DNA of 64,000 bases from Lepisosteus oculatus (Eukaryota > Chordata > Actinopteri > Semionotiformes > Lepisosteidae), in the NCBI RefSeq assembly GCF_040954835.1, contig NC_090711.1, positions 17,355,001 through 17,419,000 on the forward strand. Reading direction: 5' to 3'. Positions 1 to 64,000 of this stretch are shown here, piece after piece. Numbering within the stretch: the first letter of the stretch is position 1; each line of letters opens with the position of its first letter. The notes under the pieces are model-generated. The model saw only the letters and a list, made by a program, of their open reading frames with translations. It was not told the DNA's origin and ran no database searches. The translations under genes were made by a program, and so were the position numbers.

Positions 1-2358
1 GTAATATTTCATATACCGATATCATCGTAACATTAGTCACTTTGACATTTAACATTAAAACTTAATTTAATTGGTGGATTTAAATTATCCTCCAATATTG
101 TTTTAGCAGTTAATAAGGCTTTTTTTTAAGAAGAGGGCTGAAACCTGTAGAAGTGGAGGTAGACACAGATGGAAGCAGTCAGGTGAACAGTAAGGGAAAC
201 TACAGTACATACCAGGAAACAAGTCAGTTCTTTTCATTGTATTTTTGTCAAAAAGTTTCTGTATTGAGGGAAAAGTTAAACTACCCTGTGGGAACTTTCA
301 GCTTGTGATACGTGATATATTTTATACACTTTTGGGACTATTTTAATTTTAAATACAAAGGAGGACTGTGCTTCCATTGGCTTTGTTGGAAAGTTGTTTA
401 TAAAATATCTGCAATAAAGATTTTTTTTTTAATTCTTTGTGGCAAACGGGTGGAAGGTGGAATGCATTTGCTCTTTCTGAATTTCTGATGGACTAATCAT
501 TTTTTTGAGTGCAAGAGTGAGTGGTAATGGTGTAGATTAATTCAATTTGTTTGCTCCTTGTAACTTTAATAAATGCTTACTACTTTACTAATTTCCAGTA
601 ATATGAGACTGCTGTTCTTAGAGCTGATTTATCCTGTAACCTTTGTGCTGTAAATCCATTTGGGCAGTGGTCACCAGGGCAGATCGTTGCAACATTATGC
701 TCTCCAAATTAAATAAATTGTACACTTAGATCCAAGTGAGTAAATTCTTAATGAAGTGTTTTTTCTCCAGATGTTGGACAAAAAACAATTTAATGATTTT
801 TGGGAAAGTGTAGATATGATGCCACAAGTGGTAATACATTTAAAATATTTATATAGAAAAAGGGTGTGAGCATCACAAAAGCAGATGCAGAGAAACCAAA
901 TGTCTCCAGATATGTTTTTTTTAATTCAAGATAAAGAAAACATTTGACAACTGCATTTTGGTTAATTTTGTGATCTCATCACCATCATTTTACAGTGTGT
1001 AATCTGAACTAACTACAGGTTTTTATTTATATTTTATCTTGTTCAAATTAAATACAATTTAAACAGAATATTCAGCTCATTTGGTTACAAAATATTATAA
1101 ACAATTGTATACTCAAAACAATTTAGAAATATTTGTCATAAATTAATCTGTCCCTGAATTAATCTCTGAATTGCAGCTGGATAGTGAAAATGTTCTCTAT
1201 CTTAACATGGTAAGCCTTTCAGGTTTTTGAACATCTCAGATTTTTGTTGGACACTTGTGCATGTAAAGCAGAATAAAATGTTCACTATAGAAATGTATAT
1301 ACTAAAATTCAGTTACTCATCTTCTTTATTGTGTTATTCTAAATTCAGTTCTCTCATTCTGTGTGTCTGACATTTCTTTCAGGATTTGAATTAATCTGGA
1401 TCCCTTCATTTTTACTGGTAGGATTGTTCTTTCAGTGTGGTGGCCAGAACTGAATGGAATATTACAAGTGAGTTCTAGTTAATGCATTATATAATTTTCA
1501 CATGAAATTGTGTGATTTATCTTTCCGGTGTTTCCACTACATGAGGTCCTCTCTTGTTTGCACACATTATGTTCCTAAATCTTTAAGGTTGGTCAGACAA
1601 GATATACTGTACCTCTTCTAAAGCCAAGCAGATTGTCCTCTAAAATGCAGTTTTCCTATATGCATCATTTAATTGCCATTCAGGACTTGTTGATTTGAAT
1701 TTGGTCAAACCAAATCTATAAACAATTCCTGAGGTTTGTAAGACTGATTTATAAATCAGAAGGTCTTGTCTTAAGGTATAGTATATACCTTAAGATACAT
1801 AAGGGGCGGTGCAGTGGATATGTGGCTAAGGATCTGAACCTGTGGCTGGAAGGTTGCTGGTTTGTATCCTGCGGCCGGCAGAGGAATCCTACTCCGTTGG
1901 GCCCCTGAGCAAGGCCCTTAACCCCAACTGCTCCAGGGGTGCCGTATAAATGGCTGAAACCTGTGCTCTGACCACAAGCTTCTCTCCCTGTCTGTGTGTC
2001 TCATGGAGAGTAAGCTGGGGTATGTGAAAAGACAAATTGTATATGGCCAATAAAGTGATCTTATCTTAATAATACAACACTATGCTCCAAAAGGCCCCTA
2101 GCAATAGATACTGACACCGTGTATTGTTATATTATGTACAGTATATTGTGACATTGTAATTAGTACATTTTGAGATGTGATTGGATTATTAGTTATTCAC
2201 TACAGTTAATATCAAAAGTGGAATAATCCAAATTAATTTTGGATTATTCCTTAGCTAAATGCCTTAATTCAAAGTGACTAAAGTTATTATGACTTTCAAT
2301 TCTAATACTTAAAAACTTTGAGTTAACTTTTAAAGTGATAACATACAACAGGCAATAC
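1..2358 (-). other. ALOX intron 5 (AT-rich, partial), with one SINE
   Basis: No further ALOX exon could be recognised between the exon 5 donor at 2358 and the window edge, so the catalytic exons are expected to the left. Apart from the SINE at 1801-2078 the sequence is AT-rich with no gene that I can support. Confidence 0.5.
1801..2078 (+). repeat. tRNA-derived SINE
   Basis: Begins with a GGGGCGGTGCAGTGG head and tRNA-like box A/B spacing. The body has the GAGCAAGGCCCTTAACCCC block seen in many fish SINEs, and the 3' end reads CAATAAAGTGATCTTATCTTA. It sits in ALOX intron 5. Confidence 0.6.
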
Positions 2359-5300
2359 CTGATATATTTGTTGTTTTGTAGTGGTTGAAGAATTTCTCGT
2401 AGATCTGCATACTCTCCCAGGAATCCCTATTGCATGTAATACCTCCCAGGCCAAGGTCTGCTAGACTGGGAATAGAGCCACAAAAATAGAATAAATAAAA
2501 TCAAATAAAATAGAGAAATAAAATAGAGAAAAAAATAATTGAACTTAAATCATTGAACTGATTCATACTGACCACATGTATTTATATATAGTTGCACCTC
2601 AGTTGGATATCTCTAAGAAAGCCACTATATCAGTCATTTTTCAGTCACCCCATGACTGAAGTTATAAAGACGGTAGACAGAATTACTCTTTTCATGGCAC
2701 CAGACATAGACATCTTCTGTCACTGAGACTGTGTAATAATGAAACCTTTCTGAATATTTCCTCTGTTATGACCAAAAGGTTGCATTGTTACTGACCCAAT
2801 GTTTAAAGCTTCATTTGTTCACAGTTTATTGAGTTTTTTTTTTGTATTTGTGGGATCAACTGGGACCCTAATTACTTGAGGTGAGGCCTGTAAAGAGGGA
2901 CTCATTTAAGCTATCATCTGTCCCCTATAAAGGTGGATGCTACGTTAAATAGCAAAGTGCTTGCATCGAGACTTGGGACTAAACATGACCAAATGAATCC
3001 TTCATAATCAGACAGAATTCCTCATATCACATGAGATCACAATATAGGAAAATATGTTCCTATTATGAATTAGCTTTGATCATAAAAAAAGCTTTGATTA
3101 TCTTCAAAGGAAATACTTATCTAGATGTATGTCTAGAGGTATGGAAAGTATTGTAGGCAAAATAGCATTTTTCCTAAGTTACAATACTTTTTGCAAGTCA
3201 TGTGTGCAAGAACACATCTCTACAAATCAAACTAAAACTGGGCTAACTTCAGCAGAACATTGTAAAGACACAACAGTGAAACCACACTAGTCATACTAGA
3301 TAGAACCAGTTTAGTATTCATAGTATTCACACTAAATGTAAATGAAGAGGGTTAGGTAGTAGAAAAATGTCAATCATTAGAATTAGCTTTATTGCTCTCT
3401 GTTAGAAGTTTTATAGCTGCCCAAAGCTACAGTATAACAGTATGTTGGCCAACTACAAGAAGTTGGATGAAAATATAAGTATGTGCAGTGTCACTGCAGT
3501 AAAATACAAGAAGCTTTTCAGCCACCACCCCATCCCTTCAAAGAGTATTGTCACCATTTTAACCTGGACTGAACATACTTAGATATTAGTTCAGGTGGGT
3601 AGCTGCGTCAGCATTCGTAGGCTGCAAAGGAACAAGTAATAGGTTTATTCCATGCTGAGAAAAAGAAGAAAGAGAACACAACGTTTCGGCCGTGGAGCCT
3701 TCTTCAGGTGTGAGAGAGACAGGGCAGTAGGCAAAGGTAAAGTAGCGGGAGAACAAAGGTTGGGAGGGAGGAGGAGTGAGAGGCAGGAGCAGGGGACAGA
3801 AAGAGAGGCCAATCAAGAGGTGTGAAGTCAGAATGGGTGCAGAGAGGTGTGAAATGAAACTTCCAATGAATGGAGAAAATTTAGAAGAACAGTAATCTGT
3901 CGTTAAGGGAAGGGAGAATGTGTGATCCTAGCTGCAGAATAATTTTGGTTTCGGTGGTCTTTCTGATGTATGAGTTCGGAAAACCGTCTTTGAGAACACA
4001 GACGGAGAGATTAGAGTGGTCGTGGCCGTCAGAGGTGAAATGAGAAACAATGGGCTTGGAGAGATCTTTAATCTTCACAGCCCTGACGTGTTCTCTGAAG
4101 CAGTCTCCGAGTCTCCTTCCTGTTTCTCCAATGTAGATGGCTGGGCATTTACTGCAAGAGATACAGTAAATAAGGTTGCTGGAGGTACAAGATGCTGTCT
4201 GGGTGATCCAGAATTGTCCTGAGGGGCCTTGAATGAGTGTGGTGGTGGATGTGTACTTGCAGGTGATACAGCGAGCTCCGTTGCAAGGGAAAGTGCCTGG
4301 TGTGGATGGTTGTTGAGGGCGGTCAAGGGAGCTGTGAATAAGGAGGTTACGCAGATTAGGTGGTCGGCGATATGAGATGATAGGGCGATCAGAAAAGAGG
4401 GCCCCAATGGAGGGATCATCCTGAAGATTGGAAAAGTTGTGGTTAATGGTCCTGGGGATAGGAAGTGTGTTAGGGTGGTAAGGAAGCACCAAAGGAATGC
4501 GGTTGTTACAGCAGGAGTTCCTGATCGGGTTTATGGTCCGGGGGGTGTTTTTGGCTCGGGCAAGGGCCCTGTCAATCACACTGCTGGGGTATCCTCTGTT
4601 GATGAAAAATGAGTACATTTCGAGGGCTTGGTTCTCGAAGTCGATGTCGTTGCTGCATAGTCGTCGTAACCTAAGGAACTGTGAAAAAGGAAGAGAGTTT
4701 TTAGTGTGTTTGGGGTGAATTGACAGGGCCCTTGCCCGAGCAAAAAACACCCCCCGGACCATCAACCCAATCAGGAGCTCCCGCCGTAACAACCGCATTC
4801 CTTTGGTGCTTCCCTACCACCCCAACACACTTCCTATCCCCAGGACCATTTTTCAGAACTTTTCCATCCTACAGGATGATCCCTCTATTGGGGCCCTCTT
4901 TTCTGATCGCCCTATCATCTCATATCGCTGACCACCTAATCTGCGTAACCTCCTTGTTCACAGCTCGCTTGACCGCCCTCAACAACCATCCACACCAGGC
5001 ACTTTCCCTTGCAACGGAGATCGCTGTATCACCTGCAAGTACACAGCCACCACCACACTCATTCAAGGCCCCTCAGGACAATTCCGGATCACCCAGACAG
5101 CATCTTGTACCTCCAGCAACCTTATTTACTGTATCTCTTGCATATGCAAGATTAAAGATCTCTCCAAGCCCATTGTTTCTCATTTCACCTCTGACGGCCA
5201 CAACCACTCTAATCTCTCCGTCTGTGTTCTCAAAGACGGTTTTCCGAACTCATGCATCAGAAAGACCATCGAAACTAAAATTATTCTGCAGCTAGGATCA

Positions 5301-8300
5301 CACATTCTCCCTTCCCTTAACGACAGATTACTGTTCTTCTAAATTTTCTCCATTCATTGGAAGTTTCATTTCACACCTCTCTGCACCCATTCTGACTTCA
5401 CACCTCTTGATTGGCCTCTCTTTCTGTCCCCTGCCCCCGCCTCTCACTCCTCCTCCCTCCCAACCTTTGTTCTCCCGCTACTTTACCTTTGCCTACTGCC
5501 CTGTCTCTCTCACACCTGAAGAACCTTTCAGACAGATTCCAAGTGCATTTTTTCAATTTATGTTGCATTGTCCAATGTGCTGCTGTAATACAGTTTAGAA
5601 TACAGTAAGTCTAAACTGTATCAGCTTTATTTATGGGTTGCTATTTAGAAAAAGTCAAGAACCGCACTCAAAATGCAATTTAGAGCTTTCTGGCAAGAGG
5701 AGACACCCAAATTATAATGTAACATGCCACTGTTTATGCATGAACAAAGTTCTACTGCAATTTTCCTTAGATACGCGATTAAAAAAAATAGATTTTTTGA
5801 ATCCCCGGCGGAACACATTCCATAAGAATCAGCGCTTTTATACAGTATATCGCCTTTAAACACATATTTAAACACACGTTTACGATTTAAATCAAAACGC
5901 GATTCAAATCGATATAAATGTTTATTTTGTAACGCATAGGTGATTATTCATTGTTATTAAAAAGACTTAAATTCGATCATGTTGTGATATTTAGAAATAT
6001 ACATTTGTTTGGTGCGAGTGAGGTTTTATTTAATCTCTGACCAAGGGAAACATTTCATTTTTTCAAAGAAATGTTTGTTAAAAAATAAAGTCATAGTTCC
6101 ATGGGATTCAATCACAGACCGTGTGACATGGGAGTCAGGAACCTAACCCACAGCGCCACCGGCATGGTCACATGCTGAGTGCTGAAAAAGCACTACAGAA
6201 ACATTATTGACAGACAATGTACAGATTTGATAAAGCTATAAAATTATGTAATTAGGCACAGAACAAGTTTACAGCAAAGTACAATAATAAATGCTGACCA
6301 TGACTTTAGAAGCATAAATTACCTTAAACTCAATTTAAACACAAGCTGTCTTTAGCCCTCTAAGCTGGTTCATACAGAAATGTAGAGAACCAGGCTCAGA
6401 ACACACAGCTTCATTAGCGAATACATATGCAGGACAACTGGAGAAGACGTTTTACAGTGGATGGATTTTTAGAAACATCCCATCAGTGACATCACTGAAG
6501 TCAACTCCTAGGTAACTGTCATGTGGATAGTTTCACAAGAATCAGACAAAGGTTTAAGCATCGCTTGTTCTAGATAAAACTGCAAAAAAAAACAACAACC
6601 CATAATGTACTTCTTTGCGGCTTTGTTTGCCCAAATCATATATTCACAACGTGAAATTAGAAAATAATATTACGTAACCAAAATCCGCAATATGAAAAGA
6701 GAACCTGTGTAATTGTTGACAGATGAGGTACTCGTATCATTTTTACAAGACGAACTACAACATTTAAAAAACGACTTGTATGTACTTGATATCTCTAATC
6801 AATCCACTGCACTGCATTAAAACAAAACGAAAACTAAAACGCCCTGGGCATACTGTTTCACGCTTCTTATCAGTTGCTCAAAAGTAATTTGACCGTATGA
6901 AATGCATAATATAAACCTAGAAACATACGTGAGCAGTATTTACGTAGTATCGGTGTCAAGACATACCTCTCAAATACTGTAAATCAAGTTAAAAATATCT
7001 CAAGACTGATTCTGGTCGTAATGAAACCATGTTTCGTGTATGTTTTCTTTAAAGTACCGAGACCAGCCATATACTGTATGTTTATGTTCCAAAATTAATA
7101 TCGTTTATGGCCTTCACACGTGTTGCAGTATGCTCCTATTCTTTTTATGCTCAGCTACTAAGATTTCCCTTCAGTGGTAAAATTCCATATGAATATTCAA
7201 TACTACAACGGTCACAGTAAAGACGTTTACTGTAAATCTTTCTACGACAAACCAACGGACCACGACTGCCCCTGTCGGTCAACCAATCACGTACCGCAGT
7301 ACCCCGCGGCATCTTGCGTCACGATGCGCGACGCCGTAGCCAATTACCTCCGGTACATGTCTGTACCGCTCACTTTGAATGGCTGCATCTGTAACTGGTT
7401 CCTTTCTTCACCCCTCTGCTTTTCTTAATACCACCATCCATGTAATTGTGTTTTATCTTGTGTATTCTTTTTTATTTATTGTTGTTGTCATCCTGTAAAG
7501 CGCTTTGAGAAGCCACCTTTAAAGGCACTATATTAAATAAAGTTTATTATTATTATAATAAACTACCTGTGCAGCCTTTTAAGAATGTGACATACATTAT
7601 CTGTACAGAATACATTCTATTGAGTTAATAAATAAATAGAATACATTCTAATAGGTTAATTAGGTCTTACGCTTTGAAAATTGAAAAGTCCAATTCAGTC
7701 TCTTTGGTGTATGAAAATTGCAGCTCTGAAGGCAAATCCTCTGGTCTCTCATAATGCACATGTTTTGGAGTGTTTTCTTCTGTAGCAGCCCATCTGTGTG
7801 AGAAACATTTAAAACAAGTGGTTAAGAGTGACTGGAACAACCAGTGACCCATTACCAAGCAGCTATCCCACATATCTTTTTAATATTTCTTTTATTCAAT
7901 CAATCAGAGATTGATGGGACCAGGGAAACATCAGATGTGCTCCCACAGTTTCTCTTGTTAAGGAGAATTTGATCAGAAATGGTTACCTGCTGGATAGAAT
8001 TCTGAACAAATAAGCACAGCTGGTAAAAAGTGACATGACAGTAGCGGTCTCTCTTTATGATGCGTGATGTAACATCCTGATGTTCACAAAGTAATTCACA
8101 AATTGGTCTTTGGACTTAAAGTTCCTAAAAAAGTTCCTTTTTGTAGTGTTCTTATTTTAGATATTGAGGGTTTTGGGGTCAAATACTCAAATTCAACAAG
8201 GGGAAGTAATGGGCAAGGGAAAGGTCCCCAGCTGGGAGTCTTTCAGGGTGACTTGTTAGAGTTTGGGAAAGTTCTGGCAATCTAGAGCCAAATTAATGAC

Positions 8301-11300
8301 ATTATCAGTAAAGACAAATGAGTTTCACTTAAAGGTAATTTATGACCATGCTTTGACATTACATCCACTTTACTTTTGAAGATGCTCAGAAGTACAAAAA
8401 TGAACTAGTAGAGTTTTAGAACAATGTTTTATGGACAGATATCCGGGTTCCAAAGACAAGTGAGATCTACAAGTTAACTTTTACCATAACCATGGAAACA
8501 AGTGAAGAAAGAAAGGAACTGTAAGTTCTAAATGAACACTCTATGATCTGTAAAGCATAGTGGAGGAAATGTCATTAATGGCCACCTCTTGAACTGACTC
8601 ATTCATTTTTATTGATCATATAACTAATGATGGAAGCAGAAGAAATAATTCTGAAGATAAAAAAGTCCAAACATACAAAGAGTCTGGAGCACAATGGATT
8701 GAATGAATGTGAATGTGTGCTAGAACTTACGGCCACTTGAAATCACTGACGTGAACACAATGCTTTTTTAATTTCTAATTCTAATCAAATGTATAACATG
8801 GAATGACCATGATTCAGTATTTTCTATTTTTTTTTTCCAAGAAGCAATAGGAAACAAGTCCAAGTCTTGCTCATACTTGCTGGGAGTGTGCAACTGGGCA
8901 ATTTATTCTAGTCCTGTTTGAATTATCTGTATTTTACACCTACTGAATCAAGGTCCTCTGGCTCTTCAGCTCACTCTTTCTGTGTTTCTGCAGGATGTCA
9001 AGTTGATCTTCCTGTGGCTTCTTTGCTGGAAGACAGGGTAGAGGGGATTTTCATGTGTAAGATAAGTGAAGATGTATTGTAGCATTGTCAAAACTTTACT
9101 AACCCCTTACAATGATTTTGACTGTAAGGTGCTGGATTGGACTTTTTGATGTCTTTGACATTGTGTATTGTTTGTGTAGAGACAAATTAAGATAATTGTT
9201 CTGTAAAAACCAGATGTTATTAACATTTTATTGTAATATATTTTTTTTTAATATCAATAAGTTGTTCTTCATATCTTGTTTGTTTGGACCAGATTATAGT
9301 TTATTTGGCACTAATGTATGGTTTATTTTCACAGGGAAAAACATTACTTTCAAATGAAGGAATTAGGTTCACTTCAAATGTGGTCTAGTTTTAATGCAGA
9401 TAGTAAATGTATTTCATTTGACACAAATAATAAGCATATATTATCTTGTATAATATCTAGTGAGCAACATTTAAAAGCAAACATTATATTGTAACCTTCA
9501 CAGCAAAGATGAAGTAAAGCCCAATTCTACTAGAAATGTTCTGGTGTGCAAACAGACAGAAAAAAATAACAGATACAGTATACTCTTTTTAGTTCCATCC
9601 ATTCCTGTCTGCTTTATCCAGTACAGGGTCACAGAAATCTTTTCAAATGAATTCTGAATATATTCTAATTAATCTTTTCCAAAGAATCCTAAAGAAAAAG
9701 AGGGGAAGGGATTCACACCTTCCATCACTGATGTGCACAGGTGCACAGCACAGCTGAATGAAGCAGATCCTTAAGAAGGTTAGATTTTACAAACCCAGAG
9801 AGGATTGTATAACACCACATTGACACCCCTACACTTGAAAACAGTAACATTGGTTTTCAATGACCAATTAGTCAAGACCATGTTTTAATATCTCATCTGA
9901 AAGACAGCATCACCACTCTTGGACATTAGTTTGAGAAACTCTGGGCTAATGGGTACAGAGACACCTACTAGTGTCTCTACACCAAATACAGCAGTTGCTT
10001 AGTTTCCTGATATTCCAGTCACCAGGACCAGTACTGACCAGGTCAAGACTTGTTTAGCATTTGTGATCTGACAACATCAGACTACAGGGTAGCACCTCTG
10101 ATGCCACATTATAAGTTATTAGGGGTCCCTATATTATTATCCAAAGTGAAATGTAAGGAACATTCCAATACCTACTTGTTTATGATTTATAAGTTAGTCA
10201 CTGTTCCTTTATTAAAACAGAATCTTATGAACTGTTAGCAGATATTTAATTAAATAAACATATCTGTACATATAATTTACTGTTAATATGACATGCAAAA
10301 GCTATGCATCATAGAAAACAATAGAACATTTTTATTCTTAAAACCCAGAAATGTCTATTATTTATAAGAAGGAATGAATACCTTTGCCCTCTCTCAGCTC
10401 AAGGCTCTCTTTCCCCTTCAGCCATCTGTAACAAGGGAAGTTGTAGGTTTTCTCCTCAAACTCCACTGTCACCATCGAACAGAACCAGTCATCTCCAAGC
10501 AGATGAGGAGATTTTTCCAGCCTGATCAGCACAATGTCTCCCAGATGTTTTTTGCAACTTAAGTAGTAGACATTAGTCTGTAAAAAAACACACATGTATC
10601 GGGAAAATATGTTTTTATTGTACTTTTTTGTTTTAATGTGGAGTCTTTCTGGAAATAGCTGGAATAGTGGTGAATCCTTTGTGTGGTTTTAAACTTTTCA
10701 GATTATTTTCACATCTTTTACAATGGATTATTTCTTAACATCTTAAAATACTAAAAGGGAAAGTTAGTATGATAATTTTTACACATCTTTCACATAACAA
10801 AAATCCTCAGAGTCATTTACAAAGTCTTTGAATGTCCTCAGTATCAACAGTGAAACATTAACCATGAAAACTGGTCCAAAATAAATGTACAGTACCAGCA
10901 ATATGGAAACTACAGGGAAGTGCATTTAAAAATGTGACGGAGAATGGCACAAGATGGCCAACCATGTTGTTAAAGCTCATAACCTGCCTCCTTTTAAGAA
11001 CTGGCTGGAAGGGATCCTCAGATTAAACCAAATGAGCTAAATTAATTAGCCTAATCTAATTTGAATTTTTTCTTCTGTCCTTGTTTTAATTTGAATATAC
11101 GTTTTTTGTCTTAATGGGTCATTTACTATTACTAAAGAAACGATAACACCAAGATTTAATGGAATGTTATGCTCATGTTACTTTACTGTACCCATAGTTC
11201 TTTAATGCCACCTTTTCATTTCCTTGAACACAAAACTAGGAAGTTTTCACTCTCAAATATGAAGAAAAAGCTAAATATTTATGCAGAGATAAACGACCTG

Positions 11301-12825
11301 CCTAAGCAGGTATAGAAGCTTCACTGACATGTAACAGCCTGGGGATGTTTCCTTTACAGGAAATTCCATGCCTTTGTGCTACAGGGCTGTATGACAATGA
11401 GAGAGTAAGAGCTCCCCAGTGCTGCATGTGATGTAACTCATTACCTGACACTGCACTGAGATACAAGCAGGCAGGCAGATTTGTTTAAGTCGTGGAGTTT
11501 AATAGCAGTTAGTTCCAGCTGTTTTCTTTCTGCACCTTCAACTCACTGCTCTTTTCAACATTTCTATAGCATATTATATATATAGTATTACATTTTTACA
11601 TATTTAAAAAGCTTTCTTTATTTTGTAAAAACATTTGTCTTAAAACTTTGATTTTTTTATTTTTATTTTCTTAAATATTGTCTTTAAGCTGTCATATTGT
11701 TTTTTTTAGAATTTAACTTTTTTCCATCCATTTATTGAGTGTTTAACCCGATATCAGTGTCACAGGTGATCTGGATACTATGCAGCAAGCGACAGGCACA
11801 AGACAAGACACACTCTGTCAGGATCTCAGTCATCACCAGGGCACACAGTCACACTCACACCAGGGCCATTCTTCCCAGAAGACAATTAAGCCACCAATAT
11901 GTCTGGATTGTGGGGGGGAACCAGAGCACCCCGAGGAATCCCAGATCAACAGGGAGAGAACATACTGTACAAACGTCAAACTGATACTGTAGCACCCCAG
12001 GTCTGAAATTGAACAGGGCCCTCTTCTGCAAGGCAGCAAGCTAACCACTGTGCCACTGAGCAGCCCGGACTGTTTTTTTCCTTGTTTCATAATCGTTAGG
12101 AAGGTTTAATTGATTATTTATTTTATTTTTATTGATTATTTTTTTATTTATTTGATTATTGGCTTATTTATTTACTCTCTCTTCCCTTTTGCATTTCAAT
12201 TTAGAGAATATCCCATTTCAAAGGAAACCATTAAAATCACAAAATGAATTTTACACGTAGGTATTAAAAAAAAACTTTATTTGTCATTATACTTACTCGG
12301 GTGCATAGTATAGTGAAAAGTGTTTCTCATCAGTCACTCAGATCTTATATCTGGTTATTACCAAAACTCACAATTAGATGAAAGGTCTACCCTCAAATAT
12401 TGTCATACAATATATGTGAATGTTGAAGCATATAGTTATTTTATGTTATACATAATATTTAAGATGTACCAGCATATTTTCTCAAAATAAACTTTGATTT
12501 TGGTTACACTGGACAATGGCCTAAACTGCACAGCAATGTGAAATATACAAACATTAAATTCCTGTTGCCTATTTTATGAATACATGTTACCATTTGCAGG
12601 AACAAATAGAGAACAAACATGATTCTTTAGTTTTGTGTTCATAGATACAATAGAATTTATTTAGATACTCACAGTTCCACGGACCAGATTTTGACCCCAG
12701 TTGTGCAGATTAAAGGTGTCACTTGTGTCATCAGTACCTATCAGGGTGATATAAACATTGTCATTGGTTCCAGCAAAAGCCATGTTGCCAGTGGTCACAG
12801 AAACTTTACAAGTAAATGACACCAT
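2359..12825 (-). CDS. Arachidonate lipoxygenase (ALOX) family gene, coding exons 1-5 (partial)
   Basis: Non-heme iron dioxygenase that inserts O2 into polyunsaturated fatty acids. Five exons are readable on the minus strand: exon 1 12673-12825 (153 bp, ATG at 12825), exon 2 10382-10577 (196 bp), exon 3 8944-9025 (82 bp), exon 4 7671-7793 (123 bp) and exon 5 2359-2465 (107 bp). All have GT-AG borders and the phases join without a break. Exons 1-2 encode the N-terminal PLAT/C2-like beta-barrel (GTNDNVYITLIG, then GDDWFC and YNFPCYRW). Exon 3 is the short charged linker (ILQKHRKSEL). Exon 4 matches the region after the linker (DLPSELQFSY). Exon 5 contains RDSWESMQIYEKFF. Exon sizes of 82, 123 and 107 bp equal those of human ALOX5 as I remember them. 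The catalytic domain with its iron ligands lies beyond the left edge, so subtype (5-, 12-, 15- or epidermal type) cannot be decided. No break is seen in these exons. Family assignment is firm. Confidence 0.88.
3592..4727 (-). mobile_element. Penelope-like retroelement (PLE) 3' fragment with GIY-YIG endonuclease
   Basis: The minus-strand reading frame (stop at 3881) encodes the C-terminal part of a Penelope-like element. It has a linker (SQFLRLRRLCSND), a Cys-rich zinc-binding block (CNGARCITCKY, then YCISCSKC) and a GIY-YIG-type nuclease core (AIYIGETGRRLGDCFREHV). The reverse transcriptase is missing, so this is a 5'-truncated copy. The open frame upstream of about 4720 is not PLE: it reads antisense into the inverted neighbour copy. 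The 3' terminus (3592-3712) carries the GAAGAAGGCTCC...GGCCGAAACG motif found at several other places in the window. It lies in ALOX intron 4. Confidence 0.8.
4728..5523 (+). mobile_element. Second PLE fragment, head-to-head with the first, nuclease core deleted
   Basis: This is an inverted copy of 3700-4727 and begins where that one ends. The plus-strand frame matches the same C-terminal protein but has an in-frame stop near 4929. It also lacks the segment holding the GIY-YIG motif: the sequence jumps near 5145 from the YCISC block directly to the IKDLSKPIVSHF block. Homology ends at about 5523, before the complete terminal motif. It is non-functional. Confidence 0.75.
5930..7402. mobile_element. 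TIR transposon copy (CAGATGCAGCC family), left end unclear
   Basis: The right terminus at 7385-7402 is TTTGAATGGCTGCATCTG, the reverse complement of the CAGATGCAGCCATTCAAA terminus. The last ~310 bp are very similar to the right end of the complete element at 17924-18992, and 5935-6010 matches its internal part at 18270-18360. The left terminus was not found, so the start is approximate. No transposase is seen. Confidence 0.6.
6091..6172 (-). other. tRNA-like module inside the TIR transposon
   Basis: On the minus strand the sequence has a box A-like GGTGGCGCTGTGGGTTAGG and a degenerate box B (GGTCTGTGATTGAATCC) at tRNA-like spacing. The cloverleaf is imperfect. It sits at the position where the copies at 18413 and 56050 carry other tRNA-like sequences. 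Confidence 0.4.
7488..7560 (+). repeat. Short dispersed repeat (CTGTAAAGCGCTTTGAGAAG tail)
   Basis: This is the common fish 3'-tail unit ending in ATAAAGTTTATTATTATT. Further copies lie at 34303-34375 and about 34705-34830 (+), with antisense copies near 43635-43690 and 50695-50745. It is probably the tail of a LINE/SINE pair. Confidence 0.55.
10795..11060 (+). repeat. Dispersed repeat, family of 29985-30290
   Basis: Shares the blocks TCAACAGTGAAAC, GGGAAGTGCATTTAAAA and the degenerate 'aactggctggaagggatcct' segment with copies at 29985-30290 and, inverted, 47500-47830 and 59165-59470. It lies in ALOX intron 1. It has no coding capacity. Confidence 0.45.
11721..12066 (-). repeat. tRNA-derived SINE (CCATCCAT-type fish repeat)
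   Basis: On the minus strand it opens with a tRNA-like head (GGCTGCTCAGTGGCACAGTG) and continues with the familiar body 'gaaccagagcaccccgagga' / 'cacaccagggccattc' (plus-strand wording). A second copy is at 58135-58485. It lies in ALOX intron 1. Confidence 0.6.
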
Positions 12826-12920
12826 TGTTTTAAATTTACTTTATGTAAAGTTTTTTCCTTTGTGTTCAGCAGAGAAGAGGTATTAAGTCTCAGTTGTAGA
12901 ACTTCACAGTACACGTGGGC

Positions 12921-12930
12921 CCTTAAATAG
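12921..12930 (-). promoter_or_regulatory. TATA-like box of the ALOX gene
   Basis: CTATTTAAGG on the minus strand lies about 95 bp upstream of the ALOX ATG at 12825. Initiation about 30 bp downstream would give a 5' UTR of roughly 70 bp with no intervening splice needed. Inferred from motif and spacing only. Confidence 0.35.
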
Positions 12931-13084
12931 AGCTTCAGTTGAATCCTCCCTCTTTATGAGGACACCCATACACACCCACATACATACACAACTTTAGTAA
13001 CTGGTTAGGAACAGATGGTTTAATTTTTCTATTTATTCCTAAATTACAATAACTATTACTATTTTTCCAGATATAATGCTGTTT

Positions 13085-13086
<2 letters not shown>

Positions 13087-13146
<60 letters not shown>
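13087..13146. repeat. (TAA)n microsatellite
   Basis: About 20 uninterrupted TAA/AAT units between the ALOX and CYP2 starts. Confidence 0.95.
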
Positions 13147-13687
13147 TTATCACGCTCCTATCAAACCCAAGGATACTGTTCATCTTGAATTAAGAAAAAA
13201 GACAGGACAAGTACAATAAGAGTAGAGTACAAAATGTATTTTTTCAATTCACTTTCATAGCTATAAAAAATATTTGAATATTCTGACTTAAGCACAACCC
13301 TAATGTTAACAATATTTGGCACATGTTTTACAAATGTCTCTGTCTATTTGAAATGGAAATCTAATAATTAAATTGATTCTTAAAATGTAGAGAGCTTTGC
13401 AAAAAATATATTGGTGCTTTTAGAAAATATATTTCAAGGATGTAATTGCTGTGCTACAGTACGTGCAGAATTTTAGAAAACAGTGCGTCAACAAAGTACA
13501 CTCTTTAGGTTACTTTAGAAGACAATGTACCAAAACAATATATGCAATTAATATGCAAATAGTTGTGAAATTATGGAGCAAGCTAACCATATTTTAAAGA
13601 AACAAACGGACAAGATTTGGGGATAAATTTCCTACAACAGTACAAATGAAATATTCTATAGTTTTGCTAAACAGCTTCTTATTTTAT

Positions 13688-13822
13688 GGAAGCCCGTTTT
13701 AGCCAGGGAGTACAAAAAACGCGCTATGGTATCTCGCAATTGCGACTTACTGTAGTATCTCAGAATTGCAATTGCGAGATACCATAGCGCGTTTTTTTAC
13801 TCCCTGGCGGAAACGGGCTTCC
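13688..13822. mobile_element. Hairpin MITE between ALOX and CYP2
   Basis: A 135-bp near-perfect inverted repeat. The left arm begins GGAAGCCCG and runs through GGGAGTACAAAAAACGCGCT; the right arm ends CGGGCTTCC. Each arm is over 50 bp with a short spacer, so it could form a long hairpin. No coding sequence. A clear target duplication could not be fixed in the AT-rich flanks. Confidence 0.75.
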
Positions 13823-14230
13823 ATATCTTATCGTTTGCAAACATTATTTTTGCAAGAAAAAATAAGGACATTGGGCAGTCACACAAGCTTAACTCTAATG
13901 GTGTCTGTCTCTGATAACTTTTTAGCTGGAGCAACAAGTCTGAAATTGTGGATTACTACCAAACAGTAAGCTAAAGTTTTCCCATTGGGGAGGCCGTTTT
14001 TTCTAAGATTTTCTGGTGCGTAACAGGACATTTAATAACGTCGTCATGGATGTGTTGACTGTGTCCCAGTTTACAAAACAATTCACAAAGATCACTATGT
14101 GTGCTACGCCTCAGCGTACTGTGTTCAGCAAGTGGTATTACAACAGAAATGCACAGTAAATTTTAAGTCATAGCGCAGAGCAAACATACTTCTTTACACA
14201 CTTCACTTTCGGATATTTTATCTATTTATA

Positions 14231-17200
14231 ATGGAGTATCTTCGCATTTTCTTTCATTACTTCTGGGGATGGTTGGACGTTCGAAGTATTCTGTTATTTT
14301 CTTTCGTGTTTTTGGTTCTGGGCGATGTTTTTAAAAACAAGATGCCGAAAGACTTTCCACCAGGTCCCATGGGTCTACCTTTCCTCGGAAATATCTGGGA
14401 TTTTGATGCCGCGAAACCTCATCTGTATATGGCTAAGGTACACTGTATATTTGTTTAAGGTTTTGTAACCAGAGACTGAACACGGGTAAGATAATACAAG
14501 GTGAAACTATGAAAAAAAATAACCCCACCCGATTTGGCAGCGTCTGTGCGGAGTTGTTCAGTACATTAGCTCCTTCAGCACTTTCAAGCCTGACCAGTTT
14601 AATTCGTTTACTTGCCTTTTTATTACTCGTTTTCTCTGTAATATTATGAGAATTATTGTTAACGTTCCTCTGTTTTGGGGGATGGGGGTTGTTATGTGAG
14701 GGTCCTTTAAAACTTGTTTTTGGACGTTTATAACACTAAAATGCAGTTTATGACGACAATCCGGAAGGTATGTCAACATCCAAGTTCAATCAACCTCAGC
14801 AGTTAGTAATTTGTAACCATTCCTGATATCATTTCCTCACATAAAAAACAATAATAATAATAATAATAATAATAATATGCATAATGTGGAATCCTGACAT
14901 AATTCCCTCTTCCTCTAATACACTATAAATACTGTATGTGATCCCCTTCTCTCTCTCACATATGTCTTTTTACATGGACTGTGATATGACCCTGCTTTAT
15001 CATATCTTTTTTTCCCACTTTGCAATGGATATTCTTGTTTGCTGATCCAAGTGAATAGTTGTTGCTTTTTTTGTCTCGGCCAGGAATCTCCAGCTCTTCA
15101 CCTTCTGCCTGTACCTGCATGTGCTCCATCTGCTCCTTTGCTGTCTAAGTTCCTCTCTGTTCCAACCCTGTCTTGTTTGTGTCTCTATCCTTGGTGTCCA
15201 CTTCAGCCCTGTGTTCATTCCTCTCCTCCCCTGCTGTTCCTGATGTCATCTCCTTGGCCCCTGATCCACTTTCACTTTACCTACATTCGAGCAGGTTCTG
15301 TAGCTCCAGGTTGCTGCTGCTTCATGGTCAGTGCAGCACCTTCTCAGTTACAGTATTATAACTGGAAGGAAGAGGTTAATAATAGTCCATGTAGCAAACA
15401 CACCATTCTGTGTCATTGTAGATCCTCAGAATTGTGTTACCTTGAGGTTATGCTGGGTGCAGCCTGTCATGTGTAATGTTTAGATATCTATCAACATAAA
15501 ACGTAGGTAAACGATAAAGGTTGAATAACTCAGGAGAAAGAACTTCCTCTCATTTAACACCCTTTGTTAATTGTTTTATTTAAAGAAAATAAATCCACCG
15601 TACTACTTTGGCCTGTCAACAAAATATTTTATGACACACCTGAAGAAGGCTCCACGGCCGAAACGTGTTTTCTTTCTTCTTTTTTTTCAGCATGGAATAA
15701 ACTTATTACTTGTTCCTTTGCAACAAAATATTTGACATGCTTACTGCCGATTCACAACTAATTCTCGGATTGAATCAGTTCCAAAAGGAGCAATCCTTGC
15801 TGCCATTTGTTTTTTTGTCCAGATAAAGCAGTTGTCTGGAGTAAAATGTTTTAGCCATGATACTGTTCCACTAACAAAATGAAAGTTTGTTTTACTTATC
15901 TGAAGACATGTCAGGTCTTCAACGATTGACCACCTGGGGTGTAGACTAAAAAGTTAAGATCTTGCGCCTGTATGATTAGTTCCATTCTCTAAAATCATGA
16001 GTTAGCAAGAGAAATAGGTATCTTATTTTATGTGTGCAGCTCAAGTAATAAAAAAGAAAAGGGAATTTTGAGGTTTCAAACTTGCCTTCCCGTAGAACTA
16101 TGTTCCCACAATACATTGCACTTTTTGTGGTAACGATTTTTTTTTCTGATTTTCTGGTAACAGCACCAGTAGAGTGGTCAGAAAACTCATAATTATTGGC
16201 AGTTATAGTAAGTGTGTTAAAATAGACTCTACTCTCTAATCAAACCATCACCAAATATTCACAACTCTGCATGGGGGTCCTAATCCTCTTCCTATGATCT
16301 TAGCTCTCACCAAGAGGGTTAAGCCAAATTTTGACTGAACACTTGACAATCGTTTCAGTACACTTAGTTTTTAGGTGTTGTTTTTCTTAGTGAACAATGA
16401 TTTATCATATTATATTCAAGTATTTCACAACTTTTCAGCTGAGCTAAAAGCATTTGCAGCTCTCCTCAAATATGGTACTATAAAAAGCTGTTAGAACATT
16501 TAAATTGAATATCTAATGTACTTCACATCCAATATTTATACAATACAATACTATATTTCCACTTCTCAATAGTATATAGAAAATCAGCTTGTAAGGTCTA
16601 AAGTTCAACCATTTTTCAATTATTGAGGTTATATGACATATGAATGATATCTCCCTTGATTTAAAATTACTTTTCCATTCAGCTTGCAGAAAAATATGGA
16701 GATGTATTTACCATCCGTTTGGGAACACGCTTTGTTATTGTAAACGGCTATAAACTGGTAAAAGAAGTTTTGGTTCATCAAGGAGGCAGTCTGACAGACC
16801 GTCCACCATTTGCAATGGGTGATGAGCTCACCAAAAACCAAGGTATTTACAGTAAATGATTTAAATAAGGAACATGTGCATCTTGCTCATAAGCATTCCA
16901 TCTCAAACCTGATCTGATTTAAAAAGCTATACATAGATGAAGAAAATCAGTGGCTCAATGTTGCAGATAGAACTGGTGTTGGGTGACTTCTATGACTTGT
17001 AAGTAGCACAACTTTGTACAAGGTATTTACAACCTCCTTTCATGTGTTGACAGGGACCATTCTTTTACTAAAGCTGTACACTAAGGTCTTTACTATACAC
17101 TCATTAAAGAAGTCGCAAAGTTGCAGTATCTAATTCTGACACTAATTTTGTTGCCCTCAATTAGCCACTATAATACTGTTGTTAAGTATATACTCTACTT

Positions 17201-20200
17201 TGTTGAGCCTTTTGCTTGTAAAAAGGAGCAGGTGGAGGTTAATTTTGTTCTTAAAAGTATAAAGAAGAAAAAAATGTAGTGTTCTAACTGTGAGTGTGAA
17301 GAAGTCTCATTTTGGAAAAAGAACTTTATCAAAGTTGGGTGTTATTAGGACCATGATTATGAAGTGCTAGTGGTATACATTTTCAGTTTTCAAAAAGCAG
17401 TTGTATTGTATATATTTGTGTGTAATGTATATGTACGTTCATTTTCTTAAACAAATGCATGTTTCATTGGATTATGAAAGATATTAGATACATTTCTAAG
17501 AAATTAAAATTATCGCTTTTTAATCTCTTTGGACACAAACGTTACATTGGTGCAGGCCCTATTTATAAATCTATAATGTACAACATGCAGGGTTGGTATT
17601 ATCCAATGGTTACTTATGGATGCAGCAGAGAAGATTTTCCCTTATGACTTTAAGGAATTTCGGTGTGGGCAAGAGGAGCCTGGAACATACCATTGTGGAG
17701 GAGTGCAGGTTCCTGAATGAGGCCATGGAGGATGAGCAAGGTATCTGTTACTGACCCAACTGATTTTTGTCCATGACTTGTGTGAGTGTCTTGTAATGTT
17801 ATACCAAAGGTGAACTGTTATGTTACTTTGCACAGGGCTGTTATTTCTCCAATGAGCTATGTTGTCAGTGTCATCTTTCTACTCATATCCATATTTGTTT
17901 CACTATAACTTCAGTACTATATACAGATGCAGCCATTCAAAATGGGTGAGGTATTTCGCGGCATACCCCGGTGTGCGGTATCACACGGTATCACACAGTG
18001 TCACCCAGTGTCACGTGGTTAATCGCGCGTCATTTGACGCTCTGCCGGAAACTATCCGGCGTCACCTTGTAAAACCGCCAGGGGGAGCTTAACCTCTCAT
18101 GTACAGCATTTGAGCCTTTAATTTTGAACTGTGTATTACAGCATGTTAATCATCAGTCATTAAAATGTTACTGTTCAGCCTCCATTTCTCTATAAAAAAT
18201 TTACTCTGTTGCACACACACACAATAGAAGCAGGAAGCAGAAGCAGGGACCGTTGTCAGAAGGGAAGAAGGTGACTATTCATTGTTATCAAAAATGACTT
18301 AGAATCGATCATGTTGCGATATTTTGAAATATAAAAGTCAATTGATTGTCCATAATATCGCTATACTATTATTTCGAAGAAATGTTTGTTAAAAGAAAAG
18401 TCCAGCACCAGCTGGATTCGAACACACAACCTGCCAGTTGTTAGTCAGGCACGTAGACCAGTAGGCTACAAGACAACTCGCATGAACAGGGAGGCGAAAC
18501 AGCCCTGTCGCAGTACACGAATATAATCATACCGTTATTAAATTCTTTAGATACGCGATTCCATATTATATTCCCTATTAATCAAATTCTAAAAGTATGC
18601 TTGTTGACTCCGGTATCACGTTAGTTAAAGACTTCGATGCTTAAAATGTTTAGGGAGAAATGAAATACTGGTGTGTATGTTCCAAAGTTCCAAAGTTAAT
18701 ATCGTTTATGGACTTCACACGCGTTGCAGTATGCTCCTATTCTTTTTATGCTCAGGCACTAAGATTTCCCTTCAGAGGTAAAATTCCATATAAATATTAA
18801 ATACTACAATGGACACAGTAAAGACTTTTACTGTAAATCTTTCTACGACAGACCAACGGACCACGAGTGCCCCTGTCGGTCAACCAATCACGTACCGCGG
18901 TACCCTGCGTCATCTTGCGTCACGATGCGCGACGCCGTAGCCAATTACCTCTGGTACGTGTCTGTACCGCGCACTTTGAATGGCTGCATCTGTATATATA
19001 GCTTTTATAGTTAAACACTTCTTTTAAGTATTTAAATGAAGGGCTAAAGGATTGTGCCATTGTGTGAGTCTAGAATAAACTATTACCTCGTGATCTTGCA
19101 TCCAATATTCTGGATTACTTCAAGAAATAGCTGGATTAAATCCTTGGATTAATTAATTACTAGAAACTGAACACCACAGATAATCCAAAAGACTCTCCTA
19201 TTGTTTGGAACATTTCTTTTGTTCTTTTGATTCTTTATCTCAAACCAGCATAGGGATATCTGTGATCAAACTTTACTGTAGTTTGCAGCTTGTACTATTA
19301 CTGTACACTGATGTATCATTTGTTATGTGCCATTTTAGGGAGGCCCTTTGATCCCCAGTTCATCATTCACAATGCTGTATCTAACATAATCTGCTCTGTG
19401 GTGTTTGGAAACCGGTATGAATACACAGACAGACGCTTTCAGGAGCTGCTGCATTTGATTGACGTAACATTAAAAATGCAGGTTACCATGTGGACCCAGG
19501 TGAAAACAGCATGTTTTTCTTTTCCTTGATGTAACTATAAGAAGATTCAAATAACATTTCCATGAAAGTCTTTGGCTTTCCAGTGAAGTGTTTAGATACT
19601 GTCCCTGGTTTGTGTTCTCAGTAATGTGTTTTATGTATGTAAAAAGATCCTACATAACGCACTCCCTGAATTGTTAAATTGAAGATCAAGAGACAGACAA
19701 ACTTCTCTGGACAGAATGTTCCTAAGACATCAGTTCCCTTAAAATCTGTACAGTTCAATCCAGCATACCAAGACCATCATCATAATTTAATCTGTCATCA
19801 CAAGGCTGTGAATTTAAAATTATTTGTGTATTTTATAAAGCTATCACATTCATAGTAGGCCTTAAGAAATGTGAAGATGCTGGGAAACATGGAAACATTG
19901 CTGTAATTTTTTACCACAATTAAAAGTAGGTACATACATCAGATGGAAACACAATTAAAAAAAAATACATGGTGATTTATGATGCATAAATGTTAGTGTC
20001 ATAATGGTTCTCTCTTGTGCAGCTGTATAATGTGTTTCCTACAATAATGAAGATAGTTCCTGGGCCTCATCACACTATCTTTTCAAATTGGAAGAATGTG
20101 ATTTCATTTGTGAAATCAGAGATCCAGGCTCACAAAGAAGACTGGAATCCATCCTGCCCCAGAGATTATATTGACTGCTATCTGGATGAGATTGAAAAGG

Positions 20201-23200
20201 TAAACCAAAGCCATAGTCCAGTCATATCAGGTAGTTGAGCAGTTGGCTAGAAATGCACTGCTTTTCCATGAAACTTCTACAGTTTATCTTAAAAAATGAG
20301 GAACTTCAAGTCAAAGTGACTGTTTATCGGAGTTGATAATGAAAATTAGGGGGAAGGGGACTCTAATTCTCAGTATACCCCAGTGTTGTTTATCCTATCC
20401 CAGTGTTCATTGTACTAGCAATCTCCCAGTCAACCAATTCAGCTAAACACCATCATCTTGCTTGCTGACAGTTCTCAGTTTCCTTATACCTGTCCCTGGC
20501 TGCTATTGATTTCTACTGCTAGTTAATACCCCTGACCTTTAGCAAAGTTTCAACTATAGCCATCTGCACCTGATATCTTGATACCCTACAGAACTACTTA
20601 TACAGTGTTTCAGATACTATTCTTTTAAATGCAATCATCTTAACTGCTGCTTCCTTGATATATGACAGCTGTGACATAATCATGTAATTATTCTGGATCG
20701 GTCATTCTTTTGAAGTCTTCCATGTCATTGTGTAATTATTCCTTAGGTGTTGCAGTTATTCAGTGAACTAGTGTAATAATATTCTAGCTCTGATTAATTG
20801 CTACATATGCTTCAATTGATAAAATGGTTTTGTCTAACAGAGGTGGAACCAAATGCTTACCAAGCTAAGATAGATATCCCTTATTTGCTTTTAAGTAAGC
20901 TTTTAAGTGCTTTGAGAAGCCACCTATTAGAATATTTTCCACAATATATTCCACAACTTAAATGCAATAAATTCCAAGGGATATACAGTATAGAATATTC
21001 TTCTGAATGTTCCCAGGATGTCCACAAAAATATTTCCTAAAACGGAGGAATGTCCAATGTTTCGTTTTTGAGTACTTTGAAACGTAAGATATTTTAGTAA
21101 ACAGGATTTGTTTTTCCACTTTCAGAGTAAAGATGATGTTGACGCAAAATTTGATGAGGAAAACCTATGTTTCTGTGTTCTCGATCTGTTTGTGGCTGGG
21201 ACAGAAACCACAGCAACCACACTATGCTGGGCTCTCCTCTTCATGACCAAATACCCAGAGATACAGAGTAAGTCAAGTGCGATGATCTTTTTGTCTAAAT
21301 TACATATTGAAAATTGACATTTTCATATCTTGGCCTTCAGTGCAAGGTTGATTCAGTGCAGGCTCTTCTTTCAGGAAAGCATATTTTATCACACATGATG
21401 TAGAATGTCATAAACATTTATGGGCTGTTCAAGGTACAACAGATACACAAAACAGATGTGATACAGAGTTAAAGCTCTTTAGGTTACAGCGTGGGGAGAA
21501 ATAAACCAACACCACAAAAATCAAACAAAACAAAAGCCTAGTTCTCTTTGTACGGATTTGTACAACTGTATAATTAAACTGTGTACCAGCAACAAAACCA
21601 AGTCTGTTCTGGGACTCTTCCAAAACGCAAGTGTCAAAACACTGCAAAAGGTCAACCATTCAATTCAATTCAATTCAAGGTGCTTTATTAGCATGACCGA
21701 TGGGTACAATCAGTGTTGCCAAAGCAAATAAAAATAATAAAATTAACATAGAACAAAACAAAAAATAGAAGTAAAATAAAATCTACAGACATGTTACAGA
21801 CATTTACAACAAAGACATATTATAAAATATTGACATATACTGTAGGCGGCTGGAGCATTATTGGGAGACAGACTCACTGTTCCTCAGGCTGTGACAGGAG
21901 ATCACATACTGGGCTGCCAGATCAACTGAGTTCCCTCCTCCCACTCCCAGTAGGATTGGGACCTGTTGTGGCTTTGGCAGGTGTGGGAACTCTGGGATTA
22001 GATTTCTGAATTTCGGGAAGAATGTTTCTCTAATCCCAGAGTATCTGTCACAGTGCAGTAGGAAGCGCACCTCTGTCTCTATTTCTCCCTGCTGGCAGTG
22101 GGAGCACAGCCTGTCCTCTCTGGGCAGCCAGGTCTGCCTGTGTCGCCCAGTTTCTATGGCCAGGTTGTGGTCACTGAGCCTGTACTTCGTCAGGGTCTGT
22201 TTCTGTTTGTTATTTTTTATTTTGGTCAAATATTCAGCTAGTGTGTATTGTCTGTTTAAGGTTCTGTAGCATTCCAGTTTATGTTGTGTTTGTGTGTGTG
22301 TGTCCCAGTGTGTGAGATATTGCTGTTTGATCTGTGCTGTGATGTGGTTGAGTCTGGGTTGTGGTGCTCTAGCAGTGCTGTCCTGAGGCTGGTTAGTGTT
22401 GGTGTGGCTCAGGTCGGTGAGCCTCAGGACCAGCTGGCTCAGGGGGCTCTGTTTTGGGCTCAGCTCTTGGCTCAGCAGGGCTTTGTGGTGGTAGGAATTT
22501 TGGTCACTGTTTTTTAGGTGTAGCCAATACTTTAATATTCTTTTCTGTATGTTTATCAATAGTGGGTACTGGCCTAATTCGGCCCTGCACCCGTTGTTAG
22601 GAGTTTTTCTCTGCACACGGAGGATGATTCTACAGATCTCCATGTGCAGAGTTTCTGTGGGGTGTTTGTCCCATTGGGTGTAATCCTGGTCTGTGAGGGG
22701 ACCCCACACTTCACTGCCGTATAGGGCAATGGGTTGGATTACACTTTCAAATATTTGGAGCCAGATTCTTGTTGGTGGGTTGATGTTGAAGAGCCTCCTT
22801 CTTATTGCGTAGAAAGCCCTGAGTGCCTTCTCCCTCAGTGCCTTCACTGCCCGGTCAAAACTCCCGGAAGAGCTGATGGTGAGACCGAGATATGTGTAGC
22901 TGGATGTGTGCTCCAATGTGTTGTTGTTCAGTGTGAATTTGTACCTGTTTCCCCGAGGTCTGGCTTTCTTCTGGAAAACCATAACTCTGGTCTTGTCCAG
23001 ATTGACTGTCAGTGCCCAGGTCTGACAGTACTGCTCCAGCAGTGCCAGGTTCTGCTGCAGCCCCTGTTCTGTGGGCGACAGCAGGACCAGGTCATCTGCA
23101 TAAAGCAGGAACTTGATTTCTGTGTCATGTAGTGTGAGACCAGGAGCTGCAGACTGCTCCAACATTCCTGCTAATTCATTGATATAGATATTGAACAGTG

Positions 23201-26200
23201 TTGGGCTCAGGCTGCAGCCCTGTCTCACCCCACGGCCTTGGGTGAAGAATTTAGTCCTTTTGTTTCCAATTTTCACTGCACATTTGCTCTCTGAATACAT
23301 TGATTTAATTATGTTGTACACTTTGCCCCCTATGCCACTTTGGAGTAGTTTATAAAACAATCTCTCATGCCAAATCGAGTCAAATGCTTTTTTGAAATCG
23401 ACAAAGCAGGCAAAATTTTTTCCTTTGTGTTTTTGGTGGACGTGTTTGTCTATCAGTGTGTGTAGGGTGTAAATGTGATCAGATGTGTGGTGATCTGGCA
23501 AGAAGCCAATCTGACTTTTACTCAGGACATTGTGTTCGGTAAGGAAGGCCAGTATTCGTGTTTTCAGGATACTGCAGAATACCTTCCCCAGGTTACTGTT
23601 CACACAGATGCCCCAGTAGTTGTTGGGATCGAGTTTATCTCCACTCTTATAGATGGGCGTGATCAGTCCTTGGTTCCAGGCCTCGGGGAAACATCCAGCT
23701 GTCATGATGAGATTGAGGAGTTTGAGCAGGGCTTGTTGCAACTTTGGGCTGCTGTGTCTCAGCATCTCATTTATGACACCATCATGGCCACAGGCTTTGC
23801 GTGGTCTGGCCTGGAGTTTGTCCAGTAGCTCCTGCTCAGTGATTGGGGAGTCTAAGGGGTTTTGGTTGTCTTTGATAGCCAATTCCAAAATTTTGAGTTT
23901 TTCATAAATGGTGTTTTTGTCTGATTGATTTGTATTTGGGAGCTTTTCATAGAGATTTTCAAAGTATGTTTGCCAGATTGTTCCATTTTGGATGGCCAAT
24001 TCTTCTGGTTTTGATTTGTTTAAGTTGTTCCACTTCTCCCAGAAACAGTTCTGATTTAGTGACTCCTCAATTTCTGCAAGTTGTTTGTCTATGTATGTGT
24101 TTCTTTTCCTTTTCAGCGTGTGTTTGTAAAGTTTTACCATGTCACAGTACCTGAGTTGCAGATCTGTGTTGTGTGGTTGTCTGTGTTTTTCATTTGAGAC
24201 TTTTCGTAGTGCATTTCTGATGTTTTTGCACTCCGTATCAAACCACTTTTCTTTTGCTTTTGTTTTTTGGTAGTTTTTCGATGTAGTTGTTTTTAGCTTA
24301 GATTTTGATGCTAGTTTGTGGAATAGGTGATTTAGTTTTTGTGTGGCCAAGTTTATGCCTAATTTGTTGGTTTGATACGGAGTGTTTAGGAATGTGTCCA
24401 TCAGTGTCTGAATTTCGTCATGGCCCAGTGCAGTTTGGTATCTGTCTATGCCTGGTTGAGGTCATACAGCTGGCTGGGCTGTGTCAGTGTGTCTCTGTGC
24501 TGGTGTGCTCTCTTCATGTAGAGTGTGATCTGGCTGTGGTCGGAGAGGGGAGTTTGTGGCCTGACAGTGAAGGCACTGATACAGGAGGGGTCCAGGTCGG
24601 TGATGGCGTAGTCCACCACACTGCTGCCCAGAGCTGAGCTGTAGGTGAACCTGCCTAGAGAGTCCCCTCTAGTCCTGCCGTTGACGATGTACAGGCCCAG
24701 CCCTTGACAGAGCTGCAGCAGCTCGCGCCCGGTGCTGTTGACCGTGGTGTCATGGCTGCACCTGTGTGAGGTGACCGGTGTGTGGTACAGAGGGGATTGT
24801 CCGAATATGTGAGTATTTCCCTGTGTGCTGGTGAAGTCTGCCAGTGTGCCTGTTCGTGCGTTGAGGTCACCACAGAGCAGCACGTTTCCCTGGCCCTGGA
24901 AGTGACTGATCTCTGTGTGGAGACTGGGGAGAATTACCTCACTGCAGTAGGGGGATTCTGAGGGCGGGATGTAGACAGCACACAGGAAAACCTCGTTTTC
25001 TGTACAGATGGTATTTCTTTTGATTTTAAGCCAAACTCGTGACTCTTCTTTCTTTACTAATTGTATGGAGTGACTGAGCTCCACTCTGTACCACACAATG
25101 ATCCCCCCAGAGTCTCTGCCCCGGGTGATTTGGGGTCTTTTGACAGAGGGCACCATGATCTCCTTGTAGCCTGGGGGACAGTGGGTAGCCAAGTCCCCCC
25201 GACACCATGTCTCCTGTAGGATCATGATGTCTGTCTCCTTTACATCCTTGATAAATTCAGGATCAGTGCTCTTCAGCCCAAATGCTGACGAGCCCAGACC
25301 CTGAATGTTCCACATACTTATCTTTAGAGATCTCATTGTTATCGTTTGAATTATCTTTGCAATTTGTTATTGTTTTCTGGAACTGTATCAAATTTGTGTC
25401 GGACATTTACATCATCAACAGAAACAAGTATTGTGCTGGGTTTTTGTCTGTCGCTGTGGGTGATGGAAGTTCAGCTCATAAGCCGGGTGCAGATGAGGTT
25501 CAGGAGCTGCCGGATTTCTCCCAGCTCTAAACCGCTCGGGACTGATGGTCTGGCCAGGGCTGCGGCGTAGCTGTGCAGGAGCGGCTCGGTCCGGCTCTGC
25601 TGTTGTGCTGGGTGGGGAGGGGTTGTGGTTCTGGTCCGGTTCAGCTGTTGGTCTGGGTGAGGGGCATGGGGTGGGGCGCTGGTTCTGGTCCTGTTCGGTC
25701 GTTGGTCTGGGTTGGAGGACTGTAGGGTGGTGCTGGTTCTGTTTTTTGTGGGTTGAGCTGGTCTGGGTTGGGGGTGTGGGTGCTGGGGCGTTCCTCTGGT
25801 AGTCCTCCTGTTTCTCTCTGGGATGCTGTTTGGGTGTCTGCCCAGTGTGGTGTCTTTCAGAGTTTTTGTGAAGAGTCCAATGGTCTGTTTTTTGAGGTGT
25901 TTATGGTCGTGTAGATGCTGTGGTCCAAGGGTGGAGTGATGGGCCAGATAGACGTTTGGGAGCAGGGCGCAGCACCATGAGATCTCGGCATTGATTCTCT
26001 GGATGGTGTGGTGCTGCTCGTCCTGTCTCGGCAGCAGGGTGAAGATGACAATTCGGGCGCGAGGGAACTCCTGTATGGCCCTCTCTGCCACTCTCCTGAT
26101 GGACTGGGCCACCTGCTCCCTCTGGGTCCTCAGGTCGTTGGTGCCGGTGTGGATGATGATGTGCTAAGGGGCTCCCAGTACCGACCTGGACAGTAGCTGC

Positions 26201-29200
26201 AGGGCCTTCTCTGTTGTCGGACACCAGAGCTTTGCTGTTTGTAATCCCGGGAAGAGCCTGTGCTCATCGATGTACCTCCCGTTGGAGTCGATGAGAAGGG
26301 CTACTTCCATGCGTCTGCCTCTGGTGTTCAGTCTGCTGGAGGGGCGCTGTGCTGCCGGGCGGGGGGCTGCTTGGGGGGGTGCAGTGTATGAGGTGGAGGA
26401 GTTGGGTGGGGCTGGGTGTGTGTGTGGGTCACCCTGAGTGTTCGGCAAGGTGGATGTGCTTTTGGGCAGTAGCGTTGTGAGGGGATTTGGGGTGCCGGGG
26501 GGTGCAGTGGGTGTGGTGTTTGCTACGGTGGGGGTACTGGGTAAGTGAGAGTTGGTGGTGGGGGTTGTAGGGGTGTCAGGTTGTGTGGAGGTGGGTGTGT
26601 CTTTGCCGGTTGGTGGTGGGTGTTGTGTGTTGTGTGTTCTGGGTCTCAGGGCTGTTCTGTTGCAGTCAGGGCTGCAGTGGGAAGTAGTGAGTTTCCTCAG
26701 CTGGTCTTTGAGAGTCTTGCTTGTCCTCTCCGCGAGCTGCAGCTCCTCTCTCAGCTCTGCTACTTCCGACTGCAGCTTACTGTTGTCCCGCAGCAGCTCT
26801 TCCATCTGTGCCCTGAGCTGTTTGTTGGAGGTTTTACATTCGTTCCTGTGTTTGTTAACCTCGTCTCTTAGCTGTTGTGCTGTCTGCCCCTCTGTGAGTC
26901 TCCCCAGCATCAGCTCCTTGAACTCAGTGAAGTCCAGCTCCAGAGCAGAGAGTTTCTCCCTCAGGAGGCGCACTGTGCTGTGGTCACAGGGGGGTTGGTG
27001 TGGGCTGTGTGTGTCCAGGTGGTGTGTTTCCGTGTTGCCGAGGGCTACACTCTTGCTGGGCTGTTCTGTGGCTGAGGCTGTGTTTGTGGGCTCCGAGTCA
27101 GGTGGAGCTGAACTCTCCAGTGTGGCGGGCATCAGGCTGCTGGGTCTCTCTCCTGTTTCTGGGGGAGGTTTCTCCAGGTCGGCCTGTGTTTTAAGGTCTG
27201 TGAACTTTTCCTCGAAAAGCTCCAGAGCGGCCTCACTGCCCTGTATCATCACTGTACCATTGTGGTAGGTGTTGACAGTCAGGACAGTGTCTTCTACCTC
27301 GCTGTCGCCCCCTATGGAGATTTGCCTGCCTTTGCTGATGCCCCTTCTGGTGGTGTTTGTGTAATTCTTACACACAGCTGTGTGCCAGGCATTCGGATGC
27401 TCAGTAAAAAAGAGCAGGTTGGTTTTTATGTGTTTTTCTCCTGCCTGGCAGTAGTCAGCAATGAGGGTTTCTGGGTTTTCTTTCATCCAGGAGTCTTTGT
27501 ACTGTTTCCTGGTCTTAACGGTTTTCACGTCCTCGGGGTACTGGAGTACTGTGCTGAGGGGGCAGGGCTGGTCCAGTGGGGCTGTGTTCTGCTCTGTACT
27601 CATCTTGCTCTTTTAAATACAATGGGCCCAGGTGAGAAGAGCAAACAGACGGCCTGGCTCGGGCGTTTTGAATACAATCAGCCCCCTGTTGCTTGGGAAC
27701 AGGTTCTTCAACTTTGGCCTTTTGAGTGTAGTGGGCCCAAGTGGTATTTTGTTTAATTTAAACTTTAAGGTAACTTTTTCTAAGGACTTTTTAAACTTTT
27801 ATCTAGCAAAGCAGTTCAATTTTTTAGAGGCCTCTTCAAGAAAGGAGAAGAAAGAACAGGGCTTACCAGGTGTTTTTCGTGTTGATGGCTGAGTTCTTGG
27901 CTTCTCTTGATGCTGCTTGTATTTTCCCTTACCTTCTTGTTTCCTTTGGTGTACTTTTCTCTTTCTTTCTTTTCTTCTTATTCTTATATCCTTGTTTTAA
28001 TGATTCCTTTTCTGTTTGTTCCTCTTCATCTCTTGGGGATTTTTCTTTTTGGAGTTTTTCCTCAGGTCCTTTATCCTCAGGTGTAGCTGTGTCTTATAGT
28101 TGATCTTCAGTTTTTTAGATGTTTGCTTTGTTGATTTTTTTTTCCAATGGCAAATTATTTCTTTACGTCTGTAGTTTTCTTTAGTTTTGTTAGATGTTGC
28201 CTTATTCCTAGACTATTTGTTCAGTTCCAGAAAACAATAAAATCTCAAAGAAATTAGGAGCTCATCTTCTGTGCTGCCTTGCATAACAGAGGATCTGCCC
28301 TCTATCTCTATCTGATGGCAAGTATAGTTGAGACAAGAATCTGAACTTGTCTCATTCCACCACCCTCTCAGTTGGCTATATAAATTCATAGTATATATAG
28401 TACATTAAGTCTAATAAAGATCTCTCACTTGGGCTCATGTTATGCTTAATAGATAAATCTATTGAAAGATTTCCTCTTTACTTACTCTGTTGATTTTTAC
28501 AGAGAAGGTCCAGGATGAGATAGACAGAGTCATTGGACAGGGACGGCAGCCTTCTATGGCAGACCGTGCTAACATGCCCTACACTGATGCTGTGATCCAT
28601 GAAGTCCAGAGGATGGGCAATATTATTCCTCTGAACCTGCCCAGGATGGCAACAAAAGATATCACTGTACGAGGTTACGTTCTTCCAAAGGTAAGACAAA
28701 TGGAGTATATAATGAAAGTTTGGGAGGAATGACAGCAGCTAGTTTCAATCAACCTCAGCCAACTTTGTAATCATTCCTGACATCATTTCCTAACATAAAA
28801 CAATAAATCCTCATAATTCCCTCGCAAATGTCTTTTGTATGCCTCCTCCTTCCCATTTCCACCTTTGCAGCTGCCCCTTGACCACTTCTAACTCCACATG
28901 GGGGTCGTAGCCTTGTTGTCCTATGCTCAGAGGTTGGCCTTCAGCCAAGCAGGCTGAGCAAACATTACTGTGACTAAAACACTATATAAATTCACTACAC
29001 TTAACTCTTGGATGTTGTTATTCCAAGTGAAATTAACTTTCATGTTAAAATACATATATTTTTACAGAATGCATGTTGCTTATTCTAAGTAGGTCATAAA
29101 TCATACAATGAAACTGTTGTACTAAAGTTCAACTAATAAATAGGTCAATACATTGAATAGGGAAATGTTTTAAGTAGTTAAAATCACAAAACTCACAAGA

Positions 29201-29914
29201 AATTAATCACTCTAGATGAATCTTGAACTTTCTTTACTTATAAAAAGAGATTACATAATGGCTTTGCTTATAATGATATCAGATACTGACATGGAATTTA
29301 CATTTCATTAGCAAGATTCCTTTCCTTTCTGGACATTTGTATCAGATATCATTTCCTTTTCAGTGCTGTATGTTATTGTTAAGAGTGTTTTGAGTACTAT
29401 TATTAAAGTTGATAAATATTTAAAGTTGTAATTTATTTTTTTAGGGTACACAGATCTTTGGAAATTTAACTTCTGTGCTTTTTGACAAGAATGAGTGGGA
29501 AACACCACACCATTTTAATCCTGAACACTTTCTAGAGGAAAATGGGAAGTTTGTCAGAAGGGATGCATTTATGCCATTTTCTGCAGGTAAACATTAGTGT
29601 AACCTAATACAGTATACCCTAGACATTTTATTCATAAGAATAATACATCTAGATATTTTAAGCAGATACATTTTCCATGCTGTAAAATTTAAAATGAAAA
29701 ATCCTTTCAAAGTCCTAAACTACCTTCTGTTCCTCTAGGAAAGAGGGTGTGTCTGGGGGAGCAACTGGCTCGGATGGAGTTGTTCCTATTCTTCACTTCT
29801 TTTCTTCAGAGGTTCACCATTTCCCCACCACCTGGCGTGGAGCCCAGCCTGGAATTTAAGATGGGATCCACACTTTACCCTAAGGAGCTGAAAATCTGTG
29901 CTATCTCTCGTTAG
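14231..29914 (+). CDS. cyp2j-like: Cytochrome P450 family 2 gene, CYP2J-like, complete (9 exons)
   Basis: ER-membrane haem monooxygenase. CYP2J enzymes epoxidise arachidonate and other fatty acids and oxidise xenobiotics. Exons: 14231-14437, 16683-16842, 17591-17740, 19339-19499, 20023-20199, 21126-21267, 28503-28690, 29445-29586 and 29739-29914 (207, 160, 150, 161, 177, 142, 188, 142 and 176 bp). All borders are GT-AG, the total is 1503 bp (500 residues plus stop), and these are the usual CYP2 exon sizes. Visible features are an N-terminal hydrophobic anchor, the [12 protein letters not shown] hinge, a C-helix WMQQR, I-helix AGTETT (309-314), K-helix E366-V-Q-R369, and the haem loop [11 protein letters not shown] with ligand Cys447. 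Wording such as [20 protein letters not shown] is closest to CYP2J among mammals; fish relatives are named CYP2N/P/V/AD, so the exact subfamily is open. Intron 6 is enlarged by an antisense LINE and intron 3 by a TIR element. No disabling change is seen. Confidence 0.93.
14788..14880. repeat. Repeat fragment with (AAT)n tract, CYP2 intron 1
   Basis: 'tcaatcaacctcag' followed by 'cattcctgatatcatttcct' matches the starts of the repeats at 28740 and 57050. It ends in a short (AAT)n run at 14850-14877. Confidence 0.4.
15636..15722 (+). mobile_element. PLE terminal fragment (hammerhead-like motif), intron 1
   Basis: ACACCTGAAGAAGGCTCC...GGCCGAAACG followed by 'cagcatggaataaac' and 'ttacttgttcctttgca', the same terminus as at 3592-3712. 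Its palindromic counterpart is at 55004-55088, so it was present before the inverted duplication. Confidence 0.7.
17924..18992. mobile_element. Complete TIR transposon, CAGATGCAGCC family (non-autonomous)
   Basis: 1,069 bp bounded by CAGATGCAGCCATTCAAA and its inverse. TATA on both sides (17920-17923 and 18993-18996) looks like a 4-bp target duplication. The allelic position in the inverted CYP2 copy (around 52625) has only the empty AT-rich site, which supports these ends. No transposase is visible. The interior carries a tRNA-like segment (18413-18482). It sits in CYP2 intron 3. The superfamily is not assigned. Confidence 0.8.
18413..18482 (-). other. tRNA-like module (anticodon loop reads AAC) in the TIR transposon
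   Basis: The minus strand has box A-like TAGCCTACTGGTCTACG, an anticodon-like loop CTAACAA and box B GTGTTCGAATCC. The stems are imperfect, so it is called tRNA-like and not a tRNA gene. Confidence 0.45.
21858..25336 (-). pseudogene. LINE ORF2: AP endonuclease plus reverse transcriptase, one frameshift
   Basis: 25336-24446 encodes an exonuclease-endonuclease-phosphatase domain with [17 protein letters not shown] and LSDHSQI, which carry the metal-binding and catalytic residues. The frame shifts by one base near 24447. The long continuation (ATG at 24401, readable in frame from about 24447) encodes RT with [19 protein letters not shown] and the YADD catalytic box, a thumb region, and a C-terminal Cys/His motif ([13 protein letters not shown] followed by LLHC). 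Together they form one ORF2 broken by a single indel. Opposite-strand open frames here are shadows. Confidence 0.88.
25471..27603 (-). pseudogene. LINE ORF1 with SGNH-esterase-like domain, one in-frame stop
   Basis: The ATG is at 27603 and the same frame runs to 25471, interrupted only by a TAG at about 26164-26166. The protein has an N-terminal unique domain, a coiled-coil-like Leu/Glu-rich stretch (encoded about 26680-26960), a Pro/Thr-rich linker, and a C-terminal SGNH-like hydrolase. Hydrolase blocks visible are [11 protein letters not shown] before the stop, HTGTND just after it, and HDHKHL near the end. Esterase-type ORF1 proteins are known from CR1 and zebrafish L2 LINEs and may assist RNP or membrane interactions. 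The stop falls exactly between two catalytic blocks. Confidence 0.8.
28740..28975 (+). repeat. Dispersed repeat in CYP2 intron 7
   Basis: Blocks 'tcaatcaacctcag', 'cctttgcagctgcccc', 'catgggggtcgtagccttgt' and 'ggccttcagccaagcaggct' recur at 57050-57300, and in part at 14788 and 16265-16330. The inverted-arm counterpart is 48835-49040. Confidence 0.45.
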
Positions 29915-29981
29915 AAGAAAAAACATTGCAGTTAAAGCAGGTTATATACTAATTTCTGGAGCATCTCAAAAGGTCAATTTG

Positions 29982-29987
29982 ATTAAA
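29982..29987 (+). terminator. Possible polyadenylation signal of the CYP2J-like gene
   Basis: ATTAAA 68 bp after the stop codon, the commonest variant of AATAAA. It is kept in the inverted pseudogene copy. Motif only. Confidence 0.3.
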
Positions 29988-30290
29988 GTATTTCAAATCT
30001 TTGAAGGCATTGATAAAGTCACTCCAGTGGACTTCCTCAGAGTCAACAGTGAAACCCTAACAGAGAACACAAACTGACATTACTGGGAAATGCATTTAAA
30101 ACTGAGAGTAGGAAACACTTTTTTACACATAAGTGCTGTGGGGGTCTGGAACAGGCTGCCTAGTGATGTTGATGAAACTGATACCATTTCAAGAAATGGT
30201 TGAATACGATCCTTAGATCAAATATGTACTTGAAAACATCAGCTTGGGCTGAATGGCCTCTTTTGATTTGTGACATTTCTTGACATGACA
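29985..30290 (+). repeat. Dispersed repeat after the CYP2 stop
   Basis: Contains 'gtctggaacaggctgcctag' and 'ctgaatggcctcttttgat', a widespread fish repeat. The inverted-arm counterpart is 47500-47830. Related copies lie at 10795-11060 and 59165-59470. Confidence 0.5.
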
Positions 30291-33200
30291 TGTGGGACAA
30301 CAACACTGGCCAGAAATCACTCAGAGGGGGGTCGTCTAATTAGCTCAACCCCTGCATTATGAGACAGCTCTTATTACTTGAGGCTGAGAATCGCAACAAA
30401 AAAAGGATGCAGCAAACTCAGCTCTTTTTTTGATACCTGATTATGGGTTATAGGTTTTATTTTCAATACAGTCTTGTTTGGAAGAGTGACTGGTCATGGA
30501 AAAAAAGGTACTGTAATACAGAAATGTATGTGTGATCTGAGAAGTGTTCTGAAAAGGCTTGTTTACGGGTACAGTAGGTAATTTGATTACCGCCTTACCC
30601 CAGTTCTTTAGAGAGACCTTTGATCCACAGGTTTATTGTAAGCTCCAGAAAGAGAGCTAGCTATACGCCTGGTTTGCTTTACACTCCTAACACGTGATGA
30701 CAAAACTAAAACAGCCTAACTGTTGTACCCAGAAGTAAAACAATGCCTTTCTAACAATGCATTTCCCCAGCAATTGTATCATCACAAATGCATTACCTTT
30801 CCTTACACTTTAGTCTATCAAGTTTTATCTTGGAGAATACCCTGGGACACCCACAACAGGTCATTCCAAAGGACCAAAGGACAGCCCTTTTTTACAGTAT
30901 AGTGTGCCCATCACTATACTAGGGCATTAGGATGCAAACAGACGACGGAGAGCCCCCTTCTGGTCCTACTAACACTTCTATCAACAGTAACCTTAGCTTT
31001 CCCAGGAGGTCTCCCATGCAGGCACTGGCCAGGCTAACACCTGCTTAGCTTCAGTGGGTTATTAGTTGTGAGTTGCAAGGTGATATACTGGTTATGAGTA
31101 ATGGTGATTTAAATTTAAAGTCCAAGAAAACAAAAAAGTAAACCACTGAGAATGTTGTAGTATGCATTTCCCCAGAAAATGTTTTGCCTAATGACTTGTT
31201 ACATCTGAACATCATTAACTCTTTATATACAGTATTTAGCATGTATTCAGTTATACTGCTCAGGGTTACACGGTCACCTTGAGGAGTCTTTCTACAGACT
31301 CCTATAAAGAAGGTGTGGCTTGAAGCATGTGGGATGGTTGGGGTAAAGGAACTGAGGGAATTAACTAAAAGTTCTTACTAGAAGTTTGTATTATATCTTG
31401 TTAACTATGTATCCTTTTACTTACATTTTACTAAATCCGTCTCAGGATATCTGGTCCCAAAAGATAACTTAGCCATATGGTGTCTTTATGCACAGCTGAC
31501 ATAGTTCTCAGGGAAATGACCGAGTGACCTCTCCTGGAACAAATGGTTTATTCAGCAGAAGGGGCTGCTTGTCACGCAGGCCGGCAGTAAAGGATATATA
31601 TGTAATGGTCAGCCTTCTAGAATGAGCATATATAGCCACAATGCAAGTAGAGAGTCATGTGGGACTGTATCTTGTATCATTTGTTTCACTGTATAAAAGA
31701 GCACAGTAAGCATTGTCTTTGAACTCCATCTGTCGTGTTTTCCAATAATCCAGAGGTGACCTTGCCTGTCAGCAGTTAGCCCATGCTGTGTGCTTTATCC
31801 TCCCATCAGTTCAATTTAAAACTTTGCAAGGCATCTCTAAGGATAACTGCTTCAATATAACCATCTTGTTATTGTAGGTTCCAATGCTGTATGCATATGA
31901 TATGAGCATCAGACATGTTTATATACTGTATAGTAATGACTGTCAATATCTTGTCTCCCTGGACCTTCTTGATACATTTTTCAAAGGGTTTGTATGATTA
32001 TAAGGGCAAAGTTTGGTTTTTAAGACTTGTGAGTGTTACATTTGTCTCATTTTAAAATAGTGCTCGGCTCTGATTTCAACATGGTTATGGACCCCTCTAT
32101 GGATTTTTCCAGCTCCACAAACACCAGGCCCAGTCACATGCAACTGCAGACTTAAAGCACTGCATATTGGATATAGAGTACGTTTAACCTACTGTTTCAA
32201 GTATTCAGTCCTACACTCAGGGAATACATCTACAGTACCTGTATTTCTCACAGATTGTAGTATTCCAGGATTCCAGATAGAGCAAACAGGAGTGCAGAAA
32301 ATGCACAACCCTGACAAGTCCGGCTGGAGATTGAAAATTGTGTTGAAATTAATTATCATCACTGACAGATTGAAGTATAAGACTCTAATCATATCTACTA
32401 AGTCTTTGCCCAGTCCAAATTGATCCAATACAGCCCAAGAGATATTCCCATTCCAAGTGAGTAAAAGACTTGAGATTATTATATAATCAGTTATATGAAG
32501 GAGTCACTGGATATTATCTGAGGCCAATCTTTGGTCTTGATGTACAGATGCAGCCATTCAAAATGCACAGTACAAACCCATACCAGACGCAACTACCCAC
32601 AAGCCACTGTGTTGTACTGCGGTAAGTGATTGGCTGGCCAAAATGACCAACAGGGACACCCGTGGTGCATTGGTCGGTAGTGAAAAGATTTAATCATTTA
32701 ATCTCTTTACTGTGTATGTTTTAATCCACTTAGTATTGAATATATGGAATTTTACCACTAAAGGGAAATTTTAGTAGCCGAGCATAAAAAGAAGAGGAGC
32801 ATAATGCATCTAAAGGTCATAAACGATATTATTTAGGAACATAAACATATTACTGTGTATGTATATGGCTGGTCTTGGTAGTTTAAAGAAAAAATCCACA
32901 CCAGTCTTCCATTTCTCCCTAAACATTTTAAGCATCAAAGTTTTATGAAATGGTCCCCAAATATGCAATTGCTGTATAGATTGAATTTTAATTTTAAAAA
33001 ATGATTTAACACAAAAATTAAGCTGTTTACGTTCCTCCACCTGAGAATATAGTCATTCATTGCTACGCAACGCAGAAACACAGCCACAGGTAACTAGCAA
33101 AGAGAGGACATTAAGCTAGCCAATATGATAAAGGAATACATTATTTTTTTATTTCTTTTGCACATTTATTCGAACATTTCCATTGATTGTACAAGCACTT

Positions 33201-34899
33201 GGAAACTGTTCAATCCCTAGTTCGTCTGCATTTTCTTTCTGCGTCTTCTAGGATATAAAATTGGGTTTCCAATAATGCCGCAGCAAACTCTTGTTTTTAT
33301 GTCCACTATAACAGACAATTTCCCTTGCTTTTAACTGAGCGTTTCATAATTTCCTAAAATGAAAATGCAACAGAATTCTGGGCTACCCCTATACCAGAGA
33401 TTACGGTAGGCTTCAGAATGGTGATTGGCTGACACCATCTGACACCCCTCTGATTGGAGAAAAAAAACTTGCTGATCTGTTCTACATAGCAGGAAGACAT
33501 GAGCATATGCTGCTTCTATTCAAAACCTGTATTTTAAAAGTTTAATTAGGAAGTAAAAACATTAAAAGCGTACACAGATTTCTAAACTGATCAGGAGGAA
33601 GAAAAATGTGGTTATTAACTATCCAAACCTGTTTTATTTATTTTATTTTTATTTAGATTAAGAGTTCCCGTCACCCCCATTTCCATTTAAATCGCAAACC
33701 CGTGTTTAATTTAATATTTTTATTTATTCACAATCTGGCAATGCAACGTAAATCGTTATCTTTGTCTTCTGCATAATAATGTTCACCACTCTGTTCAGCA
33801 AATTAATAATTTTCTCGGAACGTTTACCCAGCGTAATATTTTATTTCATTGCAGTTTGACAGATTGTCTTTAAATCAATTGTTGTCAGAATATCACCGCC
33901 TCCAAACAAGAACAGAATTGCAACAATTTTATTAACTGGCTGTTTCAGTATATATTTAACATAATAATTTAACAATATATGTAAATGTTTAAGATATGTT
34001 TATGTTGTGAATGTCTGTAGATTGTATCTTATTTTTAGGTTTTGTTTTGTTTCATGTTAATTTTATAAGGGAATCTTGATTAAAATACTTTTGTTTTTTC
34101 AGACAATTCACATTCGCTGCAGACAAATGGCCTTGCAGATCAGATATCAAGGAAAAAAACAATTATCGCGCCTGGTTCTTTAATGGAATCGCTTTAACAT
34201 GCTAATGTGTTGGTGTAACACTCTGTGTCTACAGTACATTGTAAACAAACCGGTTTCCCAGGTATTTTCAACCCCCAACCACTGTTGTTTCATCGGTTGT
34301 TATCCTGTAAAGCGCTTTGAGGAGCCACCTTTAAAGGCGCTATATAAAATAAAGTTTATTATTATTAATATTGATCATATTTTTCCTCCCAGAAGTTGTA
34401 AATTGTTGTTGTTATTGTTGTTGTTATCCTGTAAAGAGCTTTGAGAAGCATACTGTCCAGCTTGTCAGGTGCATTCTCTTGTAAAATAATAAGTAGAGCT
34501 TTGGGGTTATTAGTGCTCCACTTAAAGCAACCCAATGTAAATACATTTTGTCTCCAGATCCACCACCACCACTTGTATGAATCATAGCCCTGCCAAATTA
34601 TGCAAATTCCACTGCAATGATTGGGTGCAGAAATTATTCAGTATGGCATCTCCATGTTCAAGTAAACACTGCTCTGTGTGCAAATGCACATGCATTTAAA
34701 AAAAGTTTTTTTTTAAAAAAGACACCTTTAAAGGCGCAATATAAAATAGTTTATTATTATTAATATTGATGATATTCTTCCTCCAAGGACTTGTAAAATT
34801 GTTGTTGTTATCCCGTAAAGCACTTTGAGAAGCAAACTGTCCAGCATATTGTATTTCATTGCACTTTGACAGATCATATTATAATCACTTGGTGTTAGA

Positions 34900-35038
34900 A
34901 TATCCCCCAAGATGATATTCCCCCCAGGAGGGTATAGAGGATATCCTCCAAGAGGTATCCAGGTAACAGTGAAACGGGCGTACAGCTTGGGGAAATCGCC
35001 CGTTTTCCATGTAAATAGTTCCCTGGTTCCACACCCCT

Positions 35039-35093
<55 letters not shown>

Positions 35094-35227
35094 CGGGCTT
35101 GTCTTATGTCTCTCTCTTGTCTGGGCGCTGGCGGGTGGTGACGAAGAAGAAATAAAGCACAGTTTTTAACTCCACAAGTTTGAGTCTCAACAAACTCAAA
35201 TTCATTACATTGGTGTCAGAAGCAGGA
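34900..35227 (+). mobile_element. LTR remnant with primer-binding site
   Basis: AATAAAG (35150) and a terminal 'aactcaaattcattaca' are followed at 35209 by TTGGTGTCAGAAGCAGGA. This resembles the PBS of Ty3/gypsy-like elements, complementary to a tRNA-Leu-type 3' end. The (CT)n run at 35043-35091 is inside it. The left LTR border is uncertain and no coding part follows. Confidence 0.5.
35043..35091. repeat. (CT)n microsatellite
   Basis: About 24 uninterrupted CT units. Confidence 0.95.
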
Positions 35228-35544
35228 GGATGGATTTGGAGACAAAATGTATTTACATTACACAGAGACTCAGTAGCAATAGCAATAGCAATTAGCAATA
35301 TAATATCAAAATAGCAATATTATGGACACACAATTGACTTTGTTTTTACTTTTTTTGACAGCTGGTTTTTGTTGACAACTTGACACAAGTTTATCAGTGA
35401 AAAGACCACGGGCATTCTTCCTCCCCCCTACATTCTCAGAGTAGAATAGAATTTATTATTAGCACAATTTATTACAGTGCTAAATTTAATATTATTGATT
35501 ACTAATAGTTTATGCTAAAAACCTAGCTTTCTAAATGTGAGAAG

Positions 35545-35610
35545 TACTACCGTAAGTACTGTACAGTAAGTATTCACTGTACTTACTGTACTTACTATAC
35601 TGTACTTAAG
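35545..35610. repeat. Cluster of short GTACTTACTGTAC-type palindromes
   Basis: Repeated TACTGTAC and GTAAGTA words in both orientations. Low-complexity hairpin-forming DNA in the middle of the foldback-like element. Confidence 0.5.
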
Positions 35611-37462
35611 AACTACTAGTGTAAGCAAAAAAAAGGGGTTTTGGAGGGGGGAGGTGTCTTTCGCTGGAAGACTCGCCGCCTTCTACTTTGAAAATACCTG
35701 TAAAACCGGTTTAATTCGTCACAGCCAGCACTCCCACAGAGAGTGATGAAAACCGCGCAGCGCCAGGCGAATGCACATTAATATGTTGGGCTTTCGGGTT
35801 TGGGTGGATTTGCGCCCTACAGTTCAACCTGCGGCACCGCTGTGTACTGTACATACAGTACAGTACGAACGTGTTATTTTGAAATATAAAAAATGTCAAT
35901 ATACTGTAGGAGAAATTGAGTATTGGTGTGTATTTTTCTTTAAAATACCAATAACAGCAACATACAGTTTACATACTATGTTTATGTTCCTAAATTAATA
36001 TCGTTTATGACCTTTATGACCTTCGTTATGCTCCTTTGCGTTTTATGCTTAACTACTAAAATTTCCCTTAAGTGGTAAAATTCCATATAAATATTCAATA
36101 CTAAACAGATTAAAATGTGCACAGTAAAGAGATTAAATAATTAAATCTTTTCACTAACGAACAATACACCACATTATCTTCCGTATCGCATTAACATGTT
36201 TTTTTCCAGTATCAAAGAAGCGATACACAACCTGTCTCCTCTATAACTCTTCAGTTTACAGAGAAATTCCACCAGATCATCACAACATTGTCCAATACTC
36301 TTCTTGTGTCTAATTTTAAGTTAAGAAGGATTTGAGCTACAGACCATAACAGACCAAAAAACAGAATCCACCTGCGACTCGGGTGTTAACAAAACGTGTT
36401 TACAAAGAAAGTGAAATACAGTAATACTACCAGCTATATAGATACATATATTTAGATATTTAGATCCTTAAATTAATATCATTATTAATTTCTTTAGATA
36501 CGTGATTACATATTCTCGATTATAAAACAGATCATTCCGGTCCTGGAATCTGACTAGCTGACACCCTTCTGAAGCGGTACCATAATCTCTGGTATACGGA
36601 CACCCCAGAAATTTGACTTTTTACTGTGTGATAAATTTTAAAGACTACTTCTTAGCGTAAATAAGAAAGCGTAGATAAAAAAGCTTGGATTCTAATGTAT
36701 CTGATACAAGTATCTTTTAATACAGTCTTTGTTGATCTCTTGAGGATCCTTGTGATGTTTTGAGCTCTGGTTGAATGATGTGTCGCAGTTTAAATAATTT
36801 TCGTTGTTAGAAATTATGAAACGCTCTGTTAAAAGCAAGAGAGTTTTTATGTCTGTTATACTAAAAGAAAATGCCCGACGAACTAGGGATTGGACAGTTT
36901 TTCAGTGCTTGTACAATCGATGGAAATGTTCAAATAAATGTGCTAAAGAAATAAACAAAAAAAGTAATTTATTCCTTTATCCTATTGGCTAACTAATGTC
37001 CCGTCCTTGTTAGTTAGAGCAATGAAATGCTGTGGTGTTACTTTTTGTCGATGAAAAAATAAAGTCTTTTCATTTAAACTGACGGTTACAAATAATGTGG
37101 AAAACCCTAAGCTTCTCCAAGGTCATTCATTATTAATACTATTAGTAATATCTTCGGTAAGGGCTTTGATGCATAAAATATTTCTGCATAATTAAAATAT
37201 TTATGATAAAGGTAGGTTGTGCACTTTTGCCCAACTGAGCAATAATGCTTTCATAAAATATATATCAACTTCTTAATGACTGATGATTAATATGCTGTAA
37301 TACACAGTTTAAATTTTAAAGCTCAAATGCTGTACATGAGAGGTTCATTGGCTCCTCCTGGCGGTTTTACAAGTGTGATACTGCGTCGTGCCGGGTTAGG
37401 ATGCGACACGCCCACTGCATGGTACTGTGGTGTACCTCACGCGTTTTGAATGGCTGCATCTG

Positions 37463-38480
37463 TATCAAGGTAGTCATGAACATCTCAATGCATTGGGCAA
37501 GAACGTTTACAGTATATAAGTACTGTATGAAGTTAGCTATTAATTTAGGAAAGGGGATGAAAACTTTTGCAATTACCTAGGCCCTTCTCTTTCTTTAATA
37601 AGAGTATGTTTGCCGAATTTACATATCACAAAATCTGCATTTACTCACAGTATTCCGAATCATTATGTCATCAGTTCGTCCCAGCAGTAAAGTGGAAGCT
37701 CTGGCTGTATCCCTTCAAGGCCAGGGGAACACTTTTTTGCAATAGACTGTAGAGCTGCTTTACACTCCTCCAGACAGATGCTTACGGCTTGTCAAAAATC
37801 TTGAATATTTTTCTCAGTCAAGTTGGCCATGAGGGGTGTGTAAAGTTTGATAAAAATAATGGAATTCAGAATTTATTTGGTGAGGATCAGACAGCAGAGC
37901 ACCATTTCTGGATTTAATTTAAAGATAATGCCCACCAGCTTTTTACTGCACAATTTGAGCACTCATAAAGGACTTGGTCTTACATAATATCTACAATATG
38001 CATATTACAATAGTAAAGCTGCTGGGTTTTACAAATTAAGAATTCAGCACATTGATTAAGTTCTGTTCACTTTTAACTAAATGAAGTTCTTTGATGGTAA
38101 AGTCTTAGAATTTAGACTGTTGGGTATGTTCTAATATTTTTATATTTCAGATCTGAAATTTTGTAAGCCTGTTCTTGTTTAAATGGGATGGAAATTTAGT
38201 TGGAAAATCCCTGAAAAACCCTCTTTTAGTGTATCCCCTAATTTACGGGGATACTTGACTGAGCCCTTATTGAATACAATAAATTCAAGAAATCATGTTT
38301 GAAATTCAAACTTAAATCTCTGTTATATCATAGAGACGTGTTAAAATACCATCTGGGGGCAGGAGATGAGGAATCAGTATGGACCTTCTGCCTGCACAAG
38401 AATGATCTGAAATTCTGTTTTGCATTATCTCACAGCCCTGCCTAAAATGCTTAAATGACGTACCATATCCCCTGTTTTTC
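37463..38480. other. Spacer present only in the left palindrome arm
   Basis: AT-rich, with no supported gene. Homology to the right arm resumes at about 38475. Everything from about 32190 to here is missing from the right arm. Confidence 0.5.
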
Positions 38481-40502
38481 ATTATGTCTAATCAACCTAT
38501 TTTATTTTCTTTATGGAAAAATAGAGGCATGCACACTTCAATGATATCATTGAACATATTACTCTGCTCACATTTGAGGACCTCAAATTGAAGTACACAT
38601 TTCAAGGTACCTCTTCCTTTTTGTATCTGCATTAGTGCTCTGCAATTCATGCTTACAGAGAACCTTGAGGGATACAGTTATCATTACATGAGTTGCAGGA
38701 TTTTTTTTAAATATTGATAAAAAGAAAAACATACAATAATTCCAAATAATACATTTTCTTTTCTTGAAGGCAAGATATCAGAAATTAGCTGTTCACTATA
38801 CGTGGGTTAGATTTCTGCAGATGACATTACATGGGACACAACATGGACAAAGTTGGCATACATTATGCCTCCAGAAATCCAAATCATCAGTTTATGGATT
38901 CAGTCTCATCCACAGATCTCATTTTATCTGACAAAAAAGGTATCTAATGAAATTGGAACCATTGGAACTATGCTGTGTTCTCGGGATGCTGTGGGCACTT
39001 TTATGCATATTTTTTAGGACTGTTGGGAGGTGAAATGTTTCTGTACTCAAGTTGCTTTACAAGGGCTACACAAGGCCCAGGGGGAAACAATTTTAGCTGG
39101 ACATTGCTGAAACAGCCAAGACACCTATATTACTTCATTGGCAAACACAAAATATTTGAACGATTAAAAAAAAATCTTTCTTTTGTGTCTCCCCTTATGT
39201 TTCATAACTTAAAGAGATGGAGAGGAGGGGATGAGGAAGGGGAAAGGAGAAGATAGGGGAGAGGGAGGGAGGAGTAGAGGGGAGAGGGAGGAACTTCACT
39301 GGGTTTTGTCTTCTTATTTTTTACGTACAATTCCTTTGCATTCACTTCACACCATATACAGATGCAGGCATTCAAAGTTCGTGGTACGAACCCACACTGG
39401 GGTAATGCAGTGCCCACACTTGGGTAAATTTTGCCTGAAGTTCAAAAATGATTTCGGCACACCTGTAGCTTTTTCACGAAACCTCCTAGAGTTATGAAAA
39501 CACTTGCTCTGTGTACAAAGTACATTGTGACAGTTTTCACAGCCTTCACTATGCCGTTTTTTTATTTCTATGAAGAAATCTATGAAGCTTGTCATGGAAA
39601 TATAACTATCAAGGAAGCCACAAGAGAGAGTTCTCACCTGAGTAAGGTCTTTATTTCAATATTGCAATATTGGGAGCCCTGCTGCCACTCTGCAAAGTGC
39701 ATCAGAGACTCAATTTGTTACAAGCAGTACAGGGTTTTTTTTAAGATGTTGCGCTGTAAGAGAAAGCTCAGCACTTTGTCCCTTCTAAAACTTCCCCTTT
39801 CCTTAAGACAAAACAGATTACATCATAAAAACGAAAGAAGAAGCACCACTAGATTTGTTTTCAAAGCTTATCAGTTACTTTCGGCTAATCTAATGATCCA
39901 GACAGCAAATATTGCTTTGATACATTGTCTTCTAATGTAACCTTAACAGTGCGTACTTTGTTGACACACTGTTTTCTAAAATTCTGCACGTAGCACAGCA
40001 GTTACATCCTTGAAATATATTTTCTAAAAGCACCAATATATTTTTTGCAAAGCTCTCTACATTTTAAGAATCAATTTACTTATTAGATTTCCATTTCAAG
40101 CTTTGTTTGATTTAATTTCTTTATGTCCTGTTTTCATTCAGGTAAGGGTCAACTATGTAAACAATACTGCTGACAGCAGGAAAATTCTTATACTTTACTC
40201 AGCAGCATCTTAAAAACAGCATCCATGGTGTACAAACCGATTTTTTTTACACAGAAAACTGACACAGCTTTGCGTTGTGAATCTGTTTTTCTAAGAAACA
40301 CATCAGTGGGGGAAGGTGGAGTGTCTTTCATTGGAAGACTCACCCTATTCTACTTTAAGAGAGAGAGAGATGCAAAAACCATGCAGCGCCAGGTGAATGC
40401 ACAACATTCAGGGCTGCACAACAGGAATGCACAACATTCACGTGGAGTTGCACCCTACACCCTGCGGTACCACTTATACATATAGTATGAACATGTTGTG
40501 AT

Positions 40503-40562
40503 ACAGATCACAGATCACAGACCTTTTTTATCTGTGATTTATTTTTTAATCTGTGATCTGTG
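40503..40562. repeat. Imperfect hairpin (CAGATCACAGAT... / ...ATCTGTGATCTG)
   Basis: CAGATCACAGATCACAGA is followed within 20 bases by its inverse, just left of the palindrome axis. Confidence 0.5.
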
Positions 40563-41251
40563 CTAAAAAAAACCGGTTGAACAACTCTCAAGCACCGGGG
40601 TGAAGTTAGCTTGAAGTTCGAAAACAATTTCGGCACACCTGTAGTGCTTTTACGAAACCTCCTAGGGTAACAAAAACACTTGCTTTGTGTATAAAGTACA
40701 TTGTGAATGTTTTCTCAGCCTTCACTTTGTCGTTTTTATGACTTTTTTTTGACCACGCACAAATATTATTTTGTCCATATCTTCTCAATGGAAACACAGA
40801 ACGCCTTCAAACCAAATGCATTTTAAAGACCGCCACTTGTGAAAATTTCCACAGACTCTACATCAAATTATCAGTGAGCTAATTTCAACGATGCGCAATT
40901 ATACACTAACTGGAACCGCTGTGTACACACGTTCACAACGCTAGAAATACTACTCAATACGGCTTCGTGCGAAAAACCTGTATATCACCATTGGAAGCAG
41001 AACAGCGCAGTCTCCAATTACCCAGACTGTAAGCACGGGAAAAAAGCTTTGTTTGATTTCTGAAACCCTTTCTTTACGTCCTGTTTTCATTCAGGTAAGG
41101 GTCAACTATATTTACAATAATGCTGACAGCAGGAAGATTCAAATATTCTTTACTCAGCAGCTTATTAAAAACAGCTCCCATGATGTTCAAACAGATTTTT
41201 TTTCACAGAAGACTGACACAGCTTTGCGTTCTGAATCTCTTTGTTCAGAAT

Positions 41252-41680
41252 CACAATGCTGCAAGTAAGTGTTTTACACAGTAAGCAGGTCCTCTGACCT
41301 TTCCAAGCCTTGCTTTGGCTTGTGAAACCTATTTTTTATTATTTTTTCAATATGGCACATTTAGACATGCAATACACTGGGATAGGTGGGTCTTCTTCAT
41401 GACTCAATAGCTTTTTAAGCACAACAGCTACAATGCTGCAACCAAGTGTTTTACACACCAGACAGTCCCCCTAACCTTATACAACCTTGCTTTGGGTTGT
41501 GCAACCTTTCTTTATTTTTTATAATTTTTTTAAAGATAACACTACAGGTAATACACTTGGATAGGAGGTCTTCTTATGACTCAATAGTTTTTAAGCACAA
41601 CAGCTACAGTGCTGCAACCAAGTGTTTTACACACCAGACAGCCCCTCTCACCTTTTACAACCTTGCTTTGGGTTTCAGAA
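41252..41680. repeat. Tandem repeat, period about 176 bp, about 2.4 copies
   Basis: The block GTGTTTTACACA plus 'ccttgctttgg' starts at 41269, 41446 and 41622, with 'gactcaatag' and 'cacaacagctaca' in each full unit. Confidence 0.75.
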
Positions 41681-42009
41681 ATCAAACAAAGAAATCAAAT
41701 CAAACAAAGCTTCATAGATTTCTTCATAGAAATAAAAAAAACGGCATAGTGAAGGCTGTGAAAACTGTCACAATGTACTTTGTACACAGAGCAAGTGTTT
41801 TCGTAACTCTAGGAGGTTTCGTGAAAAAGCTACAGGTGTGCCAAAAACATTTTCAAACTTCAGGCAAAATTTACCCCAGTGTGGGCACTGCATTACCCCA
41901 GTGTGGGTTCGTACCGCGAACTTTGAATGCCTGCATCTGTATATGGTGTGAAGTGAATGCAAAGGAATTGTATGTCAAAAATAAGAAGACAAAACCCAGT
42001 GAAGTTCCC

Positions 42010-42014
42010 ATCTG

Positions 42015-42064
<50 letters not shown>

Positions 42065-45005
42065 CAGGATAGGAGTAATATGAACACTTGCACTAGACCT
42101 GGTCAGGATTCTGGCTGCTGAATTTTGGACATACTGCAGTTTGTTTAGAGTAGATTTAGATACCCAGTGAGCAGAGCATTACAGTAGTCAATTCGAGAGA
42201 ATACAAATGTGTTGATTAGCTTTTCAGCCACAGTTAATGATAGCATAGGGCATAGTCTTGCGATATGTCTAGGGTGAAAAAAATATGTTTTGACAGTTTG
42301 CTGCACATGTGGGTCGAATGTTAAGCCAGAATCGAAAGTAACCCCAAGGTTTTTCAATTTTGATTGAAGCTCAAGTACAGAGCCATCTACAGATAGGGTT
42401 ACAGGACTGACTTTACGAAGTTGATGGGGGTACCAATAAGCATGACTTCAGTCTTGTCGCAGTTAAGATGAAGGAAGTTTTGAGTCATCCAAATTTTTAC
42501 ATCAGAGATGCAATTAGAGACAGCCACATCAGTGTCAGGTTTGGTATGCATGTATATTTGAGTATCATCAGCGTAAAAATGAAAGCTGAGGCCATGTGAT
42601 CTTAAAAGCTGACCAAGTGGGAACATGTAAATGCTGAAGAGCAAGGGGCCCAGTATTGAGCCCTGAGGGACACCAGACTTATCAAGACCAATTTCAGACC
42701 TGTACCCATTGAAAGAGACAAAGTGACAGCGATCAGTGAAGTAAGATTTGAACCATTTGAGGGCAGTGTCAGAAACTCCAAACACAGTCTCAAGACGAGA
42801 AATGTAAGATGTTATGGTCAACATTGTCAAAAGCAGCACTGAAATCAAGAAGGATGAGTATATAAAAAGAACCAGAATCAGAAGCTATTAGAAGATCGTT
42901 GGTGACTTTGACTAGGGCAGTTTCTGTGCCGTGAAGTTGACGGAAGCCAGATTGGAGGGGTTCGAAAAGGTTGTTTGTCATGAGGTAAGGTTGTCATGAG
43001 AGAAGATGGATGAGGAGGGAGGAGGTAAGGAAATGAGATGTGTAGTGGAGAGAATGTGATGCCGGATGTTATCAATCTTAGAACTAAAGAAATCTAAGAA
43101 TGTGTTGCAGAGTTGTGATGAGGCAGGCAGTGTGGTGGGGCAGTTTGGCTTGAGCAGTCTGTTGATGGTGGAGAAAAGATGTCTGGGGTTGTTTTGGTGA
43201 TTTTCAATGATGTGAGAGAAGTAGGTGGATCTAGCAGACTCTATAGTAACCTTATATTCAGATAAGTAATTTCTCCAATCCTGATAATGTACATTTAGGC
43301 TGGAAAGATGCCACCTATGCTCAAGTTTGCAAGAGGCTACCTTCATTGATTGCAGATGGTCATTGTACCAGGGGGCAGGGCGAGAGAAAGAGATGGTTTG
43401 AGTTTTTAAAGGAGCAAAGCTATCGAGGGTAGACAAAAGAGCAATGTCAAGTAACTGTATTTTGTCCTCTAGAGCAGTGGTTCTCAAACTTTGTGGACCA
43501 AGTACCACCCCTAATCCAACCAAAGTATCCAAGTACCACCTACAAGTCATCATCTCATAGGAACCCCAGAAATGATCAATGACCAACATGAGCGCATGTG
43601 CACACACACTCACACATACATATAATAAATATTATAATAATAAACTTTGTTTGATATATTAAAATGTGGCTTCTCAAAGTGTTTTACAGAAAAAAAAACA
43701 ACACATAAAAATAAAAAAGCACCATTTCAGTGAGAGGGGTGAGCCTGTTTAGTCGAGCAAAGCAGATGTGAATTAATTTTTCGAGCCTTGATACAATTCA
43801 CAACAGTCAAACAGATTTTAAATCGTCAGGCATTTTCTTGACGGCAAAGGTCTCGCGGTGGATGTTGCAATGAAACCATTAATTTCTGGAGCAACCTCTC
43901 TAATTCGTGCAACTACACCGCTGTGTCGGCTTGTCATTGCTCTAGCACCGTCTGTACAAACTCCGACACATTTTATCCAGTCGACGCCATTCTCTTCGAT
44001 AAATTCATTCAGAAGCTGAAATACGTGCTCTCCTGTAGTTCCTGTTGGTAGCGGCTTACAGAACAGAAAGTCCTCACGGGACGTACCCTCAAACTCGTAT
44101 CTAACATAAACGAGCAAATTGGCCAAATCGACTACAGACTCATCTAATTGCAGTGAAAAACATCTGCTCATCTTAACGCGCTCTGTCAGCGTACTTTTGA
44201 TATAATCCTTAATTTCAATAATTCTATGAATGACTGTGTCTTTCGGGGGGGGCAGCAGGTCGAGCTGTTCAGCAGCTTTTTCTCCACACATAATAGTGTG
44301 GGGCTTACCTGATTTAGCAATCCGCAAGCTTGCATTTTTCCACGTTTCCGTTTTTATTTCAGTGTTTATTTTAAGTATTTATTTCATGCGCATGGGAGAG
44401 AAACACAGAGACGCTCGGTGTATTTTTCTCAAATTAACTTAGAACAGTTCTTAAATATTTTTCTGTTATTTTTCACGCTTTCCTGTGCTCACAAGATTAC
44501 CAGCGTTCGTAGCACGCATTTCTATGCATTCCTGTGTTTACAACGTTGGCATTGTTCCAAAATCACGCACATTCTCATTTCTCCCTGTTTGCTGGAGATA
44601 CAGTAGCTTTTTTAAAATACAATTGGTCACTTGCGTCTGTAGCACGCATTCCTATAGAGTGGTATAGAATGACAGAGTATCTCTTGTGTCCACTGAAGTA
44701 TTAGCGCGCAATGTATCGCAGTACATAGGTTGCGTATTCGACACGTATAAAAATACAAAATATAAAAACCCGTCCCGATTTTTTCAGCGCACACAACACA
44801 GTTCCAGGGTCATTTGGCATACCACCTGGCAGCAAGCCACGTACCACTGCCGGTACGCGTACCACAGTTTGAGAACTACTGCTCTAGAGGGTCAGAGGAA
44901 GAGAAACAAGATAAGGAGGACAGAACAGAATTTGCAAACCTTGGTTGATCAATTGATCTCCAGTTGAGGAAATTTACAGAGCGTGGGGGGGAGGTGTGGT
45001 GTGGA
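42010..45005 (-). mobile_element. L2-clade LINE, truncated and frameshifted, split by a hAT element
   Basis: Minus-strand pieces encode an L2-type polymerase in several frames: a pre-RT linker (43613-42978), RT fingers and palm with [15 protein letters not shown] (42981-42790), SGVPQGSILGPLLFSIYM and the FYADDTQIYMH box (42848-42399), and the region after the palm (KNLGVTFDSGLTFD, 42357-42145). An (ATT)n tail is at 42017-42062. Frame changes show it is dead. A ~65-bp direct repeat flanks it (41940-42008 and 45005-45070). It is absent from the left palindrome arm, so it inserted after the duplication. Confidence 0.82.
43475..44881 (-). mobile_element. hAT DNA transposon (ZBED5/Charlie-like), decayed, with perfect TSD
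   Basis: 1,407 bp with hAT termini CAGTGGTTCTCAAACT and its inverse AGTTTGAGAACTACTG, flanked by perfect 8-bp duplications CTCTAGAG at 43467-43474 and 44882-44889. The minus-strand frame 44327-43818 encodes part of a ZBED5-type transposase (SLQLDES, FCKPLPTGTTGEHVF, CVGVCTDGARAMT). It shifts frame near 43870, where the Cys-x2-His-Arg block continues in another frame. The N-terminal BED finger and C-terminal dimerisation region are missing. It is inserted inside the L2 LINE. Confidence 0.88.
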
Positions 45006-46448
45006 ATATGGTGTGAAGTGAATGCAAAAGAATCGTACATCAAAAATAAGAAGACAAAACCCAGTTAAGTCCCTCCCTCTCCCCTATCTTCTACTTTCCC
45101 CTTCCTCATCCCCTCCTCTCCATCTCTTTAAGTTATGAAACATAAGGGGAGACACAAAAGAAAGATTTTTTTTTTAAATCATTCAAATATTTTGTGCTTG
45201 CCGATGAAGTAATATAGGTGTCTTGGCTGTTTCAGCAATGTCCTGCTAAAATTGTTTCCCCCTGGGCCTTGTGTAGCCCTTGTGAAGCAACTTGAGTACA
45301 GAAACATTTCACCTCCCAACAGTCCTAAAAAATATGCATAAAAGTGCCCACAGCATCCCGAGAACACAGCATAGTTCCAATGGTGTCAATTTCATTAGAT
45401 ATCTTTTTTGTCAGATAAAATGAGATCTGTGGATGAGACTGAATGCATAAACTGATGATTTGGATTGCTGGAGACATAATGTATGTCAACTTTTCCCATG
45501 TTGTGTCCCATGTAATGTCATCTGCAGAAATCTAGCCCATGTATAGTGAACAGCTAATTTCTGATATCTTGCCTTCAAGAAAAGAAAATTTATTATTTAG
45601 AATTACTGTATTTTTCTTTTTACCAATATTTTTTAAAAATTCCTGCAACTCGTGCAATGATAACTGTATCCCTCAAGGTTCTCTGTAAGCATGAATTGCA
45701 GAACACTAATGCAGATACAAAAAGGAAGAGGTACCTTGAAATGTGTACTTTAATTTAAGGTCCTCAAATGTAAGCAGAGTAATATGTTCAATGATATCAT
45801 TGAAGTGTGCATGCCTCTATTTTTCCATAAAGAAAATGAAATAGGTTGATTAGACATAGCTACGATAAGACAGGAGATTAAACATACTGTATATCCAATA
45901 TGCAGTGCTTTAAGTCTGTAGTTGCATGTGACTGGGCCTGGTGTTTGTGGAGCTGGAATAATCCATAGAGGGGTCCATAACCATGTTGAAATCAGAGCCG
46001 AGCACTATTTTAAAATGAGACAAATGTAACACAAGTCTTAAAAAACAAACTTTATAAATTGTCCTTATAATCATACAAACCCTTTGAAAAATGTATCAAG
46101 AAGGTCCAGGGAGACAAGATATTGACAGTCATCTCTATACAGTATATAAACATGTCTGATGCTCATATCATATGCATACACCATTGGAACCTACAATAAC
46201 AAGATGGTTCTATTGAAGACGTTATCCTTAGAGATGCCTTGCAAAGCTAGCTGCAAGTCTGCATCTTTGTTTTAAATTGAACTGCTGGAAAGATAAAGCG
46301 CACAGCATGGGCTAACTGCTGACAGGCAAGGTCACCTCTGGATTATTGGAAAACACGACAGATGGAGTTCAAAGACAACGCTTACAGTGCTCTTTTATAC
46401 AGTGAAACAAGATACACTCCCACATAACTCTCTACTTGCATTGTGGTG

Positions 46449-46790
46449 TAAGAGGACACCGGGAAGGGCCACCCAGGATAACCAGCTGACCCACTATTGG
46501 AAAAGGCCTATGCAGCGAAACAAGGAGACACAGCTGAACTACATCAGGAAACGAGATATAAATGCCCCAGAAGCGGTGAGCCGGGGCGGAAGCCGATAAG
46601 GTGAATGCGTTTTGGAGGAAGTAGAGGTTTAGGATTGTGCTGGAAGGAAATAAAGAATAACGGACTACGGGATACAGTTTATGACTAAGATTTATGGATT
46701 ACGACTTGGATACGGTGCGGATTGGTGTGGACATCCGGAAATTTGGATCATTTAAGGATACTGGCAACGGATATCCTTATCCAGTATCCT
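46449..46790. other. Right-arm-specific segment replacing left-arm 31004-31637
   Basis: Flanks align to the left arm, but this 342 bp does not match the 634 bp at the same place there. It starts TGTAAGAGG and contains AATAAAG at about 46650; it might be a solo LTR. There are no genes in it. Confidence 0.4.
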
Positions 46791-47868
46791 GGGAAAGCTA
46801 AGGTTGCTGTTGAAAGAAGTGTTAGTAGGACCAGAAGGGGTCTGTTTGCATCCTAATGCCCTAGTATAGTGATGGGCACACTATACTGTAAAAAAGGGCT
46901 GTCCTTTGGTCCTTTGGAATGTCCTGTTGTGGGTGTCCCAGGGTATTCTCCAAGATAAAACTTGATAGACTAAAGTGTAAGGAAAGGTAATGCATTTGTG
47001 ATGATAAAATTGCTGGGGAAATGCATTGTTAGAAAGGCATTGTTTTACTTCTGGGTACAACAGTTAGGCTGTTTTAGTTTTGTCATCACGTGTTAGGAGT
47101 GTAAAGCAAACCAGGCGTATAGCTAGCTCTCTTTCTGGAGCTTACAATAAACCTGTGGATCAAAGGTCTCTCTAAAGAACTGGGGTAAGGCGGTAATCAA
47201 ATTACCTACTGTACCCGTAAACAAGCCTTTTCAGAACACTTCTCAGATCACACATACATTTCTGTATTACAGTACCTTTTTTTCCATGACCAGTCACTCT
47301 TCCAAACAAGACTGTATTGAAAATAAAACCTATAACCCATAATCAGGTCTCAAAAAAAGAGCTGTGTTTGCTGCATCCTTTTTTTGTTGCGATTCTCAGC
47401 CTCAAGTAATAAGAGCTGTCTCATAATGCAGGGGTTGAGCTAATTAGACGACCCCCCTCTGAGTGATTTCTGGCCAGTGTTGTTGTCCCACATGTCATGT
47501 CAAGAAATGTCACAAATCAAAAGAGGCCAATCAGCCCAAGCTGATGTTTTCAAGTACATATTTGATCTAAGGATCGTATTCAACCATTTCTTGAAATGGT
47601 ATCAGTTTCATCAACATCACTAGGCAGCCTGTTCCAGACCCCCACAGCCCTTATGTGTAAAAAAGTGTTTCCTACTCTCAGTTTTAAATGCATTTCCCAG
47701 TAATGTCAGTTTGTGTTCTCTGTTAGGGTTTCACTGTTGACTCTGAGGAAGTCCACTGGAGTGACTTTATCAATGCCTTCAAAGATTTGAAATACTTTAA
47801 TTAAATTGACCTTTTGAGATGCTCAAGAACTTAGTATATAACCTGCTTTAACTGCAAAGTTTTTTTTT

Positions 47869-50800
47869 CTAATGAGAGACAGCACAGATTTTCAGCTCCT
47901 TAGGGTAAAGTGTGGATCCCATCTTAAATTCCAGGCTGGGCTCCACGCCAGGGGAGGTGGGGAAATTGTGAACCTCTGAAGAAAAGAAGTGAAGAATAGG
48001 AACAACTCCATCCGAGCCAGTTGCTCCCCCAGACACACCCTCTTTCCTAGAGGAACAGAAGGTAGTTTAGGACTTGAAAGGATTTTTCATTTTACATTTT
48101 ACAGCATGGAAAATGTATCTGCTTAAAATATCTAGATGTATTATTCTTATAATAAAATGTCTAGCGTATACTGTATTAGGTTACACTAATGTTTACCTGC
48201 AGAAAATGGCATAAATGCATCCCTTCTGACAAACTTCCCATTTTCCTCTAGAAAGTGTTCAGGATTAAAATGGTGTGGTGTTTCCCACACATTCTTGTCA
48301 AAAAGCACAGAAGTTAAATTTCCAAAGATCTGTGTACCCTAAAAAAATAAATTACAACTTTAAATATTTATCAACTTTAACAATAGTACTCAAAACACTC
48401 TTAACAATAACATACAGCACAGAAAAGGAAATGATATCTGATACAAATGTCCAGAAAGGAAAGGAATCTTGCTAATGAAATTTAAATTCCATGTCAGTAT
48501 CTGATATCATTACAAGCAAAACCATTATGTAATCTCTTTTTATAAGTAAAGAAAGTTCAAGATTCATCTAGAGTGATTTATTTCTTGTGACTTTATTTTA
48601 ACTACTTAAAAAATCATTTCCCTATTCAATGTATTGACCTATTTTTTAGTTGAACTTTAGTACAACAGTTTCATTGTATGATTTAAGACCTACTTAGAAT
48701 AAGCAGCATGCATTCTGTTAAAATACTGTACATGTATTTTAACATTAAAGTTTATTTCACTTGGAATAACAACATCCAAGAGTTAAGTGTAGTGAATTTA
48801 TATAGTGTTTTAGTCACAGTAAAGTTTGCTCAGCCTGCTTGGCTGAAGGCCAGCCTCTGAGCATAGGGCAACAAGGCTACGACCCTTATGTGGAGTTAGA
48901 AGTGGTCAAGGGGCAGCTGCAAAGGTAGAAATGGGAAGGAGGAGGCATACAAAAGACATTTGCGAGGGAATTATGAGGATTTATTGTTTTTATGTTAGGA
49001 AATGATGTCAGGAATGATTACAAAGTTGGCTGAGGTTGATTGAAACTAGCTGCTGTCATTCCTCCCAAACTTTCATTATATACTCCATTAGTCTTACCTT
49101 TGGAAGAACGTAACCTCGTACAGTGATATCATTTGTTGCCATCCTGGGCAGGTTCAGAGGAACAATATTGCCCATCCTCTGGACTTCAGGGATCACAGCA
49201 TCAGTGTAGGGCATGTTAGCACGGTCTGCCATAGAGGGCTGCCGTCCCTGTCCAATGACTCTGTCTATCTCATCCTGGACCTTCTCTGTAAAAATCAACA
49301 GAGTAAGTAAAGAGGAAATCTTTCAATAGATTTATCTATTAAGCATAACATGAGCCCAAGTGAGAGATCTTCATTAGACTTAATGTACTGTATATACTAT
49401 GAATTTATATAGCCAACTGAGAGGGTGGTGGAATGAGACAAGTTCAGATTCTTGTCTCAACTATACTTGCCATCAGATAGAGATAGAGGGCAGATCCCCT
49501 GTTATGCAAGTAACGCCAGAGGGAGAGAGAGAATGGTTGACATTTTGCTGTGTTTTGACACTTGGGTTTTGTCCCAGAACAGACTTGGTTTTGTTGCTGG
49601 TACACAGTTTAATTATACAGTTGTACAAATCTGTACAAAGAGAGCTAGGCTTTTGTTTTGTTTGATTTTTGTGGTGTCGGTTTATTTCTCCTCACACTGT
49701 AACCTAAAGAGCTTTAACTCTGTATCACATCTGTTTGGTGTATCTGTTGTACCTTGAACAGCCCAAAAATGTTTCTGACATTCTACTCCATGTGTGATAA
49801 AATATGCTTTCCTGAAAGAAGAGCCTGCACTGAATCAACCTTGCACTGAAGACTCGGGGGCCAAGATATGAAAATGTCAATTTTCAATATGTAATTTAGA
49901 CAAAAAGATCATTGCACTTGACTTACTCTGTATCTCTGGGTATTTGGTCATGAAGAGGAGAGCCCAGCATAGTGTGGTTGCTGTGGTTTCTGTCCCAGCC
50001 ACAAACAGATCGAGAACACAGAAACATAGGTTTTCCTCATCATATTTTGCGTCAACATCATCTTTACTCTGAAAGTGGAAAAACAAATCCTGTTTGCTAA
50101 AATATCTTACATTTCAAAGTACTCAAAAACGAAACATTTGGACATTCCTCAGTTTTAGGAAATATTTTTGTGGACATCCTGGGAACATTCAGAAGAATAT
50201 TCTATACTGTATATCCCTTGGAATTTATTGCATTTAAGTTGTGGAATATATTGTGGAAAATATTCTAATAGGAAGTGTATGGATATATCAAGATATATTG
50301 CTATAAAAGGTAAACTGATTGATAAAAACCTAGGAAGCATTATTTACCTTCCATTAAATGGGGAAAATACAAGGACGATTCTTTAATAAGACCTTAAGGA
50401 TGACTAAGCTAAGCTTTAAGAAAAACATGATTAAACCAACACTGATACTTGCAAATAATAAAAATTGAGATTCATGAATTATGTGGACATAAGCCAGGAA
50501 CTGCAGTAACTAAAACAAGTTATTCAATTTCTAAGTTCTGCAGTCTTATTCCTATTTTTTTCCAGTAACATAGGTTAAAAAGTTGGGCCCTAGAAATGCC
50601 AGAAGAATAATAAAAAACAGCATTATCAGACATAAATGAGGAATCTGAGAAAATGGCCACATTATAAGAATAGCAGCAAAGAGACATTACTTAATAATAA
50701 TAATAAACTTTATTTTATATAGCACCTTTAAAGGTGGCTTCTCAAAGCGCTTAAAAGCTTACTTAAAAGCAAATAAGGATATCTATCTTAGCTTGGTAAG

Positions 50801-53800
50801 CATTTGGTTACACCTCTGTTAGACAAAAACATTTTATCAATTGAAGCGTATGTAGCAATTAATCAGAGCTAGAATATTATTACACTTGTTCACTGAATAA
50901 CTGCAACACCTAAGGAATTAATACACGATGACATGGAAGACTTCAAAAGAATGACCGATACAGAATAATTAAATAATTATGTCACAGCTGTCATATATCA
51001 AGGAAGCAGCAGTTAAGATGATTGCATTTCAAAGAATAGTATCTGAAACACTGTATAAGTAGTTCTGTAGGGTATCAAGATATCAGGTGCAGATGGCTAT
51101 AGTTGAAACTTTGATAAAGGTCAGGGGTATTAACTAGCAGTAGAAATCAATAGCAGCCAGGGACAGATATAAGGAAACTGAGAACTGTCAGCAAGCAAGA
51201 TGATGGTGTTTAGCTGAATGGTTGACTGGGAGATTGCTAGTACAATGAACACTGGGATAGGATAAACAACACTGGGGTATACTGAGAATTAGAGTCCCCT
51301 TCCCCCTAATTTTCATTATCAACTCCGATAAACAGTCACTTTGACTTGAGGTTCCTCATTTTTTAAGATAAACTGTAGAAGTTTCATGGAAAAGCAGTGC
51401 ATTTCTAGCCAACTGCTGGACTATGGCTTTGGTTTACCTTTTCAATCTCATCCAGATAGCAGTCAATATAATCTCTGGGGCAGGATGGATTCCAGTCTTC
51501 TTTGTGAGCCTGGATCTCTGATTTCACAAATGAAATCACATTCTTCCAATTTGAAAAGATAGTGTGATGAGGCCCAGGAACTATCTTCATTATTGTAGGG
51601 AACACATTATACAGCTGCACAAGAGAGAACCATTATGACACTAACATTTATGCATCATAAATCACCATGTATTTTTTTTAATTGTGTTTCCATCTGATGT
51701 ATGTACCTACTTTTAATTGTGGTAAAAAGTTACAGCAATGTTTCCATGTTTCCCAGCATCTTCACATTTCTTAAGGTCTACTATGAATGTGATAGCTTTA
51801 TAAAATACACAGCTAATTTTAAATTCACAGCCTTGTGATGACAGATTAAATTATGATGATGGTCGTGGTATGCTGGATTGAACTGCACAGGTTTTCAAGG
51901 GAACTGATGTCTTAGGAACATTCTGTCCAGAGAAGTTTGTCTGTCTCTTGATCTTCAATTTAACAATTCAGGGTGTCCGTTATGTAGGCCTTTTTACATA
52001 CATAAAACACATTACTGAGAACACAAACCAGGGACAGTATCTAAACACTTCATTGGAAAGCCAAAGACTTTCATGGAAATGTTATTTGAATCTTCTCATA
52101 GTTATATCAAGGAAAAGAAAAACATGCTGTTTTCACCTGGGCCCACATGGTAACCTGCATTTTTAATGTTACATCAATCAAATGCAGCAGCTCCTGAAAG
52201 CGTCTGTCTGTGTACTCATACCGGTTTCCAAACACCACAGAGCAGATTATGTTAGATACAGCATTGTGAATGATGAACTGGAGATAAAAGGGCTTCCCTA
52301 AAATGGCACATAACAAATTATACATCAGTGTACAGTAATAGTACAAGCTGCAAAATACAGTAAAGTTTGACCACAGATATCCCTTTGCTGGTTTGAGATA
52401 AAGAATCAAAAGAAATGTTCCAAACAATAGGAGAGTCTTTTGGATTGTCTGTGGTGTTCAGTTTCTAGTAATTAATTAATCCAAGGATCTAATCCAGCTA
52501 TTTCTTGAATAATACAGAATATTAGATGCAAGATCACGAGGTAATAGTTTATTCTAGACTTACACAATGGCACAATCCTTTAGCCCTTCATTTAAATACT
52601 TAAAAGAAGTGTTTAACTATAAAAGCTTTATATATGGTACTGAAGTTATAGTGAAAGAAATATGGATATGAGTAGAAAAATGACACTGACGACATAGCTC
52701 ATTGGAGAAATAACAGCCCTGTGCAAAGTAACATGACAGTTCACCTTTGGTATAACATTACAAGACACTCACACAAGTCATGGACAATATCAGTTGAGTC
52801 AGAAACAGATACCTTGCTCATCCTCCATGGCCTCATTCAGGAACCTGCACTCCTCCACAATGGTATGACCCAGGCTCCTCTTGACCACACTGAAATTCCT
52901 TAAAGTCATTAGGGAAAATCTTCTCTGCTGCATCCATAAGTAACCATTGGATAATACCAACCCTGCATGTTGTACATTATAGATTTATAAATAGGGCCTG
53001 CACCAATGTAACGTTTGTGCCCAAAGAGATTAAAAAGCGATAATTTTAATTTCTTAGAAATGTACCTAATATCTTTCATAATCCAATGAAACATGCATTT
53101 GTTTAAGAAAATGAACGTACATATACAGTACACACAAATATATACAATACAACTGCTTTTTGAAAACTGAAAATGTATACCACTAGCACTTCATGATCAT
53201 GGTCCTAATAATACCCAAAATTGATAAAGTACTTTTTCCAAAATGAGACTTCTTCACACTCACAGTTAGAACACTACATTTTTTTCTTCTTTATACTTTT
53301 AAAAACATAATTAACCTCCACCTGCTCCTTTTTACAAGCAAAAGGCTCAACAAAGTAGAGTATATTCTTAACCACAGTATTATAGTGGCTAATTGAGGGC
53401 AACAGAATTAGTGTCAGAATTAGATACTGCAACTTTGCGATTTCTACCATGGAATCTTTAATGAGTGTATAGTAAAGACCTTAGTGTATAGCTTTAGTAA
53501 AAGAATGGTCCCTGTCAACACATGAAGGGAGGTTGTAAATACCTTGTACAAAGTTGTGCTACTTACAAGTCATACAAGTCACCCAACACCAGTTCTATCT
53601 GCTACATTGAGCCACTGATTTTCTTCATCTATGTATAGCTTTTTAAATCAGATCAGGTTTGAGATGGAATGCTTATGAGCAAGATGCACATGTTCCTTAT
53701 TTAAATCATTTACTGTAAATACCTTGATTTTTGGTGAGCTCATCACCCATTGCAAATGGTGGACGGTCTGTCAGACTGCCTCCTTCATGAACCAAAACCT

Positions 53801-53880
53801 TTTACCAGTTTATAGCCGTTTACAATAACAAAGCATGTTCCCAAACGGATGGTAAATACATCTCCATATTTTTCTGCAAG
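47869..53880 (-). pseudogene. CYP2J-like pseudogene: exons 2-9, no exon 1, two frameshifts
   Basis: Inverted copy of the gene at 14231-29914. Exons (transcription order): 53723-53880, 52813-52962, 52137-52297, 51438-51614, 49927-50068, 49098-49285, 48197-48338 and 47869-48046. All splice borders are kept and exons 3-8 remain open at canonical lengths. Exon 2 is 158 instead of 160 bp (2-bp loss in the KLVKEVLV stretch). Exon 9 is 178 instead of 176 bp (2-bp gain after the haem loop). Exon 1 is absent because homology stops in intron 1 at 56053. Substitutions include Arg to Cys in exon 2 (GTR to GTC), Asp-Pro to Tyr-Leu at the start of exon 4, and His to Pro directly before the K-helix Glu. The haem loop with its Cys is intact. 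Confidence 0.92.
50269..50745. other. Intron 5 segment present only in the right arm
   Basis: Left-arm 20920-20930 joins directly what is about 450 bp apart here. The segment includes an antisense copy of the CTGTAAAGCGCTTTGAGAAG-tail repeat (50695-50745). Either a deletion in the left arm or an insertion here. No gene seen. Confidence 0.45.
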
Positions 53881-53941
53881 CTGAATGGAAAAGCAATTTT
53901 AAATCAAGGGGGATATCATTCATATGATATCTCATATGACA

Positions 53942-54061
53942 CAGCTGAAGAAGGCTCCATGGCCGAAACGTTGTGTTTTTTCTCTCTTCTTTTTTTCAGC
54001 ATGGAATAAACCTATTACTTGTTCCTTTGCAGCCTACGCATGCTGACGCAGCTACCCACCT
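53942..54061 (+). mobile_element. PLE terminal insertion, right arm only
   Basis: A 120-bp PLE end (AGCTGAAGAAGGCTCCATGG to GCTACCCACCTGA) in pseudogene intron 1. ATCATTCATATG occurs on both sides as a target duplication, with a short scrambled stretch at 53930-53941. The left arm has the empty site at 16636-16650. Confidence 0.8.
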
Positions 54062-55003
54062 GAATCATTCATATGTCATATAACCTCAATAATTGAAAAA
54101 TGGTTGAACTTTAGAGCTTATAAGCTGATTTTCTATATTGAAAAGTGGAAATATAGTATTGCATTGTATAACTTTTGCGTGTGAAGTACATTAAATATTC
54201 AATTTAAATGTTCTAACAGTTAAAAGAAAAGGTGCTTTTTATAGTACCATATTTGAGGAGAACTGTAAATGCTTTTAGCTCAGCTGAAAAGTTGTGAAAT
54301 ACTAGAATATAATATGATAAATGATTGTTCACTAAGAAAAACAACACCTAAAAACTAAGTGTACTGAAAGGATTGTCAAGTGTTCAGTCAAAATTTGGCT
54401 TAACTGTCTTGGTGAGAGCTAAGATCATAGGAAGAGGATTAGGACCCCCATGCAGAGTTGTGAATATTTGGTGATGGTTTGATTAGAGAGTAGAGTCTAT
54501 TTTAACACACTATAACTGCCAATCATTTTGACTTTTTCTGACCACTCTACTGGTGTTGTTACCGGAAAATCAGAAAAAAATACAAAAATTGTAAAAATTG
54601 TTACCAGAAAAAGTGCAATGTATTGTGGGAACATAGTTCTATGGGGAGGCAAGTTTGAAACCTCAAAATTCCCTTTTCTTTTTTATTACTTAAGCTGCAC
54701 ACATAAAATAAGATATCTATTTCTCTTGCTAACTCATGATTTTAGAGAATGGAACTAATCATACAGGCGCAAAATCTTAACTCTTTAGTCTACACCCCAG
54801 TCGGTCAATCTTTGAAGACCTGACATGTCTTCAGATAAGTAAAACAAACTTAAATTTTGTTAGTGGAACAGTATCATGCCTAAAACATTTTTCCTCAGAC
54901 AACTGCTTTATCTGGAGAAAAAAACAAATTACTCCTTTTGGAACTGATTCAATCCAAGAATTAGTTGTAAATCGGCAGTAAGCATGTCAAATATTTTGTT
55001 GCA

Positions 55004-55088
55004 AAGGAACAAGTAATAAGTTTATTCCATGCTGAAAAAAAGAAGAAAGAAAACACGTTTCGGCCGTGGAGCCTTCTTCAGGTGTGTC
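55004..55088 (-). mobile_element. PLE terminal fragment, palindrome partner of 15636-15722
   Basis: Inverted match including the GGCCGAAACGTG variant shared by both copies. This places it before the duplication. Confidence 0.7.
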
Positions 55089-55360
55089 ATAAAATATTTT
55101 GTTGACAGGCCAAAGAAGTACATTGGATTTATTTTCTTTAAATAAAACAATTAACAAAGGGTGTTAAATGAGAGGAAGTTATTTTCTCCTGAGTGATTCA
55201 GCCTTTATCTTTTACCTACATTTTATGTTGATAGATATCTAAACATCTCACATGACAGGCTGCACCCAGCTTAACCTCAAGGTAACACAATTCTGAGGAT
55301 CTACAATGACACAGAATGGTGTTTATGCTACATGGACTATTATTAACCTCTTCCTTCCAC

Positions 55361-55722
55361 AGCAGTTTAAGATTCTCAAACATCTGCTAATGAAAAAAGA
55401 CCCTTGATTAGAGCTATACTCATTTTCCAGTGTTTTCTCCAAGACATGTGCTGACATGGTGGCACAGCTCGGCTTGCTTTTCAGTAAGCAAAAGCAAAAA
55501 TGTTCAAAAGGGTCTGCAAGCAGCGTGCAGTCTTTGGCAATGGGTTCATTTTTTCTTCCTACTGAATGAACAACAAAAAGAAAGATGTTCTTACATTCAG
55601 ACACTTCACATTCACTAATTCAATAATAATAATTCACTAGGAACAAAAACATCAAAGAATTAAGCATATTGAAAGATTTACAGTACAAAGTGTTTCAGTC
55701 ACAGTAAATCCTTCCAGCTATA
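55361..55722 (-). other. Right-arm-specific ~360-bp insertion with an open frame
   Basis: Absent from the left arm (site near 15362). The GGAAGGA string occurs at both edges, resembling a target duplication. A minus-strand frame spans 55604-55323 (93 codons, starting MSECKNIFLF), but its last codons are flanking sequence and I recognise no family. Confidence 0.4.
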
Positions 55723-56049
55723 TTACTGTAACTGAGAAGGTGCTGCACTGACCATGAAGCAGCAGCAACCTGGAGCTACAGTACCTGCTCGAATGTAGGT
55801 AAAGCGAAAGTGGATCAGGGGCCAAGGAGATGACATCAGGAACAGCAGGGGAGGAGAGGAATGAACACAGGGCTGAAGTGGACACCAAGGATAGAGACAC
55901 AAACAAGACAGGGTTGGAAAAGAGAGGAACTTAGACAGCAAAGGAGCAGATGGAGCACATGCAGGTACAGGCAGAAGGTGAAGAGCTGGAGATTCCTGGC
56001 CGAGACAAAAAACCCAACAACTATTCACTTGGATCAGCAAACAGGAATA

Positions 56050-56110
56050 TCCACTCGACCTCAGGGTTATAAGTCAGTCACTTAAGCGATCACGCCACCG
56101 AGGCAGTCAT
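56050..56110 (-). other. Truncated tRNA-like module
   Basis: The minus strand reads GGTGGCGTGATCGCTTAAG, an anticodon-like loop CTTATAA and CCCTGAGGTCGAG, then joins CYP2 intron 1 sequence before box B is complete. Confidence 0.4.
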
Positions 56111-56757
56111 GTGACAAGCACATCTCAATGGAAAGTCTTATACTACTGTTTGTGCTACAGTACATGAATGTAGTTCTACTGTAGTTCTACTGTTATTAAT
56201 GTATATAGTTAATTCCCTATTAATCAAAATTTGAAAGTATGCTTCTGTTTACTCCGATATCGAGCGTATTTGCAGAAAAGCTTAAAACTACCACTTTTCT
56301 CACAAAGTACTGTATACTGTATAAACATCTAGTACAGTAACATGGTCAGAAGGAGCAAGGAGCACGTAAAAACATTTCCGAAATAACCACATGTAAGACT
56401 TTGATGCTTAAAATGTTTAGGAAGAAATGGAATACTGGTGTGTATTTTTCTTTAAAATACCAAGACCAGCAAAATTCAGCTTACATAATATGTTTATGTT
56501 CCTAAATTAATATCGTTTATGACCTTCAGATGCGTTATGCTCCTAGTTTTTTTATGCTCAGCTACTAAAATTTACCTTTAGTTGTAAAATTCCATATAAA
56601 TATTCAGTTCTAAGCAGATTAAAATGTGCACAGCAAAGACACTAAATGATTAAATCTTTCTACGACCGACCAACGCACCACGAGTGCCCCTGTCGGTCAT
56701 TTTGGCGCGGTATGATCCGCTATGACGTAATGATTTGCCCACGGTACGGTTTTGTAC
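56050..56757. mobile_element. Truncated TIR-transposon copy at the outer palindrome breakpoint
   Basis: 56215-56240 and 56400-56700 match 18565-18900 of the complete element ('ttccctattaatcaaa', 'ctttctacgac', 'gagtgcccctgtcggtca'). Both termini are missing. Its left part is a tRNA-like segment (56050-56110) cut by the palindrome junction. Confidence 0.6.
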
Positions 56758-57049
56758 AAACACAGGGAAAACATACAAAATCTACACAGATAGCACCCTG
56801 GGAGTTGACACCAGAGCACTGTCAGAAAGCAATGCTGACCACTGTGCCAACCTGTATGAAGTATGTTGATGTAAAAATGACAACTCTATGAAAACTGTGA
56901 TATAACATCTATAATATATTCTTGCATTCTTATCCAGCACTTTTATTACATTGGTGCATCTATGTAAATGTCTAGATTGTCTGCTTGTAAAATTATAATA
57001 TAGAAACACCACCTACTTAATGGAGTTTATAACAAAAGTTCCGGCAAGA

Positions 57050-57300
57050 TGACAACAACCAAGCTCAATCAGACTCAGCTGTCAGTAATTAGCAATCGCT
57101 CCTGACAATCCATTCCTCTTCCAAACGCTATAAATACCTATGAGATCCTAGTCCCTCTCACCCTTTTACATCCCACCTCCCCCTCTGCAGCTACCTCTTC
57201 GTCACCTTGCAGGGGGGTCCTGGTCTCCTTGTCCTCTGGCCGGGAGGCCAGCCCTCAGCCGAGTGGGTTAAGCCACATTTTCGCTCCAAGACGCTTTCAT
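57050..57300 (+). repeat. Dispersed repeat
   Basis: The most complete copy of the family at 28740: 'tcaatcagactcagctgtca', 'ctctgcagctacctcttcg', 'gggaggccagccctcagccg'. Its coding frames are shadows. Confidence 0.5.
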
Positions 57301-57563
57301 CTTGGGCATTCTCATTCCTCGTGAACAGCCCAAAGTTTGTAGGTCTTTCACTTTCAAACTCATTCAAAACACAATCCAGCATTTACTAGTGCACAACCAG
57401 TGCAGCAAGACAGAAACTGTAACCCATAAAAAAAATTGTTGTAGAAAGTGTTGTCACTTAGATATGCATCTGCACATTGTATAAATGAGTAACTGCAATA
57501 CCATGAGGTTCTGCAGGTGTACACACCTATTGTTTTATGTGGAAATTACGTCAATCCTTTGTT

Positions 57564-57571
57564 TATAAAAG
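57564..57571 (+). promoter_or_regulatory. TATA box of the VWA7-like gene
   Basis: TATAAAAG. Initiation about 30 bp later (near 57595) would give a short non-coding exon ending at a GTAATG donor at 57662 and a 109-bp intron to the acceptor at 57770. Inferred. Confidence 0.45.
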
Positions 57572-57770
57572 CAAGTATAGGTGAAAGTAAAGGTTATTCT
57601 TGTTTTGCCTTCCCACCTGCTGATTGAGAAGAGAAGACTTTAGTCCAAAGTCAGACGACAAGTAATGTATTTAATGTCTTGTTATTTAAATTCTATACTG
57701 TAACTATTGTTAAGGTCTGACATAAATGATGTTGAAATTAAGCGTTACACTTTTTTTTGTCTCTTTGCAG

Positions 57771-57983
57771 GTACAGCTCTGGAAAAGTGTGATGGCTTCA
57801 GCTTTGGGCTGGACTCTAGCAGCATTTTTGCTCACAGAAACTCTGGCCTTCTTTCCTGTTCCAGTCCCATTTGTAGTCAAATCAACAACTCATGCAGACA
57901 TCACCCGTAGAGCCATCCTGCGCAAGACAGCTGAGGTCTGCAGGGACCTGGCCCAGGCACAAGGCAGAGACTTCATCCTGATG
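57771..57983 (+). CDS. vwa7-like: VWA7-like gene, first coding exon (signal peptide and N-terminus)
   Basis: Acceptor CTCTTTGCAG at 57761-57770, ATG at 57792 and donor ATG|GTGAGG at 57983/57984: 64 codons ending in phase 0. Residues 1-19 form a signal peptide (MASALGWTLAAFLLTETLA). They are followed by FFPVPVPF and by THADITRRAILRKTAEVCRD. The 'signal peptide + FFP, then a Thr-His-x-x-(I/L)-T repeat start' layout matches the beginning of von Willebrand factor A domain-containing protein 7, a secreted or surface protein. The earlier in-frame ATG at 57726 is in the intron. I find no later exon before 64,000, so the gene either has a long first intron or is a fragment. Family call moderate, exon call good. 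Confidence 0.6.
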
Positions 57984-58134
57984 GTGAGGACACACATTGT
58001 TTTGTTTCTGATATATATGATCATCAAGTTCCTTAAAATTGTTGGCACACTTTAAAGCAGATACTGTATAACATTGGAAAATCTAACTTATATTGTAAGT
58101 GTTTTCATAAGTTGAACATTGTTTCTCTAAATAC

Positions 58135-58485
58135 TTCCATCCATCCTTTCTTTTATTTTTAACACGCAATTTAGGGCGCAGGGGAGCCTGAGCCTATCCC
58201 CGCAAGCAATGGGTGCAAGGCAAGACACTCCCTGGACAAGACAGTTCATCACAGGGCAGACACACAGATGCACACTCACACCAGGGCCAATTTTCCTAGA
58301 AGCCTATTAACCTATCAATATGTTTCTGACAGTGGGAGGAAACTGGAGCACCTGGCAAAAACCCACAAGATCATGGAGAGAACATATAAACTCCCTGCAG
58401 ATAGCTAACAAAGTCTAGAATTCTAACCAGGGCTTCAGCGCTGCCAGACAGAAATGCAACCCACAGTGCCACTGTGCTGCCCTTC
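58135..58485 (-). repeat. tRNA-derived SINE (CCATCCAT-type)
   Basis: Second copy of the 11721-12066 family: 'ccatccatcc', 'cacaccagggccaattttc', 'gtgggaggaaactggagcac', and a tRNA-like head at the right end (GGGCAGCACAGTGGCACTG on the minus strand). Confidence 0.65.
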
Positions 58486-58996
58486 TCAGAACACTTTTAC
58501 GATCTAATTTACACAACCTGTGAAAATTAGAAACAGTATGTTCGGTGATGATTATTAAGATGCATGTACTGTATGTTGCATAAAAAAATCAACACAGATT
58601 TAGTGTGTACCTTAGTAAGTAGGTAAACTATAAAATTTAAATAACCAAACACTATTCAGGAAATGTTAAATGTTAAATGTTCACATGGCTTCTTTGTTAC
58701 TGGCATGGTGGGCTTTCAGAATAAAAGAAAAAGTACTCAGAATACATAGACTATAATTTGCAAATATGTTATGTATCTGTGAGTATTTGTGCCTAAACTA
58801 TTAAAAATCTTGTGACCTGGATATCATAGTGACAAACAGATCTCAGCCCCTTCTAAATCTGAGACAAATTCAGTAGAAGAAAGATAAAAAAACTTTCTCA
58901 TAATAGAGCCTGTTTAGTTTTTATGGCAAATGGGAACAGAAATTTAAATCTGAAATGGGCATCCACATGTTAGTGAATGATTTGAAAATATGTCAA

Positions 58997-59150
58997 GGTT
59001 TATTCCATGCTAAAAACAGTTTTGGCTGTGGAGCCTTCTTCAGCTGTGGCCTTCATCACACCCGAAGAAGGCTCCACAGCCAAAACGTTGTGAAATAAAC
59101 CTTACTTGTTCCTTTGCAGCCTATGCCTGCAGATGCAGCTACTGTACGCA
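58997..59150. mobile_element. Two PLE termini in opposite orientation
   Basis: A minus-strand terminus (about 58997-59045) faces a plus-strand one (about 59063-59150) across ~18 bp. Both carry GAAGAAGGCTCCACAGCC and the variant CCAAAAC in place of CCGAAAC. Together they can form a hairpin. Confidence 0.65.
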
Positions 59151-59164
59151 CTTGAACTTATTCA

Positions 59165-59470
59165 AATATGTGAATAAGAACATAAGGTTACATTTGGCAC
59201 ATCTAGTAGTAGTTAATTGATCCAAGAATCTTATCCAGTCAAAGTACCAGCTTCAAAAAGTGATGAAAGTATTAGCTTCAACTAAGTTACTGGGTAGGTT
59301 TACTTTTCCCATTCTCATTTTTTCCATGTAGTTTTCACTTGTTTTCTCTCATTCGGGTTTCACTGATCATCTTGAAAAAGTCCTCTGTGTTGACTTTGTT
59401 AATGTCTTTCAGCATTTTAAATACTTATATAAAGTCTCCTTGCAGTCCTCAAGACTAAAAAAAGGTTCAC
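59165..59470 (-). repeat. Dispersed repeat, antisense copy of the 29985 family
   Basis: 'gaaaaagtcctctgtgttga' and 'agaatcttatccagtcaaag' correspond to the inverse of 29985-30290. Degenerate. Confidence 0.4.
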
Positions 59471-59789
59471 CTTCTCATTCTGTAAGTTAAGAACATTTCT
59501 TTAAGTCCTGGAATAAGTATATGTAGCCTCTTCTAGCTCAGTGCTCAGGAATTTGTATTTATAGGTAATTTTTACTACCTGCATGCCAATGCATTCCCGC
59601 ACGTGTCTATATTAAATATCATCTGTCAGCTGTTTGCCCCATCTAAACCTTTCGGAATTTTATTTCCTGCTTCTCTAGTATTACTTAATTCTATTAATGT
59701 GATATCATCCACAAACTTGACCTGTTTACCAAATATAACAGAATCAAGATCTTTCATATACAGTATATAAGAAAGAACACTGTCATGAT

Positions 59790-59995
59790 CATCATCCCTA
59801 CTCTAGAGGGTGCTCCGACCCTTTCGTGTTTAAGTGTCATTATCCCGTACACCCGTCCCTGGATTCGCAGATATTATTTAAACCCCGTGCTCTGAAAGCT
59901 CAAGGCTCTGGACTGGAAGACGGACGCCCTCACCTAGCATCAAGTCGCCCTACGTCCGCGGCTGGCTGATGGCCAGTTAATTTACAGTTCTTCCT
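59790..59995. other. GC-rich unassigned block
   Basis: Distinctly GC-richer than its surroundings ('ctagagggtgctccgaccc', 'acgtccgcggctggctgatg'). No open frame of note. It could be an LTR or other repeat remnant. Confidence 0.3.
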
Positions 59996-60371
59996 GCAAC
60001 AATCTGGCCCTCAAAATTCTCTTTATCAGCAATTTAAATGTCGTTTATGCTAATACTTCAAATTGTAAACTGCTATATAGCAAATTTGGAAAAGGTTTAC
60101 CAAAATTATCTTCACCTGTCTTGATTGTTGATTGTTCTTCATGCAGTTGTCTCATACCAAACAGTAAAATGTAATTTTCATGACTTTGTTTCCAATGGTG
60201 TCACAACCTTCCTTTTCTTAAAATTCCTATGTCCTTCTTACGTTCATACTTCAATTATATATTTGAAATGTTTTGGCTTTCTTTGTACCATGTAAAACAT
60301 TGTTTTCTTGTTTGCACATAATTTATGCAGCACAGCTAGGGTACAGGAATGGATTCTGTCAGTAGCGTGCA

Positions 60372-61020
60372 GTACAAATGCAGCCACTCAGAATACATGT
60401 CAGTTACGAGTACCATATTGATTGTACTGCAGTGCAGTACATTCTGTGATTCACTGGCCAAAGACGATTGATAGGTGGCACTTATGGTGCATTAGATGTT
60501 AGTGAAACTATTGTTGCATTTTCATCTCTGTACTGTGCATGTTTACATCTGCTTAATATGGAATATCAATATGGTACTTTAGAACTGAAGGAAACTTTTG
60601 TTAGCTGAACATAAAAATAACCAGAGCATAACGTCTCTGAATGTCACAAACTATATTAATTTAGGAATATAAATATATTATGTATACTGTGTATGCATGG
60701 TAGTGGTAGCTTAAATAAAATGTACACAACCATATTTCACTTTCTTCATAAAAATTTTATGCATCAAAGTCTTTAACTCAGTAACTTACTGTGGTTGTTT
60801 AAGAAAAGTTTTGATGTCCTTGTTCTTACTGTATTAAGTTTATATATAAAAAAAACTATAACGTTTTAAACTTTTCTATGAACACTTGCTGTCGTTACTG
60901 CAGTAAAAATGTGTACTTTTCAGAATCCGCTTAATAGGGAATATAATATGGAATCTCATAACTAAAGAAATTAATAACGATATTAATTTAAGGATCTTAA
61001 TATATTTATATGGCTAATAG
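60372..61020. mobile_element. Degenerate TIR-transposon copy (CAGATGCAGCC family)
   Basis: Opens with the damaged terminus ACAAATGCAGCCACTCAGAA. 60500-60780 is the inverse of the subterminal part seen at 56400-56650. The far end is not identified. Confidence 0.5.
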
Positions 61021-62450
61021 TATTATATCCACTTTCTTTGTAAACATCTGCATCAATTTATTTTATCATTTTTATATATCACCATGTGTTCCACCAGTTT
61101 ATTTAATTCAGTTAAAAAATACTTTTATTCATCCCAGTGGAGCAATTAAACACAAGTCTTTATTATAACAAAGTGGTATTAAAAAGACCACTGAAACTTA
61201 ACTATAATAACATATCTGATCATTGTTAACAATATAAATGTATTAATAATAAATAATCATTTCAAACATTTTGTATTTTGTTCAGGGTAATTTGTTGTCT
61301 CCAGTTTCCATAGCCTTTGCTTTCTTATTAAAATGTCTATTTATGAGACACCATGTTTCAGATGTCAATAACTTTGCAAACAAATGACACAGAGCCTTTA
61401 AACCACAGGTATTTTAGTGATCTTCATTTGCGAAAATTTTCACAATTTTTATTTAAATAACATCTAGTACTTGGTTGCATTTTTAGAAACCTTAGCTTGA
61501 ATGAAGCGGATCCCAGGTGTAAGCAAGTTCATAACGCGAGAATTACAGTGCAATTCAAAAGCTGCTATACTGTATGTGAAACACCTGACCTTATAAAGCA
61601 GAATAACACAAACTCATTGGGTTCAACCCTTCTTTAATTTGTGAACCTCTTTCTGTATTTTCTGTTTTGACTCAGATAAGAATGAACTAGATATGAAATT
61701 CTGTTGACAGGAGGAAAGATGTTCTGTGCTCAATAGCTTGATCACCACAGCACACATTAAGCTACATTTTTATGCATCAATCGAAGCATTCTGAAGTCTC
61801 TCAAAAACATAAAAAATGTAATATTATACGGTATGGCATAATGGGCAACTGATTCTTTCATATTTTAAATAAGAAACAATGACATGTCACCGCCTAACTT
61901 AGACATTGACTTTAAGAGCTATAAAAAAACAGGTTTAAATTTTCTCACTTTTTATGTGAGAAAAAGGGGTGATTTTTCTTCCTTGTGATCAGCTTACAAT
62001 CTTTGTGTGAGCTGTAGGTTTTTCACTTTTTAATTAAACTTTTAATCAGTTTTAAATTAATAAAAGTCAAAACAATTTACAACTTGTTGTGTATCTTAAT
62101 AAAGAGCCGTTTTTATATTCTTTTAACTATTTTATTGACTACACAGATCACGCCCTTACACCATTTATTCCCGCCTTCTACTCTCTCGTTCTGTTGTCTC
62201 GCGATGTCTACTCACTATACTACACCCCTTCCTTTGTTATTTTTAAAGTCCATAACTTTTCCATACAATTGTAACAATTCTATATCAACACACAGTAAGC
62301 GGTTATTAACTATTACAACAAAATGTATGTAAAACCTTCCATTTCTATTCAACACATTCAACTTTTTTTTTACAACTATTTCTATGCGAACCAAATTTTA
62401 GTTCAATATCTACTTAAGTCACTTCTAAATATCACCTCATTTCTAGAAGT
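61021..62450. other. AT-rich interval without supported genes
   Basis: No exon, RNA gene or clear repeat border found. 61670-61720 weakly resembles the direct repeat inside 39359-41939. Short open frames around 62089-62332 look non-coding. Confidence 0.4.
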
Positions 62451-64000
62451 CTAAGCAACATCTACATAGATAACACAAACAAAATAGGGCAATTTAACAT
62501 TTGGAGAGCTAGGAAAGTCCTGTATTTTAAACTGTCTCTGTAACGAGCCGGTTTCCTGATAACCCTGCCACTTCTGGTTGTTACTTCACTTCTGGGTAAA
62601 GTTACTGGCTCTCCTACGGATGTACTCTCCACTGTCTGAGGACTCGGCACTTCCTGCACATCAGAGAGTCCTGTATTCTCAGCTTTTTTTGTTTCTGCAG
62701 ATTCAAAATCAAGATCCAATGGAGTAGCGTGTCAAAGATGTTTTACATTTCTCATTATTTTTGAGCCATCTTTCACATTCACTAACTCAAAAGAGTTACA
62801 AGAGGTGTTTCTTAATAACACATAACGAGTGTCTTTGAACTTGGTATCCAATTTACTGTTGTCTAGGCCAGCCACAAACACTACATCACCGATCTTGAAG
62901 TTGTGATCCCTTGCTCGATTTGTCTAGTCTGCATATAATTTCATTTTGTGTGTGTACTCCTCATGATGTCTATGGATATCTTGTCTTTTGACTGTCCCTC
63001 GGCTCTTCTTCTTTCTTTTCCACGTTTGATAGTTTAGTCCAGATATCACGTCCAAAGATAAGATTAGCTGGGGTTTCTCCAGATGCCCTGTGAGGTGTTG
63101 ATCTATAAGCCAGCAGAATCTTAGGGAGTTCCTCTCTCCATTTTTGTCCTTCTTTCACAGCTGCTCTCAAGGCCCTTTTCAGGTATCTGTGAAATCTTTC
63201 AATTTTGCCATTACTTCTCGGATAGGAAGGTGATGCACGGATGTGTTTAATTCCACAGTTAGTTGAAATGATTCAAACATCTGTCCTATGAATTGCCTGC
63301 CATTATCTGTTACTACCTCTAGTGGATAACCAAATCGTGCAAAGATGTTCATCAGCTCTCTAATAACTGTGGCTGAAGATATGTCTGATACAACAACCGC
63401 CTCAGGGTAAGAAGTATAATAGTCTATGACAGTCAATATGTTTTCATTCTAAATGGGACCTACCAGGTCAATGCCCAATTTTGTCCAAGGCCTTGGTGGT
63501 AATTCAAGTGGTTGGAGAGGTTGACCCTCCTGCATTGGCTGATTCAACACACAAGTGGAACAGTTCCTGACTAGTCTTTCAACATCACTGTCCATGTTGG
63601 GCCAGTAAAATTTGCTTCTCAGGTACTGTTTTGTACGAACCACACCCTGATGTGTCTCATGTGCTATTTTCAATGCTTGTCTGATTTTTGTTTTAGGTAA
63701 CACAATCCTCTGTCCTCTTAAAAGCAGTCCATCATATGTAGATAACTCCAACCTTTACCTGTGATATGGCTGCAGTTCTTCTGGAATTGGAATAGGCCAT
63801 TGTCCTTTTTCCACTATGGACATCAACAATTTCAATGTGTCATCTTCATTTGTTGCTTGCTTAAGTTCCTCAAGTGTCAGTGCATGCAGTTCATAAGTGC
63901 TGATTGAAAGCACTCTATCAACATAGGTGTCTACATAACCAGTGTCTTCTGTGTCTGGTTAAGGAAGACGTGACAATGAGTCTGCGACATTGGTTTTCCC
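62450..64000 (-). mobile_element. Decayed Ty3/gypsy-like LTR retrotransposon: RNase H end, integrase, C-terminal tail
   Basis: Read from the right edge on the minus strand, the pieces are in pol order. They are the end of RNase H (NVADSLSRL near 63970), an integrase HHCC zinc-binding domain (HETHQG, then CSTC; 63751-63449), the DDE core with TDNGRQF (63436-63179), a post-core block (LLAYRSTPHRASGETPANLI; 63170-62970), and a basic C-terminal tail (RSGRVIRKPARYRD; 62719-62462). Stops and frameshifts separate them, so it is dead. The downstream LTR was not recognised and the upstream part is outside the window. Confidence 0.82.

Follow-up and report, generated by a model that had tools for sequence, protein, structure and literature searches.

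The question raised by this locus is whether a large palindrome carrying cytochrome P450 sequences is a real structure of the genome and, if so, in which order the events that shaped it took place. In the window analyzed here, a stretch of 64,000 nucleotides without any N, the preliminary description had placed an imperfect palindrome at 15026-56053, and both outer coordinates proved exact when the window was compared with itself by BLAST. A colinear chain of inverted matches indeed runs from 15026-15370/56053-55709 inwards to 38483-39357/45858-45006, with identities of 89-98% (gaps counted). Alignment in nine blocks, axis repeat included, gave 277 substitutions (2.79%) and 39 indels in 9,939 aligned positions; the eight left/right arm blocks gave 268 substitutions in 9,609 positions, again 2.79%, i.e., an identity of 97.2%. 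The left arm (15026-39357, forward strand), comprising exons 2-9 and 3' flank and partly without right counterpart, and the right arm (45006-56053, reverse strand) were delimited by self-BLAST and block alignment; their raw lengths are very unequal, owing to stretches without counterpart in the opposite arm. No RNA gene was found at Rfam gathering scores, nor any tRNA by ARAGORN with the bacterial code.

Exons 3-8 were confirmed to have equal lengths in both arms (150/161/177/142/188/142 bp), and the earlier view of the pair as an inverted duplication, rather than two old paralogues, is borne out by the noncoding arm DNA, which is 97.1% identical (243 substitutions in 8,315 positions). Clustering of CYP2 genes is common, and P450 exons similar to those of the window are present on another contig (C9), in line with two old convergent paralogues and no recent inverted duplication; however, the nearest relative in this genome, the decayed CYP2 relative on C9, differs by 5.6-5.8% over the part compared. 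In view of the noncoding identity, this explanation was rejected, its probability being negligible.

The arrangement is not unique, for a second palindrome lies ~157-168 kb upstream on the same contig (C16), with the same arms, the same axis and the same frameshift in exon 2, and it has diverged from the first. Insertions aside, positions 1-57583 of the window are colinear, on the forward strand, with C16:17168860-17255425, which holds this second copy and its flanks; the colinearity of the two copies extends tens of kb on both sides, while several large insertions differ between them.

The left gene (14231-29914, forward strand) is, from its open CDS, splice sites and Pfam match, an intact CYP2-family gene encoding 500 aa. 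Its nine exons (14231-14437, 16683-16842, 17591-17740, 19339-19499, 20023-20199, 21126-21267, 28503-28690, 29445-29586, and 29739-29914), of 207/160/150/161/177/142/188/142/176 bp, form a single open CDS of 1,503 bp, with GT/AG at all eight introns. Nine exons of these lengths are usual for CYP2. The protein matches Pfam p450 (PF00067) with 480 bits, and its FSAGKRVCLG fits the P450 haem-cysteine motif, FxxGxRxCxG. Membership of the family follows from the rule of >40% amino-acid identity with one of its members: of 464 aligned residues, 207 (44.6%) are identical to the CYP2R1 chain 3c6g_A. The preliminary description had called the copies CYP2J-like; the best PDB matches were CYP2R1 and CYP2B4, and no CYP2J occurred among the 39 PDB sequences with E up to 1e-80.

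Two tail-to-tail gene copies had been proposed: the inverted pair stands, but the second full copy does not, the right one being a headless, frameshifted pseudogene. Aligned to the left gene, it comprises exons 2-9 only (47869-53880, reverse strand; 53880-53723, 52962-52813, 52297-52137, 51614-51438, 50068-49927, 49285-49098, 48338-48197, and 48046-47869); exon 1, present on the left, was not found in the right arm. Its exon 2 is frameshifted by -2 bp (158 vs 160 bp on the left), as in both right copies, and its exon 9 by +2 bp (178 vs 176 bp), in one right copy only. Each change was assigned according to the state in most of the four arms, with one mixed site omitted, and the counts were compared with a neutral expectation of 78.4% replacement, obtained from site counts. 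The left genes of the two palindromes showed 8 replacement and 8 silent differences over all exons (p = 0.011), and the two right copies together 19 replacement and 5 silent changes (p = 1.0). Moreover, of the 18 codons altered on the right, 17 could be aligned with CYP2R1, the left gene having the CYP2R1 residue at 12 of them. By these sequence comparisons, the left gene looks to be under constraint and the right copy is a truncated pseudogene with changes consistent with neutrality; the right-hand "CYP2 gene" should stay out of gene counts.

Transposons also distinguish the arms. Intron 6 of the left gene contains a LINE (21662-28277, reverse strand) with endonuclease (E 7.5e-10) and reverse transcriptase (2.8e-40) frames, absent from the other three arms; only ~20 bases stand opposite it in the right arm. 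The skewed stretch at 22-28 kb, considered as a tandem repeat, is this LINE. Opposite 6.3 kb on the left (32196-38482), the right arm has only ~11 bases, and 3 kb on the right (42012-45005) are without counterpart on the left. The latter are a LINE fragment (reverse strand, RVT_1 at E 4.5e-17 in 42402-42884) whose low end carries a (TTA)n stretch. A 68-bp direct repeat (41941-42008/45006-45073), long for a target-site duplication, lies on both sides of the fragment. Nested in the fragment, at ~43475-44881, is a presumably hAT-like element with CTCTAGAG on either side. Finally, an element with ACAGATGCAGCCATTCAAA inverted ends, related to that of the axis, occupies 17923-18993 in the left arm, where the right arm has the empty site; read against this site, a TA repeat adjoins it.

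Assembly artefacts are known to include inverted repeats, and a false inverted join, whether of two haplotypes or of a chimeric read, had therefore to be weighed. Such an error agrees poorly with arms that are 2.79% apart and differ in their insertions, with the missing right exon 1 and with right copies that change neutrally; in addition, the 324,000 bases covering both copies contain no N, and one false join does not yield a second, diverged copy in which axis and arms are the same. We consider an artefact highly improbable and, because the same arrangement recurs further up the chromosome, the palindrome as very probably a real genome structure. The concern expressed in the preliminary description is largely answered for the palindrome itself, and the haplotype question shifts to the repeated palindrome and its flanks.

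The order of folding and copying was read from the left and right arms of the first (L1, R1) and second (L2, R2) palindromes. In 9,112 columns, 164 sites divided the arms two against two, 155 as L1L2|R1R2, 8 as L1R1|L2R2 and 1 as L1R2|L2R1. As 155 of the 164 sites set the two left arms against the two right arms, formation of the palindrome preceded its copying. Root-to-tip counts rooted on C9 were similar across the four arms (22, 17, 18, and 22 of 2,299 positions), so that L1 and L2 parted earlier than R1 and R2; on the same grounds, we rejected faster evolution of the left arms as the reason why L1 and L2 are further apart. Some short patches depart from the general pattern. Six of the eight L1R1|L2R2 sites fall within 19536-19987, and 719 consecutive positions lack any L|R site, a run matched by 2 of 5,000 random placements. 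With C9 as root, L2 has the right-arm state, absent in L1, at 30333, 30393 and 30741, and the reverse holds at one site, 29981. These patches carry the site pattern of arm-to-arm gene conversion, a mechanism that we infer from sequence.

Divergence between the two copies is strongly uneven, at 0-59 substitutions per 2 kb (0-3%), with a dispersion of 11.3 (42 full bins, 18 partial ones being excluded), and the second palindrome may therefore represent either a genuine tandem duplication with a period of ~157-190 kb or the second haplotype, set in tandem by the assembler. Such unevenness is expected of alleles of differing ancestry, and the colinearity over tens of kb to both sides and the older L1-L2 split, at similar C9-rooted counts, also argue for the haplotype; conversely, the same mosaic would result if truly tandem copies underwent non-allelic conversion, and several large insertions distinguish the copies. 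False duplications are mostly separated by assembly gaps, in the sections of the source drawn on here (PMC9516828), whereas no gap separates the copies and the 324 kb are free of N. The junction of the two large copies was not located. The sequence that follows C16:17295624, used as query, is a high-copy repeat, and none of the 40 candidates scored, out of 10,501, gave a second near-identical place on C16. We give the haplotype explanation even chances.

How the palindrome formed must be read from its axis, a 302-bp inverted repeat (39290-39590/42008-41707; identity of 96.7% by self-BLAST) around a 2.1-kb spacer. The left half (39290-39590, forward strand) consists of 68 bp of arm flank and ~233 bp of an element end starting TACAGATGCAGGC; compared with the right half (41707-42008, reverse strand), it shows 2 differences in the 68-bp part, and 7 differences and 1 gap in the element part. 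The spacer (39591-41706; 2,116 bp) is repeat-rich, its repeats being found elsewhere, and is counted as single-copy spacer between inverted copies. Homology with C9 ends at 39358, and a high-copy repeat starts at 39589-39590. C9 carries the uninserted axis site, without the element; beyond it, nothing in the 324 kb of C16 examined matched the C9 flank. In the 68-bp flank, the right arm differs at 6 sites from each of the other two copies, which differ at 2, and over the inner ~250 bp its identity to C9 is only 83.6%, while the left arm reaches 94.9%. Because the right arm diverges most in these parts, the axis events were more complex than one clean fold-back.

Our favored, and in our opinion probable, scenario is a fold-back next to an element, followed by decay of the mirror copy and by the presence of the palindrome in two versions with conversion between arms. 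Just 3' of a CYP2 gene on C16, a break would have occurred beside an element with inverted ends; the broken end would have folded back and primed the copying of flanking DNA into a mirror image of exons 2-9 and 3' flank that ended in intron 1. Without exon 1, this mirror copy would have drifted and gained frameshifts while the original stayed constrained, as the replacement and silent counts support. The palindrome would later have come to exist in two versions, both observed, by tandem duplication or as two haplotypes, its arms would have exchanged short stretches, in line with the site pattern, and transposons would have kept inserting into single arms, where they are indeed seen. The palindrome as such needs no function; a role of the convergent pair through hairpin RNA was considered as a mere candidate.

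Priming of the fold-back at the element ends is favored since a transposon-like element with ~233-bp inverted ends marks the mirror point. A later insertion at the axis could also explain an element border at this point. The fold-back may instead have come first, without spacer, at the AT-rich self-complementary CACCATATATAT, the transposon-like element landing on the axis afterwards: C9 reads CACCATATATATACTG here, a short self-complementary stretch and plausible TA target, and the related element at 17923-18993 has its TA repeat. This order requires an independent hit exactly on the axis, whereas the 302-bp repeat and 2.1-kb spacer already fit fold-back, and we hold it to be rather unlikely. 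Divergence of the element ends (7/233) resembles that of the arms, so that age does not tell the two orders apart. Returning to the element-primed fold-back, a bolder form of it, which we advance tentatively and at somewhat less than even odds, is that a hairpin was already available in the inverted ends of one DNA-transposon-like element: after a break beside it, 11 kb or more of flank would have been mirrored, the element becoming the axis of a germline palindrome that was then copied and whose arms exchanged sequence. If true, elements of this type would seed inverted duplications in vertebrates. From its sequence, it may be possible to read in which order transposon, fold-back, copying and arm-to-arm conversion came at this locus, a rooted four-arm natural experiment with an intact gene, a neutral mirror copy and an outgroup that retains the uninserted axis site. 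The assembly may hold both haplotypes in tandem, in which case P450 gene counts would be inflated.

Human fold-back inverted duplications, as far as the portion of PMC3907307 used here describes them, share with this palindrome the inverted copies, the short single-copy spacer and inverted homology at the spacer edges. Their spacers measure 766-70,466 bp (median 3,428), a range that includes the 2.1 kb found here, and inverted LINE or SINE pairs occurred at 3 of 21 junctions; however, they are large, come from patients and lie beside terminal deletions or translocations, whereas the present palindrome is interstitial and much smaller, with inverted homology that resembles the two ends of one element (PMC3907307). 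Mammalian sex-chromosome palindromes, in the parts of the two accounts considered, similarly have long gene-bearing inverted arms with signs of arm-to-arm conversion, but their arms are >99% identical, against 97.2% here, where conversion signs are limited to patches and the intact gene is in one arm only (PMC8981503, PMC3723533). An ordinary segmental duplication with a pseudogenised CYP2 copy would likewise give a partial duplicate, without exon 1, frameshifted and neutral, although here the pair is inverted tail to tail and the whole pair is present twice. The palindrome is thus ordinary segmental-duplication biology, unusually well rooted.

Self-comparison of the window placed the outermost positions of the chain of inverted matches at exactly 15026 and 56053, which bears out, at both outer ends, the inverted duplication proposed in the preliminary description. 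In nine blocks, the arms differed by 277 substitutions (144 transitions and 133 transversions) and 39 indels over 9,939 aligned positions or, without the axis repeat and overlaps, by 268 differences over 9,609 positions (2.79%), namely 25 over 1,294 exonic and 243 over 8,315 noncoding positions. The window consists of A, C, G and T only. The left gene (14231-29914) comprises nine exons with GT/AG introns and a single open frame of 1,503 bp (500 aa). Its product matched Pfam p450 with 480 bits and shared 44.6% identity with a CYP2R1 chain over 464 residues, and on these grounds the gene can be assigned to CYP2, at the family level only. The outer breakpoint of the palindrome falls within intron 1. 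Two P450 copies had initially been described, and exons 2-9 are indeed mirrored on the opposite strand in the right arm (45006-56053), with splice sites retained, but this right copy is dead, with frameshifts in exon 2 (-2 bp) and exon 9 (+2 bp), and a tblastn search over the window found no exon 1 for it. In all likelihood, the palindrome is a genuine inverted duplication of middle age that holds an intact and a dead P450 copy. Elsewhere in the window, two repeat copies with 94.8-98.4% identity (3700-4576 and 4719-5523) sit close together in inverted orientation, and we take their reading frames to resemble Penelope-type elements; a Pfam search returned no match for this pair.

Genome searches covered the 1.2-Gb assembly (813 contigs), in which the window occupies C16:17355001-17419000. 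Apart from insertions, window 1-57583 was colinear with positions 17168860-17255425 of the same contig (C16), both arms and the axis included, at an offset of ~157 to 168 kb inside the palindrome and up to ~192 kb upstream of it. The surroundings of the two copies also matched, upstream to the edge of the compared stretch (17145004 with 17336942) and downstream as far as 17295624 (paired with 17461330). At that point an element starts in the second copy, bounded by direct terminal repeats of at least 712 bp that share 99.2% identity. Two other elements, with direct terminal repeats of ~410 bp (98.8% identical), lie at C16:17204256-17209897 and C16:17183362-17188869; the upstream left gene carries one of them in its intron 2, and the window's left gene lacks it. 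Among the best 40 of 1,629 candidates scored for the exon 7-9 region, C16 held all four near-identical places and another contig (C9) a single place at 89-92%, the remaining matches listed being short or far weaker. For the exon-1 region (best 40 of 398 candidates scored), long matches were confined to the left arms of both palindromes and to C9 (82%), the others being short repeats. In the upstream palindrome, too, the left gene is intact (500 aa), with 8 silent and 8 replacement differences from that of the window over all exons; the right copy there has the frameshift of exon 2 but not that of exon 9. Another P450 gene is present in seemingly two convergent copies with similar scores and mirror-imaged exon order, at C4:35928702-35934712 (+) and C4:35975888-35983026 (-), possibly a second inverted duplication in the genome.

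In 2-kb bins, the two large copies differed by anything between 0 and 59 substitutions, and the variance was 11.3 times the mean; 42 full bins entered this count, 18 partial ones and a block that overlapped being excluded. Such unevenness is expected if they are haplotypes, i.e., alleles of differing depth placed in tandem, but conversion between true tandem copies would yield the same. False duplications most often have gaps between copies, according to PMC9516828, and the 324,000 bases of C16 that span both copies hold no N; we consider the odds even between haplotypes and a true tandem duplication. In both cases, the palindrome was assembled twice with the same axis. At C16:17265426-17271466, ~6 kb show 0-3 differences per 2 kb from the other copy, with stretches at 2-3% elsewhere.

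The four arms (L1 and R1, apparently of the window; L2 and R2, upstream) were aligned in ten common blocks (9,112 gap-free columns). Sites grouping L1L2|R1R2 predominated (155, or 159 with 4 three-state sites where R1=R2) over L1R1|L2R2 (8) and L1R2|L2R1 (1), and left-right distances (2.76-2.89%) exceeded those of L1-L2 (1.75%) and R1-R2 (0.49%), so the palindrome predates its own copying. Each exon change was assigned according to the state carried by most of the four arms; codon 84, a mixed site, was excluded. Over exons 2-9, private or shared changes of the right copies (19 replacement, 5 silent) agree with the 78.4% replacement expected from site counts without selection; private changes of the left copies were 3 replacement and 7 silent, and the 8:8 differences between the two left genes lie below the neutral expectation for replacements (p=0.011). 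The left gene agrees with CYP2R1 at 12 of the 17 alignable right-altered codons and differs from it at 5 (one non-alignable codon excluded).

Of the relatives found for the gene with its 3' flank, the nearest is C9:16007919-16028117, which keeps the order of the left arm; 2,419 of its bases differ by 5.6-5.8% from each arm. This gene is decayed, since in-frame stops interrupt exon 7 and exon 8 includes a stretch where 5 columns are gaps; exon 9 has an open frame. With C9 as root (2,299 gap-free positions), shared changes numbered 17 for R1R2 and 8 for L1L2, and private changes 14 (L1), 9 (L2), 1 (R1) and 5 (R2), besides 106 positions separating C9 from all four arms and 8 other variable sites outside these classes. 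Root-to-tip sums were similar (22, 17, 18 and 22), and the left arms therefore split earlier than the right ones. Under this rooting, the right-arm state occurs in L2, not L1, at three sites, and the opposite holds at site 29981. The longest run without a left|right site (719 positions, 19746-20488, with 11 other variable sites inside) was reached by 2 of 5,000 random placements; 6 of the 8 L1R1|L2R2 sites lie within 19536-19987, and 30117-31007 holds one L1L2|R1R2 site in 880 positions. This site pattern is the one that exchange between arms (conversion) leaves behind.

At the axis, self-comparison revealed an inverted repeat of 302 bp (39290-39590 with 42008-41707) enclosing 2,116 bp. The repeat consists of arm flank in its outer 68 bp, and its inner ~233 bp resemble an element end beginning TACAGATGCAGGC, with similar ends at 17923, 18993, 32544 and 37463. 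The mirror point coincides with the element's borders, because C9 homology extends to 39358 and ends there, and a high-copy repeat starts at 39589-39590. The C9 sequence at this point, CACCATATATATACTG, is the uninserted site, and the next ~1.2 kb of C9 had no match at E 1e-3 within 324 kb of C16. On the right side, a LINE fragment, in which a hAT-like element is nested, lies between the axis and the remaining arm, flanked by a 68-bp repeat whose two copies differ at 6 sites. The inner 250 bp of the right arm (45006-45250) are oddly diverged (83.6% to C9 vs 94.9% for the left). A transposon-like element at the axis may have seeded the inverted duplication, an origin that is plausible but unproven; later insertion of the element, after the palindrome, also fits, less economically, and the divergence of the element ends (7/233), similar to that of the arms, separates neither reading. 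According to PMC3907307, sequenced human inverted duplications have copies split by a spacer of 766-70,466 bp with inverted homology at its edges, a pattern which the present axis fits. An inverted duplication with an intact and a dead copy is indeed a known kind of structure, here well dated by its own anatomy.
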